This document shows positions 1-64,000 of a stretch of DNA of 64,000 nt, piece by piece. Both the position numbers and the translations under genes were made by a program. The stretch is from contig JAMSLZ010000022.1 in the NCBI GenBank assembly GCA_026027325.1, positions 178,071 to 242,070 on the forward strand, read 5' to 3'. Positions within the stretch are counted from its first letter, which is position 1. Every line of letters starts with the position of its first letter. Below the pieces are notes generated by a model. It saw only the letters and a list, made by a program, of their open reading frames with translations, was not told the DNA's origin and made no database searches. The DNA is from Actinomucor elegans (taxonomy: Eukaryota > Mucoromycota > Mucoromycetes > Mucorales > Mucoraceae).

Positions 1-1
1 C

Positions 2-920
2 ACTTTTATTCATGACATGACTTATCTGCTGGCGGCTGTGCAACAGCAAAAAGTAAATCATACTGATATTCCTCTTCGCACTTCTTCCCGACCCTACAAT
101 ACTGATTTACATCAAGATCCACGTATCAGTAAACTCTTGGAGATTCTCTGCAAGTTCCAATCTACACCACCCTATGACCGAAGACCCAGTACGAAGATGA
201 TCAATTCTAAAACCCAGAACCAGGTACGGCCTGCCTTGTCACAAGCAATACATCGAAGCAAATCTAGTTTTGGCCGATTGGGAGGTGCGATTGGCTTCGG
301 TAACACAGTAGCAGCAACAGCAGACAATTCCAGTGATACCATGTTAAATTATACCCAACAAGATTGCAGTACAGAAGATTTTGATACTGAAGAGCAACAA
401 AGCTTGGTGACTCAGTATCTTCTGATGCGCTCTTGGGTGAGCCAAAATACCGTAGATGAGTTGAGTCTGTTACGAGAGCCACCTACCAACCACGGAAAGC
501 ATGTCGGTCGCACCAGTAGCATTACCAGCTCCATGATGAGTAACACCAGTTCTTTGATGCGCCTCAGTAACCATAGCCCTGCCACCAGTAGCACCTTGAC
601 GTTGGCTTCCTCGATGGATAGCTCCAGTCGACCCGCTAGTATGGATGACGATATCTATGGAAACGAACACGAATATCAGCATACGATTCTTTCACGGGAC
701 GGCATTACCAGTTCCACCAAGTTTTGGAACGACCCTGTTATTAACCTGTACAACAAAGGTAACTTTTAGTTCTTGTTATCTCTCATTAATGTCTGACAAA
801 AAAAGTTATTTAGATAATTCAGCTCCTATTGTACCGCCTCGGCCTATAACCCAACCCACGTCATTCAAGCCTGTGCTATCTCAAAGAATCGCCAACGAAG
901 CTGCTGCTTCTCGGCAGTAG
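2..920 (+). CDS. RasGEF-domain protein, C-terminal part (5' truncated by window)
   Basis: The reading frame is open from base 2 and lacks its start. Exons are 2-758 and 814-920, with a 55-bp GT-AG intron, giving 287 visible residues. The segment TFIHDMTYLLAAV followed by a KLLEILCKFQSTPPYD stretch, and later VTQYLLMRSWVSQN before LSLLREPP, resembles the end of a Cdc25-type RasGEF catalytic domain: the region preceding an 'FQ..PY' motif, then a terminal helix closing with LS..EP. Such proteins load GTP onto Ras-like GTPases at membranes. The domain is interrupted by a low-complexity insertion rich in Ser, Thr and Asn, and a Ser-rich tail follows it. Exon 2 encodes IVPPRPIT, a plausible SH3-binding site. 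Another Ras/Rap-type regulator is possible because the catalytic core lies outside the window. Confidence 0.6.
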
Positions 921-2723
921 TTGAAATAAAAATTATAGTGTCTGAGACACTTGTAAGTAGAAATGTCACCTGTCTTGCATGAATCTTTTTAAGAATATCA
1001 GTTTTTACCTTTTCTCGACTATCAACACGTGTATTCGAACTCTCTTAAAGTCCGTTTTGACTTCAAATCACACGTGTAGTACTTCTCTTTTGCCCATCAT
1101 GTATTCTCTTTATTTCTGCAAAAAACTAGTAGATCCCGAATTACATGCATCAAAATGGATTTATGAAACAGTGCCATCATTTATCCAAAAGAACGTGCTA
1201 CATTTGAGCCACAGATGCCAGTCCTTTGTACATCGTTTAACCAGCGAATCTTTTGTAAGGTGATTTACTGTCTATTTTTTTTTTTTTTTTTTTTTTTTCG
1301 TTTCCGAACTTTTTCACCCTGTCATTCAAACTTATTTTCTTGAAGTGAGCCTTGATAGTATCCCACTATACCATTATACAGAGTTTTTACGCTTGACTAA
1401 CTAAGCAAACTTGTAAACTGAAAATGCGTCCCACAAAACAAAAAGCATTAGTCATCTTAGGTTTATATAGTTAAATAGACGCAGTAGCTCATTGCGAGAA
1501 TGGATCATCAAATAGATGTGACATTAAACTGAGATCCTCCGACAGATCGCGAATTGAACAATAGCGTTATATAAAATTCCTAAAAATTACAGCTATCTAT
1601 GAACCAGTAAATCGATTTACTGCAGTTGAAACAAAGGCTACAGCGGACAAAGTAATACATTCTAAGCACATGCTACTTGTCAGATGCAAAATTAAACCAA
1701 GATCGGTCGAGAGATCTATAGATCATTTAGCTTCAGAACTATAGGAATGTGTGTTATTTAAGTTAAACATTGATGAGTGCATCATAGTAACTGTATCGTA
1801 ATTAAATACTGTAAAGTTTTCAAAGTCTATTCTTAGCATGCACACTAGTTTTCAGATGTGACATTAAACCAAGATCGATTGAGAGGGGAGAGAGAGAGAG
1901 AGATTGCTAAAAAAAATTCAAGTTTAGCAATGGTTGCATGTTACAGCCAGTCACTAAAATAGAATTCACTATAGTAATTTAGTCAAATGATTGTTACGGC
2001 AGATACAGTAGTTTATTCTGAACATGTTACTAGTTTTTTATACAATAAATATAATGTCGGTGGCTTGATTTCTGGAAATTTGGCAAACACATTTATTCTT
2101 GCAGGCTTCATTGCAATATCATTTCATCCCAAGAGTTATTAAACATTGCTATTTTATAAGGTAGCTCACATACACTTGTTTTTTATAATTTTAGTTATGA
2201 TATAAAAACTAATTTTAGCTTGTATCTCGCAATGAATCATGTTTCTTAGATTTTCAAAAGCGGTGGCGGCTTAATTCATTTATTTCAAATTTTACAATTG
2301 ATTTTTATATGGGCGCGTTGGAAAGAAGTTATGGCTGAAATTATAATTGTAAAGCTGAAACTTTGTCAAATATGACTTGCTTGTTTGAAGATAATAATAA
2401 CAAAAAATATTCATACTAGCAGATACAGAACTATTCTGCTCAAAATTCTGTGTTTTTTTTTATTTTTTTTTATGTTAAAATAGATCCAGCAACTAACCTT
2501 AACTATTGGATCATATGGCTGAACCCAAAAACCAAAGTTGTTCACACTAAAAATATAAGTTGATCATTGAAAAACACAAGTATATATAGTTTTAGAGTAA
2601 AAAATAATAATCAATATTTTATTTTTATAATAAGAGTATATATAAGAGTATAGAAGATGGTACAATGCGAAAATGTTTAGAAGGGAGGAGGAGTTATAGT
2701 GGAATAAAGTTCTAATGAATCAT
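921..2723. other. Intergenic region, no convincing gene
   Basis: About 1.8 kb between the RasGEF gene and the convergent KNH-like gene. It holds a 22-nt T run near 1277-1298, a (GA)n stretch near 1885-1904, and two or three copies of a degenerate dispersed motif (see 1497-1885). A 94-codon open frame at 979-1263 has no recognisable domain and is not called. Confidence 0.6.
1497..1885. repeat. Degenerate dispersed repeat copies
   Basis: Related phrases recur here: 'gacattaaactgagatcc' near 1519, 'aaattaaaccaagatcggtc' near 1688 and 'gacattaaaccaagatcgat' near 1859. Two of the three are preceded by 'cagatg' and by an 'attctaagcacatgctact'-like segment. Looser matches occur in other intergenic stretches (near 5065, 10410, 29650 and 29980). 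The pattern suggests an old, diverged short repeat (MITE or SINE relic). No clear terminal inverted repeat or target duplication was found, so family and boundaries are unknown. Confidence 0.4.
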
Positions 2724-3848
2724 TTAGAAACCAGTCATAGCTAAGACAGCAGCAGGAATAGCCATAGCAAAACCAGAGATCAAGTTGCGAGTAGCACCAT
2801 TGGCAGCAGGGTCAGAAGCAGAGCCACTGGATTGAGCTCCACCTGTAGCGGAGGAAGCAGAAGCGCCACTAGCACTACCAGAGGACTTGGTAGGAACAGC
2901 AGAGGCTACGGCAGAGGAAGCAGCACTAGCAGCAGAGGAAGCAGCGGAAGGAACGGCAGAAGCGGCAGAACTGGCACCAGCTACAGCAGATGACGCAGCA
3001 GAAGCGGCAGAGGAAGCAGGACCAGCAGCACCAGATTCAGCAGCACCAGCGGCACCAGATTCAGCAGCAGCACCAGATTCAGCAGCACCAGCGGCACCAG
3101 ACTCAGCAGGGGCAGAAGCAGCGGCACTACTATCAGCTTCACCATCACCTTCGGAACCATGAGGAGCTTCAGGGACGGCACGCTTGGAAGGAGGAGCAGT
3201 AGTTGTGCCACTAGAAGATGTAGACATATCAGATGGATCGGCGGTAGATTTTTCAGTGGAAGAAACATCTTCAGCAGAAGCAACATCTCCAGCAGAAGAG
3301 TCTTCACCAGCATCAGAAGTAGAAGCTCCATCGGCAGTAGAAGCTTCAATAGGAGTAGAGGTGTTAGAAGAATTGCCACCTTCCTCGGAGACGCTCAAGT
3401 TACCAATGTAAGCCATTTGAGAAGGGTCTACACCAACAGCCAAAGAGTAGTTTTTACCTTCGGTAGCGTTTTGAGGAACATCCACTTGTGTAGAACCAGC
3501 AGCTGCATCAATTTCAGTAGCTAAAGCTTGAACCAAAGTAAGAGCACTGGGATCACCTTCCATCAAGTTGATGATCAATTTGTCGACGCCCTCTTGAACG
3601 CCTTGCCATGAGACGGTTTCAGAACCACCAATCTTCCAAGTGGTACCAGAGACGGGTTGTGTGATAGAAACAGGACCAGATTGACCTCCAGCAGCAGGAC
3701 CAGATTGACCTCCAGCAGCAGGAGCAGTACTAGCACCACCAGCAGCAGCAGAAGTAGTATCAGTAGGAGGCTGTTGAGGAGCAGCTGAGACAAGAGCAGC
3801 AGCAGCGACGATAGCAGCGAGGAAAGATGTAGAGAAAGAAGTCTTCAT
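2724..3848 (-). CDS. Secreted GPI-anchored KNH/Kre9-like Ala/Ser-rich cell-surface protein
   Basis: Single-exon gene of 374 aa. Residues 1-22 are a signal peptide (hydrophobic LAAIVAAAALVSA, then APQQPP). Residues about 55-155 (VSITQPVSGTTWKIGG, later LAVGVDPSQMAYIGNLSVS) match the N-terminal domain of the fungal Ser/Thr-rich GPI-anchored membrane family (Kre9/KNH type). The rest is low-complexity Ala, Ser and Gly, with short tandem repeats such as AAESGA and ASSAAS, and a duplicated GGQSGP near residue 50. The last about 20 residues are hydrophobic (ISGFAMAIPAAVLAMTGF) after small residues, as expected of a GPI-attachment signal. The protein probably sits in the plasma membrane or wall and may be O-glycosylated. 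A role in wall assembly is inferred from the family only. Repeat-coded length variation between strains is likely. Confidence 0.85.
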   Translation of the reverse strand: MKTSFSTSFLAAIVAAAALVSAAPQQPPTDTTSAAAGGASTAPAAGGQSGPAAGGQSGPVSITQPVSGTTWKIGGSETVSWQGVQEGVDKLIINLMEGDPSALTLVQALATEIDAAAGSTQVDVPQNATEGKNYSLAVGVDPSQMAYIGNLSVSEEGGNSSNTSTPIEASTADGASTSDAGEDSSAGDVASAEDVSSTEKSTADPSDMSTSSSGTTTAPPSKRAVPEAPHGSEGDGEADSSAAASAPAESGAAGAAESGAAAESGAAGAAESGAAGPASSAASAASSAVAGASSAASAVPSAASSAASAASSAVASAVPTKSSGSASGASASSATGGAQSSGSASDPAANGATRNLISGFAMAIPAAVLAMTGF

Positions 3849-3918
3849 TGTAATTGTATTTCTAGTAGTGTTTGATAATAATGAAAAAAAAAAAAAAGAT
3901 TTGGCTCGAGATCGACAG

Positions 3919-3930
3919 GTATTTATACCT
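3919..3930 (-). promoter_or_regulatory. TATA-box candidate of the KNH-like gene
   Basis: On the minus strand GGTATAAATACC is centred about 76 nt upstream of the start codon at 3848. It is followed by a long T tract (A run on the plus strand, 3884-3898) in the likely 5' UTR. A strong TATA element fits a highly expressed wall-protein gene. Confidence 0.55.
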
Positions 3931-6900
3931 TGAATAAATGGATGGTACCATTGCTTAGAAACCTACTCTTAAAGCTAATAACTGATGTTTCATCATATGT
4001 TTTGTTAGTACCTTAATAATGCCAAGTACACTAGCATAGTTTCCTACTAATTGTCGGAGTGATGTCAACTTACCTATAAGTAGATTTGTCAAATAACAAG
4101 AAACCAAGATCGGCCCCCGCACTAGTAAGTTTCCGTCACTTAGGAGAGCCTTTAAAGCCTATACCACTAATATTTCATTGTATATTTAGAAGTATCGCCA
4201 CATTTTGATTGTTTCATACCAAACGAGCATTAGTCTGTGTTGCTTTTAATAGTTCATAAGCTTTATAATGACTGGATAGACAGAAATTTTAGTACATCTT
4301 CTCGCAGCCAATCAAAAATGATCGCCAAGATTCAGCCAGAGTCTATAGCGGATATTCAAATATTTATACTAGATCCATGATCGTCATGGAAGCTTGTTTG
4401 AGTCCAGAACTTGTATTAATAGAAATCAAATCGATTAATACTTATGAGCAACAATCAAAATTTCAGGCTAAAAGTAATAAACTACACATACATGAAGCTT
4501 ACTATATTTGATGCTGCTTAGTGTCAAGGTTTCCAGAGATCATGACAGTTAGGAGAAAATTATGCTAACGCGTGTATTTTCATTTTCTACCTGTGGAACA
4601 CTACATTTCTGCAAAGGACTGGTGGAACCAATGAGCTCATATAATAAACAAAAAAAAAAAAGACAAGTTAATAAGGGCAAGTGCATGGCTTTGTAAAAAC
4701 ATATGTATGCTAAAAGATAAACAAGAGGGCTGAAATATAAGATATATCATTGTATTACAGATGGGCTGAAAGCTTGCAAGGGAATAATCTATAAGCAGAC
4801 ATTGTTTTGTATTCGAAAGGTGAACTAATAACAGATTTGGTATAGCATATTTGAAAGCATAGTGTTTTTTTTTTTCTCGAAAAAACCGGTCAAAAACCGT
4901 TACTTTTGATTAGGTGAAACTGGTAAGAAAACGAATCTCATTGTATCATCAAGTAGATAAAAAGACCCAGAAAAATCAACTAGTTGACCAATAAAGTTTA
5001 TCAAATAGTAAGTGTGCAAAGATAAGTTATTAGATTAAAATCAAACTGAGACTCTACCAGGCACAGTAACACATTCTAAACACGGGACTACTGATAAACA
5101 GATGGGATATTTGATCATTACTGGTTGGGATATCTGAACGCTAATAATTATACCAATTTTCAAAGCCCTGATATTTAATTGCCAGTCCCAGACATTACAA
5201 CTCTATAGGTTCCTTCTTGGAACATTGTAGTTTCAACGATATTGGACATGATTCTTATACAAATTAATATTTTGAATAGCGAGCTTTACATGATGATTAC
5301 ACCATACGGTTTAAGGTTTAGTCCTTTACAAGCTTCATTAAATGGCCTAGTGTCGAACAGCACTCTATTGTTCAAAAGTCAAATAAGTCAACTAAGACTG
5401 TATGCAGTGTGGTGGCTGAAAAGCTTTATCCTTTTTCACTACATAAAAACTTTGTAGGATAGGGCAGAAATGCATCAAGAATCTCACATTATTAACTAAT
5501 AACAAAAAAAAAAGCATAAAAATTGTACTATAAAATACTACGGGTCAGCATCAAGGCTTTAAGCCCCTAATGAAAGTTGAAGAAAATAGTGTGATCTTTC
5601 TAATGATATAAACTTTATAAAGTATAGTGTAAATGACTTTGTTTCAGAAAGGACAAGTGTTATTTTTCCAGAGTTTTATAATGCCTATTTGAAAAGATCT
5701 ACAACTATAAAAGTTAATTAATTAAAAACAACACATAATGTTGTTTATGTTTTCGTAATGTACAACTATAGCCACTGTTTGTTGTGGGTTTATTAAATTT
5801 TCATAAAGTTATAATAATGATTTTGTTGGGGAAACACCGTTGTCACTCCACACAAAACCAATAGAGTTATCATTTAGAGTTTGATGATATGGTAGTTTTT
5901 TGAAAGGTTTTCACCCCAATTTACAACGCAGTATGTCCTGTCAAATGAATTAACTTTCATACATATTCATAATCATTGATTGATGTTGAGATTAAAACTA
6001 AAATGCAGATTGATAAAGATTGCTTCATGATTCAGGTCATCTTGTATATGATCAAGTTGAAAAAAGAATGTTATGTGGTTTGGAAATGGCCGTGGGCTTC
6101 CCGCTTTTCATCTATAACTTTCTATACCGTTAAGCATGTTTCATATTTAAGAACGCAGTGTTATCAACTACGAATAAGTCTGCTATCAATCCCTCTGTCA
6201 AACAGAGTGCATATTGATACAAACATTACTATATTTGATAACAGTAAATTTTTTTTTTCAAGTACATCTCACTCCAACGGTTTCTTTTCTCAAGAGTAAA
6301 TATCATTTATGACGATGTTTATTAATATATATGCATTGCAATATTTCGGGATGGTTCAATAGGATAACTAAGCGTACTATCCATATAGTTATACTGTTAG
6401 AAATCATTCTGATGAAACAGGTATCTGGGTCGCTCTTCGTCCTTAAGTAACTAATAAATAAATTAGCCGCGAAGTTTCCTTCCAGAGCGTAACTCGTCTC
6501 CAGTACGTTCTCGCTAGCGCGGGCTCTAATACATACTACATGTCCTCCGCGATAAAGCAGCATGATTACTGTTTGAGAACTGCACGATAAAAACTCTAGT
6601 TGGATTGTTTCTTTCCATTAACAAGCAAGACAATTTGATAGAATAATTTTTTTTCTCCTACTTCTATTACCTTGTAATAGGTTATCTTTTGAGATACCAG
6701 CAAAAAATACGTAACTTCGAAGAAACATTTAAGATAAAAGGCAGTTACATCAAGATGAAAGCTTTGCTATGAGTAAAGTCTTTGTATAAAACTTAACCAT
6801 TGGTAGTTTAAAATACGATTCCTTATCAAATTATACATAGGCTAATTTTCAAGATAATGATCTATTGTTGTTATATATTCTGAGGCTAGGGCCACCTTAG

Positions 6901-7596
6901 TATCCATTTTAATGTTAATCACCTTACATAATCGTTCAAATAAGCGCTTTAAATTCTCATTAACTAATGATATATTATATCAAGCCATACAAAAGGATGA
7001 CAGTAGAAAGAGGTACTGGCTTATCTATTTAAAAATCTTTACATGATATGGTATCCTTTCTTCTGTTGTGTCTTTATTGTGTACATTGGTCTTTTACTTA
7101 TTCGACAGACTCGTACTGTACCTTATTCGTTACTGCTACAGCGGATACAAATTTTTTTTTCTCGAAAAGTTCTCACTATCTTGTAAAAAATATACCACCC
7201 TTCCATTACCTGTGCAATTTAACGTGTAAATGTAGGGTTTAGAAACACCATCGGCTCTTCAGTCTTTAATATTTGATGTTGCTACAATGCCTCTCTTGTT
7301 GAGATTTTTTTCCCCTGGGAATAGCTGCCAACGTAGCCGTTTTTCCGATGACAGTCTTTTTGCCGGTTACATACTATCCAATCCTGCAGTTATAGATAAG
7401 TTTATCCTGACTTTTCTGTGATCTATGGAGAATTAAACCTTTTATGGTTGTTGATATAGGCCAATAGGAAGATTCATTTCAGTTTTGGTAATACTACGGC
7501 TTATCGGTCATTGAAAGACTTTACGGTTATTGTACATACTCACACTTTTTTCTTTTTCTTTTCCTTTGCTCAATTGGAACATTCCTACATTCAGTC
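3931..7596. other. Long intergenic region, no convincing gene
   Basis: About 3.7 kb of AT-rich DNA between two divergently transcribed genes. Open frames at 5242-5457, 5976-6299 and 6303-6563 show no domain, intron pattern or composition suggesting coding. A patch at about 6430-6560 is richer in CG dinucleotides than its surroundings. The 60 bases before 7597 are CT-rich, as is common ahead of fungal start codons. Confidence 0.55.
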
Positions 7597-9363
7597 ATGT
7601 CTAAAGAAATCGAACACTATTTTATTGGTGTTGACGTTGGCACCGGGTAATACAAAAGAAAGCGATTTGAACGCGTAACTGACTTGATTTCTTTCTAAAG
7701 TTCTGCTCGTGCAGCAATTATCGACGCGCAAGGCCAGCTAATCAGCCTGGATGTTGAGCCTATCGCTACCTACAACCCCGAACACAATATTTATCAGCAG
7801 TCCACAACCAACATATGGTCTAGCATTACCAAATGCATCCGTACTATTATGCAAAAATCACAACTCTCACCAAATCAAATCAAGGGTATTGGGTTCGATG
7901 CTACCTGTTCTCTTGTTGTACTCGACCAACAAGGCGAGCCTCAGTCTGTAGATGAGAACTCGCAATTCACTGATAATACACAAAACGTTATTTTATGGGC
8001 AGATCATCGTGCCATTGAACAAGCAGATCGTATCAATGCCACTCGTCATAATGTATTGCGTTTTGTCGGTAACACTATCAGTCCCGAGATGGAGATCCCC
8101 AAGACCTTGTGGCTCAAAGAACATTTGCCCAGCGATAAATGGAATACTATTGGCCAATTGATGGATCTGCCAGACTTTTTAACGTTTCGTGCAACAGGAT
8201 CCTTGGCTCGCTCAACGTGTTCCTTGACATGCAAGTGCTCGTATCTTCCTCGCTGTGTGGGTCAAGGCTGGGATCCTGAATTTTTCGAACAAATAGGCTT
8301 GGGTTGTTTGATCCCAGAGAATTTTGAGCGATTAGGAGGTGAACAAGTGCCACTGCAGGCAGGAGATGCTGTAGGTGACGGCTTGACAAAAGAAGTAGCT
8401 GAGGCATGGGGCTTACTACCAGGTACTCCAGTGGGCTCAGCCATTATTGACGCCTATGCTGGTGCGGTAGCTACCTTGGGAGCGACGTCTGTCAATTCCA
8501 CAGAACGCAAAGACATATTGATTGATAGTCTCAAGACACAGGGACCCCGTCGTTTGGCTATTATTTGCGGCACTTCCAGTTGTCATATCGCCATGTCGCC
8601 TGATCCCATCTTTGTGCCTGGTGTATGGGGTCCCTATCGCTCCGTGATGCAGCCTGACATGTGGTGCGCTGAAGGCGGTCAATCTTCCACAGGGCAATTG
8701 ATTGATTTCATCGTGAATACTCATCCTGCTTTCAATGAAGCGCAAGAAAAGGCAAAAGAAGACAATCTCAACATATATACCTATTTAACCCAACATTTGC
8801 AAGCATTGCAAGCTCAAAAACGCCTCAAATATGTGGAAGAATTGACCAAACATCTACATATTTATCCTGATTTCCATGGTAACCGCTCCCCTTTGGCAGA
8901 TCCTACTTTACGAGGCACTATTGTCGGTGTATCACTAGATAAAAGTGTTGATGATTTGGCGTTGCGCTATTTAGCTACATTACAGGCGATTGCCTGTCAG
9001 ACGCGCCATATCATCGAAACTTTAAATAATGAAGGATATCAAATTGATACATTGTGTATGTCAGGCGGATTATGCAAGAGCCCTCTTTTTGTTCAAACCT
9101 TGGTGGATATCACTCAATGTCGAATCATTATGCCAGAGTCGATTGACGGTGCTGTAGTGATCGGCGCTGCTTTCTTGGGTGCAAAGGCATCAGGGCTCAT
9201 TTCAGCAGACTTGTGGGAAATCATGGTACATTTAGGAAGAACTGGATCCACTGTGTTGCCTCGTCCAGATCCAGAAATTCAAGAGATCAATCGTCGTCGA
9301 TATAAAGTCTTTTTTGCCATGTTGGAGGACCAGAAGAAATACCGTAGCATAATGGATGAATAA
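7597..9363 (+). CDS. FGGY-family carbohydrate kinase (ribulokinase-like, YDR109C/FGGY type)
   Basis: Exons 7597-7646 and 7701-9363 (54-bp intron) encode 570 aa. The N-terminal ATPase signature FIGVDVGTGSARAAIID spans the splice junction, which confirms both the start and the intron. Further FGGY-kinase marks are GFDATCSLVVLD, ILWADHRA (usually ..W.D.RA), WDPEFFEQIGL, the nucleotide-binding ICGTSSCHIAMS, DFHGNRSPLADPTLRG, and the C-terminal CMSGGLCKSPLFVQTLVDI and VVIGAAFLGAKASG. The order matches the yeast YDR109C/human FGGY subgroup, which phosphorylates D-ribulose or related ketoses in the cytosol. Length is close to family norms and no active-site segment is missing. Substrate is inferred from subgroup resemblance. 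Neighbours give no pathway clue. Confidence 0.93.
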
Positions 9364-10999
9364 ACTATGATTTTAATTTGCATTTGATCGATTTTAGACA
9401 CCTTTTTGTGATCAAGAATTGAGACACTAAAGAAGATCATAGTAGTCTCACGGTTGATACAAGTACTTTTTTTTTATTATTATTAAGGCTGTAAATTAGA
9501 TTCAATGTATAATATCCCCAAAAGCTTTAGAAGAGAATAATTTGGTTACATAATAAAGAATTTAGAAAAAGCAGTGCTAAGTTCAAACAAAGGCCGTATC
9601 TGATCAAAGAACTCATCTCCAGCATGAAGTACTAAACAAATATAACATTTAACCAGTATTAGTGGAGAGATTTATAGACATGAACTAACTGAAGATGCAA
9701 TGTAATGCTGATCATTAAAGTATAGCAACACATTGAGTCCAGCCAAGTAAACAACTCTATAGTAGATGTAATAACTCATCCCAAGTACATATTATGTATG
9801 CAAAAGATGCGATATTACAATAACCTTGAACATAATATAGCTTTATACTCTATTAAAAAAGAAGCGTACACACACACATATATATATATATCTTGAGCAT
9901 ACTATGCATGTACTTTTGTGCTTCACAAAAACAGGACATTTTGGCCTAGGAAATTTTCAGAAATCTAACCATTCCGAACATTACGACATCAGCTGAATAA
10001 TTCTCATCCACTATCGCATCTGTTCACTATTACATGCATTCCAAGTGGTCTAGAATTAATGTTAGATAGATCTTCTACCGATATCAGTTTAAGTATTTTC
10101 CCAAATGCGCCCATTACAGGTGTATTTTGCAAAAAAAAAAAAAAAAAAAAAAAAGTCGGCCTTTTATCAGACTTAACAAACCAGTATACCGTTTTTCACA
10201 AGTTATCTTTGCGCTTATGGTATTGATTACTGTTGACATAGACCTTCGAAACTGCCTTTTGTATTTATAATCCGTTTTAAGATGCGCTAAATAAAGGGGG
10301 AAAAAATAGCTTACTGTGATGTATAATTTACAGCTAATTTCTAACAAGAGTAATGCACTGGTTGGGTAATGGTTGCAACCAATTTAGTAGCTGACTTTGA
10401 GGATGTACTACTTATCAGATGCAGCGTTAGATTGAGAGTAATGGAAATTACAGACAACTAAATTTAGTTTTACGTGAAGTGAATGTCATTTACAGCTAGA
10501 TAATCTTAGAATGCATCATATATCAGTTAAACAAAGATGTAAACAAAATGATGTGGGCGTAGAATACTGATTAGATGCGATACTTATCAAAATTCAACAA
10601 GGTCGCACGCAACAAACTTTACGCTACACTAATGTTCTGTACCTTGTAAATTTATGTGACTCAAAAATTGAAACTTTTAGCCAAATACATATACATTAAA
10701 AAAAAATAAGTAGTGAACCTGAGCTTCATATGCCTTACAAAGATTGTAGAGAATCAAGTTTTCTTTTCAATGCTTCAGAATAATAATAATAATAATAAAA
10801 AAGACAATTATCTTTTTTTTTAAAGAGCAAAAATGTATATCATTTAAGTGCTTAAAACACCTGATCAAATGCATATACAATTCTCAAAGTCACTTGATGA
10901 AAAGAAGGTAATACTTTTAATGTATCTTTAGGAATCCAAAGACCAATCTTTATTTACTGTCGAACATAACACGGTTCTTTGATTTTCATGATTCGATCA

Positions 11000-11034
<35 letters not shown>

Positions 11035-11608
11035 AGGAAAAATTTCTAGATTTAATCCCCGTCTTCCAATGAACATACTATTCAATGTGTCCACCACTTA
11101 GAACGCTTAAAGTAATACTCCAACAAAACCAACCAAGAAGGAATCAGAGTTATAAAAGTCAAGTTATATACGCTATAGCCCATCTCAAAGTTGAGAAGGC
11201 ACCTACCAATGTTCGCGTCATGTTGTGTCACTATTTACATCTCCGGGATCGCTAGTAAGGTATGACACACGCACTAAGCCCGGAGATCGAATGCAGTATT
11301 TGTGTGTTTATCTGATTTTTTCATGTAATTCAATCAAACCAAAGAATAAAACTAAAAAAATTGTTATCAACGAAAAAGACCATGCAGTATTTACACATAA
11401 AGAAGCTCATTTGACACGTCCTATATAGAGAGTAAAAAGTAAATCAAATTAAAGGTACAGGACCAAAAAGCGTTCTTTCTAAACTAGAAAGGAAAAAAAA
11501 TCTGATATGAATTTGAAAAACATCAGATTATTATCACCAATGAAACTAACTGACACAAAAGCAACCCCCGGTTTACCTTTTCTTTCTTCTATACCTCTTT
11601 TACTTATA
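9364..11608. other. Intergenic region with simple repeats
   Basis: About 2.2 kb without a supported gene. It contains a (CA)n(TA)n microsatellite near 9870-9892, A runs at about 10131-10154 and 11003-11031, a (TAA)n run near 10780-10798, and a diverged copy of the dispersed repeat near 10405-10440. Open frames at 10114-10347 and 11225-11428 are not convincing. Confidence 0.55.
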
Positions 11609-13474
11609 ATGAATGAGGAAACGCCTTTACTACAAAAACAAGCTACTTGCAACCTTTCCGAACACACAGTAACAGCTACATGCTGCTCATTAAAAAAAAA
11701 GAAAAAACAACCTGTTTGTAATGAGCTACCTCCTATCAATGACCAAGATTATTGCTTTTTGGCAGATCAGAAATGGGAATACAAATCCATTGCGCTCATG
11801 TGTGCCATCTTTTTGGCTGGTAATGTACCATTTTTCTAATTGATAAACTCGATATTTATCTGTTGTGCCATAGTTGGAAGCCATTTTGCTGCTCATACCC
11901 TAGGTGCCATGAAAAATACCATCAAAACTGTAATATATCAATAGATACAAATGGCTGCCTTTCTTTTCTCATCTGGTTTAATAGGAATTTGGTATCAGCA
12001 ATTCACAATATGGCGTAATCCAATCCAGTGTAGCTATTGTCAATACTGTTCTACCAGTGATAGGTGGTATCTTTATTGATGCTTTTGGTACAATTCCTGG
12101 TGCTCTTATCACTACACTGCTAATTACTTCGGGCAATGTCTTGGTAGCCCTATCTACTTCATCAAAAAATCTTTACATGATGATCTTTGGCCGTATATTG
12201 TATGGCATTGGTAGTGGTACCGTAGTTATTGTACAAGAAACTATCTTGACTCAATGGTTTCGCGGAAGAAGTTTAGCTGCTGTCGTAGCTCTCATGTTGA
12301 CTGTGAGTCGTTTAGTAAGTATGCATATGTATATATATGTATTCGTAGTAAAACTAACTGTACGATAGGCTTCTTTTTGTGCACAAGCAACCATGATCCC
12401 TATTGCCAATTGGACTGGGTGGTACGGCTATAGTTTATGGGTAAAGCAATACACTCTCCGACTTTACAAAAGACTTACACAATATCTAGTTCTCTGCTTC
12501 TCTTTGTATTCTTTCTATGATTGTTGTTTTTGTCTATATTGGACTGCTCAAGACTGTAGCTAGCACTACGATACACTGTAGAAAGCAGATTGAAGTCATT
12601 AAGCGTAAAAAGTCCTTTAGTTGGTCAAAGCTCTTGTTTTTACCCCATTCTTTCTGGTTAATTGCTTCTATGGAGTTCTTACTTGGCGGTGGATGGGGTT
12701 GCTTCTTACATATCAATAGGTAATTCAACGAAATAGCTTAGTTATAGATTACCAACTAAAGCATTTCAATAGTGAGTATGTCAAGTTCAAGTTCAATTAT
12801 AGCGATGCACGTGCTGCAGCTACAGCTAGCGTAGCTCAAATACTACCTGTGGTTTTGATGCCCTTCTTGGGTGTCTGCGTAGATCGATTTGGAAAGCGTA
12901 CCTGGATGAGTAAGTCTTTGATCACGTTTATTGAATGAAATAGCTAATATACATTCTGCTAGTGATTGGAAGTGGTCTAGCTATGCTATGCTCAATGCTT
13001 CTCTTAGAATTCACAGATATGCTACCGCTATTTGGCATGCTATTATTCAGCATCAGTTTATCACTGGGTCCTGTAGGTCTTGTTTCTTCTGTTCCTGTTA
13101 TTCTACCACTATCCTTAGTAGGTACAGGTATGGGGCTAGTCAAATCTAGTACCAATATTGGTGCTGCTCTATTTGATATCGCCACTGGGTTATTGCAAGA
13201 CGCTGATGCCCACAAAGGGTATGACGGCGTGATTCTGTTTTTTATTACTGTTTCAACCCTGGCAGTGATTGCAGGCATTGTGCTTTGTGTCCTGGATTAT
13301 TCCATCTATCATTCCATCTTGGACAGATCTGCACGAGAAGCACATCGTTCCAATGAAAACAAGCTTAGTACAGCACCCTTGAAGCGACTAAAGTCCAATT
13401 ATATTTATGGAGCTTTGTACTTTACCCTGTGCTGTACTAGTTGGATCTTGTTCTTTAGATTTATTATGGCTTAA
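11609..13474 (+). CDS. MFSD1-like major facilitator transporter
   Basis: Seven exons (11609-11819, 11874-11929, 11985-12314, 12369-12440, 12490-12719, 12773-12909, 12963-13474) encode 515 aa with about 12 hydrophobic segments. The exon 2-3 join gives AMKNTIKTEFGISNSQYG, then SSVAIVNTVLPVIGGIFIDA and GRILYGIGSGTVVIVQE, the characteristic first-half pattern of MFSD1-type carriers. Exon 6 supplies a second-half VCVDRFGKR loop. The start MNEETPLL was chosen because it carries an acidic dileucine motif (EETPLL) of the kind that sends MFSD1 proteins to lysosomes. A vacuolar or endosomal location is therefore inferred. Mammalian MFSD1 exports dipeptides from lysosomes; substrate here is unknown. An in-frame upstream ATG at 11507 would add 34 residues but lies in sequence that looks like 5' UTR. 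Confidence 0.85.
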
Positions 13475-14777
13475 GTCATTAGATAACCCTACCCCTTCTT
13501 TGTATATAGTTACCATCATACCTTTTACTTTTATTGAAAAAAATAAATCTTTGCTTTGAAACAAAGCTATTCTTCTGCTTTCATCTGTGTTATTTTCAGG
13601 ACTCAGTGGAGAAGCGAGTTACTAATGTATATCCATATTATAATCAGATTTATGAATTGAATTACTATTCAGTCATGAGCTTTATACACTGATTTGCATT
13701 CAGCTTGCAGTTCTATTCTTATTGGTCCTCGCATAATCAATCAATTGTATGATGTTTTAAATCACTAATCTTTGTACATATTCACATAAAGGTGAAGTAG
13801 ATCACCAATTCTTAGATTTAATATAGAATAACGTATGACACTTTTAATGAATAAACTGTTTTTGGTCGATTTTACAGTCGATCAAGCATCAAATAGATGC
13901 TTTCTTTAGAACTTCAACATTCCTTCTAGAATAACCAAGAACTTTAATACACGTGTAACTTTTAGTCCTAGTACAGGAAAAACGTGTTCTTTCTAATTAA
14001 CTAGCCTGTATGCTATACAATTTACAGATATTGAAAGATTCTACTGACATATAAACGAACAGGAGCGGAGATAACATCGGAGATACAGACGAAGCCTTGG
14101 CTATTTCAATAAGCTTCACAAAGAAGCCTTTTTATATTCAATGAAACGAAACAACTCAATGGTTTTCAGGGATAAATACAGATTTTTTCCAATGAACAAA
14201 GCTTCAAAGCAAGATATCAAATGACATGACTTCAAAGCTATAATGATTGAGGTAGTTTGGACTGTAATGTTTCAAGTTTGATTAGATGTAAATACACTAG
14301 CAAATTTGCTTCTGATTGAATTATAAAGTACCTTTCTTTACCTTCTACACCTTTATATTAGTATTAAGAAGCGATTATATGAGATTACATGTAAAACATA
14401 CATCAAAAACTCTAACTTTCTTTTTCATGTGTGCAACGACGTTTGATTCGTTAATCAAATTTTTTTTTTTCCATCAGCTTTTGAAACATACGATCAGTAT
14501 CAGTACTCCTTTTTAATAAAAGCTGCAAAACACCGTGCTCTTATACTTTAACTCATTAATATGCCAAGATCTCTCAATGAAGTTTCCTGCCGTTATCTAT
14601 TCGTCTTGTGTGACAAACTATGCATAGCTTCTTACTGGACAAGATAAGTGGACGGAAAAACAAGGACGCCCAGAGCAGCCGTCAGCCAATCAAACATGCT
14701 GATTGATTCCTATATAAATTTGATTCATTTTAATTTTTTTCTTCTTCTTTTCCTTCTCCATTTTTGCTTTGCTCAAT
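13475..14777. other. Intergenic region
   Basis: About 1.3 kb between two plus-strand genes. Apart from the TATA element at 14711-14718, I see only AT-rich, non-coding-looking sequence. An open frame at 14316-14516 has no recognisable content. Confidence 0.5.
14711..14718 (+). promoter_or_regulatory. TATA-box candidate of the F-box gene
   Basis: TATATAAA lies about 60 nt upstream of the chosen start codon at 14778, with a T/C-rich tract (ttttttcttcttcttttcct) between them. Spacing fits a fungal core promoter. Confidence 0.5.
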
Positions 14778-16341
14778 ATGTACTCAAAAAGAAAAGGAAC
14801 GATGGCAGCCGTAAGAGCGCAGCAGAGGGCTCGATGTCATAATCAACAGTTTTTGTCTTCATTAACAAAGACAAAAGATAACCAACAACAACATCGCTCA
14901 TTCCCATTACCACCTGAATTACTCTTTGAAATTCTAAGTTATGTCAGCAATTGCCAAGCAACATTACATGCTGCTTCACTTGTTTGCAAGCAATGGCTAT
15001 ATTGTACTGCACCTATTTTGTATTGCCATCCTCAAATCAACGATACTTATCGCTGGGCCATCTTTATCTTGACCTTAACCAGAGAACGCATGTCTTTCTT
15101 TTATGGTGATCTTATTCGCTCTATTGATTTATCTTCAGGAAAGTCAATAGGTAAGAACTTTGTTGTAGTAGTTAGTCGCTTGTAATACTGAGTATATATT
15201 TATAGAGGCCATGAAAGATCAAGAGTTTTATAGAAGATTATCAGATACCAATGAAAGTCAGTCACAGACACAACCAGCTACCGGCGAGCAACTTATCTAT
15301 CCTAACTTTACCAGCAATCGATCCACCTATCCTAATCTCACTGTAGGAACGATTTCAAATTTTGCTCATCCGCCTATTAATAGAGAGCAGCAAGAACAAG
15401 AACATCTCGGTAAAGGACTCCCATTCATTATCGTTTCAACGTCTTCTTTGATTCAACTTTCTCTTACCTGTAAAAACATTACTACCCTCAATTTGTCTTA
15501 TACAAGTCTGTTGTATGATAGCCAAGTAGCGGAAACTGGCGAGTATTTATCAACGTTACAGCGCTATTCAGCTCAGCCGGGACTGACTCATATTCAAATA
15601 CCGATCGAGGATGCTATTGAAGCTATTGGCACCCAATGTTCACAGTTGCAAGAAGTCAAGATACAACGATGTGAATGGGTGACGGCGCATGTTATCTGGA
15701 TGTTTGTTTATCATTGTTCAAGCTTGAAGCGTTTGGATGCTAGACGATCCACGAAATGTACAGTGAAGCGATTGATTTCCAGTCCGTTGGAAGTATCTAA
15801 TGGCAACCTGTCTTTAAATGAATCTTATCCTACAACAACCGTATCAGAAACGGCTGTACGCGAGTATCAACATTTATTAAGTCAAAGAAGGCTTCAACAG
15901 CAACGAGACGAAATGAACTTTCAAGACCAATTCAACTCAAACAATGAATTTATTCACTTTGGTCTTAACGGTAAAAAAAAAAAAAAGAAACGCATTCTTT
16001 TTATTATTGAATGATGAACTGATTATGTTTTTGTTATAGAAGAATCAGGTTTATTCGAGCCAGTAGAGATTATCGATGATGGAAGGAATGACTTGGACCT
16101 GCAATTAGCAGAAGAAGAAGCAATTGCAATGCATCAACTAAACACTCATTGGCTTGCACCTCCTTCCGCTGAATCGGCTATCGGTAGAAGGCCTCCATCA
16201 CCTACGCATCAACAAATAGCCGCCAGCGGTAATAATGACGCATCAACGACTAAGTCCTTGCAAGATATGGTCCATGACATTATCATGGACGCAAAAGACC
16301 TTGGTGCAGCTGACTTGAATTGGCTTCAAGACTATTATTAA
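14778..16341 (+). CDS. F-box protein, possibly with leucine-rich repeats
   Basis: Three exons (14778-15150, 15206-15970, 16040-16341; introns 55 and 69 bp) encode 479 aa. Residues about 40-85 (FPLPPELLFEILSYVSNC, ASLVCKQWLYCTAPILY) form a clear F-box, the adaptor that links substrates to Skp1-Cullin ubiquitin ligases. Downstream, leucine-patterned segments (LIQLSLTCKNITTLNLSY, QLQEVKIQRCEWVTAHVIW, SSLKRLDARR) look like a few diverged leucine-rich repeats that could bind substrate. The C-terminal third is acidic, Gln-rich and probably disordered. The initiator at 14778 is the first ATG of the frame. A second in-frame ATG nine codons downstream is possible. Confidence 0.78.
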
Positions 16342-16668
16342 CTGTGCTGTCACTCATACCTTTGATTTATATATATATATATTTTCCATGTACATATCAT
16401 ATTCAGCATAACTTTTACCATATAATATCTTTATATTACAGAATAAAAAAAAAAAGAAATTCATATTCCATCATACAGATTGTTCATACTATCTATCATC
16501 TCCAAGTTCTAATCCGAATGGTACCAATGCAGTGGATTAGATTTTGACAGATATTGAATTTCCACCACAAACAGCCCTGGAGCATAGTCACAGTTAATTT
16601 TTAATTTTTACCCATCCACCTACTCCACTTACCTTACTTGTCTTTTTCCTTATTTTTAAACAATACAA
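16342..16668. other. Short intergenic spacer
   Basis: About 330 bp of AT-rich DNA, including a (TA)n run near 16368-16382. No gene is seen. It probably carries the F-box gene terminator and the promoter of the small gene at 16669. Confidence 0.5.
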
Positions 16669-16932
16669 ATGGCTATTGGTAAAGCATTAGCAGTTTCTTT
16701 TGGAGCATTAGCAGGTGGTGCCGCCGGTTTCTACTTTTTAGAAATGTACAAGATCAAATCTAAGGTAAAAATAAAAATAAAAAATAGAAAAACTAAGAAC
16801 CCAGATCTTTTTTGAATAAACTTAATCAAATCCCCATGCTTATAGGAAAAGCGATTAGCCATGTTATTGGAAAAGAAGCAAGAATATGAAACTAGTATAC
16901 ACAAAGGGCAAGGTGGAGAACCTTCTTCGTAA
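16669..16932 (+). CDS. Small single-pass membrane protein (60 aa), unknown
   Basis: Two exons (16669-16764 and 16846-16932, 81-bp intron ending ttatag) give 60 aa, missed by plain ORF scanning because each exon is under 100 bp. The N-terminus (MAIGKALAVSFGALAGGAAG, then FYFLE) forms one Gly/Ala-rich transmembrane helix. After it comes a charged helix (KRLAMLLEKKQEYE) and a polar tail. A pyrimidine-rich leader precedes the ATG, with an A-rich context (aatacaaATGG) favourable for initiation. Size and layout resemble small mitochondrial inner-membrane proteins such as assembly factors or complex subunits, but I recognise no family. The intron keeps the frame, the two halves make one coherent helix-plus-tail protein, and the sequence is unlike its AT-rich flanks. 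Confidence 0.65.
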
Positions 16933-18376
16933 TGAATGAATAGAACAAGTGCAATGAATAGAATATTACACACTTTTATATATAGCAGATCCTTGACCGA
17001 TTTCCTAAACATTCTCATTTTGTAAATAGAACTCTAATGAAAAAAAAAAAAATGAGCAATAAATGGGAAAGTACCCACTTTAGAAGCTTCATTAAAGGCT
17101 TGTTGTTTTTTTTTCTTTGTTAGTTTAGAGATACAATCAAAGAGATATTGCTTTTTAATATAATGATGTATTTGTTATCTTTTCAGGGCAGCTTATCTAT
17201 CAGCAAATCAGTGTGAACCGGCATCCAAGGTTTGAATTGCCTCTTTTAACCAATAAGAATTTAGTTTATGTCGAACCATATATGAGATTGCCTTGTGTGT
17301 CTGTACATTTGCGCTGCCTCATATTTTAACTATACGTTGGGCCATTGTTCTTGATCCCTTACTTTCTCTTTATATATATTATATCCTCTATTTTATCTAC
17401 ATATCTCTTTTACCAACAAAAAATATCTAATTAGTTTACTATGCTTATTTTATTTATATTCACCATACTTGTTCTATAATCGCCTAAGTTTTACAACAAT
17501 CACTGTTCTTTTGGTATGGAGCAGTACTGACTACTTTCCTGTCAACGATTGTACTACATCTGTCTTGTATAAAACACCATTTATTCTATTTTTATTTATT
17601 TCTCCATTCTTTCATTATACAGTTACTTTTAACAACGGCATTGATGAACAAACGCAATTATTACTTTCCTTATAAGACTTATTAGATGAATATCTATATA
17701 GTCATTATTCCTTTAATCTAAAAGGGTCACTAATTAAACCCGTTTCGAGACTTCACAAATTACAGTTGTATCTCAGGAATCACTACCAACAATGTATTTG
17801 TATTGATCTCCAGTTCTCGAAGAGTAAGATTACAAGCCTTTTGTTCTTGCTTAATATACTCTCCTCAAGCAAGTACTGTTTATTTCGTATCAGCCACAAG
17901 CTGTAACCCCACTCGCCAACCTCCGCACAATTTCGACTATTTACCCTGTAGATGGTAACGCTACTGATGGGCTCTAGCATTTCTTAGTGGGTTATGTCCT
18001 TCCCCACATGGAAATTCTAATTCGAAATCCTAGCTTACTGATTCTTGTTTCTCCATATATCAGATGGCGTTCGTAGGGCTTCCATATGTTTTCAGTCTTA
18101 CTCAAGGTTGGCTTAATGCCATGTATTTGTATAACCTTTACACACGCATTATTGTTTTCTTCTATGTTCATCTAGTTTCATCGCTCATCGATGCGTAAAC
18201 ATAGTATGTTTCTCAATAAATATCAAATTACTAAAAAAAAAAATAGTTGTTTTTAATTTTTCTCGAATATACTTCCAAAGCCATATGAACCATCTTTCTA
18301 GTTATAATAACTCTTACTTTTCTATTACACTATTGTTTTATTAAAAACAGCATTGCTCTTTGTCTACCTGGCTCTT
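16933..18376. other. Intergenic region up to the CACTA element
   Basis: About 1.4 kb without a supported gene. Open frames at 17469-17675 and, on the minus strand, at 16731-17018 and 17783-17980 lack recognisable content; the one at 16731-17018 overlaps the small gene antisense. The right boundary is the 3-bp target duplication CTT at 18374-18376. Confidence 0.55.
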
Positions 18377-18390
18377 CACTATGGGAAAAA
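18377..18390 (+). repeat. Left terminal inverted repeat of CACTA-1
   Basis: CACTATGGGAAAAA, preceded by the CTT duplication. A related terminus without a partner occurs at 33429. Confidence 0.9.
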
Positions 18391-18686
18391 AAAAGTGAAA
18401 TAAAGTGAATTCATGGCAAAATCAAGTGAATTTCAAGTGAATTAGTGCTTTCACCTGAATTTAAAGTGAAATAAAGTGAATTTCATGGCAACTTGGAAAC
18501 CAGGTTAATGCACCTTAACTTTTATTTCCATTATTTTTCCATGAATTTCCATGTTTCCCAATTGGAGTGAATATGGAGCTAGTTCGAGTAAATTGTATGT
18601 TAAACTAAACAGTGAAGCAGAGCTCTGGTTTCAACGAATATAAGACAGCATTGATAGTATAGAATAAATTTATATATGTACTTGGT

Positions 18687-21600
18687 TTAATAAGGTCTCC
18701 AAGCAACATATGTTTTGTCTTTATTTAATAAAGAAGGTATAAGTATAGCATATCCTATTATGTCCTTGGCTTTGATTATTTTCCATAGGAGCCTTTCTTC
18801 ATAGGGTTGCGTATAATAGCAGCATGTTTGACCATCAAACACTAAAGTCGTTTGATGTTGTAATAAGGCAAGTATTTGATCTTTCCATCTAATAAACTGC
18901 TTTACTTGGCCTATATTATATTGTAAGGACATAGTATCATCTGATATGTATGCAACTATCTTTTGGTTTTGTTTTCTTGAAGAAATATCAACGGTTTGGC
19001 CATTCCTCGTTTTACCGTAAGTATTAGAAGTAGAAACAGAGTACTCCTCTTCTGTTGAACTGGAACCATTATGATCGGCTAGATATTGCTGGATTAGATG
19101 CTTAATATCACACGTTGGAAATAATTGGTTGATTAAGTCAGCAGAAGAAGGTTTAAATACCATATCTTCATCAACACTATGGCTTTCAATTCCAATCTGC
19201 CAGTTTTTATACGCTTTTGTGTAGTGATCCATTAGAACAGTGACAGAGTTTTTTTGAGGATTTTGTTTAGACTTGATATGTCTTTTTACATCTTGAATAC
19301 TTCTTTCAAGAGTTCGGGCGCTTATCAATCTAAGTGGACCAAGCTGAAAAATAATATAGGACAAATGTTTTAGATAATGCTGGTTAATGGTAAATGTATC
19401 TTTTCCCATCTTCTGCAGTAAGAACGCATGCCATCTTTTTACTAATCTAGAATGAAAAGACGATATAAATTATCGAAAACTTAGCATAGCTGCACGTAGT
19501 AGTCTCTCAAAAAAAAAACTTACTCATCAATCCGTAACAGATCACTTGGATATATGTTGAATTTTTGGGTCAAAGTGCAGACCATGGATATTGATTTCAA
19601 AGCATTGCACGCATCATCAACAGCTTCCAGTACAGGAGAAGCTACCTTTCTCTTCTTTTTTCTATTTCTTTCGGTTTGGTAAATATCAGCATGTTGTTTT
19701 CGTAACGCCTCCACTACCAAAGTGGGTACTATGTACATTAAAAAATCAATCCAGTCAACGCTACGAGATTGGCCTGATTTGGAAGAAATATCTAAGTGAA
19801 GAAAAAAGCAAGGATATTAATTCATTGGAATAATTAGCATTAAGTTTCTTGAGTTAATCTCTAATACCTATAAATTGACCATCAATGGCTCCATTTGGAA
19901 GCATTCGTTGTATTTGAACCATTGCTCTGCCAATTTCTTCTCTATAGGCGTTCCGAAGGAACAAAGGGTTATAGTATCCGAATCTCTGAGAGTCATCCTT
20001 CATCATGGACCATATGTGCTTGGCTATATTCATTCCCCATAAGTGCATCTCATCTAATCCAAAAAATGAACATCCATGAAAGCTTTTTAATAATGCAAAT
20101 GGCAATTTCCCTTTGAGTGAAGTAGCCTAGATAGTTAATCAAATCATACTGCATTAGACACTGATACAGTTACTATTGTTTAATTTATTAAGCTTCTTAC
20201 CAAGTCACCGTTTTGATAATCCTCAGAAGTCCTTAATGGGTATTCAATGGGCTCTTGTGCTTCATTTGTTCCAGGAAAAACTATAGTCCTTTTTGATTTG
20301 GAATAAATGCCTTTGATCTTGCAAATGCGGCATCCATGGTAAGAATTATGGCCAGCATGTAAACATAGCTCTGATAGTCCAGGAATATCACCAATTATGT
20401 TTAATAAGTGGGCCTTTATACGGATGGAAGAGGTTCCTGTTTCGACAATAATGCCTTCTGTTTCCAAAACGAGAAGCTCCTGGATGGTAGGATAAAGGAA
20501 ACTAAAGATATCATAGGGTTTTCTCGGACCAGGTATGACGGCAACGATCAGTCTGTTTTCTGGATCAAATCTATAATAGAGCATTTAATTTATCCATTAA
20601 AGTTTCAGCGCCAAGTTATTTTGTTTTGTACCTTTGTTCTGGTGGTATATCATTAATAGTAAACATGATAATTGCCATACTATTATCACCTGTGTCAAAA
20701 GGATGGAATCCATCGTAATGGAACGAGAGCGAGAGGTTATAGTCTTCTTCGGCGTCACTATTTCTACTTTTAAAAGCGAATCCATCCAATATATCTCTCT
20801 CGCAGCCATCAAGCTCATCGGTTGAACTATACACAGAGCTACGCGTAGCTTTATATTTCAACTTCTTCCTATTCTTTTCAGACAGCATAAAATAGGCCAA
20901 CTGCTTACTAAGTGATAGTTGGTAATGCTTGGCTTTAGCTTCCATGATAGTTGATGTGGACGATGTCTCTTCATAACGATGTCTCTTGCAACTTAACCTA
21001 GGGCAAGCAGTTTGACTGTCACCAGGGTAATACATGTAGCACCCTTCAGGACACATGTCATATTTATCAGCTTGAAGTTGGATTATATGATTATTATTAA
21101 TGCTTTCGCATTTATACGGGCTGATGAATTTTAGATGTTCTATAAAAGAAAATAAGAATAGCAGTGAGCACACTGGTAGTAGTAAAGCAGCAAGATGGAA
21201 ATAATAACTATACCACTATTCATCTCAATTAAGTACTCATTGAAGAAGTTGAATATTTTTTCGGTCGTACTTTTTGATACATTGTTTTCTTTTAAGAGAT
21301 ACTTCAGTTCTAGACTTTTCCTCTCTGGAGGACTTAAAATATCCATGTACTGTTTACCATCGTCCTTGATTTTAAGCTGAATAGGATGGGTAATAGTATC
21401 TTTGAATTTGCTTAATCTAGAGTATATTTCTTCCACTGTGGTTTTTTTTATTGCGTCTTCTTCTATAGCGCCAACTGTTCGCCAACCTTCTTGTATTACC
21501 TTAGTTTTTTCTGAATTTTCTTCTTCATTCGCTATAGAGTCGCATTCATCCAAGCTGTTCATATCTACAGAGTTACTGAAATCACAGTGGCTTGTTCGTA

Positions 21601-21841
21601 AAATATCAGCAGGATTGTTATTTACAATATCAGTGCTTGATTGATGTTGCGTTTCATGGTTTAAAAGATCATCTGATACATAAGGGTTACTGGCGAAATG
21701 ACCTTGCTGAGATAGTGTAAGTTTCTGCTTTACTTGACTATATATATTGAAAGCACGTCGCATTCTGCAATTGATAATATGCCTTCTTATTTCTTTTTTA
21801 GTAAAGTACTGTTGACACACTGGGCAGTTTTCACCAGGCAT
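18687..21841 (-). CDS. Tnp2-like CACTA transposase (930 aa, six exons)
   Basis: Exons (minus strand) are 21841-21214, 21139-20632, 20570-20201, 20126-19868, 19791-19524 and 19446-18687. Their sum is a multiple of three with no internal stop. The N-terminus has a C2HC finger (CPVCQQYF..HIINC). Exon 2 has a second Cys cluster (MCPEGCYMYYPG..CPRLSC) and FHYDGFHPFD, which probably carries the first catalytic Asp. Exon 3 has IVAVIPGPRKP and HAGHNSYHGCRICK. Exon 4 has GLDEMHLWGMNIAKHIW, the usual D..H motif. Exon 6 has NQHYLKHLSYIIFQLGPLRL and then TLERSIQDVKRHI, with the expected catalytic Glu. This is the Tnp2/DDE arrangement of CACTA and Plavaka transposases, which cut and paste at CACT(A/G) ends. 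The start MPGENC was chosen directly ahead of the zinc finger; an upstream in-frame ATG at 21913 exists. Confidence 0.88.
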
Positions 21842-22454
21842 TATTCTTGTTGAAATAGGCGAAAGAGTAAAATAAAGGTAAAAGCGTTGGGACTCTGCAC
21901 GTATTATATGCACAGTTTTAGAGATGCGGTAAAAATTGAATAAAAAGCGAATAAATGAATTAAAACCGTTTTATGAGGTTTTATTGATCTAAAGTAAGTT
22001 TAGCTATCCTATCTAGCACGTATGTCTTGTATTTAGATTTCAAAGAAAATAGTCTCTTGGTAACAATCAAAGGTCTTTTTTAATATATGTTCACTCTGCA
22101 TTAATTGTCCTTTCAGCGGTGATCCAAACTTCCCTCTTTAGATGGATGGTTAGATGAAACCCATTCCTTAATATATATATGCAGAGTGCCATATGTGCGT
22201 TTCACCACAAGAGAGATATCAATATTCGAGCAAGGTTTGTTTATTACGCATAATTACGTTACATTAGCTCTAATAGGTTCTGATTTTTTGTATATGATAC
22301 CTAGCACTTCCTGGTAAGATTCTCCCGACACAGGCTATACCTATTAAGTTAAAGCCATTTTTAACTGCAGGGCTTATGATATAAAGATGGTTCCACTACA
22401 TGCATTTCTTTTGCACTCATTTCTTTCCATAAATTTTATAAAATCATTAGAATC

Positions 22455-23128
22455 ATGCCAGCTAACAGAAGACAAATTAGACAGACCAGCCAATCCAGTC
22501 AATCCAGCAGCAGAGAAAACGACAGAGATCTTAACAGTCAAATAAATCTACCTCCACCTTGGATGGAAGATTTTAAACAAGATCTCGTAAACTATTTCGA
22601 TGAAAAGCTTCAACCCTCTTTAAACATAGGAAGCTCAAAAACTATCCCAGTGCCAAAGAAGCAAAGGAGAGTAAATTCTAAAGTCTATATCCAATGCTTT
22701 TTAAAAGAACACCTAAAGGAGCCAGTGCCTAATGATGAAGATATCAGCAGCCTGATGGGAATACTTGATCAAGAAGCTTTCTCTTCAGTACTAACTTTTG
22801 CGCAGCAGAACCCAGAAGCTGCATGTAAAAGCTGGAGGCTGCTTTCTTCTCTTAATAAGCTCTCCATGATACAGTCGGCACTACAACAGTCGATAGCATC
22901 AGATGAACGGCTTGCTATCATCAACAAGTGTGTAAGATTTTGGCCTTGCGAGTTTCTTGTGCAAGAAAAATGGACTAACAGAAGCAAATATAACAGGAAG
23001 AAAGTGTAAGTGTACATTCTATAACTATTGCATATTGAATCAAAAGGAGAGAAAAATGAACACCCATTTGTAGGCTTCAAGCGGAAGGTGCGCAGTTAAG
23101 AAATGCAAGAAATCAAGGACTGCAGTAA
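22455..23128 (+). CDS. CACTA-1 accessory protein (TnpA-like?), 201 aa
   Basis: Exons 22455-23005 and 23074-23128 (68-bp intron with GTAAGT donor) encode 201 aa. Residues 1-30 are basic, Gln/Ser-rich and disordered. The remainder is helical and ends in a Lys/Arg-rich segment (KWTNRSKYNRKKV). I do not recognise a family. It lies inside the transposon, divergent from the transposase, in the position where plant CACTA elements carry a second gene for a protein that binds subterminal repeats. That role is inferred from position alone. The nearby subterminal 39-bp repeats would be natural binding sites. Confidence 0.65.
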
Positions 23129-23287
23129 TATATCAGTAAATATAATTAGCTTAATATTATATACCCATTTTGTATCGTTTATCTTATTGAATAAAGAGTC
23201 ATCATTACACATATGTTGTTTCATTATCTATACATGGTTAATACATGCAAAAAAGGTTGAAATATAAGTGGTTGAAATCATAGGAAG

Positions 23288-23482
23288 GTTAACATGCTTT
23301 TCGAGTGAATTGCAAGTGAATTGCAAGTTAACATGTTTTTCGAGTGAATTGCAAGTGAATTGCAAGTTAACATGTTTTTCGAGTGAATTGCAAGTGAATT
23401 GCAAGTTAACATGTTTTTCGAGTGAATTGCAAGTGAATTGCGAGTTAACATGTTTTTCGAGTTAATTTAAGGTGAATTTCGG
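23288..23482 (+). repeat. 39-bp tandem repeat array in CACTA-1 subterminal region
   Basis: About five direct copies of a 39-bp unit beginning GTTAACATGTTTTTCGAGTG and continuing with two GAATTGCAA segments. The first three to four copies are nearly identical. Diverged copies extend to about 23540, and inverted GAATTCACTCGAA motifs follow up to the terminus. The period is a multiple of three, so one frame stays open across the array (13-residue repeat), but this is a by-product and not a gene. Subterminal repeats of CACTA elements bind accessory protein or transposase. Confidence 0.85.
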
Positions 23483-23601
23483 GTTAACCTGATTTTCAAG
23501 TGAATTGCAGGTGAATTGCAAGTTAACTTGAATTCACTCGAAACGGCAACGATTCTCCTGCAAACCGAGTTAACTTGAAATTCACTCGAAATTCACTCGA
23601 A

Positions 23602-23615
23602 TTTTTCCCATAGTG
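23602..23615 (-). repeat. Right terminal inverted repeat of CACTA-1
   Basis: TTTTTCCCATAGTG, the exact complement of the left end, followed by the CTT duplication at 23616-23618. Confidence 0.9.
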
Positions 23616-23767
23616 CTTCGATCATATTCCATCGCCGCCTTCCAATAATAAGCATTTATAATCCATATACCGCCTGAAAATGTTGGAGCTTAAATAAATT
23701 CAAGTATGATGCATTGTTACTGGGGGTTTAATAAAAGACTTTTTCTTCATATCAACCCTGATCTATC

Positions 23768-26042
23768 ATGTTTTCAAGAGCATTAAAGAATTCGGCCGGG
23801 ATTTGTCAACAGAGACAACGGATCAACGCGGCTCTAAGATCATTTGCATCGAGGTAAAAGATATAACAGGCATTTTAATACTCGAAACTCAATTGAAAAC
23901 TTTTTTTTTCTATAGATCGAGTGGACTTTCAGAAGATCGCACCAAAAAGGTCATTGAAGAGATCAAAAAACTAGAATATGAACTCGAATCCAGAACCAAA
24001 AAGGTAGATTAAGCAAAGATAAATTGTCTTCTTTTTTTTTTTCTGTTACTCATAGATCTACTTTAGAAAGCAGCATCGCTTGACAAGATCGATGAACAAG
24101 ATATTGCAGCTATATATCAAGAATTAGCAGCTCCTGTTCCTACACGACCCAAAATTAGTTCTGATTATCTAGAAAATCTTAGAGTCAAGTTTTTAGATAC
24201 GCGTAATCATCAACTTGAAAACAATTCTACTGCTCCTCAGCTTATAACTTCATCCACCACCGAGGCAGCTGCGGATACACTTGCCACCCTCGACAAACAG
24301 ACATTAACTGCAGAATTCAGCGTGAAAGATTTCGAGCAATTGATTTATGCAAATGCATTAGCAAAACGAGCTACAGAAGCAGAACAAGCATTCAACTTGA
24401 TGGAGGTAAATAACTTGAAATATCATAAATGGCTCCTATTCACACCTTGAATTAGAAATATAATCTGACGCCTAGTGTACGATCTTTTAATCACTTGATG
24501 GATGCCTATGCTAATATCAACGATCTTGAGCATGCAATCGCTACCTTCAAACGCATGAATCACTTTAACCTTACACCAGATATATACAGTTACGGTTCAC
24601 TCATCAAAGCATTTGTAGCTAACAAGCGTCTGGACGATGCTTTTATCGTTTTTGATAAAATGAAAGAATCCACCTTGATTCCATCACAACCTATCTTTGC
24701 CAACTTGATTAGCGGCTGTCTCAAAGCTAATGATGTCGAAAAGGCCTGGGAAGTCTTTGATGCAATGCGATTATCATATCATCAGCCAGACGAAGTCAGT
24801 TTTACATTGATGCTTCATGCTTGTGCCAAGGTAAAAAAAAAAAAAAAAAAAAAAAAAAATTCGATTTGTGATTTGATATGTTGCTAATAACGTGTTATGT
24901 AGAGAGGTGAAGTAGAACGCGCTTTGAACTTGTTTGAAGACATGGCTGGCTACCAACTCTATCCCACTGATGTCACGTTTAACGTCCTCATTAATGCCTG
25001 TGCAAAGCGCCCCGACTATTACAATGAAGCATTTAGTTTATTAGAGCAAATGCAAGAATCTTATGGATTTCAACCCGATAAGATCACTTACAATACGTTG
25101 TTGACCGCCTGTGCTCGTAAAAGAGACCTAGGTCAGGCACGTCGCATCTTTAACGCCATGTGGAAAGATGTACAAACCAATGGCATGGAGCATTCATTAT
25201 TGGTACCGGATAGTCAAACCTACACCAACCTGTTCTGGTGCTATGCCAGCTCATTGAATACAAAAGAAAAGTCTGCATCGTCTACTTCATCAACCAGCAC
25301 AGATCTAACTGCCAAGCAAGACCTTTTACCTTCACCTGTACCTACTTCTCGATCAGCAGTAGTGAAAGAAGCCAGATGGTTGTTTGATCAGGCCGAAGTC
25401 CAGATTACATCAGCACTTTTGAACGCATACTTGACACTACATATTACCAAACAACAAAGCACATCCACATGTGTGGATATCTACTCGCAGCTGTTCGATA
25501 AATATCAAGTGAAGAAGGATGCGTTTACATTCCAGCATATGCTGCAACTGTGTTACAATTCCAAAGACGCCAAGTTAGCATGGAAGGTCTGGGAAGACTA
25601 CCAAGACTATTTGGAAGAAAGAAGAATACAATTTGTCCTTCCTGAAAACAACGATATTGCTGCACAGAAAGCTGTTGAGTCAGAACGTCATGCTTTGGCT
25701 ATCAAAGAAGGATGGACTAATACTCATCAACAAAAGATGGTGATCTTGATGTCTAATACGCTTGCCAGGTGAGCCAAACTTACAGTGAACTAATACATAC
25801 AAAAGTACTAATAGCTTGTTTGTAGATCGAATGACTTGAAAAATGCCATTGGTATTCTATCGAGTGAGTTGCGTCGTTCCTCCAGTTTAAATCCTCCCCG
25901 CTTACGTGATATGATGCCTGCTTATAACAAGTGTATTCAATTGGAAGATCAAGAAGCAAAGAAGCAACTGGTTTACCTTTGTGTGAAAGATCAAAAACGT
26001 CTTGGCAATTCCAAGTATAAGCGCGTCAATAGAACAGATTAG
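23768..26042 (+). CDS. Mitochondrial pentatricopeptide repeat (PPR) protein
   Basis: Six exons (23768-23853, 23916-24003, 24067-24405, 24456-24830, 24903-25768, 25826-26042) encode 656 aa. The N-terminus (MFSRALKNSAGICQQRQRIN, then ALRSFASRSS) is a typical mitochondrial presequence, rich in Arg and Ser without acidic residues. From about residue 170 there are at least six 35-residue PPR motifs, for example SFNHLMDAYANINDLEHAIA, IYSYGSLIKAFVANKRLDDA, IFANLISGCLKANDVEKAWE, SFTLMLHACAKRGEVERALN and TFNVLINACAKRPDYYNEAF. PPR proteins bind organelle RNA sequence-specifically and act in processing, stability or translation. The exon 4-5 intron begins with a long A run. The CACTA-1 element ends only 152 bp upstream of the start codon, so promoter effects are possible. 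The specific RNA target is unknown. Confidence 0.9.
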
Positions 26043-26235
26043 ACAACCAAATTGTATCATAATATTCCCCATCATTTTAGAAAAAAAAAAAAGACTTCCC
26101 TTCTCCATATGTACAATAATATATACATACAAAAATCAAAATAATAAAATAGAAAGCATCAACTTGATATTATAGTATATTAAATAGAAGGGATATATGT
26201 ACATGATGCATAACATCATCAATGCGTATCTATAG

Positions 26236-28629
26236 CTAAACAATAGCAGTCTTGACCTTTTGCCAGAAGGATTGATGTTTGTCTTTTTCTTTTTCAGCTT
26301 CCAATTCCTCCACTGTAAAGTATCTCACACCTGTATCCAAGTCAATATCTTCCAAAGGAATCAGTTTGGATTTTGTCCAGAATTTGAGTACAATATAGCC
26401 ACCGAATACGATCAACGCACCTCCGTAGGAGCCAACAAGACCAATGGGATCAGCAGGGACAAAATAAGACCATCCAGAGATCAAGATGATTATAACGCAA
26501 GCAACCATGGCTGTCAGGTTCATGTAAGGATGACCTGGAGCAATGTAAGGAAGCTGGTTGAGGTCTTTGCCTTGCACAATCATAGCTTTTCTGAATCTGT
26601 AATGTGAAAACGCGATACCAAACCAAGTAATCTTTATATTTGTTAATATGCGCATCCTTGTATCAAGACAGCCTTTTTTTTTTTTCACTTACCAATCCAG
26701 CAATTCCAGCAAGAGAAGATAAAACTAAAAACAAAGCGTTTCCGGGAATCCAAGATGTCAAGAAACACACGAGAGATACAGCGCTTGTGCACATCAAGGC
26801 ATAAATAGGAACGCCACGCTTATTAACATAAGCTAATAAACCAATATGAGTGATCAATCCAAGAAACAAATCCTTTTACTTACCGAGCTTACGATGAGCA
26901 ATACCTTCATTTGCAAGAGCACAAAGCGTTCTAGTCGTAACATACATACCACTATTACCACATGAAATCAACTAGAGTATATGGTTAAATGGGCTATTCA
27001 AAAAGCATCTGATATACAAGTCAGCTTACCGTAATCAAAATAACTGCATTCACTACACTATCTGCTCCTTTAAGACCTGCTTTTTGGAAAACCAAAGTGA
27101 AGGGCGACATGGTTACATCTCTTCCGCTTAAACTCAAGTTGTGAGGATCATTCCATGGGATCATCATACCCATAACAAAGACTATGCATTCAGTAGATGA
27201 GTTTTGGTTGCTCTATGTACGTATTGAAAGTGATCAACATACCAGAAAGAATGTAGATGAAGATGATACGAATAAAGACATTCTTCACAGCAGTTGGGAT
27301 AGCCTTTAGCATATCAATTGTTAGTATACTTTTCAACTTGAAGTACAAGTAAGGATGCTACCTTTCTTGGGTTATCAGATTCACCAGCGGAGACACCAAC
27401 AATATCAGTACCTGTCATTGTTAAAGCAGCCAAAACAAGAGCATTAATCACGCCCAGGATACCATTAGAAAAGGCTCCAGGGTCTTTCCAATACTTGAAG
27501 CCGTAGACAGTACCACTACATAATTGATTAAGTACAAATGATACTCATACAGTAGAATTCCAGTGCATACCCAATAACTCCACCAGAAGTCAGACACCCC
27601 ACAATCACAAATACGATTACGCAAATGATTTTAATCAAACTGAACCAGTATTCTGCTTCTCCCCAGCCTCTTGCACCATACAAGTTCATAGAAAACATGA
27701 GAACTAGAAATATACCCGACCCTAATGTCCTAATGAGTATAACTCTTGATATAATGATGGAATATACTTTACAGGCCCAGTCTGGTACTCTATCTGTCCA
27801 AAACTTCATGACCAGAGGAATAGCTATGATATATAAACATGTGTTATCAGATTGCCATTACAAAGATATACAACTGGGAAGGAGGGGCAAAACTGTACCA
27901 ACTAGCTCTAAATACACCAGGAGTCAGTTATCAGCTGATATGTCTATCATGTATATACTATTTACCTACTGCAACAATGATCGACCAACAAGCCTACACA
28001 CCATGGAACACGTCAGTATATGTATTCTCGCGTAGTAACTAAAGTACTTTACCCAATAATTATAACCAATCACTGTTCCAAACGATTTGTCTACAAAACG
28101 GCGACAATACACAGTAAACGAACCGGATATCTACATAAGCAATAATGAGCAGCCAATTTAGACTCTTTTTAAATCGATACGTTACAGGAATATAAGCAGC
28201 TACTTCACCAAGCTCAACAGCTACCCAGTATACAATGAAACCAATAATAACATATGCGATCAAGAGGCCTGCAGGGCCCGCCTTTGCCAGGTTTGCACCT
28301 GAAGACAGAAACAATCCTATGCAAGAAAAAAAAAATTAAATGATGATGTTCCTGTGTTTGCTAAGCTTATGTACTTACCTTGACCTACCACACCTCCAAT
28401 TGATATCATCTATAAATGCAAAAATGAGTGAGCTGCATAATCCAACCAAGATCGCGTCGGTAATACGTACGGCTAAATGCCTTGATTTCAATGTACGCTT
28501 TAGTCCTTTATCTGGTTCATTTGGATCAAGCGAAGTAACACTGTCAGTAATTTCAACATGTTCCACTTGCTTGCTTTGTTTGACTGCTGAATCGCTAAAC
28601 GAAGTGGATGAATAATTAGATAAATGCAT
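26236..28629 (-). CDS. Amino acid permease (APC/AAT family), 14 exons
   Basis: Minus-strand exons: 28629-28471, 28409-28379, 28316-28186, 28130-28053, 27993-27966, 27907-27899, 27823-27773, 27721-27571, 27515-27362, 27303-27243, 27181-27030, 26971-26884, 26832-26693, 26631-26236. They sum to 1,629 nt, 542 aa. The first membrane segment reads MISIGGVVGQGLFLSSGANL after a cytosolic tail ending LKSRHLA, the hallmark of yeast-type amino acid permeases. Later marks are ELGEVAAYIP, SGSFTVYCRRFVDKSFG, FSMNLYGARGWGEAEYWFS, TGTDIVGVSAGESDNPRK and SGNSGMYVTTRTLCALANEG. About 12 membrane segments are present, and the C-tail is acidic and charged. It imports amino acids at the plasma membrane by proton symport; specificity cannot be read. 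Exon 6 is only 9 nt (see findings). No stops interrupt the joined frame. Confidence 0.9.
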
Positions 28630-28680
28630 TCTTGGCCGAAAAAAGAGAAAGAGAAAAAAAAAAAGAAGGAAGCAAGTCTT

Positions 28681-28688
28681 TATTTATA
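28681..28688 (-). promoter_or_regulatory. TATA-box candidate of the permease gene
   Basis: On the minus strand TATAAATA lies 52 nt upstream of the ATG at 28629, followed by a T/C-rich leader (tttttttttctctttctctt). Confidence 0.5.
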
Positions 28689-30532
28689 ATGTGCTATGGA
28701 ACGTAATCCAGATCAGTTACTGCTTTGCATGGTAGATAGTATGCAAGATCCCCTTATAAAACTCATAATTTCCTATATTTTTTCCCTCGCATGCTATATC
28801 TAGATATAACTTTGGTAAATGAAAATATTCGTCATTTCTCTTTCATTGACGTGCTGTTAGGTCACACATACATTGTCAAAGACTTCTTGAAAATTGCGCC
28901 TTATCGTCTTGTTACACTAAGCAATCGATGTGAGACATCGCACTTGTTCGTTCCAAAGATAAGCATTGTTCACTCATCTAGCGCTTATTTTTATTTTTTT
29001 TATTTTATCAAGCTGATAAATGAGTCAATACTATAGCATATGACTTGCAACTAAACTATGGCATAGATCGAGCACTCTTCTATAAGACGGAGTTTCCAAT
29101 ACGTACAAGCGTATGCTCGAATTCAATGATAAGCAAAATGATATTCTTGCTTTCAGCGAAAAGCTACATTATAACATCCAATATGAAAGTGATCAGGATC
29201 TACTATTGAATTACATATGTCAAAATATCTTTTAATATATATATATTTATCCTTATAAATATCACATTAACTATAAAGCAATTTATTGGCAAGCTCCGAA
29301 GGTTGAACAACGAATCTAACGAGTTAAAGCTTAGTTCTGAGAACAATTGAATCAGTAAATCTCTCTTCAATGCTTTCGATTGAAGCTTGACAGTTACACG
29401 ACTTTATTGACTGAATGAACGCATGATGATTGTTTTCCGGGGGGGGACAAGCGTAGTTTTTAATCTACGTGGATACATATGTACAAGTTTGAGGAAGAAA
29501 TGGGCCATAAATCGGTAAGGATGTTCTCTGTTCTCTAGAATAAGCTCAAAGCAAATTCAGCTACTAAAATATATTGCTAACAAAAGCTCTAGTAGGATTA
29601 GAAACTTATCCTGAGCATGGAAAACTATTTTTATGCGACATTCACTAGGATCAGTCGAGAGGCCTATTGATAGTTAAACCTAATAGATAGATATGCAATT
29701 TATCGCTAATAGTCATTAATGATACATAGTATAATTGTTACATTTCTTTCAAGTACCCATTCCTGTAGTTGCTAGCACTCATTCTGAGATTAGAGTATGA
29801 ATCAAATGTAGCTTTTAAAGGAGATCATTAGCGATCTATTAATTATTAGATTCAGATTGTATAAATGAGAGTAATTTAAAGTTAATGATTAATGACATAT
29901 AACATAGTCATTGCATTTCAGTCATATTAGGTGTTGTAGCTCATTTTGAACATTGCCTAATGATCAAATGCCATTTGAAATCAAGACCAGTAGATAGATC
30001 TAGAATTATCAGATTTCAACATGAGCCACCAACATCCAACGTAATCACTTGACAGGCTGATGGTTTAATGATGTATCCACTTGAATCTTTGCTTGATCGA
30101 AGCTTACTTGTATATTCTATTTGTTATTGATTAGCTGCAAGTAGTTACATTTCATTCAGTTTAGTTCTAATGAATTTAAAAATGTCCTAACTGTTTCCCA
30201 TTTAGATATCAAAACCTGTAGTTAGTGTGCCAAGCTCAGAGTGCGCTGCCACATCTAACAAAGTCACACAATCCAATCCTTACACAGTGAGCATTGTATT
30301 CATGTTTGTTCATTTGTTTGAATCAAATAAGTGTATGCCTCAAATAGATTGAAAATATGAGGATCTAGATCGATCAAGAGGTCACTATTAAACTCTAAGC
30401 TCAAAAGAATATGAGAATGCTCGACAGTCGATAGTATCAAGATAAACACATGAGCGCACGATTCTATGAACATCATTCTAGACTCTATAGCTTTTTTGCT
30501 ATGGCCATTCATTTATTGACCAATGATACTAT
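28689..30532. other. Intergenic region with dispersed-repeat relics
   Basis: About 1.8 kb between two minus-strand genes. It contains diverged copies of the dispersed repeat (near 29645-29690, 29920-30010 and 30355-30400) and a G7 run near 29440. Open frames at 28791-29036 (+) and 30300-30512 (-) show no domain. No RNA gene was recognised. Confidence 0.5.
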
Positions 30533-31835
30533 CTATATATCTAACAATCGTTTCATCCGCTCATACACGGCAAAACTAACAGCCACCATAGGTACCACCT
30601 TGATATACCCAATACTTAATCCTATATAAAATCCCTTGAATCCTTTCACACGATAAATATCCTTTGTCGTTTCTACAAAACCAACAAATACATCTGGATT
30701 TAACAATCCACCCACTTGCATACGCCTACGAATTACCTATTCTATTCATCAGCCTTTTATCCATCCTAAACATTCCCCCCACTTACCTCTAATGGATAAC
30801 TACTGGTTTGTGCCACTAACCCTGCTAATCCACCGCACACCAATTCAGCCCATGTCTTTAAAGGCGGCTTTTCTAACAGTCGTTGCTGACTCGGTGTCAG
30901 ATCCACATCATCATCAGTAGGATCAAATTCAAAATGCAAAGGTACTTTCGTATATTTAGAGACAAAAGGATCGAAACGCGCTAATTGCGTTACAGTATGA
31001 TAGGTCCAGAAAGAAACACCGGCGTAAGGGACCATACCAGCCACTGTGGGTAAAAAGCCTCGGTAAAAGTTGAGTAACTTGATACCGTGCTTGAGATGCG
31101 ACGCGGCAGATTCTTTTAGGATTTGCTGAATTGTGCCAGTTACGGTGGGTCGTCTATGACCTGCTTCTTTGACATAATAAGCGAGACGCACACGAATCAG
31201 GTCCAGTGGATAAGTGAAAAACACAGATGTGACACCTGGTAGAATACTATGAGTATGCACCATCAATAGAACATTATTACATTTGCAAACCTGCTAATGA
31301 ACCGGCAACAAATTGTTTGGAAGCAGTTTCTTCAGCTCGTGTAGGCATAAGAATCTAATAAAAGTCCGTTGAATATACAGTTGTCTGGTACATTGGATAG
31401 GACTGTTTACTTTACTGCTCTGTATTGTTCATAAGCAACGAACTTAATAGCTGCGTAAGGGAATATTCGAATCAAAGTGACAGAGTGGCCTTGGAACAAG
31501 CCCATTAATCCTGCATTTTTGTAGATATCACGTCCAGCTTTGAATGCTCCCGTAAAAGACCCTATACCAATGGGTCAATACACACTAAATCTAGCTATTT
31601 CGTCAAAGCGTTTACCAGCATACTGTTCAAAAACTGGATTTCTCGATTGAAACAGAATTTTTATTCTATCGAGAGGTGCTATTGTTGTTTTTGCCTAGAT
31701 AACCTGTTGTTAAAAATGTATACTACAATAAAAGATCTTTATTTTTACCATACAACCCGCAATACCGCCCGCTAAACCAGACCGAATCACATAGTCCAGA
31801 TTTTGAGTTCTATTCTTCTCGTCTTTCATTGGCAT
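30533..31835 (-). CDS. Mitochondrial carrier, Leu5/SLC25A16-42 (coenzyme A) type
   Basis: Six exons (31835-31749, 31694-31616, 31561-31416, 31354-31291, 31235-30787, 30736-30533) encode 342 aa. Three carrier repeats are visible. Each has a P-x-[DE]-x-x-[KR]-type signature (PLDRIK, PLDLIR, PLEVIRRR) after an odd-numbered helix and a G-x-x-x-[FL][FY]-[RQKI]G-like element after it ([24 protein letters not shown]). The start reads MPMKDEKNR.. then [12 protein letters not shown] with [16 protein letters not shown], as in Leu5-type carriers. The long loop before repeat 3 ([20 protein letters not shown]) is also seen in fungal Leu5 proteins. Leu5 is needed for coenzyme A accumulation in the mitochondrial matrix; it acts in the inner membrane. 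Close relatives transport ADP-type nucleotides, so the substrate is an inference. A second start at 31829 is possible. Confidence 0.87.
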
Positions 31836-32386
31836 AATAAACTAATGAACGAAAGAAAATGAAGTAAAGTAGATCGTGTCTATGTGAAATTGGTCCTAAT
31901 ATGAATAGAAAAGAGAAAAGAATGTCTATTTGTCATATGCTTGTGAAAAACGGTTTAGCGTGAGCATTTCCACACTTGGCGCCCTTATTTTTGAGCACAG
32001 AAAAATGACTGCTTTAAAATTTGTAATTTTTTCGGGTATACCCTTTTGCAAGACTTTTGGCAGTAACTTTTCAATTGGAGAATCTTCATTTTCGGGGCGC
32101 ATATCTTAATATTCAATTTTCTACGCATATTATTAAATCAAAGTAGATGTTTGATTTTTTTTTTTTTTTTTTTTTTTGTGAGAGCAAGCACTGGTTTTAT
32201 TTTAATCGAAATCGTTTTCTTGGTGAATTAAGACTTTGGGTAAACCCAGCTTGCCCAATCATAGTTATATATAATTAAATGCCGCATAAAGAGAGAAGGT
32301 TTAAGCAAAAGAAATGCATTCTCATAAAACCAGTCCTTCTGGGCTAGCATCTCCTTTATTCCTTTGAATTCCTCCAGTACGCTAAA
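31836..32386. other. Divergent promoter region
   Basis: About 550 bp between divergently transcribed carrier and Cwc25 genes, with a T run at about 32154-32177. No gene is seen; promoters of both neighbours should lie here. Confidence 0.5.
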
Positions 32387-33221
32387 ATGGGTTCTTCTGA
32401 TCTTAATTTGAAAAAGTCATGGCATCCCGCCACTTTTAAAAATCAAGAGCGAGTATGGAAAGAAGAACAAAAACGTAAAGAAGAAGATCGTAAGATCGAA
32501 CTTGTCAAAAAGGAACTAGCAGAAGAAAGACAACTTCAAGAGCTGCAGCGCATGCAAGAAGATGCCGGTACAAAGTAAGAACTTGATCAATATACCAAGC
32601 TAGATGCTTATTAAGTTTATAGGAAACGGTCAAACAAATTGGACTGGATGTACGCATCTCCTAATGCAAACTTGAATGGTTCAAACGAGAATAACATGGA
32701 AGACTTTTTACTCGGCAAAAAAAACGTAGATGAGCTACTGCGTGCTAAACAAAGAGAAGAAATCGTAAGTACTCACCCTCTCAAATAGAACATATCCATA
32801 CTAACTTGTTTTGTAGCAAGCTGCTACCGCAGCCGAGGAAAATCGTTTCTTATTGTCCAACGCCAACGCTAATAACGAAAGAGATATTCAAGCCAAGATC
32901 CGTGAAGATCCTTTGCTGATGATCAAAAAACGAGAACAAATGGCATTGAAAGCTATTGTCGAAAACCCTTTAAAGCTGAAAGAATTGAAAAGGAAGGAAA
33001 AAAAGGACAAGAAGAAGAAGAGTAGCTCTTCAGAACATAAGCATCGTCATCACCATCATAGCAGTCGAGAGGACCGCAGTACTAGTAAAAGGGATGATTA
33101 CCGCAGCAGTCGTGAAGAGAGATCAAGTAGTAAGAGAGATGACAGCAGAGAACGTTCAAGCAGATATAGCCGGGATGATAATAGTCGAAGAAGAAGAAGT
33201 GCATCGCCACGTCGTAGATGA
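32387..33221 (+). CDS. CWC25: Pre-mRNA-splicing factor Cwc25
   Basis: Three exons (32387-32574, 32623-32764, 32817-33221; introns 48 and 52 bp) encode 244 aa. The N-terminus [20 protein letters not shown] followed by [15 protein letters not shown] is the strongly conserved Cwc25 start, and LDWMYASP.. followed by EDFLLGKK is the second conserved block. Residues about 170-244 are Lys-rich and then His- and Arg/Ser-rich (RS-like) and disordered. Cwc25 joins the activated spliceosome after Prp2 remodelling and promotes the first transesterification step, binding near the branch helix. It acts in the nucleus. The length is in the usual range for compact Cwc25 proteins and nothing essential is missing. 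The gene is the last clear host gene before the transposon block. Confidence 0.94.
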
Positions 33222-33428
33222 ACTCAATTGTAAATAAACATTTCATAGTATAAACACTTTACGTTAGACGAACAAGTTATACCAAGTTTCGTTAATTTTT
33301 TTTTTTTGTTTTTTTTTTGTTTCAACAGAGAGGATTTTATGTAGTATTATATCGGATCCCCTATACCTTTGAGCTTTAAGAAGGGATGTGCATTCTCCAT
33401 TAATTGATGATAACCAAAAGATTAATGC

Positions 33429-33510
33429 CACAATGGGAAAAAAAAAAGAGTAAATTCGAATGAGTTGATGCTTTCACCTGAGTCTAAAGTGAAACACATG
33501 ACAACCTGGA
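33429..33510 (+). mobile_element. Relic of a CACTA-1-type left terminus
   Basis: CACAATGGGAAAAAA at 33429 matches the CACTA-1 end with one substitution in the first nine bases. Downstream 'gctttcacctgagtctaaagtgaaa' lines up with 'gctttcacctgaatttaaagtgaaa' of CACTA-1 near 18449. No partner right terminus is visible nearby, so this is a truncated, decayed copy. Confidence 0.7.
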
Positions 33511-33864
33511 ATAATACAAGTGTGTCGATTACCTTGTTCTTTTTGAAATAATACATAGATTATTAGGTTGAATCGTGTAACTGTTTGATATGATGTGATG
33601 TTGCGCGATATGTGGTGTTTGGGTAGTTTTGAATAAGGCAGCAGTAAAGTCTGCGATAAATCCACTAGGGCATTTATTCAGTAATGTATAAGCAGATAGA
33701 AATATTACAAAGTATGGTCCCTCACAAGCAACCATCTTCCTCTTTCTCCTATACCTTCCAAAATATAAATAAGGGTAATTCGTAGAGTACCCAGAATTTA
33801 TTATTTATTTCACTATGTTATCAGACCAATTTTTCTTTCATTTCTTTCTCTTATTTATGATCCT

Positions 33865-34213
33865 TGTTGTGAATGAGGTAGATAGAGGTTAAAAAGACAG
33901 AAAGTACTTTTAAAACAGTTGATAGTTATATCACAGATCAAGAATTGATTCACTGGTCAAAAGGTGATAAAATGCATCTCTTATATACTTTTTTACGATA
34001 TGTGCCTAATTCTACGATTTGCCAGAAACAAGGTTGAACTGCATATAATGAAGGTCAGTGTTTCGTAATACAAGCAATTGATATATATTACTTTGATCGT
34101 GATACTATTCTTCACAATCATAAATATAATCGCCCTTCGCTTCGTAAAACATATTTTACATTTTATCTATATCTTATTCCTACAGTATAATCAACTATTC
34201 TTAAAAACCAACA
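33865..34213 (+). mobile_element. Diverged solo-LTR-like relic related to the Gypsy LTR
   Basis: TGTTGTGAATGAGGTAGATA at 33865 aligns with the start of the Gypsy LTR at 60505 (TGTTGTAAAGGTGGTAGATA). Similarity continues through 'gatcaagaattgattcactg', 'gtcaaaaggtgataaaatgc', 'ctcttatatactttt' and 'gatttgccagaaacaaggtt' (33938-34035). After about 34060 similarity fades. The proposed right end (..AACCAACA) is uncertain, and I found no clear target duplication or internal gene. Confidence 0.65.
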
Positions 34214-36045
34214 AGCGATTGGTTGGTAATTATTTCCTTTATTCTAACTTTATGATACTTACATTTCTGTAGTTGGTTTTTTTCTTATCGATAAATAATG
34301 TTGTATCTGGTACTAAAGAGGAAAATAAAACAGACAGTAAATAAAATCAGCTATCCTGATAGTAAAAGTTAGTCTAATCTTTTTATTGGCAATTCAAAAT
34401 CAAGTCTTCTTTATATACATTTCATCAGAGCTTAATAGTGCAGCATTCAATCTATCAGCACGCATGGCCGTACAATGAAGTCCAATCCCAGCAGCCGCTG
34501 ACAAGCCTTTCAATCACGCATTATTATAATTATACAACGCATGCATTACTTGGTGTTCAGGTCTTAACTTGAGATATAATCGATACTTTAAATTAGATAG
34601 CATCATGTCGCATGTTTCTTGTAACGATTATTGGTTTTAATAGCTCTAAGGACGACACATTGCTTGTACTTATGCAGGCCTCGTTAATCTGATTGGGTTA
34701 TCAGATAGAGTCCGTGTATGACATAAATGAACAGTTGATTCCTTACTATTATGTCGATGCAAGATAGTAGATGGAATACAACAATATTGTTATATAAAAA
34801 AAAAGAAATTAGAAATAAAATAATAATACATGAAATATTTTTTGTTTCTGTAAAAAGTTACATCCGTAAGAATTTTAATGTTATATAAAAGATTCAAATT
34901 ATATAAAAAAGTTACATAACAATGTTAATATTACACGCATGCTAATATTTATGAAATAAAATCGTTTTTTTCTCTATGAAGTGTAATCATTAACTACTGA
35001 TTCTGTTTTATAATTAATATAATATCAAGATTTATAAACTCTATTCACCACGTTAGAGTTTGCCATCCTCTGCAACTCTAACCTCTAAATCTCATCATCA
35101 AGCAAACCGTCGTCATTCTTCCTAGGTTTGAGGAGGGAAGTCCTCACTACCGTTGCGGGGAACTTTTAATCTATACAAACGTAATTTATTTATCTGCTAA
35201 GTTTTTATTCTATAATAATGAATATTATCCAATTTATTTTTTTTAATCTTTTATAAATTTAAATTTATTGATTAAAAATATTATTGTGTTTAAAATAAAA
35301 AAAATAATTTCATAATTCTTTTATTTTCTACTATAGGTTTATTTATTATATATAAAATATTAAATTATTAATATAAATTTTAAGATCAAGTATTATACAT
35401 TATATATAATTTATTACGATATACAATAGTAATATAGATTATCCTTCTATATGAACACAAGTAAATAACCTTCCTCAGTCACAATTCAACGAGTATAAAT
35501 ACAAGCTAGAAAAACTAGTTAGAAAGAATTAATCAATTTTAAGTTGAATAAACTATAACCAAGTTATAATCGACTTGCTACCTGCTTCTATCTTAATTTT
35601 ACCGCAATGTGAATTACACATATATTAGTGGTGTAAGTAGTCTGTCATATGTGTGGTGTGAATAGTTATATTACGCTTTCTTTAATGAAAATAAATCAAC
35701 TAGAAAAAGAGGCGGTGAAAGCAGTGAAAACTGCCTTTAAACACCTAATGAAAAACATTTAAGATAGTTTTATGGAAGATAAGGAGTTCTGACAAAGTTC
35801 GAACTTGATAGGAAATGAAATGTTGGGATCTTCGTAATGTTTTTACAATGATAGCGAAATCGGACAAATGCGTGCTGAATTTAACACGAATTTGGTTGAT
35901 GAAAAAAATTAAGGTACAGGAATGCTGGTCAGTGCTACTTTGATAGATTGGGGACGTTTAAACTGCTTATTTTTTAAATAAAAGATCATTTAGAAAAAAA
36001 TTACGAATTAGCCACTTATAGAAAATCTTGGTAAGTGGAAGACAT
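34214..36045. other. Gene-free, very AT-rich boundary region
   Basis: About 1.8 kb with no supported gene, much of it dominated by A and T between 34,780 and 35,560. A GC-richer island of about 120 bp sits at 35048-35173. The region separates the last host gene from the transposon block and ends at the tRNA-Ala-like fragment. It might belong to heterochromatin or simply be decayed repeats. Confidence 0.55.
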
Positions 36046-36060
36046 GGGGATGTAGCTCAG
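36046..36060 (+). other. tRNA-Ala 5'-end fragment at the 3' junction of LINE copy 1
   Basis: GGGGATGTAGCTCAG equals the first 15 nt (acceptor strand, positions 8-9, D-stem and AG) of many eukaryotic tRNA-Ala genes. The remainder of a tRNA does not follow: the LINE 3' end begins immediately. The left flank (..aagtggaagacat) is unique to this junction, so this could be the original target tRNA gene, whose 3' half would lie right of the array outside the window. Confidence 0.65.
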
Positions 36061-36374
36061 TTTAAAGATTATATTTTATTAATAAGTAGTTATATGGGCA
36101 AACTCTATAGAGCATCTAGCCTAACTATATGAAAAAGTGTTTAATATAAACATAGAAAAAAGTATAAAAAACCCTGAGAACCACAAGGGAGAAAAAGGTT
36201 AAAGACAAGAGCGAGAACCAGTAGACTATTGCAGCTCTGAGTGATCCAAAAGGCAAGCCAACAGCTGGGAACTTTGATAATCACTTACCACCGTGGCTGC
36301 GCAGTTGAAAGACAAACAGGCTGGTTCATCAATAGAACAGAGAGAAAGAGAGGCTCAATAAACCAAGGAGAGGT

Positions 36375-39300
36375 TTATATAGTACGAGTAGCAGCAAACC
36401 AGGCATCACCAGGATCTGGATCTGGGACGATAGCAGCAAGAGGATGACACAGCGTGTCAATCACATAGAGAATCTCAAGGAGTGCAGACCAGAAAGGCGG
36501 TGGACCATTGGATGCTTTCAAGGGCAACAAGTTCAGGGCATGATCAATGCGATTGACATCTGGCGGAGCAGCAGGTAATTGGCACAGAAGGCGAGGATCA
36601 ATGCCACGGCAATTGAACACAAAGTGATCTCGAGAGAGCCGGCAACCAGTGAAACAAGGACACAATTCATCACGGTTAGCGAAACGGCCTAAGCGCCATC
36701 GAACAAGACGACTGCGAGCAGCGCGAGTCATAGGCAGGTACAGTATTGGATCAGGCTTTGAAGTAGAGGGCCGACAAGCACGCAAAAGAACCGATTTACC
36801 AGTGTGAGCAGCAGCAGCCATTTGCTTGTCAAAGAGGTCTTGCCAGTAGCCAGAGAACCAGGACTTGAGACGAGAGGCTGTAGGTACAGGATTGGGCAAT
36901 GCCATATGCATAGGATTGAGGTATAGGAGCTTGTTCAATCGAGTGTAGCCAAGACCAGAAGGAGAATTGTCTCGAGAAGAGTTCAGCAATGATATCAAGC
37001 AATCATCCGGAAGCCATTGCGACCGTAGGGCATACTTGGTAACCAGGACATTGTATCGATGCTTCATGGAAGGGATACAAGTGATGTGCTTCGTGACATT
37101 GAACCATCGGGAGCCAACAAACATACCAACTAACCGGTTCTGAAGGTTATCCAAAGCAGTAAAGTCAGCAGCAGAGAGCCTAGATATAGCAAGACCGTAC
37201 TCAAACTTGGGCCGAATGAAGGTAGTATATAACCGAGAACAGAGCAAGAGAGAGAAACCATTACGGTTGACACCAACCGAATTCAGTAGAGCCATGGTTT
37301 TGACTGCACCACCAGACCGTTTAGCCAGGATACCCGGACCATCAAGACCTTTCTTGTTGAATGGCATACCAAGATACGTGAACTCGTTCACTGCAGGCAG
37401 AGGAACATCATAGAGACTCAGTCTAAAGTTGGTAGACGTAGAGGAGGTCACAGAAGGAGCGTTCAGGACAGCACACTTGGTAGGGTTCCAACGATAGCCC
37501 AGTACTCTTGAATGATCAGCAGCTAAGTTCAACATATTTTGCACCTCATGTTTGGAGCCAAAGATTGCCACATCGTCGGCAAACAGAAGACAGTTAATGG
37601 CCACAGCCTCAGCAGATCCAGGAGGAGACACTACAGCAGTAGTATCTGAAGCTTCAGACCGAAGGAGCTCAGGCAAGGAGTTGATGTACAAAGAATACAA
37701 GTGAGGACTCAACACCGAACCTTGGAGTACACCAGTGGCAGGAGAGAAAGAGGAAGAGATGTGGTTGGCAATCAACACGGAGATGGATACATCATCAAAT
37801 AGATTGACCAGCAGACCAAGGAGAGGCCGAGGCAGAGATGAATTCTCAAGAGCATTCCAGATCACACATCGATCAACAGTGTCATAGGCAGCCTTAATAT
37901 CCAGAAAAGCAACAACAGGATAGTGGTGATGAACCAAGAAGTAGTTGTGCATCAGGTCGTGCAGACAGAGGGCTTGATCCAGAGGACTACGCATAGGACG
38001 GAAGCCACCTTGTGCGAGATCTAGAGAAGGCGAATGGTCATAGACGCTTTGTGCAATGGTAATCTCAAACAACTTACGCATCACCGAAGTCAAAGAAATT
38101 GGCCTGTAGTTGGCAGGATCAGAAGCATCACCTTTCTTGAAGATAGGAAAGACCTGGGCTTGACGCCATAGAACCGGTGTATAGCACCATTGGTAACAAA
38201 CCTGGAATAGCAAAGAGAGGACAGGAGCAAGTAAATCAGCAACAGCCTTGAGCATTTCAGCTTTTAGATGATCAGGACCAGGAGCTTTGCGATTCGGCAA
38301 CTGTTTGATATGCTCAACCAAGGTTTCCACCGAGAAAATCCAAGACACTTCTTCATCAGACACCAGGAAAGGCACTTCTAAACCAAAGTCAGGAGCAGCC
38401 AGGGGACGAGAAGCAGTTGACAAAAGAGAACCATCATACACTGTAGCCAGGTGAGTAGCCATAGAATCGACTGATGCTTGAGGGCCATCAGGATGAGCAT
38501 ACGTAGCAGAAGTTTCTTTCCGGCGTTTCAGCCTAGACATGGTGGCAGTGGCCTTGGCAAAGTCCTTTTGGAGTGACATGCAAAAGTTCTTCCAGGAGAG
38601 TCTTTTTGCAGCAGCAACAGCACGACGAAACGACTTGTGAGCTTGCAGATGGAGATGCCAGTAATAAGCCTTGTCAACACCAAATGAATGACGCCAACGG
38701 CAATAGAGGCGATCACGTTCTCGAGCAGCAGCTTCCAGATCAGCTGTCCAGTACTTCTTCCAATGACCAGGACGGGGAGCCTTAGACCCAATGGATTCAT
38801 CCATCGCCTGATAAAGACACTCATTCAGAGATGTATTGAGTGAATCTATAGGTGGACGACTATCCGGAGGAGAACCAACCAGACCAGCAAGAGTATCCTT
38901 CAAAGGAGCAACCAGACACCGAAACCGAGTATGGAACAGAGCCAAAGGCTCAGACTCAGCCAGCCGACTGAGGTTCCATGTCCTACGAGGAGCCAGCACC
39001 GAAGAGTCACCTACACCAGAAGAGCCACCAGAAACAGCAATGTACTTGAACCCCAACTGAAGCAGCCGATGATCAGAGCCCAAAGACAGATCGGATGCCA
39101 CAGAAAGAGAAGGAGACACCATACCAGAACCACCAATGTTGGTCAAGAACAAGTCAATGATACTGCTCGCCACAGCACCATTTCTGAAGGTACAGTATGT
39201 ATCAATACCATACGCCAAGGAAGCATTCAACACTGACAGATTGCGTTCTTCAATCCAAGGAAGCAGAGCTAGACCACGAGGATTTGTTGCAGAATCACCA

Positions 39301-39767
39301 GTAAGATCACCAAGGCGTGCATTGAAGTCACCGCAGATAATAGTATCAGTGTGAAGAGGCAGTGAGTTGAGAGAAGAGAGCACCAGATCACGAGAGAGAC
39401 TGGGTGGAAAGTAGACACAATGTACATTGACTTTGTCAACCTTGATCGACAGAGTATATGCATTGTAAGACGGAAGTTGAGAGACAGTAAAAGGACAGTG
39501 AGGAGAGATGAGAGCAGTGACACCACCTGAGCCACGTCCATTGGCATTAGTGACAGTTTGACCGTACAGATGATATTGAGACCAATCGGTAGGGATCAAC
39601 CCAGAGGTAAGCCAAGTTTCAGTAATCAGGAGGATATCACAAGAGAGAGCATGAGAGAGTACATCATGGATGGTAGTGACCCGAAGGCCATTGGCATTCC
39701 ACAATGCAAGAGAAAAGGAGCGGACGGGGGTATCAGAAGGAGTGAAAGGAGGGACTGAAGATGTCAT
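36375..39767 (-). CDS. LINE ORF2 (copy 1): endonuclease-reverse transcriptase
   Basis: The 1,130-aa protein begins with an AP-endonuclease-like domain (residues about 15-240): LALWNANG (N24), LLITETW (E50), ICGDFNARLGD (D147, N149) and GSDHRLL (D232, H233) supply the catalytic set that nicks target DNA. The reverse transcriptase (about 480-790) shows RPISLTSVMRKLFE, FLDIKAAYDTVDR, GVLQGSVLSPHLYSLYIN and the LLFADDVAIFG catalytic box near residue 730. Near residue 1035 a C-x-C-x3-C-x5-H-x4-C cluster (CPCFTGCRLSRDHFVFNC) is a zinc-knuckle-like C-terminal finger. This layout (APE, RT, Cys-His tail, no RNase H seen) is that of APE-type LINEs such as the L1/Tx1, R1 and Jockey groups. It performs target-primed reverse transcription. 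The start overlaps the ORF1 stop. Confidence 0.95.
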   Translation of the reverse strand: MTSSVPPFTPSDTPVRSFSLALWNANGLRVTTIHDVLSHALSCDILLITETWLTSGLIPTDWSQYHLYGQTVTNANGRGSGGVTALISPHCPFTVSQLPSYNAYTLSIKVDKVNVHCVYFPPSLSRDLVLSSLNSLPLHTDTIICGDFNARLGDLTGDSATNPRGLALLPWIEERNLSVLNASLAYGIDTYCTFRNGAVASSIIDLFLTNIGGSGMVSPSLSVASDLSLGSDHRLLQLGFKYIAVSGGSSGVGDSSVLAPRRTWNLSRLAESEPLALFHTRFRCLVAPLKDTLAGLVGSPPDSRPPIDSLNTSLNECLYQAMDESIGSKAPRPGHWKKYWTADLEAAARERDRLYCRWRHSFGVDKAYYWHLHLQAHKSFRRAVAAAKRLSWKNFCMSLQKDFAKATATMSRLKRRKETSATYAHPDGPQASVDSMATHLATVYDGSLLSTASRPLAAPDFGLEVPFLVSDEEVSWIFSVETLVEHIKQLPNRKAPGPDHLKAEMLKAVADLLAPVLSLLFQVCYQWCYTPVLWRQAQVFPIFKKGDASDPANYRPISLTSVMRKLFEITIAQSVYDHSPSLDLAQGGFRPMRSPLDQALCLHDLMHNYFLVHHHYPVVAFLDIKAAYDTVDRCVIWNALENSSLPRPLLGLLVNLFDDVSISVLIANHISSSFSPATGVLQGSVLSPHLYSLYINSLPELLRSEASDTTAVVSPPGSAEAVAINCLLFADDVAIFGSKHEVQNMLNLAADHSRVLGYRWNPTKCAVLNAPSVTSSTSTNFRLSLYDVPLPAVNEFTYLGMPFNKKGLDGPGILAKRSGGAVKTMALLNSVGVNRNGFSLLLCSRLYTTFIRPKFEYGLAISRLSAADFTALDNLQNRLVGMFVGSRWFNVTKHITCIPSMKHRYNVLVTKYALRSQWLPDDCLISLLNSSRDNSPSGLGYTRLNKLLYLNPMHMALPNPVPTASRLKSWFSGYWQDLFDKQMAAAAHTGKSVLLRACRPSTSKPDPILYLPMTRAARSRLVRWRLGRFANRDELCPCFTGCRLSRDHFVFNCRGIDPRLLCQLPAAPPDVNRIDHALNLLPLKASNGPPPFWSALLEILYVIDTLCHPLAAIVPDPDPGDAWFAATRTI

Positions 39768-40726
39768 TATTGTGACATTTCAGTATCGCTATCACCGGTA
39801 ACGTCTTCACCAGATGGCAAAGCACCAGAACTACGGAATGCAAAAGCAGCCTTCTTGGGATCCTTTTCGGCAAGACGAGAGCGAGCTTCCTTAATGGCTT
39901 GATCAAGATCACCATCATCAATCCATCCAAGTTCCACAAAGGAGCGACCAACAGAAGGGACCATCACTGGTCGAATGAACGCCAGAGTGCTGATACAGCG
40001 AGAGTGAACGAGGTTAGCCATCTCGTTTTCACGAGCATTGGCTGAGAGAGAAGCATACTTGGGGTCAGCAAGATGGGCTGGGTTTAAAGGATCAAAATCC
40101 TTAATGAACTCAGCTTCAGCCGTAGTCATAAGCTCGGTAAACTTTTCAACATACTGCGTATGTATCAGGACACCAAGGACACCAGTAGCAGGGAAACAGA
40201 CATCTAACACACGACCAGTGTCAACACCAGCGCGACGTAACCGAGAGCGGACTTCAGTACGATCAAGTTTGCGAGATCGACCAAGATAAACATAGGTAAA
40301 ACCCTGAGGACCCTGGGCCTCAAGGGTTTTGAAGGCGCGAGCAGCGGCTATACGTTTCTTTAGGGAAACGGCAGCAGGGCGAGAGGGGCGGCTGTCCTTT
40401 TTTACAGCGGCTGCAGCAATGGCAGCGAAAGACCGGGCACCATTTTTTTCCTGGGCGGGAGAAGCGACATCCTGCGGTGGACTACGAGCGGTGGCAGCAG
40501 AGAGTTGTGCTCGAAGTTGGTTATTTTCATTAACCAGAGCCTGGTTTTCGGTTTTGAGTCCAAGAATCTCATTTTTCAAGGTCTGGAGCTCTTCAAATAA
40601 TGTTTGATGTTGTTGCACTTGCTGAACAAGTGAAAACACCATTTGCTGTAGCTGCTGGAACTGCATTGGCTGTTGCATTTGGTCCATTGAGCCAGATGGC
40701 TCAGATGCATGTTGAACATTGGACAT
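39767..40726 (-). CDS. LINE ORF1 (copy 1): coiled-coil nucleic-acid-binding protein
   Basis: The 319-aa protein has a Gln-rich start (MDQMQQPMQFQQLQQMVFSL) followed by a leucine-heptad coiled coil (LFEELQTLKNEILGLKTENQ and on to about residue 75) suited to multimerisation. Then comes a basic Ala/Lys/Arg linker, and a C-terminal domain (about 140-265) with TYVYLGRSRKLDRTEVRSRL and GVLGVLIHTQYVEKF, which could be an RRM-like fold. No CCHC knuckle is present. The tail is acidic (GDSDTEMSQ). It is presumed to coat LINE RNA as ORF1p does in L1. The stop codon TAA shares its last base with the ORF2 ATG. Confidence 0.88.
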   Translation of the reverse strand: MSNVQHASEPSGSMDQMQQPMQFQQLQQMVFSLVQQVQQHQTLFEELQTLKNEILGLKTENQALVNENNQLRAQLSAATARSPPQDVASPAQEKNGARSFAAIAAAAVKKDSRPSRPAAVSLKKRIAAARAFKTLEAQGPQGFTYVYLGRSRKLDRTEVRSRLRRAGVDTGRVLDVCFPATGVLGVLIHTQYVEKFTELMTTAEAEFIKDFDPLNPAHLADPKYASLSANARENEMANLVHSRCISTLAFIRPVMVPSVGRSFVELGWIDDGDLDQAIKEARSRLAEKDPKKAAFAFRSSGALPSGEDVTGDSDTEMSQ

Positions 40727-40861
40727 TTCGAAATGGAGAAAAATTCAAGATGTCGAAAACTTGATGGAATGTTCTGAAAAAAAAACTGCAGATAGTACTT
40801 GGCGAGGCGAAGATGGATGTGCAATTTTTATAGATGGATGTATTGTAGTTGTTGAGATATT

Positions 40862-40896
40862 CACTGCAACTAATACCTACTTTTACGGCCGTAATA
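40862..40896 (+). repeat. Left terminal inverted repeat of CACTA-2
   Basis: Begins CACTGCAACTAATACC and ends in TTACGGCCGTAATA; preceded by the ATT duplication. Related GGCCGTAA motifs continue to about 41155 as subterminal repeats. Confidence 0.9.
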
Positions 40897-42392
40897 TATT
40901 GGTATTATTATGTAATATTACCGTACTTTTACCAAAATATTCCGGCCGTAACAGTTCAACTATTACCGCGGTATGTGTTCGCCTGTTACCATCCTTTTAC
41001 GGCCGGACAAGTTCAACTAGTACTGTTGGTAAAAGTATGGTAAAAGTTCGTCTGTTCCATTGGTAAAAGGCCGTAAAAGTTCAACTATTTCCATGAAAAT
41101 GACCGTAAAACAGTCCTCCTTTTACCGTCTTTTTACATATATTACGGTCCTTTTACATTAAATTGAACCAATAATAATTGATATTTTATAATTATACACA
41201 TTTTACATCTTTTACTATAATTTTGGTTTATACACATTTTTATTGAATAAAAATATTGTATATTCATTGCTAAATAATAATCCACCAGAAAGAGTACCAG
41301 ATATAATAGCCATAAATAACTAACTTCAGCAAACCAGTATTGTCGTAGTAAAACGCGCCATTTTTTAGAGAAGCAATCAGAGTAAAGAAAGCACAACCGA
41401 AAAGGCATTATATTAAGAAACGATCCAAAAGAAAAGCCACTTCAACCAAGAGGATAATTTAATTAGCAAAATCTAAACATCAAAAAGAGAGGTGAATAAC
41501 GTGTTTATAATTCCAGTCAGAAGTTAAACATACCAAGTATTGTTGCGTAGGGGCATTCAGCAGAATAGTACTAAAACAAATGAAAATGGATGTAAGTAAA
41601 ACAAGCTTTTGAGCGGATAGAAGATTAAGTGCTTACCATATGTTCAAGTATCAAAACGGCCTAAAAATGAGTGGTAAATGAAAGAAATCAGCACAGGTTA
41701 ATTAAACGTGAACGAAATTCATACATACCATAAAGATTATGACCAAAATAATTCGAGTTAACATAGCAGCTGGAAGCAGCAACTCAATCAAACCAATCTA
41801 ACAGCTAAATGGAAGAATATATAAGAACAAAGTTGAAGAAGAAAGCTTTAATACATACAAAATATAGCAAGTGCATTTGAAGACGGAATCACCATTTGGA
41901 ATATATCGAGCATATTAATACCAATCAGATGATATGTTAAGCTAAGATTAACGAAGAATCTAAAAAACCGATCAGTTTATGAAGTAATTACAACTTTTTC
42001 TCTTACCATTAAAATAAAAAAAAAAAAGCTCATGTAAAAAATAATGAGCTGTGAGTTTGCTAATGAGAGAAAAGAGGATTAAGTATGCTTCAAGCTATGA
42101 TTTAATAGGAATTTTTACCTTGATGGGAATGACTGATTAAAGCTATTTGTACATATATTTGAATTAAAAAAAAAGTAAGGATTACAATGAAAAGAAAACA
42201 CGAGAAGAGCGAAAAAATTTTATTAAAATAAAAGCCTCAAAGATGACGTATCAAAAAATAGTAACTATTAAGTAGAGATAGACTCACCAGTAATTGGATT
42301 AATAACATGCATAATTCAGGCACAGCACAAAAGTATAATAAAAGCTCTTTAAGGCATTCCTTTTTTAAATCACTATTAAAAAACATTTTAGC
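40897..42392. other. Non-coding left arm of CACTA-2
   Basis: About 1.5 kb. The first 260 bp hold repeated ttacGGCCGTAA and agttcaacta motifs in both orientations (near 40952, 40998, 41068 and 41100), probable binding sites for transposase or accessory protein. The rest (41160-42390) is AT-rich without a supported gene and should include the accessory gene promoter. Confidence 0.6.
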
Positions 42393-43784
42393 ATGTCTCA
42401 TTACAACCAGCAATCAACCAGCAACAGCAATCGCGTAGGCGCTCCTATTATCCCGCCAAGCAACGAGTTAATGTCAACTCCTATGACAGAAACCGTTGTC
42501 ATAGCAAGAGAAGAGTACGAAACTCTTCTGAGCACCGTCCGCCAGCTCACCAACACTGTTGAGGGGCTATCCCGCCAAGTTGCTCGCTTGGAGCAGGATA
42601 CAGCTGCCCACGAAAGATCGTTGGCGCTGTACGATTACGAGGAAGGCGGAAGCCTCGAATCCCAACCTGCGTTCCAGAGCGTACGCACGGGTGGCCCCCG
42701 TACTGGCAGTCGCGGTGAAGCAGCTTCTTCTTCAACCGTAGGAGATGAGGAAGAAGACTCAGCTGAAAACCGTCGTCTCTTTCGCGTAAAGTTATATGTT
42801 GAAAAAAAAAGCAGGTTAATAAGTTTTTAAATAACATTTTAATGATACTAGGATTTGCTTACCTCTTACTACGGAACTTTGTCGCAAAAGTATGATTTTA
42901 AGGTATCATTATCCTATCCTCCGAACAAAGATGTTCGAACAAAAATGAGAACCTATGGTGAGAACAATCGCCAAACACACCATATTTCAGCCAGGGCAAT
43001 GAAACAGATTATCACTGACCGCTTTTGGTATATGTCGAGGTTGCATAAAAAAGCTAAGGATCTGGGAGAAGACGATGAAGTTGTTATTGATTCCGTTAGC
43101 GAAGCCTATGCCAAAAGAAACAGGTGCAATTCCCGTACTCAATTGGTAAAGTAGCAGTGATAGTAATGTTGAGGTTATTCATCTTTTGTTGGTATAGAAA
43201 TTGGGCCATAGAGTAGATATGTACTCTCAGAACAAAGAGCATTTCGAAAAAGAATATGGTAAACAGTTCCCAGTCTTTTTGGTTGCTGGAATGATGTCTG
43301 AAGAGGAAAGCGATGTAGACATGGAAGGCCAACAAGTGCTGATTCGTAAACGACCTCAGTACAGAAGCGCAAAAGTAAGTATATGCGTGCTTTTCCTTAT
43401 TTTCATTGACTCCTTAGTAACCGGTGATACCTCTTTTTCCATCGCATTCATTAGTTGAATAATGCTTTCGATAAGTTAGATGACCTCTGGATTAATCCTC
43501 GCTGCAAAAAAACGAAGAGAAAGAGAGGTAATCATCTTCCTCGTGTTACCATGGAGCAGGATATTCCATTCAACGATCAAGCGATGAAGTACGCCTCCTT
43601 TCCTGCTTGGGGATGGGATCCTGAGGCTCGTATGACTTTTGAGTCTTCTGTTTTTCGTAGCATATCTAGTGGCTCACCAACTGGTGCTTCTCGAGGTGGA
43701 TCTCCTGGCCCATCAACTGCTGCTTCTCGTAACCAGTTTGATATTTCTTCTTTTCTTCCCTCTTTCACTGAATCACAACAGTAA
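42393..43784 (+). CDS. CACTA-2 accessory protein, coiled-coil (397 aa)
   Basis: Four exons (42393-42785, 42852-43145, 43198-43374, 43455-43784), all joined in phase 0, encode 397 aa. Residues about 38-75 (REEYETLLSTVRQLTNTVEG, then LSRQVARLEQD) form a coiled coil. An acidic Ser-rich linker follows. The central part (about 135-290) is mixed and basic, with ISARAMKQIITDRFWYMSRL. The last exon has a Lys/Arg-rich stretch (KKTKRKRGNHLPR) like a nuclear localisation signal, then PSFPAWGWDPEAR-type sequence and a Ser/Gly-rich tail. I do not recognise a family. Location inside the element and basic, multimerising character suggest a TnpA-like DNA-binding helper. The gene is convergent with the transposase, unlike in CACTA-1. 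Confidence 0.65.
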
Positions 43785-43856
43785 TAAAGATTAGCAATAT
43801 AGCATAAAAAAATAGGAAAAAGGATATAATAATATATATATAATTGATACAAAAGC

Positions 43857-46800
43857 CTAAAAGGTGTTCACAATCTTTCTTGGGAGAGAGACGGATATCA
43901 TTGAGTTTTCTACGTAAGGCTCAGTAGCAACGCAGGTATGAATACGATGCACTGGCAAGATGGAATGCTTATCGATGGTTTCAAAAGCTGATTGCCAAAC
44001 GAAAGCAGAGTGGGCGTTAAATGATTCGAAGTAATAAGGCGATTTCTTGAACCATTCTACAAAAGCAAATACATGAGTCACGTCTTGAGTTTGTGATCTT
44101 TGATACACTGGCATTTCAACAACATGACTAAAGAAGTAGGCTACTCTTCCAACACGAAATTCACCATTGACTAAGGCTTCAATGTATATTCCTCGTTTGG
44201 TTCTTGAAGAAACGGAGCGAATTTGCTGGCCTAGCAGATTAATTTCAGTGAACTTTTTGATTTTCATACTTGCTATAAGAGTTGATCTAATTCGATGATG
44301 AGGAAGACGGTATTGAACGACATCGTAGTTTAATCGGTAATAGACGTCCTTGTAAAAGTCAAGAAGGCCCTGATGATGCATGCTGTTCATCACTACACTT
44401 CGATCGAAATGCTTGTGAGAAAAGAAAGACGGAGGAAGAGGTTCAGAACCTGTGATAAGACGTGCGTCATCAGTTGAATGACTAATAAAAGTAGCCAAAT
44501 CAAAGCGTTGAGTATTACTACTCAAATCAGTTCCAAGACTATCTTCATCATTATCCAAAGAATCAGCAATACCAGGCAAAAGAGAAGAGAGAACATTCAT
44601 CATGATTGGGTTGTTAAATATTCGAGCAGAAAAGCCTTTGATATAATCTTGGGCATGAACATGCTGCAAGTATTTCTTCATGAAGGTCGCTTCTAATCCT
44701 TGCTTGAAATTGGTATTGACATCTTTGATATCACCATTAGCTCTTTCCATGCCATACAACCAGGTCGAATAGATAGGACCAAAGTCACGTATCGTTTCCT
44801 TTAGGTGCAGGTGTAAATGGAAATTAGGTGAGATAATGTTGGCACCGTAGATAACCGAACATTCCTGACCAAATTCTTTCAAAAACTTATGAGCTTCGTC
44901 AATTTGTGCATTTGTGATGGAGGGCCCACCTAGAATTTGATTTGCTTTCACAAATTTCATCCAACTAGTCAATGCATCACCAGTGATCTTACCTTTTAAA
45001 AGTAAACCAGAATACACGAAAACCCAACTTCGCCATTCATCGCCTTTCATTCCAACGAACCCAGAAGCAATTTTGTGAGCAATCGGTGTAAACTGCGGGG
45101 GCACTGCAATATTCTTGGCTCTTGCTGCCATTACACGAAAGTCTGCGTCAGATAAGTAAACTTGACGAGTAACTGGATTGACAGTCTTTTTCCACCAATC
45201 CATCATCCGCTTTGCTGTGCCTAAGTACAGGTTATGCAAAGCATCCACTGTTGTGCATCTGATCAGATCAAAATACTCCAAACGATGGAGCTCGCTATAC
45301 CGTGTACCGTACATTTGTTCTAAGCGCTTTCTATCACCAGTTGTTAATGCTTCCTTCCATTTCAATGCTTGCTGCCTGTTTGATTGCCCATCTCTTCGAT
45401 TCCAAGTAAGATCATCGAGGTTTGATAAATCGCGAGCTTGTGGACGACCAGACTGACCAAGATAACGATCCGAGCATTTATGACAAGGAATGAACGAATT
45501 GAAGGCAGTAAAACCACAAACCTTCTTTACGGCCGGAAGGTCACAGTTTACCGACATCAATGCTGCACGAACAGACCTACCATCACTCAAAATCATACCT
45601 TCAAACAACACAAGTAATTCATCAACCATTGGTTTTAAAAAATGATTAATTGAATCCAACTCAGGTTCCTTTGGCCCAGGCATGATCCCAACAAGAATCA
45701 GATTCTCTCTGCGAAACCTTTCTGCTCGAGGGAGGTTATTTACAATAAGGTAAATGGCTCCAACAGAATAATTCATCGTCTTGGTGGGTGAAAACCAATC
45801 GACATTAAGTGAAAGCATGAGTGATCCAGGTTGAAGAACAAAAGGGAGACCATCCTTCTTGAAGTTGCTCCAGTAATTGCCGTCAAATACATCAAACAAA
45901 CTGTCTTTGATTGTTGTTCGACTTCTCCAGTTTTCAATTGCAGATGTAAAATGAGGACGAGAGAAAAAGCGCTCAAGAGTAAGTTTTACCGAGTTGTAAA
46001 TGTATTCTTTTTTTGGTTGTAAATTGCCACCAGATGAAAGAACTGTCAACTGGTTATGGCATTTTGTTGGTTTGTACGCAGTGATGATCATATTTTCGCA
46101 ACGTTTAATAGTACGGTGAACGATAACAGCGTCATAATCGTAAATACAGTTGCATCTATCGCATACTACGTATGTCCTTACACCTATAATACAACATATT
46201 AAAAAAGCTTAGTACTTATATATAAATCAAGAGTATATTTCTCAAAAACAAATACCTTTGGTGACGAAATCAGCTTCAACAATATTTCTAACGGTAGCAA
46301 GCTTGGAAGGGAAGCGGTAAGGCAAGCTTACAAGGATGAATACAGCGTTGAAAAGCTTGAGGAGCAATTCTGCTGTTGCAATTGATATGCCGTTGTTTTG
46401 AAACAATACGAGAAATACCATCAAGAAGTATGGTAAAACAAGTTCTTCAGTGATATCTACTACTGTTTCTTGTATTTCAACGTCTTCATTTTCTGTCAGA
46501 TATAACACAACGTTGAATCAGTCAATTGATTTGTACAAAAATCATTTTTAAGAAACATACCATCAATCAGAGTCTCGCCCTGGCAGTAATCAAAATTTTC
46601 AACATTGTCAACTTCAAAGTTGACGTCTTGAATTTCTTCAGTAATATCATCATCGTTATCACTAACAAGTTGTTCTTCATTTTCTAGTGATTCCGTTTCA
46701 TTGGTGGTAATTGCTTCTTCTACAATGACTATAAAGACAATTTGTAAGTTCGAAACTATGAATAAGCAAGAAAAGAAATATATCTTACTATTCGAAATTG

Positions 46801-46912
46801 ATCGCATTCTATCTTTTCTTGAATGGCGTAATTTAGTTAAAGGAACAACCATTCCGAAACCACGCGTAGTTTTAGTACATTCAGTGCATCTGCACACAAC
46901 TTTCTTTACCAT
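43857..46912 (-). CDS. Tnp2/Plavaka-like CACTA transposase (951 aa)
   Basis: Four exons (46912-46789, 46728-46561, 46492-46256, 46183-43857) sum to 2,856 nt without internal stops. The start MVKKVVCRCTECTKTTRG is a Cys-rich zinc-binding N-terminus followed by an acidic region. Exon 4 opens with VVCDRCNCIYDYD and a later CHN, a second zinc ribbon. Catalytic-core marks are LSLNVDWFSPTKT (first Asp), ILVGIMPGPKEP, CGFTAFNSFIPCHKC, VDALHNLYLGTAKRMMDWW (D..H) and FHLHLHLKETIRDFGPIYST followed by WLYGMERANGDIK (catalytic Glu). This is the DDE arrangement of the fungal CACTA-related Plavaka/Tnp2 group. It should excise and reinsert elements ending CACTG. It ends only 72 bp from the convergent accessory gene stop. 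The AT-rich insertion lies upstream of its start, near the promoter. Confidence 0.9.
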
Positions 46913-47264
46913 TGAAGTATATAAACGTTTGTAATATAGAGAAAAACGCTTTTTCGAAAATTGACCCGCCTTTTCTTGTAAATCACGGCAGGTAGTACGA
47001 ACAATAATTAATATCAGTTACTTTCAATCAGTAATCAAGGAGCAGGGCGGGATAAAAATAATATTATGCTTTTATTGGCTATTGTTGTTTCAATAATTAG
47101 AAGAAAGAATCATTTTTTGGGGGTTTCAAAACTTCAACAAAACTTCAACAAAAATTCGTTAAATGAAGTTATTTAAGCGATTCTTACAAGTAAAATATTG
47201 CAAAGACACAAATAATTGCTTAACAAAAGTTATAGAAAATTTAATTGTGCATCTAAACATATAT

Positions 47265-47486
47265 GATAAACATTTACAACTACTTAATATTTTTAACTTT
47301 CCTAAAAAATCAAGGCATAAATATAATGTTGCCTTTTTATCCATAAATAAAATGTTGGTTACTTGTTCTATTTTAGAATAAAATTTATTTATATTATTAT
47401 TTGTATTCAAAAAAATCTATTATTTCCTAATTTTTTTATATATTGTACTATTTTGAACATATTTCTGTAATACTAAATGTTCTTCT
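47265..47486 (+). repeat. Left 222-bp direct repeat
   Basis: Starts GATAAACATTTACAACTAC and ends CTAAATGTTCTTCT. Same length and sequence as 49547-49768. On the minus strand both copies contain an open 49-codon stretch starting at 47410 and 49692; whether it is translated is unknown. Confidence 0.85.
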
Positions 47487-47496
47487 TATTAATTGA

Positions 47497-48974
47497 TTAA
47501 TTATTTTCTATTGATTTCCAATAATTCAAAATAGTATCATGTGATGTAAAATCTTTTTCTTTTACCCATGAATTATGTTCTTTACCATACTTTTTCCATT
47601 TTACAAAATATTCATATAAGTTCTTTACTTTTTTGTGTTTAATTATATATTGTATTTCATATATATTTTGATCATTATTACTAGTGATATCTTCCTCCAT
47701 TTGATCCATAATATCTATATTCACTTCATTTATATTTAAATTATTTAAAAATTGATTTTGTAATGATTTTATATCAACGATATTTTCTATTTTATATTGT
47801 GTTTTTAATGTTACTTCTTTATTCATTTCAATATTATTTTTATAATAATAATCAAAATTATCATTTAGCCATTTGTTGTAATGGGCATTTTCTTCAATTC
47901 CAAATAACTCTGTAAAATATTTTATGTTCAGTAATACTATTGCTAATTTTAGCTGTATATTATATGTCTTATTATCTGTTATTCTAATCTTATTTTGTCC
48001 ACTAAATCTTTTAAAAATACTACCTAATTCTGCAAAATATTTTTCTATTTTTGACCTTAATCCACCTAATTCTTCATTGAATTTTTTTTCATCTATGGTT
48101 AATTCAACTCCTTTATCTTTTTTTATAGGATAGCAAAAATTTTTCAAGGATATATTAAATCCAATATTACTAAATTTTTCTATAAATTCTTTTACTGTGT
48201 TTTCATATAATCCATCAAAACATATACAATCTATTTCATTATAAAACTTATTGATATTTATGTCTAAAAGCATTTTATCATCAGTATTATTTCTACAAGG
48301 TAAGGAATCAGATATATAAACACATATTCTATTAATATCTATAATAAATTGTGTATTTAATCCATTTCTTTTTAATTTATACGAGAATAACTCTTTTTTA
48401 TCTAGATTAATATCTTGATATGTTATACGATTATGGTGACCATCAATTAGTAATGTTACATTATCTAACATCATTGGATTAAATTTCTTAGCACAAAGTA
48501 ATCTCAATGTATGTGTAGAAAAACATTTTTCTAATTTATTATTTATCCATTTTTCCAATAAATCATAATTATTTATATATAATGATTGATATAATTTATA
48601 AAAACTAGTAGATGGAATATACATTTCCATTTCATTTATAGATTTTCCATTTAATAAATGTTCTAATAATATCAATACTTTATCTGCTGTTATATATGGA
48701 CCTGGTAGTTTTATATTGTTACATAAATCTGTCAAAAATACAAATGGAGCAATACTTCCTAATTTAATATATATATTTTTTTAATTCTATCAATATTTGG
48801 TATACTCGTTATTTTAGATCTATGATATTTCAATTCAACTTTATATATATATTCATTTTTCATAAATTTCCAATACCTATTGTAAATATTTCTGTATTCA
48901 TTTTCAATTAATAAGTCTATATGAGTGTTCATAAACAAATAAAATGATGTATTTTTATATAAAGAGAAATTCAA
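47497..48974 (-). pseudogene. DDE (Harbinger/HARBI1-like) transposase with C-terminal chromodomain, split by a frame break
   Basis: The main frame, 48735-47497, gives 412 aa. LLIDGHHNRITYQD (D98), CICFDGLYENT (D174) and GGLRSKIEKYFAELGSIFKR (E231 or E236) resemble the D, D and E positions of the DDE_Tnp_4/Harbinger nuclease, with SYKLKRNGLNTQ between them. Residues about 362-412 (YEIQYIIKHKKVKNLYEYFV then KWKKYGKEHNSWVKEKDF) are a chromodomain with the aromatic cage positions Y, W and W. The frame is open upstream of the first ATG (..GSIAPFVFLTD). A second open frame, 48974-48759, ends in the TA/A-rich run at about 48757-48782 and probably supplies the true N-terminus, so an indel in that run seems to have split the gene. 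Codons are strongly A/T-biased. A chromodomain could steer insertion to methylated-H3 chromatin. Confidence 0.65.
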
Positions 48975-49022
48975 TTTTTAATATTTTCTATATTTAATAA
49001 ACTTTTATTTATATATGAAAAT

Positions 49023-49430
49023 TCAATTTTTAATATTTTCTATATTTTCCAAGAACTTATGATTTCTTTTTGCATAATCTAACCATGATTTAAAATTATA
49101 AATTTCTTTAATACTAACATATCCTTTTCTTAAACACCAGGATTTGAAATATTCATTTCTAACTTTTTCGTTATCATCTAAAATTGTTTTTATCACTAAA
49201 TTGGCATGGATATTTGTATTGTTTTCACCAACATCATAGAAAGGACCACTATATAAAATTTTATCAATATTTTTTATATTTCCAACCCATTGCAGTATTT
49301 TCTTGTTTAATATTTCGGATGATTTATTCTTGACATCTTTTTTTTCAGGATTTAGAGTTAAAACCACAGCATAATAATAGATTTTTTCCATTAAATATAA
49401 TATTGATGTTATTTTAAAAATAATTCTCAA
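49023..49430 (-). CDS. Hypothetical 135-aa protein in the AT-rich element
   Basis: The open frame is likely to start at the internal Met (49391; MEKIYYYAVVLTLNPEKKD). The segments YYAVVLTLNP, NIHANLVIKT and SWLDYAKRNHKF recall, in order, motifs I, II and III of HUH-type replication endonucleases, but motif II has only one His and the Tyr/Lys spacing of motif III is not canonical, so the resemblance is weak. About 30 bp at its 3' end (aattcaatttttaatatttt) are duplicated near 48966. Its frame lies just upstream of the transposase on the same strand, so the two could be co-transcribed. No function is assigned. Confidence 0.4.
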   Translation of the reverse strand: MRIIFKITSILYLMEKIYYYAVVLTLNPEKKDVKNKSSEILNKKILQWVGNIKNIDKILYSGPFYDVGENNTNIHANLVIKTILDDNEKVRNEYFKSWCLRKGYVSIKEIYNFKSWLDYAKRNHKFLENIENIKN

Positions 49431-49546
49431 ATATTATAGATACTTTTATATTTTCCAAAATATCATGCCAAGAATTAGATGCCAAGGAAGTTGTTTTTAG
49501 ATTTCTCAATGTGATTAAACGCAATGGAAGTCTAAAAATAGGACAA

Positions 49547-49768
49547 GATAAACATTTACAACTACTTAATATTTTTAACTTTCCTAAAAAATCAAGGCAT
49601 AAATATAATGTTGCCTTTTTATCCATAAATAAAATGTTGGTTACTTGTTCTATTTTAGAATAAAATTTATTTATATTATTATTTGTATTCAAAAAAATCT
49701 ATTATTTCCTAATTTTTTTATATATTGTACTATTTTGAACATATTTCTGTAATACTAAATGTTCTTCT
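49547..49768 (+). repeat. Right 222-bp direct repeat
   Basis: Partner of 47265-47486 in the same orientation. The approximately 110 bp just inside it (49437-49546) is richer in GC than the rest of the element and encodes, on the minus strand, an LRLITLRNLKTTSLASNSWH stretch that may derive from a captured gene. Confidence 0.85.
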
Positions 49769-50309
49769 ATATAGCATGCAGAACTTTAGTTGTTAGACGA
49801 AGTTATTCTTTTATAAGGCGTTTTTTGTCATTTTTTTTATTAATTCAACCACAATTCGCATATTTTATATAAGATACAATTCTCAAAAAATGCAACCAAT
49901 TTTCATGTGTACATATTATCCTCATAACTACTCTTTAACCATAGAATATAGCTTTAATGGATAATAGCAGGGTGATACAAACTCATTTATTATAATTTAA
50001 AATCAAGGTTAGACCTTACACCAACCCCATTTGTACAGTCCGCTTATAAGTCGATGTTTTAAGTTGGACTTTAAAGAAACATAAATATGAAAATATATAT
50101 TTTCTTCAATATCTCCACAACCATTATAGATACAAACTTAAAAAAAAATGGTAACCGCAATAAAAAATTATGCTTATTACGATTATATCATAAAAAGTGA
50201 AAAAATCCTAGTATTGGCCTTTATGTGGTAATAGTTGGAGTGTTACAGCCGTAATAGTCGGACTATTACCATGCTGTTACGGCCGTAAAAGGAGGTTTTA
50301 TTTGCAGTG
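49769..50309. other. Non-coding right arm of CACTA-2
   Basis: About 540 bp without a supported gene. The last 90 bp hold gtaatagt, ggccgtaa and gtaatagtcggactatta motifs (near 50225-50290), mirroring the left subterminal region, and end in the right inverted repeat. Confidence 0.6.
50275..50309 (-). repeat. Right terminal inverted repeat of CACTA-2
   Basis: Reads ..ACGGCCGTAAAAGGAGG.. and ends TTTGCAGTG, complementary to the left end at about 31 of 35 positions; followed by the ATT duplication at 50310-50312. Confidence 0.9.
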
Positions 50310-50365
50310 ATTCGGCTTTGAAAAAGTGGATTTTTGAAAAAAGTTTTCAAAAGCGAAAGAAGAGT

Positions 50366-50380
50366 GGGGATGTAGCTCAG
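50366..50380 (+). other. tRNA-Ala-like 15-mer at the LINE copy 1/copy 2 junction
   Basis: GGGGATGTAGCTCAG lies between the sense 5' end of copy 1 (..gcgaaagaagagt) and the sense 3' end of copy 2 (tttaaagatt..). Confidence 0.7.
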
Positions 50381-50694
50381 TTTAAAGATTATATTTTATT
50401 AATAAGTAGTTATATGGGCAAACTCTATAGAGCATCTAGCCTAACTATATGAAAAAGTGTTTAATATAAACATAGAAAAAAGTATAAAAAACCCTGAGAA
50501 CCACAAGGGAGAAAAAGGTTAAAGACAAGAGCGAGAACCAGTAGACTATTGCAGCTCTGAGTGATCCAAAAGGCAAGCCAACAGCTGGGAACTTTGATAA
50601 TCACTTACCACCGTGGCTGCGCAGTTGAAAGACAAACAGGCTGGTTCATCAATAGAACAGAGAGAAAGAGAGGCTCAATAAACCAAGGAGAGGT

Positions 50695-53600
50695 TTATAT
50701 AGTACGAGTAGCAGCAAACCAGGCATCACCAGGATCTGGATCTGGGACGATAGCAGCAAGAGGATGACACAGCGTGTCAATCACATAGAGAATCTCAAGG
50801 AGTGCAGACCAGAAAGGCGGTGGACCATTGGATGCTTTCAAGGGCAACAAGTTCAGGGCATGATCAATGCGATTGACATCTGGCGGAGCAGCAGGTAATT
50901 GGCACAGAAGGCGAGGATCAATGCCACGGCAATTGAACACAAAGTGATCTCGAGAGAGCCGGCAACCAGTGAAACAAGGACACAATTCATCACGGTTAGC
51001 GAAACGGCCTAAGCGCCATCGAACAAGACGACTGCGAGCAGCGCGAGTCATAGGCAGGTACAGTATTGGATCAGGCTTTGAAGTAGAGGGCCGACAAGCA
51101 CGCAAAAGAACCGATTTACCAGTGTGAGCAGCAGCAGCCATTTGCTTGTCAAAGAGGTCTTGCCAGTAGCCAGAGAACCAGGACTTGAGACGAGAGGCTG
51201 TAGGTACAGGATTGGGCAATGCCATATGCATAGGATTGAGGTATAGGAGCTTGTTCAATCGAGTGTAGCCAAGACCAGAAGGAGAATTGTCTCGAGAAGA
51301 GTTCAGCAATGATATCAAGCAATCATCCGGAAGCCATTGCGACCGTAGGGCATACTTGGTAACCAGGACATTGTATCGATGCTTCATGGAAGGGATACAA
51401 GTGATGTGCTTCGTGACATTGAACCATCGGGAGCCAACAAACATACCAACTAACCGGTTCTGAAGGTTATCCAAAGCAGTAAAGTCAGCAGCAGAGAGCC
51501 TAGATATAGCAAGACCGTACTCAAACTTGGGCCGAATGAAGGTAGTATATAACCGAGAACAGAGCAAGAGAGAGAAACCATTACGGTTGACACCAACCGA
51601 ATTCAGTAGAGCCATGGTTTTGACTGCACCACCAGACCGTTTAGCCAGGATACCCGGACCATCAAGACCTTTCTTGTTGAATGGCATACCAAGATACGTG
51701 AACTCGTTCACTGCAGGCAGAGGAACATCATAGAGACTCAGTCTAAAGTTGGTAGACGTAGAGGAGGTCACAGAAGGAGCGTTCAGGACAGCACACTTGG
51801 TAGGGTTCCAACGATAGCCCAGTACTCTTGAATGATCAGCAGCTAAGTTCAACATATTTTGCACCTCATGTTTGGAGCCAAAGATTGCCACATCGTCGGC
51901 AAACAGAAGACAGTTAATGGCCACAGCCTCAGCAGATCCAGGAGGAGACACTACAGCAGTAGTATCTGAAGCTTCAGACCGAAGGAGCTCAGGCAAGGAG
52001 TTGATGTACAAAGAATACAAGTGAGGACTCAACACCGAACCTTGGAGTACACCAGTGGCAGGAGAGAAAGAGGAAGAGATGTGGTTGGCAATCAACACGG
52101 AGATGGATACATCATCAAATAGATTGACCAGCAGACCAAGGAGAGGCCGAGGCAGAGATGAATTCTCAAGAGCATTCCAGATCACACATCGATCAACAGT
52201 GTCATAGGCAGCCTTAATATCCAGAAAAGCAACAACAGGATAGTGGTGATGAACCAAGAAGTAGTTGTGCATCAGGTCGTGCAGACAGAGGGCTTGATCC
52301 AGAGGACTACGCATAGGACGGAAGCCACCTTGTGCGAGATCTAGAGAAGGCGAATGGTCATAGACGCTTTGTGCAATGGTAATCTCAAACAACTTACGCA
52401 TCACCGAAGTCAAAGAAATTGGCCTGTAGTTGGCAGGATCAGAAGCATCACCTTTCTTGAAGATAGGAAAGACCTGGGCTTGACGCCATAGAACCGGTGT
52501 ATAGCACCATTGGTAACAAACCTGGAATAGCAAAGAGAGGACAGGAGCAAGTAAATCAGCAACAGCCTTGAGCATTTCAGCTTTTAGATGATCAGGACCA
52601 GGAGCTTTGCGATTCGGCAACTGTTTGATATGCTCAACCAAGGTTTCCACCGAGAAAATCCAAGACACTTCTTCATCAGACACCAGGAAAGGCACTTCTA
52701 AACCAAAGTCAGGAGCAGCCAGGGGACGAGAAGCAGTTGACAAAAGAGAACCATCATACACTGTAGCCAGGTGAGTAGCCATAGAATCGACTGATGCTTG
52801 AGGGCCATCAGGATGAGCATACGTAGCAGAAGTTTCTTTCCGGCGTTTCAGCCTAGACATGGTGGCAGTGGCCTTGGCAAAGTCCTTTTGGAGTGACATG
52901 CAAAAGTTCTTCCAGGAGAGTCTTTTTGCAGCAGCAACAGCACGACGAAACGACTTGTGAGCTTGCAGATGGAGATGCCAGTAATAAGCCTTGTCAACAC
53001 CAAATGAATGACGCCAACGGCAATAGAGGCGATCACGTTCTCGAGCAGCAGCTTCCAGATCAGCTGTCCAGTACTTCTTCCAATGACCAGGACGGGGAGC
53101 CTTAGACCCAATGGATTCATCCATCGCCTGATAAAGACACTCATTCAGAGATGTATTGAGTGAATCTATAGGTGGACGACTATCCGGAGGAGAACCAACC
53201 AGACCAGCAAGAGTATCCTTCAAAGGAGCAACCAGACACCGAAACCGAGTATGGAACAGAGCCAAAGGCTCAGACTCAGCCAGCCGACTGAGGTTCCATG
53301 TCCTACGAGGAGCCAGCACCGAAGAGTCACCTACACCAGAAGAGCCACCAGAAACAGCAATGTACTTGAACCCCAACTGAAGCAGCCGATGATCAGAGCC
53401 CAAAGACAGATCGGATGCCACAGAAAGAGAAGGAGACACCATACCAGAACCACCAATGTTGGTCAAGAACAAGTCAATGATACTGCTCGCCACAGCACCA
53501 TTTCTGAAGGTACAGTATGTATCAATACCATACGCCAAGGAAGCATTCAACACTGACAGATTGCGTTCTTCAATCCAAGGAAGCAGAGCTAGACCACGAG

Positions 53601-54087
53601 GATTTGTTGCAGAATCACCAGTAAGATCACCAAGGCGTGTATTGAAGTCACCGCAGATAATAGTATCAGTGTGAAGAGGCAGTGAGTTGAGAGAAGAGAG
53701 CACCAGATCACGAGAGAGACTGGGTGGAAAGTAGACACAATGTACATTGACTTTGTCAACCTTGATCGACAGAGTATATGCATTGTAAGACGGAAGTTGA
53801 GAGACAGTAAAAGGACAGTGAGGAGAGATGAGAGCAGTGACACCACCTGAGCCACGTCCATTGGCATTAGTGACAGTTTGACCGTACAGATGATATTGAG
53901 ACCAATCGGTAGGGATCAACCCAGAGGTAAGCCAAGTTTCAGTAATCAGGAGGATATCACAAGAGAGAGCATGAGAGAGTACATCATGGATGGTAGTGAC
54001 CCGAAGGCCATTGGCATTCCACAATGCAAGAGAAAAGGAGCGGACGGGGGTATCAGAAGGAGTGAAAGGAGGGACTGAAGATGTCAT
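50695..54087 (-). CDS. LINE ORF2 (copy 2): endonuclease-reverse transcriptase
   Basis: 1,130 aa, same domains as copy 1. The only residue difference I see is Ala150 to Thr, so the motif reads CGDFNTRLGD. Catalytic D147, N149, D232 and H233 and the FADD box are kept. Residue 150 directly follows catalytic Asn149, so a modest effect on nicking is possible. Confidence 0.95.
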   Translation of the reverse strand: MTSSVPPFTPSDTPVRSFSLALWNANGLRVTTIHDVLSHALSCDILLITETWLTSGLIPTDWSQYHLYGQTVTNANGRGSGGVTALISPHCPFTVSQLPSYNAYTLSIKVDKVNVHCVYFPPSLSRDLVLSSLNSLPLHTDTIICGDFNTRLGDLTGDSATNPRGLALLPWIEERNLSVLNASLAYGIDTYCTFRNGAVASSIIDLFLTNIGGSGMVSPSLSVASDLSLGSDHRLLQLGFKYIAVSGGSSGVGDSSVLAPRRTWNLSRLAESEPLALFHTRFRCLVAPLKDTLAGLVGSPPDSRPPIDSLNTSLNECLYQAMDESIGSKAPRPGHWKKYWTADLEAAARERDRLYCRWRHSFGVDKAYYWHLHLQAHKSFRRAVAAAKRLSWKNFCMSLQKDFAKATATMSRLKRRKETSATYAHPDGPQASVDSMATHLATVYDGSLLSTASRPLAAPDFGLEVPFLVSDEEVSWIFSVETLVEHIKQLPNRKAPGPDHLKAEMLKAVADLLAPVLSLLFQVCYQWCYTPVLWRQAQVFPIFKKGDASDPANYRPISLTSVMRKLFEITIAQSVYDHSPSLDLAQGGFRPMRSPLDQALCLHDLMHNYFLVHHHYPVVAFLDIKAAYDTVDRCVIWNALENSSLPRPLLGLLVNLFDDVSISVLIANHISSSFSPATGVLQGSVLSPHLYSLYINSLPELLRSEASDTTAVVSPPGSAEAVAINCLLFADDVAIFGSKHEVQNMLNLAADHSRVLGYRWNPTKCAVLNAPSVTSSTSTNFRLSLYDVPLPAVNEFTYLGMPFNKKGLDGPGILAKRSGGAVKTMALLNSVGVNRNGFSLLLCSRLYTTFIRPKFEYGLAISRLSAADFTALDNLQNRLVGMFVGSRWFNVTKHITCIPSMKHRYNVLVTKYALRSQWLPDDCLISLLNSSRDNSPSGLGYTRLNKLLYLNPMHMALPNPVPTASRLKSWFSGYWQDLFDKQMAAAAHTGKSVLLRACRPSTSKPDPILYLPMTRAARSRLVRWRLGRFANRDELCPCFTGCRLSRDHFVFNCRGIDPRLLCQLPAAPPDVNRIDHALNLLPLKASNGPPPFWSALLEILYVIDTLCHPLAAIVPDPDPGDAWFAATRTI

Positions 54088-55046
54088 TATTGTGACATTT
54101 CAGTATCGCTATCACCGGTAACGTCTTCACCAGATGGCAAAGCACCAGAACTACGGAATGCAAAAGCAGCCTTCTTGGGATCCTTTTCGGCAAGACGAGA
54201 GCGAGCTTCCTTAATGGCTTGATCAAGATCACCATCATCAATCCATCCAAGTTCCACAAAGGAGCGACCAACAGAAGGGACCATCACTGGTCGAATGAAC
54301 GCCAGAGTGCTGATACAGCGAGAGTGAACGAGGTTAGCCATCTCGTTTTCACGAGCATTGGCTGAGAGAGAAGCATACTTGGGGTCAGCAAGATGGGCTG
54401 GGTTTAAAGGATCAAAATCCTTAATGAACTCAGCTTCAGCCGTAGTCATAAGCTCGGTAAACTTTTCAACATACTGCGTATGTATCAGGACACCAAGGAC
54501 ACCAGTAGCAGGGAAACAGACATCTAACACACGACCAGTGTCAACACCAGCGCGACGTAACCGAGAGCGGACTTCAGTACGATCAAGTTTGCGAGATCGA
54601 CCAAGATAAACATAGGTAAAACCCTGAGGACCCTGGGCCTCAAGGGTTTTGAAGGCGCGAGCAGCGGCTATACGTTTCTTTAGGGAAACGGCAGCAGGGC
54701 GAGAGGGGCGGCTGTCCTTTTTTACAGCGGCTGCAGCAATGGCAGCGAAAGACCGGGCACCATTTTTTTCCTGGGCGGGAGAAGCGACATCCTGCGGTGG
54801 ACTACGAGCGGTGGCAGCAGAGAGTTGTGCTCGAAGTTGGTTATTTTCATTAACCAGAGCCTGGTTTTCGGTTTTGAGTCCAAGAATCTCATTTTTCAAG
54901 GTCTGGAGCTCTTCAAATAATGTTTGATGTTGTTGCACTTGCTGAACAAGTGAAAACACCATTTGCTGTAGCTGCTGGAACTGCATTGGCTGTTGCATTT
55001 GGTCCATTGAGCCAGATGGCTCAGATGCATGTTGAACATTGGACAT
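54087..55046 (-). CDS. LINE ORF1 (copy 2): coiled-coil nucleic-acid-binding protein
   Basis: 319 aa, identical by eye to ORF1 of copy 1, with the same TAATG overlap to ORF2 (54085-54089). Confidence 0.88.
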   Translation of the reverse strand: MSNVQHASEPSGSMDQMQQPMQFQQLQQMVFSLVQQVQQHQTLFEELQTLKNEILGLKTENQALVNENNQLRAQLSAATARSPPQDVASPAQEKNGARSFAAIAAAAVKKDSRPSRPAAVSLKKRIAAARAFKTLEAQGPQGFTYVYLGRSRKLDRTEVRSRLRRAGVDTGRVLDVCFPATGVLGVLIHTQYVEKFTELMTTAEAEFIKDFDPLNPAHLADPKYASLSANARENEMANLVHSRCISTLAFIRPVMVPSVGRSFVELGWIDDGDLDQAIKEARSRLAEKDPKKAAFAFRSSGALPSGEDVTGDSDTEMSQ

Positions 55047-55235
55047 TTCGAAATGGAGAAAAATTCAAGATGTCGAAAACTTGATGGAATGTTCTGAAAA
55101 AAAAACTGCAGATAGTACTTGGCGAGGCGAAGATGGATGTGCAATTTTTATAGATGGATGTATTGTAGTTGTTGAGATATTCGGCTTTGAAAAAGTGGAT
55201 TTTTGAAAAAAGTTTTCAAAAGCGAAAGAAGAGTG

Positions 55236-55250
55236 GGGGATGTAGCTCAG
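55236..55250 (+). other. tRNA-Ala-like 15-mer at the LINE copy 2/copy 3 junction
   Basis: GGGGATGTAGCTCAG preceded by one extra G (55235), the only junction with five G. The extra base accounts for the 4,870-bp period between copies 2 and 3. Confidence 0.7.
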
Positions 55251-55564
55251 TTTAAAGATTATATTTTATTAATAAGTAGTTATATGGGCAAACTCTATAG
55301 AGCATCTAGCCTAACTATATGAAAAAGTGTTTAATATAAACATAGAAAAAAGTATAAAAAACCCTGAGAACCACAAGGGAGAAAAAGGTTAAAGACAAGA
55401 GCGAGAACCAGTAGACTATTGCAGCTCTGAGTGATCCAAAAGGCAAGTCAACAGCTGGGAACTTTGATAATCACTTACCACCGTGGCTGCGCAGTTGAAA
55501 GACAAACAGGCTGGTTCATCAATAGAACAGAGAGAAAGAGAGGCTCAATAAACCAAGGAGAGGT

Positions 55565-58500
55565 TTATATAGTACGAGTAGCAGCAAACCAGGCATCACC
55601 AGGATCTGGATCTGGGACGATAGCAGCAAGAGGATGACACAGCGTGTCAATCACATAGAGAATCTCAAGGAGTGCAGACCAGAAAGGCGGTGGACCATTG
55701 GATGCTTTCAAGGGCAACAAGTTCAGGGCATGATCAATGCGATTGACATCTGGCGGAGCAGCAGGTAATTGGCACAGAAGGCGAGGATCAATGCCACGGC
55801 AATTGAACACAAAGTGATCTCGAGAGAGCCGGCAACCAGTGAAACAAGGACACAATTCATCACGGTTAGCGAAACGGCCTAAGCGCCATCGAACAAGACG
55901 ACTGCGAGCAGCGCGAGTCATAGGCAGGTACAGTATTGGATCAGGCTTTGAAGTAGAGGGCCGACAAGCACGCAAAAGAACCGATTTACCAGTGTGAGCA
56001 GCAGCAGCCATTTGCTTGTCAAAGAGGTCTTGCCAGTAGCCAGAGAACCAGGACTTGAGACGAGAGGCTGTAGGTACAGGATTGGGCAATGCCATATGCA
56101 TAGGATTGAGGTATAGGAGCTTGTTCAATCGAGTGTAGCCAAGACCAGAAGGAGAATTGTCTCGAGAAGAGTTCAGCAATGATATCAAGCAATCATCCGG
56201 AAGCCATTGCGACCGTAGGGCATACTTGGTAACCAGGACATTGTATCGATGCTTCATGGAAGGGATACAAGTGATGTGCTTCGTGACATTGAACCATCGG
56301 GAGCCAACAAACATACCAACTAACCGGTTCTGAAGGTTATCCAAAGCAGTAAAGTCAGCAGCAGAGAGCCTAGATATAGCAAGACCGTACTCAAACTTGG
56401 GCCGAATGAAGGTAGTATATAACCGAGAACAGAGCAAGAGAGAGAAACCATTACGGTTGACACCAACCGAATTCAGTAGAGCCATGGTTTTGACTGCACC
56501 ACCAGACCGTTTAGCCAGGATACCCGGACCATCAAGACCTTTCTTGTTGAATGGCATACCAAGATACGTGAACTCGTTCACTGCAGGCAGAGGAACATCA
56601 TAGAGACTCAGTCTAAAGTTGGTAGACGTAGAGGAGGTCACAGAAGGAGCGTTCAGGACAGCACACTTGGTAGGGTTCCAACGATAGCCCAGTACTCTTG
56701 AATGATCAGCAGCTAAGTTCAACATATTTTGCACCTCATGTTTGGAGCCAAAGATTGCCACATCGTCGGCAAACAGAAGACAGTTAATGGCCACAGCCTC
56801 AGCAGATCCAGGAGGAGACACTACAGCAGTAGTATCTGAAGCTTCAGACCGAAGGAGCTCAGGCAAGGAGTTGATGTACAAAGAATACAAGTGAGGACTC
56901 AACACCGAACCTTGGAGTACACCAGTGGCAGGAGAGAAAGAGGAAGAGATGTGGTTGGCAATCAACACGGAGATGGATACATCATCAAATAGATTGACCA
57001 GCAGACCAAGGAGAGGCCGAGGCAGAGATGAATTCTCAAGAGCATTCCAGATCACACATCGATCAACAGTGTCATAGGCAGCCTTAATATCCAGAAAAGC
57101 AACAACAGGATAGTGGTGATGAACCAAGAAGTAGTTGTGCATCAGGTCGTGCAGACAGAGGGCTTGATCCAGAGGACTACGCATAGGACGGAAGCCACCT
57201 TGTGCGAGATCTAGAGAAGGCGAATGGTCATAGACGCTTTGTGCAATGGTAATCTCAAACAACTTACGCATCACCGAAGTCAAAGAAATTGGCCTGTAGT
57301 TGGCAGGATCAGAAGCATCACCTTTCTTGAAGATAGGAAAGACCTGGGCTTGACGCCATAGAACCGGTGTATAGCACCATTGGTAACAAACCTGGAATAG
57401 CAAAGAGAGGACAGGAGCAAGTAAATCAGCAACAGCCTTGAGCATTTCAGCTTTTAGATGATCAGGACCAGGAGCTTTGCGATTCGGCAACTGTTTGATA
57501 TGCTCAACCAAGGTTTCCACCGAGAAAATCCAAGACACTTCTTCATCAGACACCAGGAAAGGCACTTCTAAACCAAAGTCAGGAGCAGCCAGGGGACGAG
57601 AAGCAGTTGACAAAAGAGAACCATCATACACTGTAGCCAGGTGAGTAGCCATAGAATCGACTGATGCTTGAGGGCCATCAGGATGAGCATACGTAGCAGA
57701 AGTTTCTTTCCGGCGTTTCAGCCTAGACATGGTGGCAGTGGCCTTGGCAAAGTCCTTTTGGAGTGACATGCAAAAGTTCTTCCAGGAGAGTCTTTTTGCA
57801 GCAGCAACAGCACGACGAAACGACTTGTGAGCTTGCAGATGGAGATGCCAGTAATAAGCCTTGTCAACACCAAATGAATGACGCCAACGGCAATAGAGGC
57901 GATCACGTTCTCGAGCAGCAGCTTCCAGATCAGCTGTCCAGTACTTCTTCCAATGACCAGGACGGGGAGCCTTAGACCCAATGGATTCATCCATCGCCTG
58001 ATAAAGACACTCATTCAGAGATGTATTGAGTGAATCTATAGGTGGACGACTATCCGGAGGAGAACCAACCAGACCAGCAAGAGTATCCTTCAAAGGAGCA
58101 ACCAGACACCGAAACCGAGTATGGAACAGAGCCAAAGGCTCAGACTCAGCCAGCCGACTGAGGTTCCATGTCCTACGAGGAGCCAGCACCGAAGAGTCAC
58201 CTACACCAGAAGAGCCACCAGAAACAGCAATGTACTTGAACCCCAACTGAAGCAGCCGATGATCAGAGCCCAAAGACAGATCGGATGCCACAGAAAGAGA
58301 AGGAGACACCATACCAGAACCACCAATGTTGGTCAAGAACAAGTCAATGATACTGCTCGCCACAGCACCATTTCTGAAGGTACAGTATGTATCAATACCA
58401 TACGCCAAGGAAGCATTCAACACTGACAGATTGCGTTCTTCAATCCAAGGAAGCAGAGCTAGACCACGAGGATTTGTTGCAGAATCACCAGTAAGATCAC

Positions 58501-58957
58501 CAAGGCGTGCATTGAAGTCACCGCAGATAATAGTATCAGTGTGAAGAGGCAGTGAGTTGAGAGAAGAGAGCACCAGATCACGAGAGAGACTGGGTGGAAA
58601 GTAGACACAATGTACATTGACTTTGTCAACCTTGATCGACAGAGTATATGCATTGTAAGACGGAAGTTGAGAGACAGTAAAAGGACAGTGAGGAGAGATG
58701 AGAGCAGTGACACCACCTGAGCCACGTCCATTGGCATTAGTGACAGTTTGACCGTACAGATGATATTGAGACCAATCGGTAGGGATCAACCCAGAGGTAA
58801 GCCAAGTTTCAGTAATCAGGAGGATATCACAAGAGAGAGCATGAGAGAGTACATCATGGATGGTAGTGACCCGAAGGCCATTGGCATTCCACAATGCAAG
58901 AGAAAAGGAGCGGACGGGGGTATCAGAAGGAGTGAAAGGAGGGACTGAAGATGTCAT
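55565..58957 (-). CDS. LINE ORF2 (copy 3): endonuclease-reverse transcriptase
   Basis: 1,130 aa, identical to the copy 1 protein by eye, with all catalytic positions present. Together with an intact ORF1 and complete UTRs, this makes copy 3 a full source-element candidate. Confidence 0.95.
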   Translation of the reverse strand: MTSSVPPFTPSDTPVRSFSLALWNANGLRVTTIHDVLSHALSCDILLITETWLTSGLIPTDWSQYHLYGQTVTNANGRGSGGVTALISPHCPFTVSQLPSYNAYTLSIKVDKVNVHCVYFPPSLSRDLVLSSLNSLPLHTDTIICGDFNARLGDLTGDSATNPRGLALLPWIEERNLSVLNASLAYGIDTYCTFRNGAVASSIIDLFLTNIGGSGMVSPSLSVASDLSLGSDHRLLQLGFKYIAVSGGSSGVGDSSVLAPRRTWNLSRLAESEPLALFHTRFRCLVAPLKDTLAGLVGSPPDSRPPIDSLNTSLNECLYQAMDESIGSKAPRPGHWKKYWTADLEAAARERDRLYCRWRHSFGVDKAYYWHLHLQAHKSFRRAVAAAKRLSWKNFCMSLQKDFAKATATMSRLKRRKETSATYAHPDGPQASVDSMATHLATVYDGSLLSTASRPLAAPDFGLEVPFLVSDEEVSWIFSVETLVEHIKQLPNRKAPGPDHLKAEMLKAVADLLAPVLSLLFQVCYQWCYTPVLWRQAQVFPIFKKGDASDPANYRPISLTSVMRKLFEITIAQSVYDHSPSLDLAQGGFRPMRSPLDQALCLHDLMHNYFLVHHHYPVVAFLDIKAAYDTVDRCVIWNALENSSLPRPLLGLLVNLFDDVSISVLIANHISSSFSPATGVLQGSVLSPHLYSLYINSLPELLRSEASDTTAVVSPPGSAEAVAINCLLFADDVAIFGSKHEVQNMLNLAADHSRVLGYRWNPTKCAVLNAPSVTSSTSTNFRLSLYDVPLPAVNEFTYLGMPFNKKGLDGPGILAKRSGGAVKTMALLNSVGVNRNGFSLLLCSRLYTTFIRPKFEYGLAISRLSAADFTALDNLQNRLVGMFVGSRWFNVTKHITCIPSMKHRYNVLVTKYALRSQWLPDDCLISLLNSSRDNSPSGLGYTRLNKLLYLNPMHMALPNPVPTASRLKSWFSGYWQDLFDKQMAAAAHTGKSVLLRACRPSTSKPDPILYLPMTRAARSRLVRWRLGRFANRDELCPCFTGCRLSRDHFVFNCRGIDPRLLCQLPAAPPDVNRIDHALNLLPLKASNGPPPFWSALLEILYVIDTLCHPLAAIVPDPDPGDAWFAATRTI

Positions 58958-59916
58958 TATTGTGACATTTCAGTATCGCTATCACCGGTAACGTCTTCAC
59001 CAGATGGCAAAGCACCAGAACTACGGAATGCAAAAGCAGCCTTCTTGGGATCCTTTTCGGCAAGACGAGAGCGAGCTTCCTTAATGGCTTGATCAAGATC
59101 ACCATCATCAATCCATCCAAGTTCCACAAAGGAGCGACCAACAGAAGGGACCATCACTGGTCGAATGAACGCCAGAGTGCTGATACAGCGAGAGTGAACG
59201 AGGTTAGCCATCTCGTTTTCACGAGCATTGGCTGAGAGAGAAGCATACTTGGGGTCAGCAAGATGGGCTGGGTTTAAAGGATCAAAATCCTTAATGAACT
59301 CAGCTTCAGCCGTAGTCATAAGCTCGGTAAACTTTTCAACATACTGCGTATGTATCAGGACACCAAGGACACCAGTAGCAGGGAAACAGACATCTAACAC
59401 ACGACCAGTGTCAACACCAGCGCGACGTAACCGAGAGCGGACTTCAGTACGATCAAGTTTGCGAGATCGACCAAGATAAACATAGGTAAAACCCTGAGGA
59501 CCCTGGGCCTCAAGGGTTTTGAAGGCGCGAGCAGCGGCTATACGTTTCTTTAGGGAAACGGCAGCAGGGCGAGAGGGGCGGCTGTCCTTTTTTACAGCGG
59601 CTGCAGCAATGGCAGCGAAAGACCGGGCACCATTTTTTTCCTGGGCGGGAGAAGCGACATCCTGCGGTGGACTACGAGCGGTGGCAGCAGAGAGTTGTGC
59701 TCGAAGTTGGTTATTTTCATTAACCAGAGCCTGGTTTTCGGTTTTGAGTCCAAGAATCTCATTTTTCAAGGTCTGGAGCTCTTCAAATAATGTTTGATGT
59801 TGTTGCACTTGCTGAACAAGTGAAAACACCATTTGCTGTAGCTGCTGGAACTGCATTGGCTGTTGCATTTGGTCCATTGAGCCAGATGGCTCAGATGCAT
59901 GTTGAACATTGGACAT
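58957..59916 (-). CDS. LINE ORF1 (copy 3): coiled-coil nucleic-acid-binding protein
   Basis: 319 aa, identical by eye to ORF1 of copies 1 and 2; stop and ORF2 start overlap in TAATG (58955-58959). Confidence 0.88.
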   Translation of the reverse strand: MSNVQHASEPSGSMDQMQQPMQFQQLQQMVFSLVQQVQQHQTLFEELQTLKNEILGLKTENQALVNENNQLRAQLSAATARSPPQDVASPAQEKNGARSFAAIAAAAVKKDSRPSRPAAVSLKKRIAAARAFKTLEAQGPQGFTYVYLGRSRKLDRTEVRSRLRRAGVDTGRVLDVCFPATGVLGVLIHTQYVEKFTELMTTAEAEFIKDFDPLNPAHLADPKYASLSANARENEMANLVHSRCISTLAFIRPVMVPSVGRSFVELGWIDDGDLDQAIKEARSRLAEKDPKKAAFAFRSSGALPSGEDVTGDSDTEMSQ

Positions 59917-60104
59917 TTCGAAATGGAGAAAAATTCAAGATGTCGAAAACTTGATGGAATGTTCTGAAAAAAAAACTGCAGATAGTACTTGGCGAGGCGA
60001 AGATGGATGTGCAATTTTTATAGATGGATGTATTGTAGTTGTTGAGATATTCGGCTTTGAAAAAGTGGATTTTTGAAAAAAGTTTTCAAAAGCGAAAGAA
60101 GAGT

Positions 60105-60119
60105 GGGGATGTAGCTCAG
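60105..60119 (+). other. tRNA-Ala-like 15-mer at the LINE copy 3/copy 4 junction
   Basis: GGGGATGTAGCTCAG, as at the other junctions. Confidence 0.7.
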
Positions 60120-60504
60120 TTTAAAGATTATATTTTATTAATAAGTAGTTATATGGGCAAACTCTATAGAGCATCTAGCCTAACTATATGAAAAAGTGTT
60201 TAATATAAACATAGAAAAAAGTATAAAAAACCCTGAGAACCACAAGGGAGAAAAAGGTTAAAGACAAGAGCGAGAACCAGTAGACTATTGCAGCTCTGAG
60301 TGATCCAAAAGGCAAGCCAACAGCTGGGAACTTTGATAATCACTTACCACCGTGGCTGCGCAGTTGAAAGACAAACAGGCTGGTTCATCAATAGAACAGA
60401 GAGAAAGAGAGGCTCAATAAACCAAGGAGAGGTTTATATAGTACGAGTAGCAGCAAACCAGGCATCACCAGGATCTGGATCTGGGACGATAGCAGCAAGA
60501 GGAT
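60120..60504 (-). mobile_element. LINE copy 4, 3' end only, cut by a Gypsy insertion
   Basis: Contains the whole 3' UTR and the last about 24 codons of ORF2 (ending ..DAWFAATRTI), identical by eye to the other copies, and then stops at ..gcaagaggat where the LTR begins. The rest of copy 4 probably lies beyond the Gypsy element outside the window. Confidence 0.85.
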
Positions 60505-61010
60505 TGTTGTAAAGGTGGTAGATAAAGATTTTGGAAGATAGAAATACTTTTAAAACTGTGGATAGTTTTTTATTAGAGATCAAGAATTGATTAACTGGTC
60601 AAAAGGTGATAAAACGCATCTCTTATATACTTTTTCTCGGTCGGTACTTGATTCTAAATTCATATTACGATTTGCCAGGAACAAGGTTGGACTGCGTATA
60701 AAGAAGACCAGGGATAATAACCAAATGAGCGGACCAAGATTAGCGGCGAGGAGTGTCGGGATCAATATATCCAAAGGTAATAGTATTGAATGTAATATTT
60801 GGTGTGAGAGATAGTATTTATCAATTAGCGTCTACTTGCTCAGAGTGATATATAAATAAAGATATTTTAACATAATCAAATACAGTCATTTACATTCTGG
60901 TTCTTGGTAATAATGCTTTATACACTTCTGCAGCTATATATAAGGATATCTATACGATTTTCTATCTGTACAGTATTCTCTTATTAATATAATTATGAGC
61001 GTTTACAACA
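60505..61010 (-). mobile_element. 3' LTR of a Ty3/Gypsy chromovirus (506 bp)
   Basis: On the plus strand the LTR runs from TGTTGTAAAGG to GCGTTTACAACA, with perfect terminal inverted repeats TGTTGTAAA/TTTACAACA. Next to its inner end the minus-strand sequence CTGGTGGAGGATAA (61011-61024) is a typical polypurine tract. Pol lies upstream on the minus strand, so this is the 3' LTR. The outer end joins LINE copy 4 sequence, so the element inserted into the LINE array. Confidence 0.85.
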
Positions 61011-61024
61011 TTATCCTCCACCAG
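61011..61024 (-). other. Polypurine tract of the Gypsy element
   Basis: CTGGTGGAGGATAA on the minus strand, directly before the LTR start. It is the expected primer site for plus-strand DNA synthesis. Confidence 0.65.
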
Positions 61025-61193
61025 AATCAAACAAACTTGTATTGATTCGGCAAGTGCGTCAGTTCCACCAAATAGTACATTCATGCGGCTGAGTTTTGAT
61101 TAACACGCTCAGGTATACCTCCTTTTACGCACCAATTCAGGGTCTTTTCTTGCATCGTGGCTTTTCTTGGTTCTTGTTTCATAACTTGCCTAC

Positions 61194-62860
61194 TTATTCT
61201 ATCTTTCTTTTCTTGTTTGAACGTCTATTCAGTATTCTCTCTTCTCTACTCGTAGTGGCTGCAATATTTGCTCTTTTGTTTTTCGACATCTCGATCGCTA
61301 CATTTGACATCTCATTCCCATTGCATTTAGGAATCTTGGAAGTTCCAACTTTTTTGCGTCTGTTAGGTTCAGAGTTTTGAATTGACTGTTCGACTCTAGT
61401 TTGCTCTAAACGTCGTAATTCTCTTTGCTTATTCCAGTACCGTTGAATGATAGTTGGATCGGTGAAATCACTTGCTTTTTGCCAAGTATTTTCTTTCTCA
61501 GAATAACCTTTCCACTTAATCAAGTATTCTCGATGACCTTCTTCACCTCGATGATCACGGATACCTTCGACTTCGTAGTATTCTTCTTCGATACTAGACT
61601 CATCCAGGGTAACTACTTTCAATTCCGACGGTACATAGTTTCGGGATAATAATTCATTCTGTTCATCCTTTAGTTCATACGATCCACCAGTATTTCTTCG
61701 AACAACAGTGTAAGGTCCCTCATAAATCGGAGCTAACTTACTAGATCGATTCTGTAATCTGATCATGACATGCGTTCCAACTGGAATGTCGACAAGAACA
61801 CTCTTTTGATTGAACTTTTTGTTATATTCCTCATTTATCTTCTGAGTTCTTTCGAGGATGGCTGGGAATACGATCTTATCCATGTAATCTACGCGTTCTT
61901 CCAACTCTCGCATGGTCATAGACTCAATGGGTAGTTTGAACTTCTTCTCGTTCCCGTAGTCATCAGGTAAGTTGACTCTACGTGCAAACATCAAGGAGAA
62001 GGGAGAACTCATAGTTTTTGCTTTAATGTGTCGGTTCATGCAGAGCTGTATGATAGGAAGATAATACGCCCAACTATGACTGTCTGACTTCATCATTTTT
62101 CTTAACGTGTTAGTTGCGGTACGAACTGCATTTTCCGCTGCTCCATTTGCTCGAGGATGATATGGCGTAGTGTATCTTCTATCAATTCCTAGGTTCTTCG
62201 AAATACTGTTCATCACAGCATTCTTGAACTCTAGACCATTATCAGACTGGCAAATACGTGGAACACCAAAATCACCATAGACTTTGACCAACTCTTTTGC
62301 AACAGTATCGGATTGTTTGTTCTTCAGAGGTCTGAGAATAACGAATTTCGAACAAATATCTGTTATAACCAACATGTAAACATATCCTTCTTCAGTTACG
62401 TCAAAAGGTCCAGCCAAGTCGATAGCAATATGATCAAATGGTCGGTTGGCTACAACATTAGATAATGGGTGATAACCTCTCTTACTGATGTTGTGCTTTT
62501 GACATTCAACACACGAACTAACAATGTCTTTTGCTTCTGCGTAGATATTCGCCCAATGGAGACCTTGTGAATGTAAATCTCGCACAATTGCTTGCGATCC
62601 AAAGTGTCCAAATGCATGCGCTTCTTTCAACAGAGCATCTCTCTCTTCTTCAGGAGGAGTCATATAGTCAGTCAGCTCATCTTTTCTTTCAACTAGTTTA
62701 GTCGCGAGTACGTTAATCGTTTTATCTCGGCTAAATCGCTTTTTTCTAATGATGGCTTTCTTTTTAGGGCTTCGTCTGATGATTTTGCTCGTAACACTAT
62801 CCTCCACCAGTTTGTTTTCATCTTCTAAGGTGAATACAAACGGCTCAGAATATCAGGCAA
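61194..62860 (-). CDS. Gypsy integrase with C-terminal chromodomain
   Basis: The open frame is 537 aa from the ATG at 62807 and continues upstream without a stop (..TLEDENKLVEDS). The N-terminal zinc-binding H2C2 finger is visible (AHAFGHFGSQAIVRDLHSQG, then SSCVECQKHN). The catalytic core has IDLAGPF (first Asp), CQSDNGLEFKNAV (second Asp) and HPRANGAAENAVRTAT (Glu). A GPY/F-like module follows (APIYEGPYTVVRRNTGGSYE). Residues about 415-470 (YEVEGIRDHRGEEGHREYLI, KWKGYSEKENTWQKASDF) form a chromodomain, so the element is a chromovirus. Integrase inserts the cDNA, and the chromodomain in this group guides insertion to heterochromatin marks. The join to the upstream RNase H frame is broken (see 62825). 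The upstream limit is approximate. Confidence 0.92.
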
Positions 62861-63410
62861 TTTGTTCAATATACCGGGGATGTGCACTACATCAAAATCA
62901 AAATCCAGAAGAGTCTCGATCCATCCAATTAACATGGGATTTGCGATCTTTTGCGTATGTAAGTATACTAGTGCCTTGTGATCTGTAAATACAGTGAACT
63001 TTTTGCCCCATATATACTTGCGAAACTTCAGTAATGCTAACACGACTGCATACAATTCTCTTTTAGTAGTGCTCCAACGGCGTTGTGAAGGTGACAAGGA
63101 GCTCGATACAAATCCTATGTAAAGATCTTGGCCGGCCTCATTCTTTTGAAACAACACTGCCGCGACACCATAAAGTGATGCGTCTGTAGCTACGTAAAAC
63201 TGTTTTGACAAATCCGGATAATGCAGCATCATCTTCGACTGCAAAATCTCTTTGATAGTTTCAAAGCTCTTAGTGTGACGATCGGTCCACAGCTCTTCCA
63301 CATTCTCTGCATTCACTAAACTGGTGAGTGGTTCTGCTACTCTGGAAATCATCGGAACGAATTCTCTCAGGTAATTGACCAAACCCATAAATTGCTGGAT
63401 GTGTTTCTTA
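62825..63410 (-). pseudogene. Gypsy RNase H region (frame-shifted pol segment)
   Basis: The frame starting around GLVNYLREFVPMISRVAEPL contains the RT connection and RNase H: FYVATDASLYGVAAVLFQ (catalytic Asp in ATDAS), RRWSTTKRELYAVVLALLKF (Glu) and FTVFTDHKALVYLHTQ (Asp in FTDHKAL), ending ..KLPDILSRLYSP. It is out of frame with the RT segment upstream and the integrase downstream, so pol is interrupted twice. Confidence 0.85.
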
Positions 63411-64000
63411 TTTTATTGGAAGTGGCCACTTTGAAACATTGGTAAGTTTTGATTGATCCACACGAACTCCTGAAGCGTCCACTACAAATCCCAACATACG
63501 AACTGAATGTTGAAACCATGAACACTTGGATTCTTTCAGGATTAAATTTGCGGAATTTAATCTGTCAATCACAAACTTTACATCTTTTGCATGCTGTTCG
63601 ATACTTTCACTGGCAACAATACAGTCATCCACGAAGTTCTGAACGCAATCAATACCTTCAAACAAGGTTGCCATGACCTTTTGAAATTGCGAGGTTAGCA
63701 TTTTCACTCCAAAGCACGCTTTTTGAAAGGAAAAGCCATTGCCATTATAAGTAAACGATAACTTGTGTACATCCTCGGGTGCCACTTTGAATCGATGATA
63801 TGCATTCGACAAATCCAAAGTTGTAAACACTTTTTTACCGGCCAAGTTATCAAAGATATCCTTAACCAAAGGTACGGGAAAATTGAATGTTGGAGGTAGA
63901 ATTTGATTCAACGATCTCACATCTAAACACGCTCTATGGCTCACAATCTCACCATCTTTGTTACGTTTAGGAACAAGCAGTAATGGACTGTTGAATGACG
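63408..64000 (-). pseudogene. Gypsy reverse transcriptase segment (runs off window, ends at a frameshift)
   Basis: The frame is open to the window edge, beginning with SFNSPLLLVPKRN. RT motifs are visible: LDVRSLNQILPP, FTTLDLSNAYHRFKV, FQKACFGVKMLTSQFQ and the catalytic FVDDCIVAS box. It ends prematurely at a TAA created next to an A4 run (T run 63411-63414 on the plus strand), where the RNase H frame continues in another phase. A single-base length change of that run fits. Protease, gag, primer-binding site and the 5' LTR lie outside. Confidence 0.88.

What the first reader, a model, noticed from the sequence alone, without database searches (positions are those of the whole stretch)
36046..60504. 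Tandem LINE array with a tRNA-Ala 5' fragment at every unit junction
Four LINE units lie head-to-tail (period 4,869-4,870 bp after removing CACTA-2). At each junction (36046, 50366, 55236, 60105) the sense 3' end abuts the same 15-mer, GGGGATGTAGCTCAG, which equals the start of many tRNA-Ala genes. The left flank of the first 15-mer is unique genomic DNA. The simplest model is a LINE that targets the D-arm region of a tRNA-Ala gene, duplicates about 15 bp, and then either reinserts at the regenerated target or amplifies by unequal exchange. tRNA-targeting LINEs are known elsewhere (Dictyostelium TRE elements near tRNA genes, some animal site-specific LINEs inside RNA genes), but an array punctuated by a tRNA fragment in a fungus would be new to me.
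Basis: partly seen in the sequence, partly recalled or inferred. Interest (0 to 1): 0.85.

Follow-up and report, generated by a model that had tools for sequence, protein, structure and literature searches.

The report
LINE arrays anchored at tRNA-alanine genes
In this Mucor-like fungus a selfish DNA element appears to insert again and again at the very start of one kind of tRNA gene, copying the first 14 letters of that gene each time so that the gene stays whole, and so building long tandem arrays beside it.

Summary
GGGGATGTAGCTCA is the start of the host's tRNA-Ala(AGC) gene. Of 11 such genes found, all identical over 73 nt, 8 have a LINE-type element against base 1 (0-1 bp), antisense; 3 are empty. 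All 73 exact 15-mers lie at LINE-type 3' ends. None of 73 other tRNA or tRNA-like loci lies within 8 kb of one. At one array's outer end the tag borders the native tRNA-Ala upstream flank, a join found elsewhere only at an empty tRNA-Ala gene. Best model: an APE-type, L1-like LINE nicks tRNA-Ala after base 14, inserts by target-primed reverse transcription, duplicates 14 bp, restores the gene, and repeats. An ORF1-only relative (B) shares tail and arrays. Corrections: the LINE reads on the minus strand; the left flank of 36046 is a diverged B-like element, not unique DNA; base 15 is not tRNA; unit 4 is truncated; the contig ends at 64000, so this array's own tRNA gene is not seen. New variant of a known kind (tRNA-targeting LINEs; target-punctuated MoTeR arrays).

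The parts
35628..36045 (-). 5' part of a diverged relative of element B, abutting the outer 15-mer in register (the supposed unique flank)
   Evidence: blastn to B: 74.6% over 335 positions from B base 95 at 35951, so B base 1 falls at the junction; tblastn to the B ORF1 50-51%
36046..36060 (+). 15-mer GGGGATGTAGCTCAG at the 3' end of unit 1 (first 14 nt = tRNA-Ala bases 1-14)
36046..40862 (-). LINE unit 1, main part (unit bases 53-4869)
   Evidence: 99.98% to unit 3
36378..39779 (-). ORF2 of unit 1, 1134 aa open frame (stop to stop); APE endonuclease + reverse transcriptase by Pfam on the unit 3 copy, which is identical in protein
39770..40744 (-). ORF1 of unit 1, 325 aa open frame (stop to stop)
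40863..50309 (.). CACTA-like DNA transposon inserted in unit 1 (not part of the LINE)
   Evidence: terminal inverted repeats 40861-40907 / 50264-50310; Transposase_21 ORF 43857-46208
50310..50365 (-). 5' end of LINE unit 1 (unit bases 1-56)
   Evidence: 100%
50366..55234 (-). LINE unit 2, full length, 4,869 bp; its 3' end carries the 15-mer 50366-50380
55236..60104 (-). LINE unit 3, full length, 4,869 bp; its 3' end carries the 15-mer 55236-55250; ORF2 55568-58969, ORF1 58960-59934
60105..60504 (-). LINE unit 4, last 400 nt only; its 3' end carries the 15-mer 60105-60119
   Evidence: 99.75%; protein similarity to 60529
64000..64000 (.). end of the assembled contig (C15 has 242,070 bases = window end); the tRNA side of the array is not assembled

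Best explanation
A target-specific, APE-type, L1-like LINE of a Mucor-like fungus inserts into tRNA-Ala(AGC) genes. Proposed cycle: ORF2p nicks the tRNA coding strand after base 14 (GGGGATGTAGCTCA^AATGG); the freed 3' end primes reverse transcription of the LINE RNA from its conserved 3' end (AAUCUUUAAAC, no poly(A)); the second cut falls at the 5' edge of the gene; repair duplicates bases 1-14. The LINE then lies antisense, just upstream of a complete tRNA gene, which can serve as target again. Each round adds one LINE plus one 14-bp tRNA tag and pushes older copies outward, giving head-to-tail arrays with the tRNA gene at the growing end. A smaller ORF1-only element (B) and 5'-truncated copies enter the same arrays, presumably with the same enzyme. 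Shown: location, orientation, junctions, complete tRNA genes, native flank at one outer end. Inferred: nick sites, duplication rather than an element-encoded tag, growth order, B's dependence on the LINE.
For: 8 of 11 identical tRNA-Ala(AGC) genes have an element 0-1 bp before base 1, antisense in all 8: 7 begin with an element's 5' end (4 A-type LINE, 3 B) and 1 with a truncated A; ARAGORN calls all 11 as tRNA-Ala(AGC). 0 of 73 other tRNA or tRNA-like loci within 8 kb of a tag against 8 of 11, Fisher p 3.8e-9. All 73 exact 15-mers were read: 72 directly follow the 3' end AATCTTTAAA, the other is a second copy 4 nt behind a tail. Behind the 73: 43 A-type 5' ends, 13 B 5' ends (within 30 nt of the 5' end), 11 truncated copies, 1 diverged B-like, 5 without match, of which 1 is the native tRNA flank. 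Native flank + tag occurs twice in the genome, at the outer end of the C27 array and at the empty gene C27:1133232; its last 20 nt agree at 18, the best of 200,000 random stretches at 15. Constant 3' and varied 5' joins fit target-primed reverse transcription. ORF1 and ORF2 are open in all three full units of the window; APE and RVT_1 domains by Pfam on one of them.
Against: All copies found sit at this target, so duplication of the target cannot be told from an element-encoded tag by sequence alone. Native flank was seen at only 1 array; the window's own array shows none, and one other outer flank (C22:2141822) is unexplained. By my grouping, 5 of 13 clusters have no tRNA-Ala gene within 8 kb on the expected side: C15 and C1 (low end, 15.5 kb from the contig start) face contig ends, but C7, C21 and C22 (2.13 Mb) do not; single short stretches read at C21 and C22 held neither tag nor A/B match. 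Four junctions share one odd form and two share truncation point 4468, which points to local duplication as well. The tail lacks the poly(A) usual in L1. Searches for relatives' DNA gave nothing, so this rests on one genome. The tRNA control list is incomplete (63 of 2,052 candidates scored), and counts from this genome are lower bounds by the tool's own note.
Confidence: 0.87

Rival explanations
1. The 14-15 nt tag is the element's own 3' end, which equals the tRNA start by capture or chance; the LINE inserts blunt at the 5' edge of the tRNA gene (or next to itself) without a duplication.
For: The tag is the same in all 73 copies and in two elements whose ORF1 proteins are only 33.6% alike over 143 aa; base 15 (G) is not from the tRNA.
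Against: Exact identity to bases 1-14 of the very gene that bounds the arrays is then a coincidence or a captured target. Three 5' junctions carry extra partial target sequence (GCTACATCCCC twice, ATCCCC once), as target-derived joins do.
Confidence: 0.2
2. Pol III guided insertion, as in Ty3, Tj1 or TRE5-A: the element follows the transcription complex, not the sequence.
For: Insertion at the 5' edge of tRNA genes, as Tj1 (within 12 bp upstream of tRNA genes in 13 of 17 inserts, abstract of PMC4600332).
Against: 0 of 73 other tRNA or tRNA-like loci within 8 kb of a tag against 8 of 11 Ala-AGC; the tag lies inside the gene. The control list is incomplete: one search scored 63 of 2,052 candidates.
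Confidence: 0.07
3. The arrays grew mainly by unequal exchange or replication slippage from one insertion.
For: Near-identical units in the window (1-2 differences); four C22 junctions of one odd form; two C21 units of 401-402 bp cut at the same base 4468.
Against: Copies on other contigs are as close to the window unit (C8 99.95% over 4,118 bp, C1 99.98% over 3,924 bp), so identity marks recent spread. Arrays mix A, B and truncated copies with many different 5' junctions. It does not explain 8 separate tRNA-Ala loci.
Confidence: 0.12
4. tRNA-derived SINE or a Pol III promoter (A box) inside the LINE.
For: The 15-mer includes A-box-like sequence (recalled motif).
Against: Only 14 nt match, at the sense 3' end and reading antisense to the LINE; no tRNA or Rfam hit in the window.
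Confidence: 0.01

Closest known systems
Grem-LINE1 elements of Mucor circinelloides / lusitanicus (PMC7377519, PMC7763443, PMC11943222: passages seen)
   Same: L1-like LINEs of Mucoromycotina reported around centromeres; named relatives of ORF2 here come from Mucor, Rhizopus, Cokeromyces, Phycomyces, Umbelopsis and others.
   Different: In the passages seen nothing ties them to tRNA genes (the word tRNA occurs 0 times in PMC7377519 and PMC11943222; in PMC7763443 6 times, in the passages shown about tRNA fragments). Identity with a named Grem-LINE1 was not tested; no Grem-LINE1 sequence was at hand. One copy given there spans 5.9 kb, the unit here 4.87 kb.
MoTeR1/MoTeR2 of Magnaporthe oryzae (PMC7367193, passages seen)
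   Same: Fungal retrotransposons in head-to-tail arrays, separated by short pieces of the target; an element and its likely defective partner share the arrays.
   Different: Target is the telomere repeat; here it is a tRNA gene that is restored at each insertion.
NeSL-1_TV (tRNA-Pro), LIN15_SM (tRNA-Arg), LIN25_SM (tRNA-Glu) (PMC4640811, passages seen)
   Same: Non-LTR retrotransposons specific for one kind of tRNA gene.
   Different: The paper treats them among families related to NeSL, a clade it lists as having a restriction-like endonuclease; this one has an APE-type endonuclease. No arrays are described in the passages seen.
TRE5-A of Dictyostelium (PMC5391098, abstract)
   Same: Non-LTR element that lands upstream of tRNA genes.
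   Different: It lands about 47 bp upstream, and a tagged copy hit 384 of 405 tRNA genes; here one gene kind, with the junction at base 1.
Tj1 of Schizosaccharomyces japonicus (PMC4600332, abstract)
   Same: Insertion next to tRNA genes, given as the cause of clustering in centromeres.
   Different: LTR retrotransposon, not specific to one tRNA.
Dada-tA DNA transposons (PMC8869645, passages seen)
   Same: Insert in tRNA-Ala genes.
   Different: DNA transposons, described from fish; other site in the gene (around the anticodon loop) and other mechanism.

Membership tests
APE-type, L1-like non-LTR retrotransposon | ORF2 with apurinic-type endonuclease and reverse transcriptase | tested here: met
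   PF03372 1.6e-9, PF14529 6.8e-11, PF00078 1.3e-26; best solved relative LINE-1 ORF2 protein 8sxt 1.2e-19, named R2 proteins 2.6e-11 and weaker
APE-type, L1-like non-LTR retrotransposon | fixed 3' ends, variable 5' truncation | tested here: met
   40 of 40 scored 3' ends abut the tag (61 first-look candidates); 11 truncated copies at 10 different points among 73 flanks, one of them resting on a 30-nt match
APE-type, L1-like non-LTR retrotransposon | poly(A) or A-rich tail | tested here: not met
   units end AATCTTTAAAC + tag; some target-specific LINEs lack poly(A) (recalled), so the wider class is kept; placement in the L1 clade by a tree was not done
Grem-LINE1 | close sequence identity to named Grem-LINE1 copies | not testable with these tools
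   no Grem-LINE1 sequence held; host unnamed
Grem-LINE1 | pericentric location | not tested
   C8 shows two arrays back to back, but no kinetochore data or centromere motif was used
tRNA-gene-specific non-LTR retrotransposon | copies sit in or at one kind of tRNA gene | tested here: met
   8 of 11 Ala-AGC genes, 0 of 73 other tRNA or tRNA-like loci; 8 of 13 clusters end at such a gene
tRNA-gene-specific non-LTR retrotransposon | target-site duplication from that gene | tested here: inconclusive
   14-nt repeat on both sides at one array with native flank; an element-encoded tag is not excluded
Pol III guided element (Ty3/Tj1/TRE5 manner) | insertion next to many kinds of Pol III genes | tested here: not met
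   tRNA list incomplete
MoTeR-like target-punctuated array | head-to-tail LINEs separated by short target pieces, with a second, defective element | tested here: met
   it works like a MoTeR array; kinship with MoTeR was not tested

The most novel reading that the evidence does not exclude
tRNA-Ala genes are the landing pads that built the LINE-rich regions around Mucor centromeres: each array grows at its outer edge, where the tRNA gene always sits; the newest LINE lies there in Pol III-open chromatin, head to head with an active tRNA gene, while older copies become silenced pericentric DNA. The same tRNA genes may bound that chromatin, as a tRNA-Ala gene does at fission yeast cen1 (abstract of PMC2040200). 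C8 shows the pattern: two arrays back to back between tRNA-Ala genes at 318940 (-) and 389640 (+).
Probability: 0.35. Interest if true: 0.9.

Novelty: new variant of a known kind. Interest (0 to 1): 0.74.

Why it matters
Why transposons gather at centromeres was stated to be unknown in PMC4600332 (abstract); here it can be tested by mapping tRNA-Ala genes against Mucor centromeres. It also adds an APE-type LINE with a short, exact tRNA target to the small set of site-specific LINEs, which are of interest for targeted DNA writing.

Tried and rejected
Single stretches of 351-401 bp at the expected tRNA side of the C21 and C22 (2.13 Mb) clusters and near the C8 centre held no tag (3 edits allowed) and no match to A or B; what they are was not searched. 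tRNA and Rfam scans of the window: nothing. The 2019 centromere paper (Curr Biol, doi 10.1016/j.cub.2019.09.024) is not held, so I do not know whether it mentions tRNA genes. Literature searches; none of the listings or passages I saw describes a tRNA-Ala-targeting LINE in fungi, but the library lacks most subscription papers.

Rejected: the unique left flank (it is B-like); a tRNA-derived SINE; growth by unequal exchange alone. No age gradient is claimed: in C27 the outermost copy is 100% and a nearer one 96% like the window unit in the last 300 nt, so subfamily and age are mixed, and no test of order by age was run.
Full report
What is in the window. Three full-length LINE units and one truncated unit lie head to tail at 36046-60504, with GGGGATGTAGCTCAG on the + strand at 36046, 50366, 55236 and 60105. 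The LINE is coded on the minus strand: frames of 325 aa (ORF1) and 1,134 aa (ORF2) are open in all three full units; Pfam finds an APE endonuclease and a reverse transcriptase in ORF2 of unit 3. In sense direction each full unit starts ACTCTTCTTTCGCT and ends AATCTTTAAA-CTGAGCTACATCCCC, without poly(A). Unit 1 is split by a 9.4-kb CACTA-like transposon. Units 2 and 3 differ at 2 of 4,869 positions, units 1 and 3 at 1 of 4,817. The supposed unique flank left of 36046 is the 5' part of a diverged second element, in register with base 1 at the junction. The contig ends at window base 64000.

The tag in the genome. The 15-mer occurs 73 times in 36.5 Mb and its reversed control never. I read the surroundings of all 73. 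72 directly follow AATCTTTAAA; the other is a second copy of the tag 4 nt behind a tail (C14). One more tail has a single mismatch (C1:35254). A search with the last 300 nt of the LINE without the tag scored 40 long matches (of 61 first-look candidates) and one 31-nt piece; all 40 end exactly at a tag, by my comparison of the coordinates. The tails belong to two elements: the LINE (A, with subfamilies down to about 80% identity) and B, about 1.96 kb without the tag. B has a 492-aa frame (stop to stop) related to ORF1 (33.6% over 143 aa, 9e-25); no other frame of B exceeds 242 aa. A and B share the last 75 nt at 80% and the last 25 nt exactly.

The target. A pattern for tRNA-Ala found 11 tRNA-Ala(AGC) genes, all identical over 73 nt and starting GGGGATGTAGCTCAAATGG; ARAGORN agrees for all 11. 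A search with their first 27 nt and up to 3 mismatches listed only these 11. In 8 of 11 an element stands directly against base 1, antisense to the gene (5' end of A-type in 4, of B in 3, truncated A in 1; one has a single extra base); in 3 the flank is other DNA ending ATAA, ATAA or ATAT. Of 73 other tRNA or tRNA-like loci (63, which scored 63 of 2,052 candidates, and 10) none lies within 8 kb of a tag and 2 lie within 20 kb, against 8 of 11 Ala genes within 8 kb (Fisher p 3.8e-9).

The outer ends. If LINEs enter the gene and the first 14 bases are duplicated, the outermost tag must border the old tRNA upstream flank. At C27:910100 it does: the flank ends TTGGTCTTACTACTATAT, and a search for TCTTACTACTATATGGGGATGTAGCTCA with up to 3 mismatches listed only this place and the empty tRNA-Ala gene C27:1133232, both exact. 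Over the last 20 nt the two flanks agree at 18; the best of 200,000 random stretches from 264 kb of this genome agreed at 15 with any of the three empty flanks. The occupied tRNA gene of this array is at C27:891568, some 18.5 kb away. The other four unmatched flanks: three start with CTCTTCTT shortly behind the tag, as A and B 5' ends do, and may be 5' ends of further families (inference); one (C22:2141822) is unexplained. The window's own outer flank is a B-like element, so its native flank is not seen.

How the arrays grow. Behind the 73 tags stand 43 A-type 5' ends and 13 B 5' ends (starting within 30 nt of the 5' end; one rests on a 30-nt match), 11 truncated copies cut at 10 different points (one rests on a 30-nt match), 1 diverged B-like 5' end and 5 unmatched stretches. 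Constant 3' joins and varied 5' joins are the mark of target-primed reverse transcription (established knowledge of LINEs, recalled). Copies on C8 and C1 are as close to the window unit as its neighbours are (99.95% over 4,118 bp, 99.98% over 3,924 bp), so the likeness of neighbours does not need local duplication. Local duplication seems to occur all the same: four C22 junctions share CCCCCTCTTC and two C21 units are cut at the same base 4468. Grouping by place gives 13 clusters; 8 end at a tRNA-Ala gene on the 5' side. Of the other 5, C15 and C1 (low end) face a contig end; C7, C21 and C22 (2.13 Mb) are unexplained.

Mechanism and its limits. The best model is given above. Extra partial target at three 5' junctions favours duplication. 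Specificity for one tRNA kind speaks for recognition of sequence and against Pol III guidance, within the incomplete control.

What is known. tRNA-specific LINEs exist (NeSL-1_TV, LIN15_SM, LIN25_SM; PMC4640811 passages); TRE5-A and Tj1 land near tRNA genes (abstracts); MoTeRs form arrays separated by pieces of their telomeric target, with a likely defective partner (PMC7367193 passages). Mucor has pericentric LINE1-like elements called Grem-LINE1 (PMC7377519, PMC7763443 passages). Of the 119 relatives of ORF2 listed (7,992 candidates scored), those with an organism name and more than 35% identity are from genera that I know as Mucoromycotina; a spider protein is among the weaker ones. Whether these LINEs are Grem-LINE1 and whether the arrays are pericentric were not tested. 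So: a new variant of a known kind, with a testable link to centromere structure.

Noticed in passing
window 47265-49768: A 2,504-bp element with 222-bp identical direct terminal repeats (LTR-like) that holds a 427-aa frame with a DDE_Tnp_4 domain and a C-terminal chromodomain. Near-identical copies, whole or in parts at locus edges, lie in LINE arrays on C1 and C8, and a lone 222-bp repeat in L058. Terminal direct repeats around a DDE transposase gene are odd.
   Followed up: partly
L027:2181-4152; further B 5' ends on C1, C8, C14, C21, C22, C27: Element B: about 1.96-kb ORF1-only relative that shares the LINE's 3' end and target, like a half-LINE (recalled: HAL1); likely mobilised by the LINE.
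   Followed up: partly
window 61194-63412: Ty3/gypsy-type integrase with chromodomain (61194-62852) and a further retrotransposon-like frame (62825-63412) on the minus strand, next to the truncated unit 4; an 89-bp stretch at 60568-60656 recurs at 33926-34014 with 85% identity.
   Followed up: no
C8:39389 and C22:725161: Two B copies on different contigs carry the same extra 11 nt of target (GCTACATCCCC) before their 5' end; this may be a 5' extension copied through RNA, or shared ancestry.
   Followed up: no
C8:318940-389712: Two LINE arrays back to back (3' ends facing each other) between divergent tRNA-Ala genes; the 8.5 kb between the innermost tags (356747-365239) may hold a centromere core.
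   Followed up: partly
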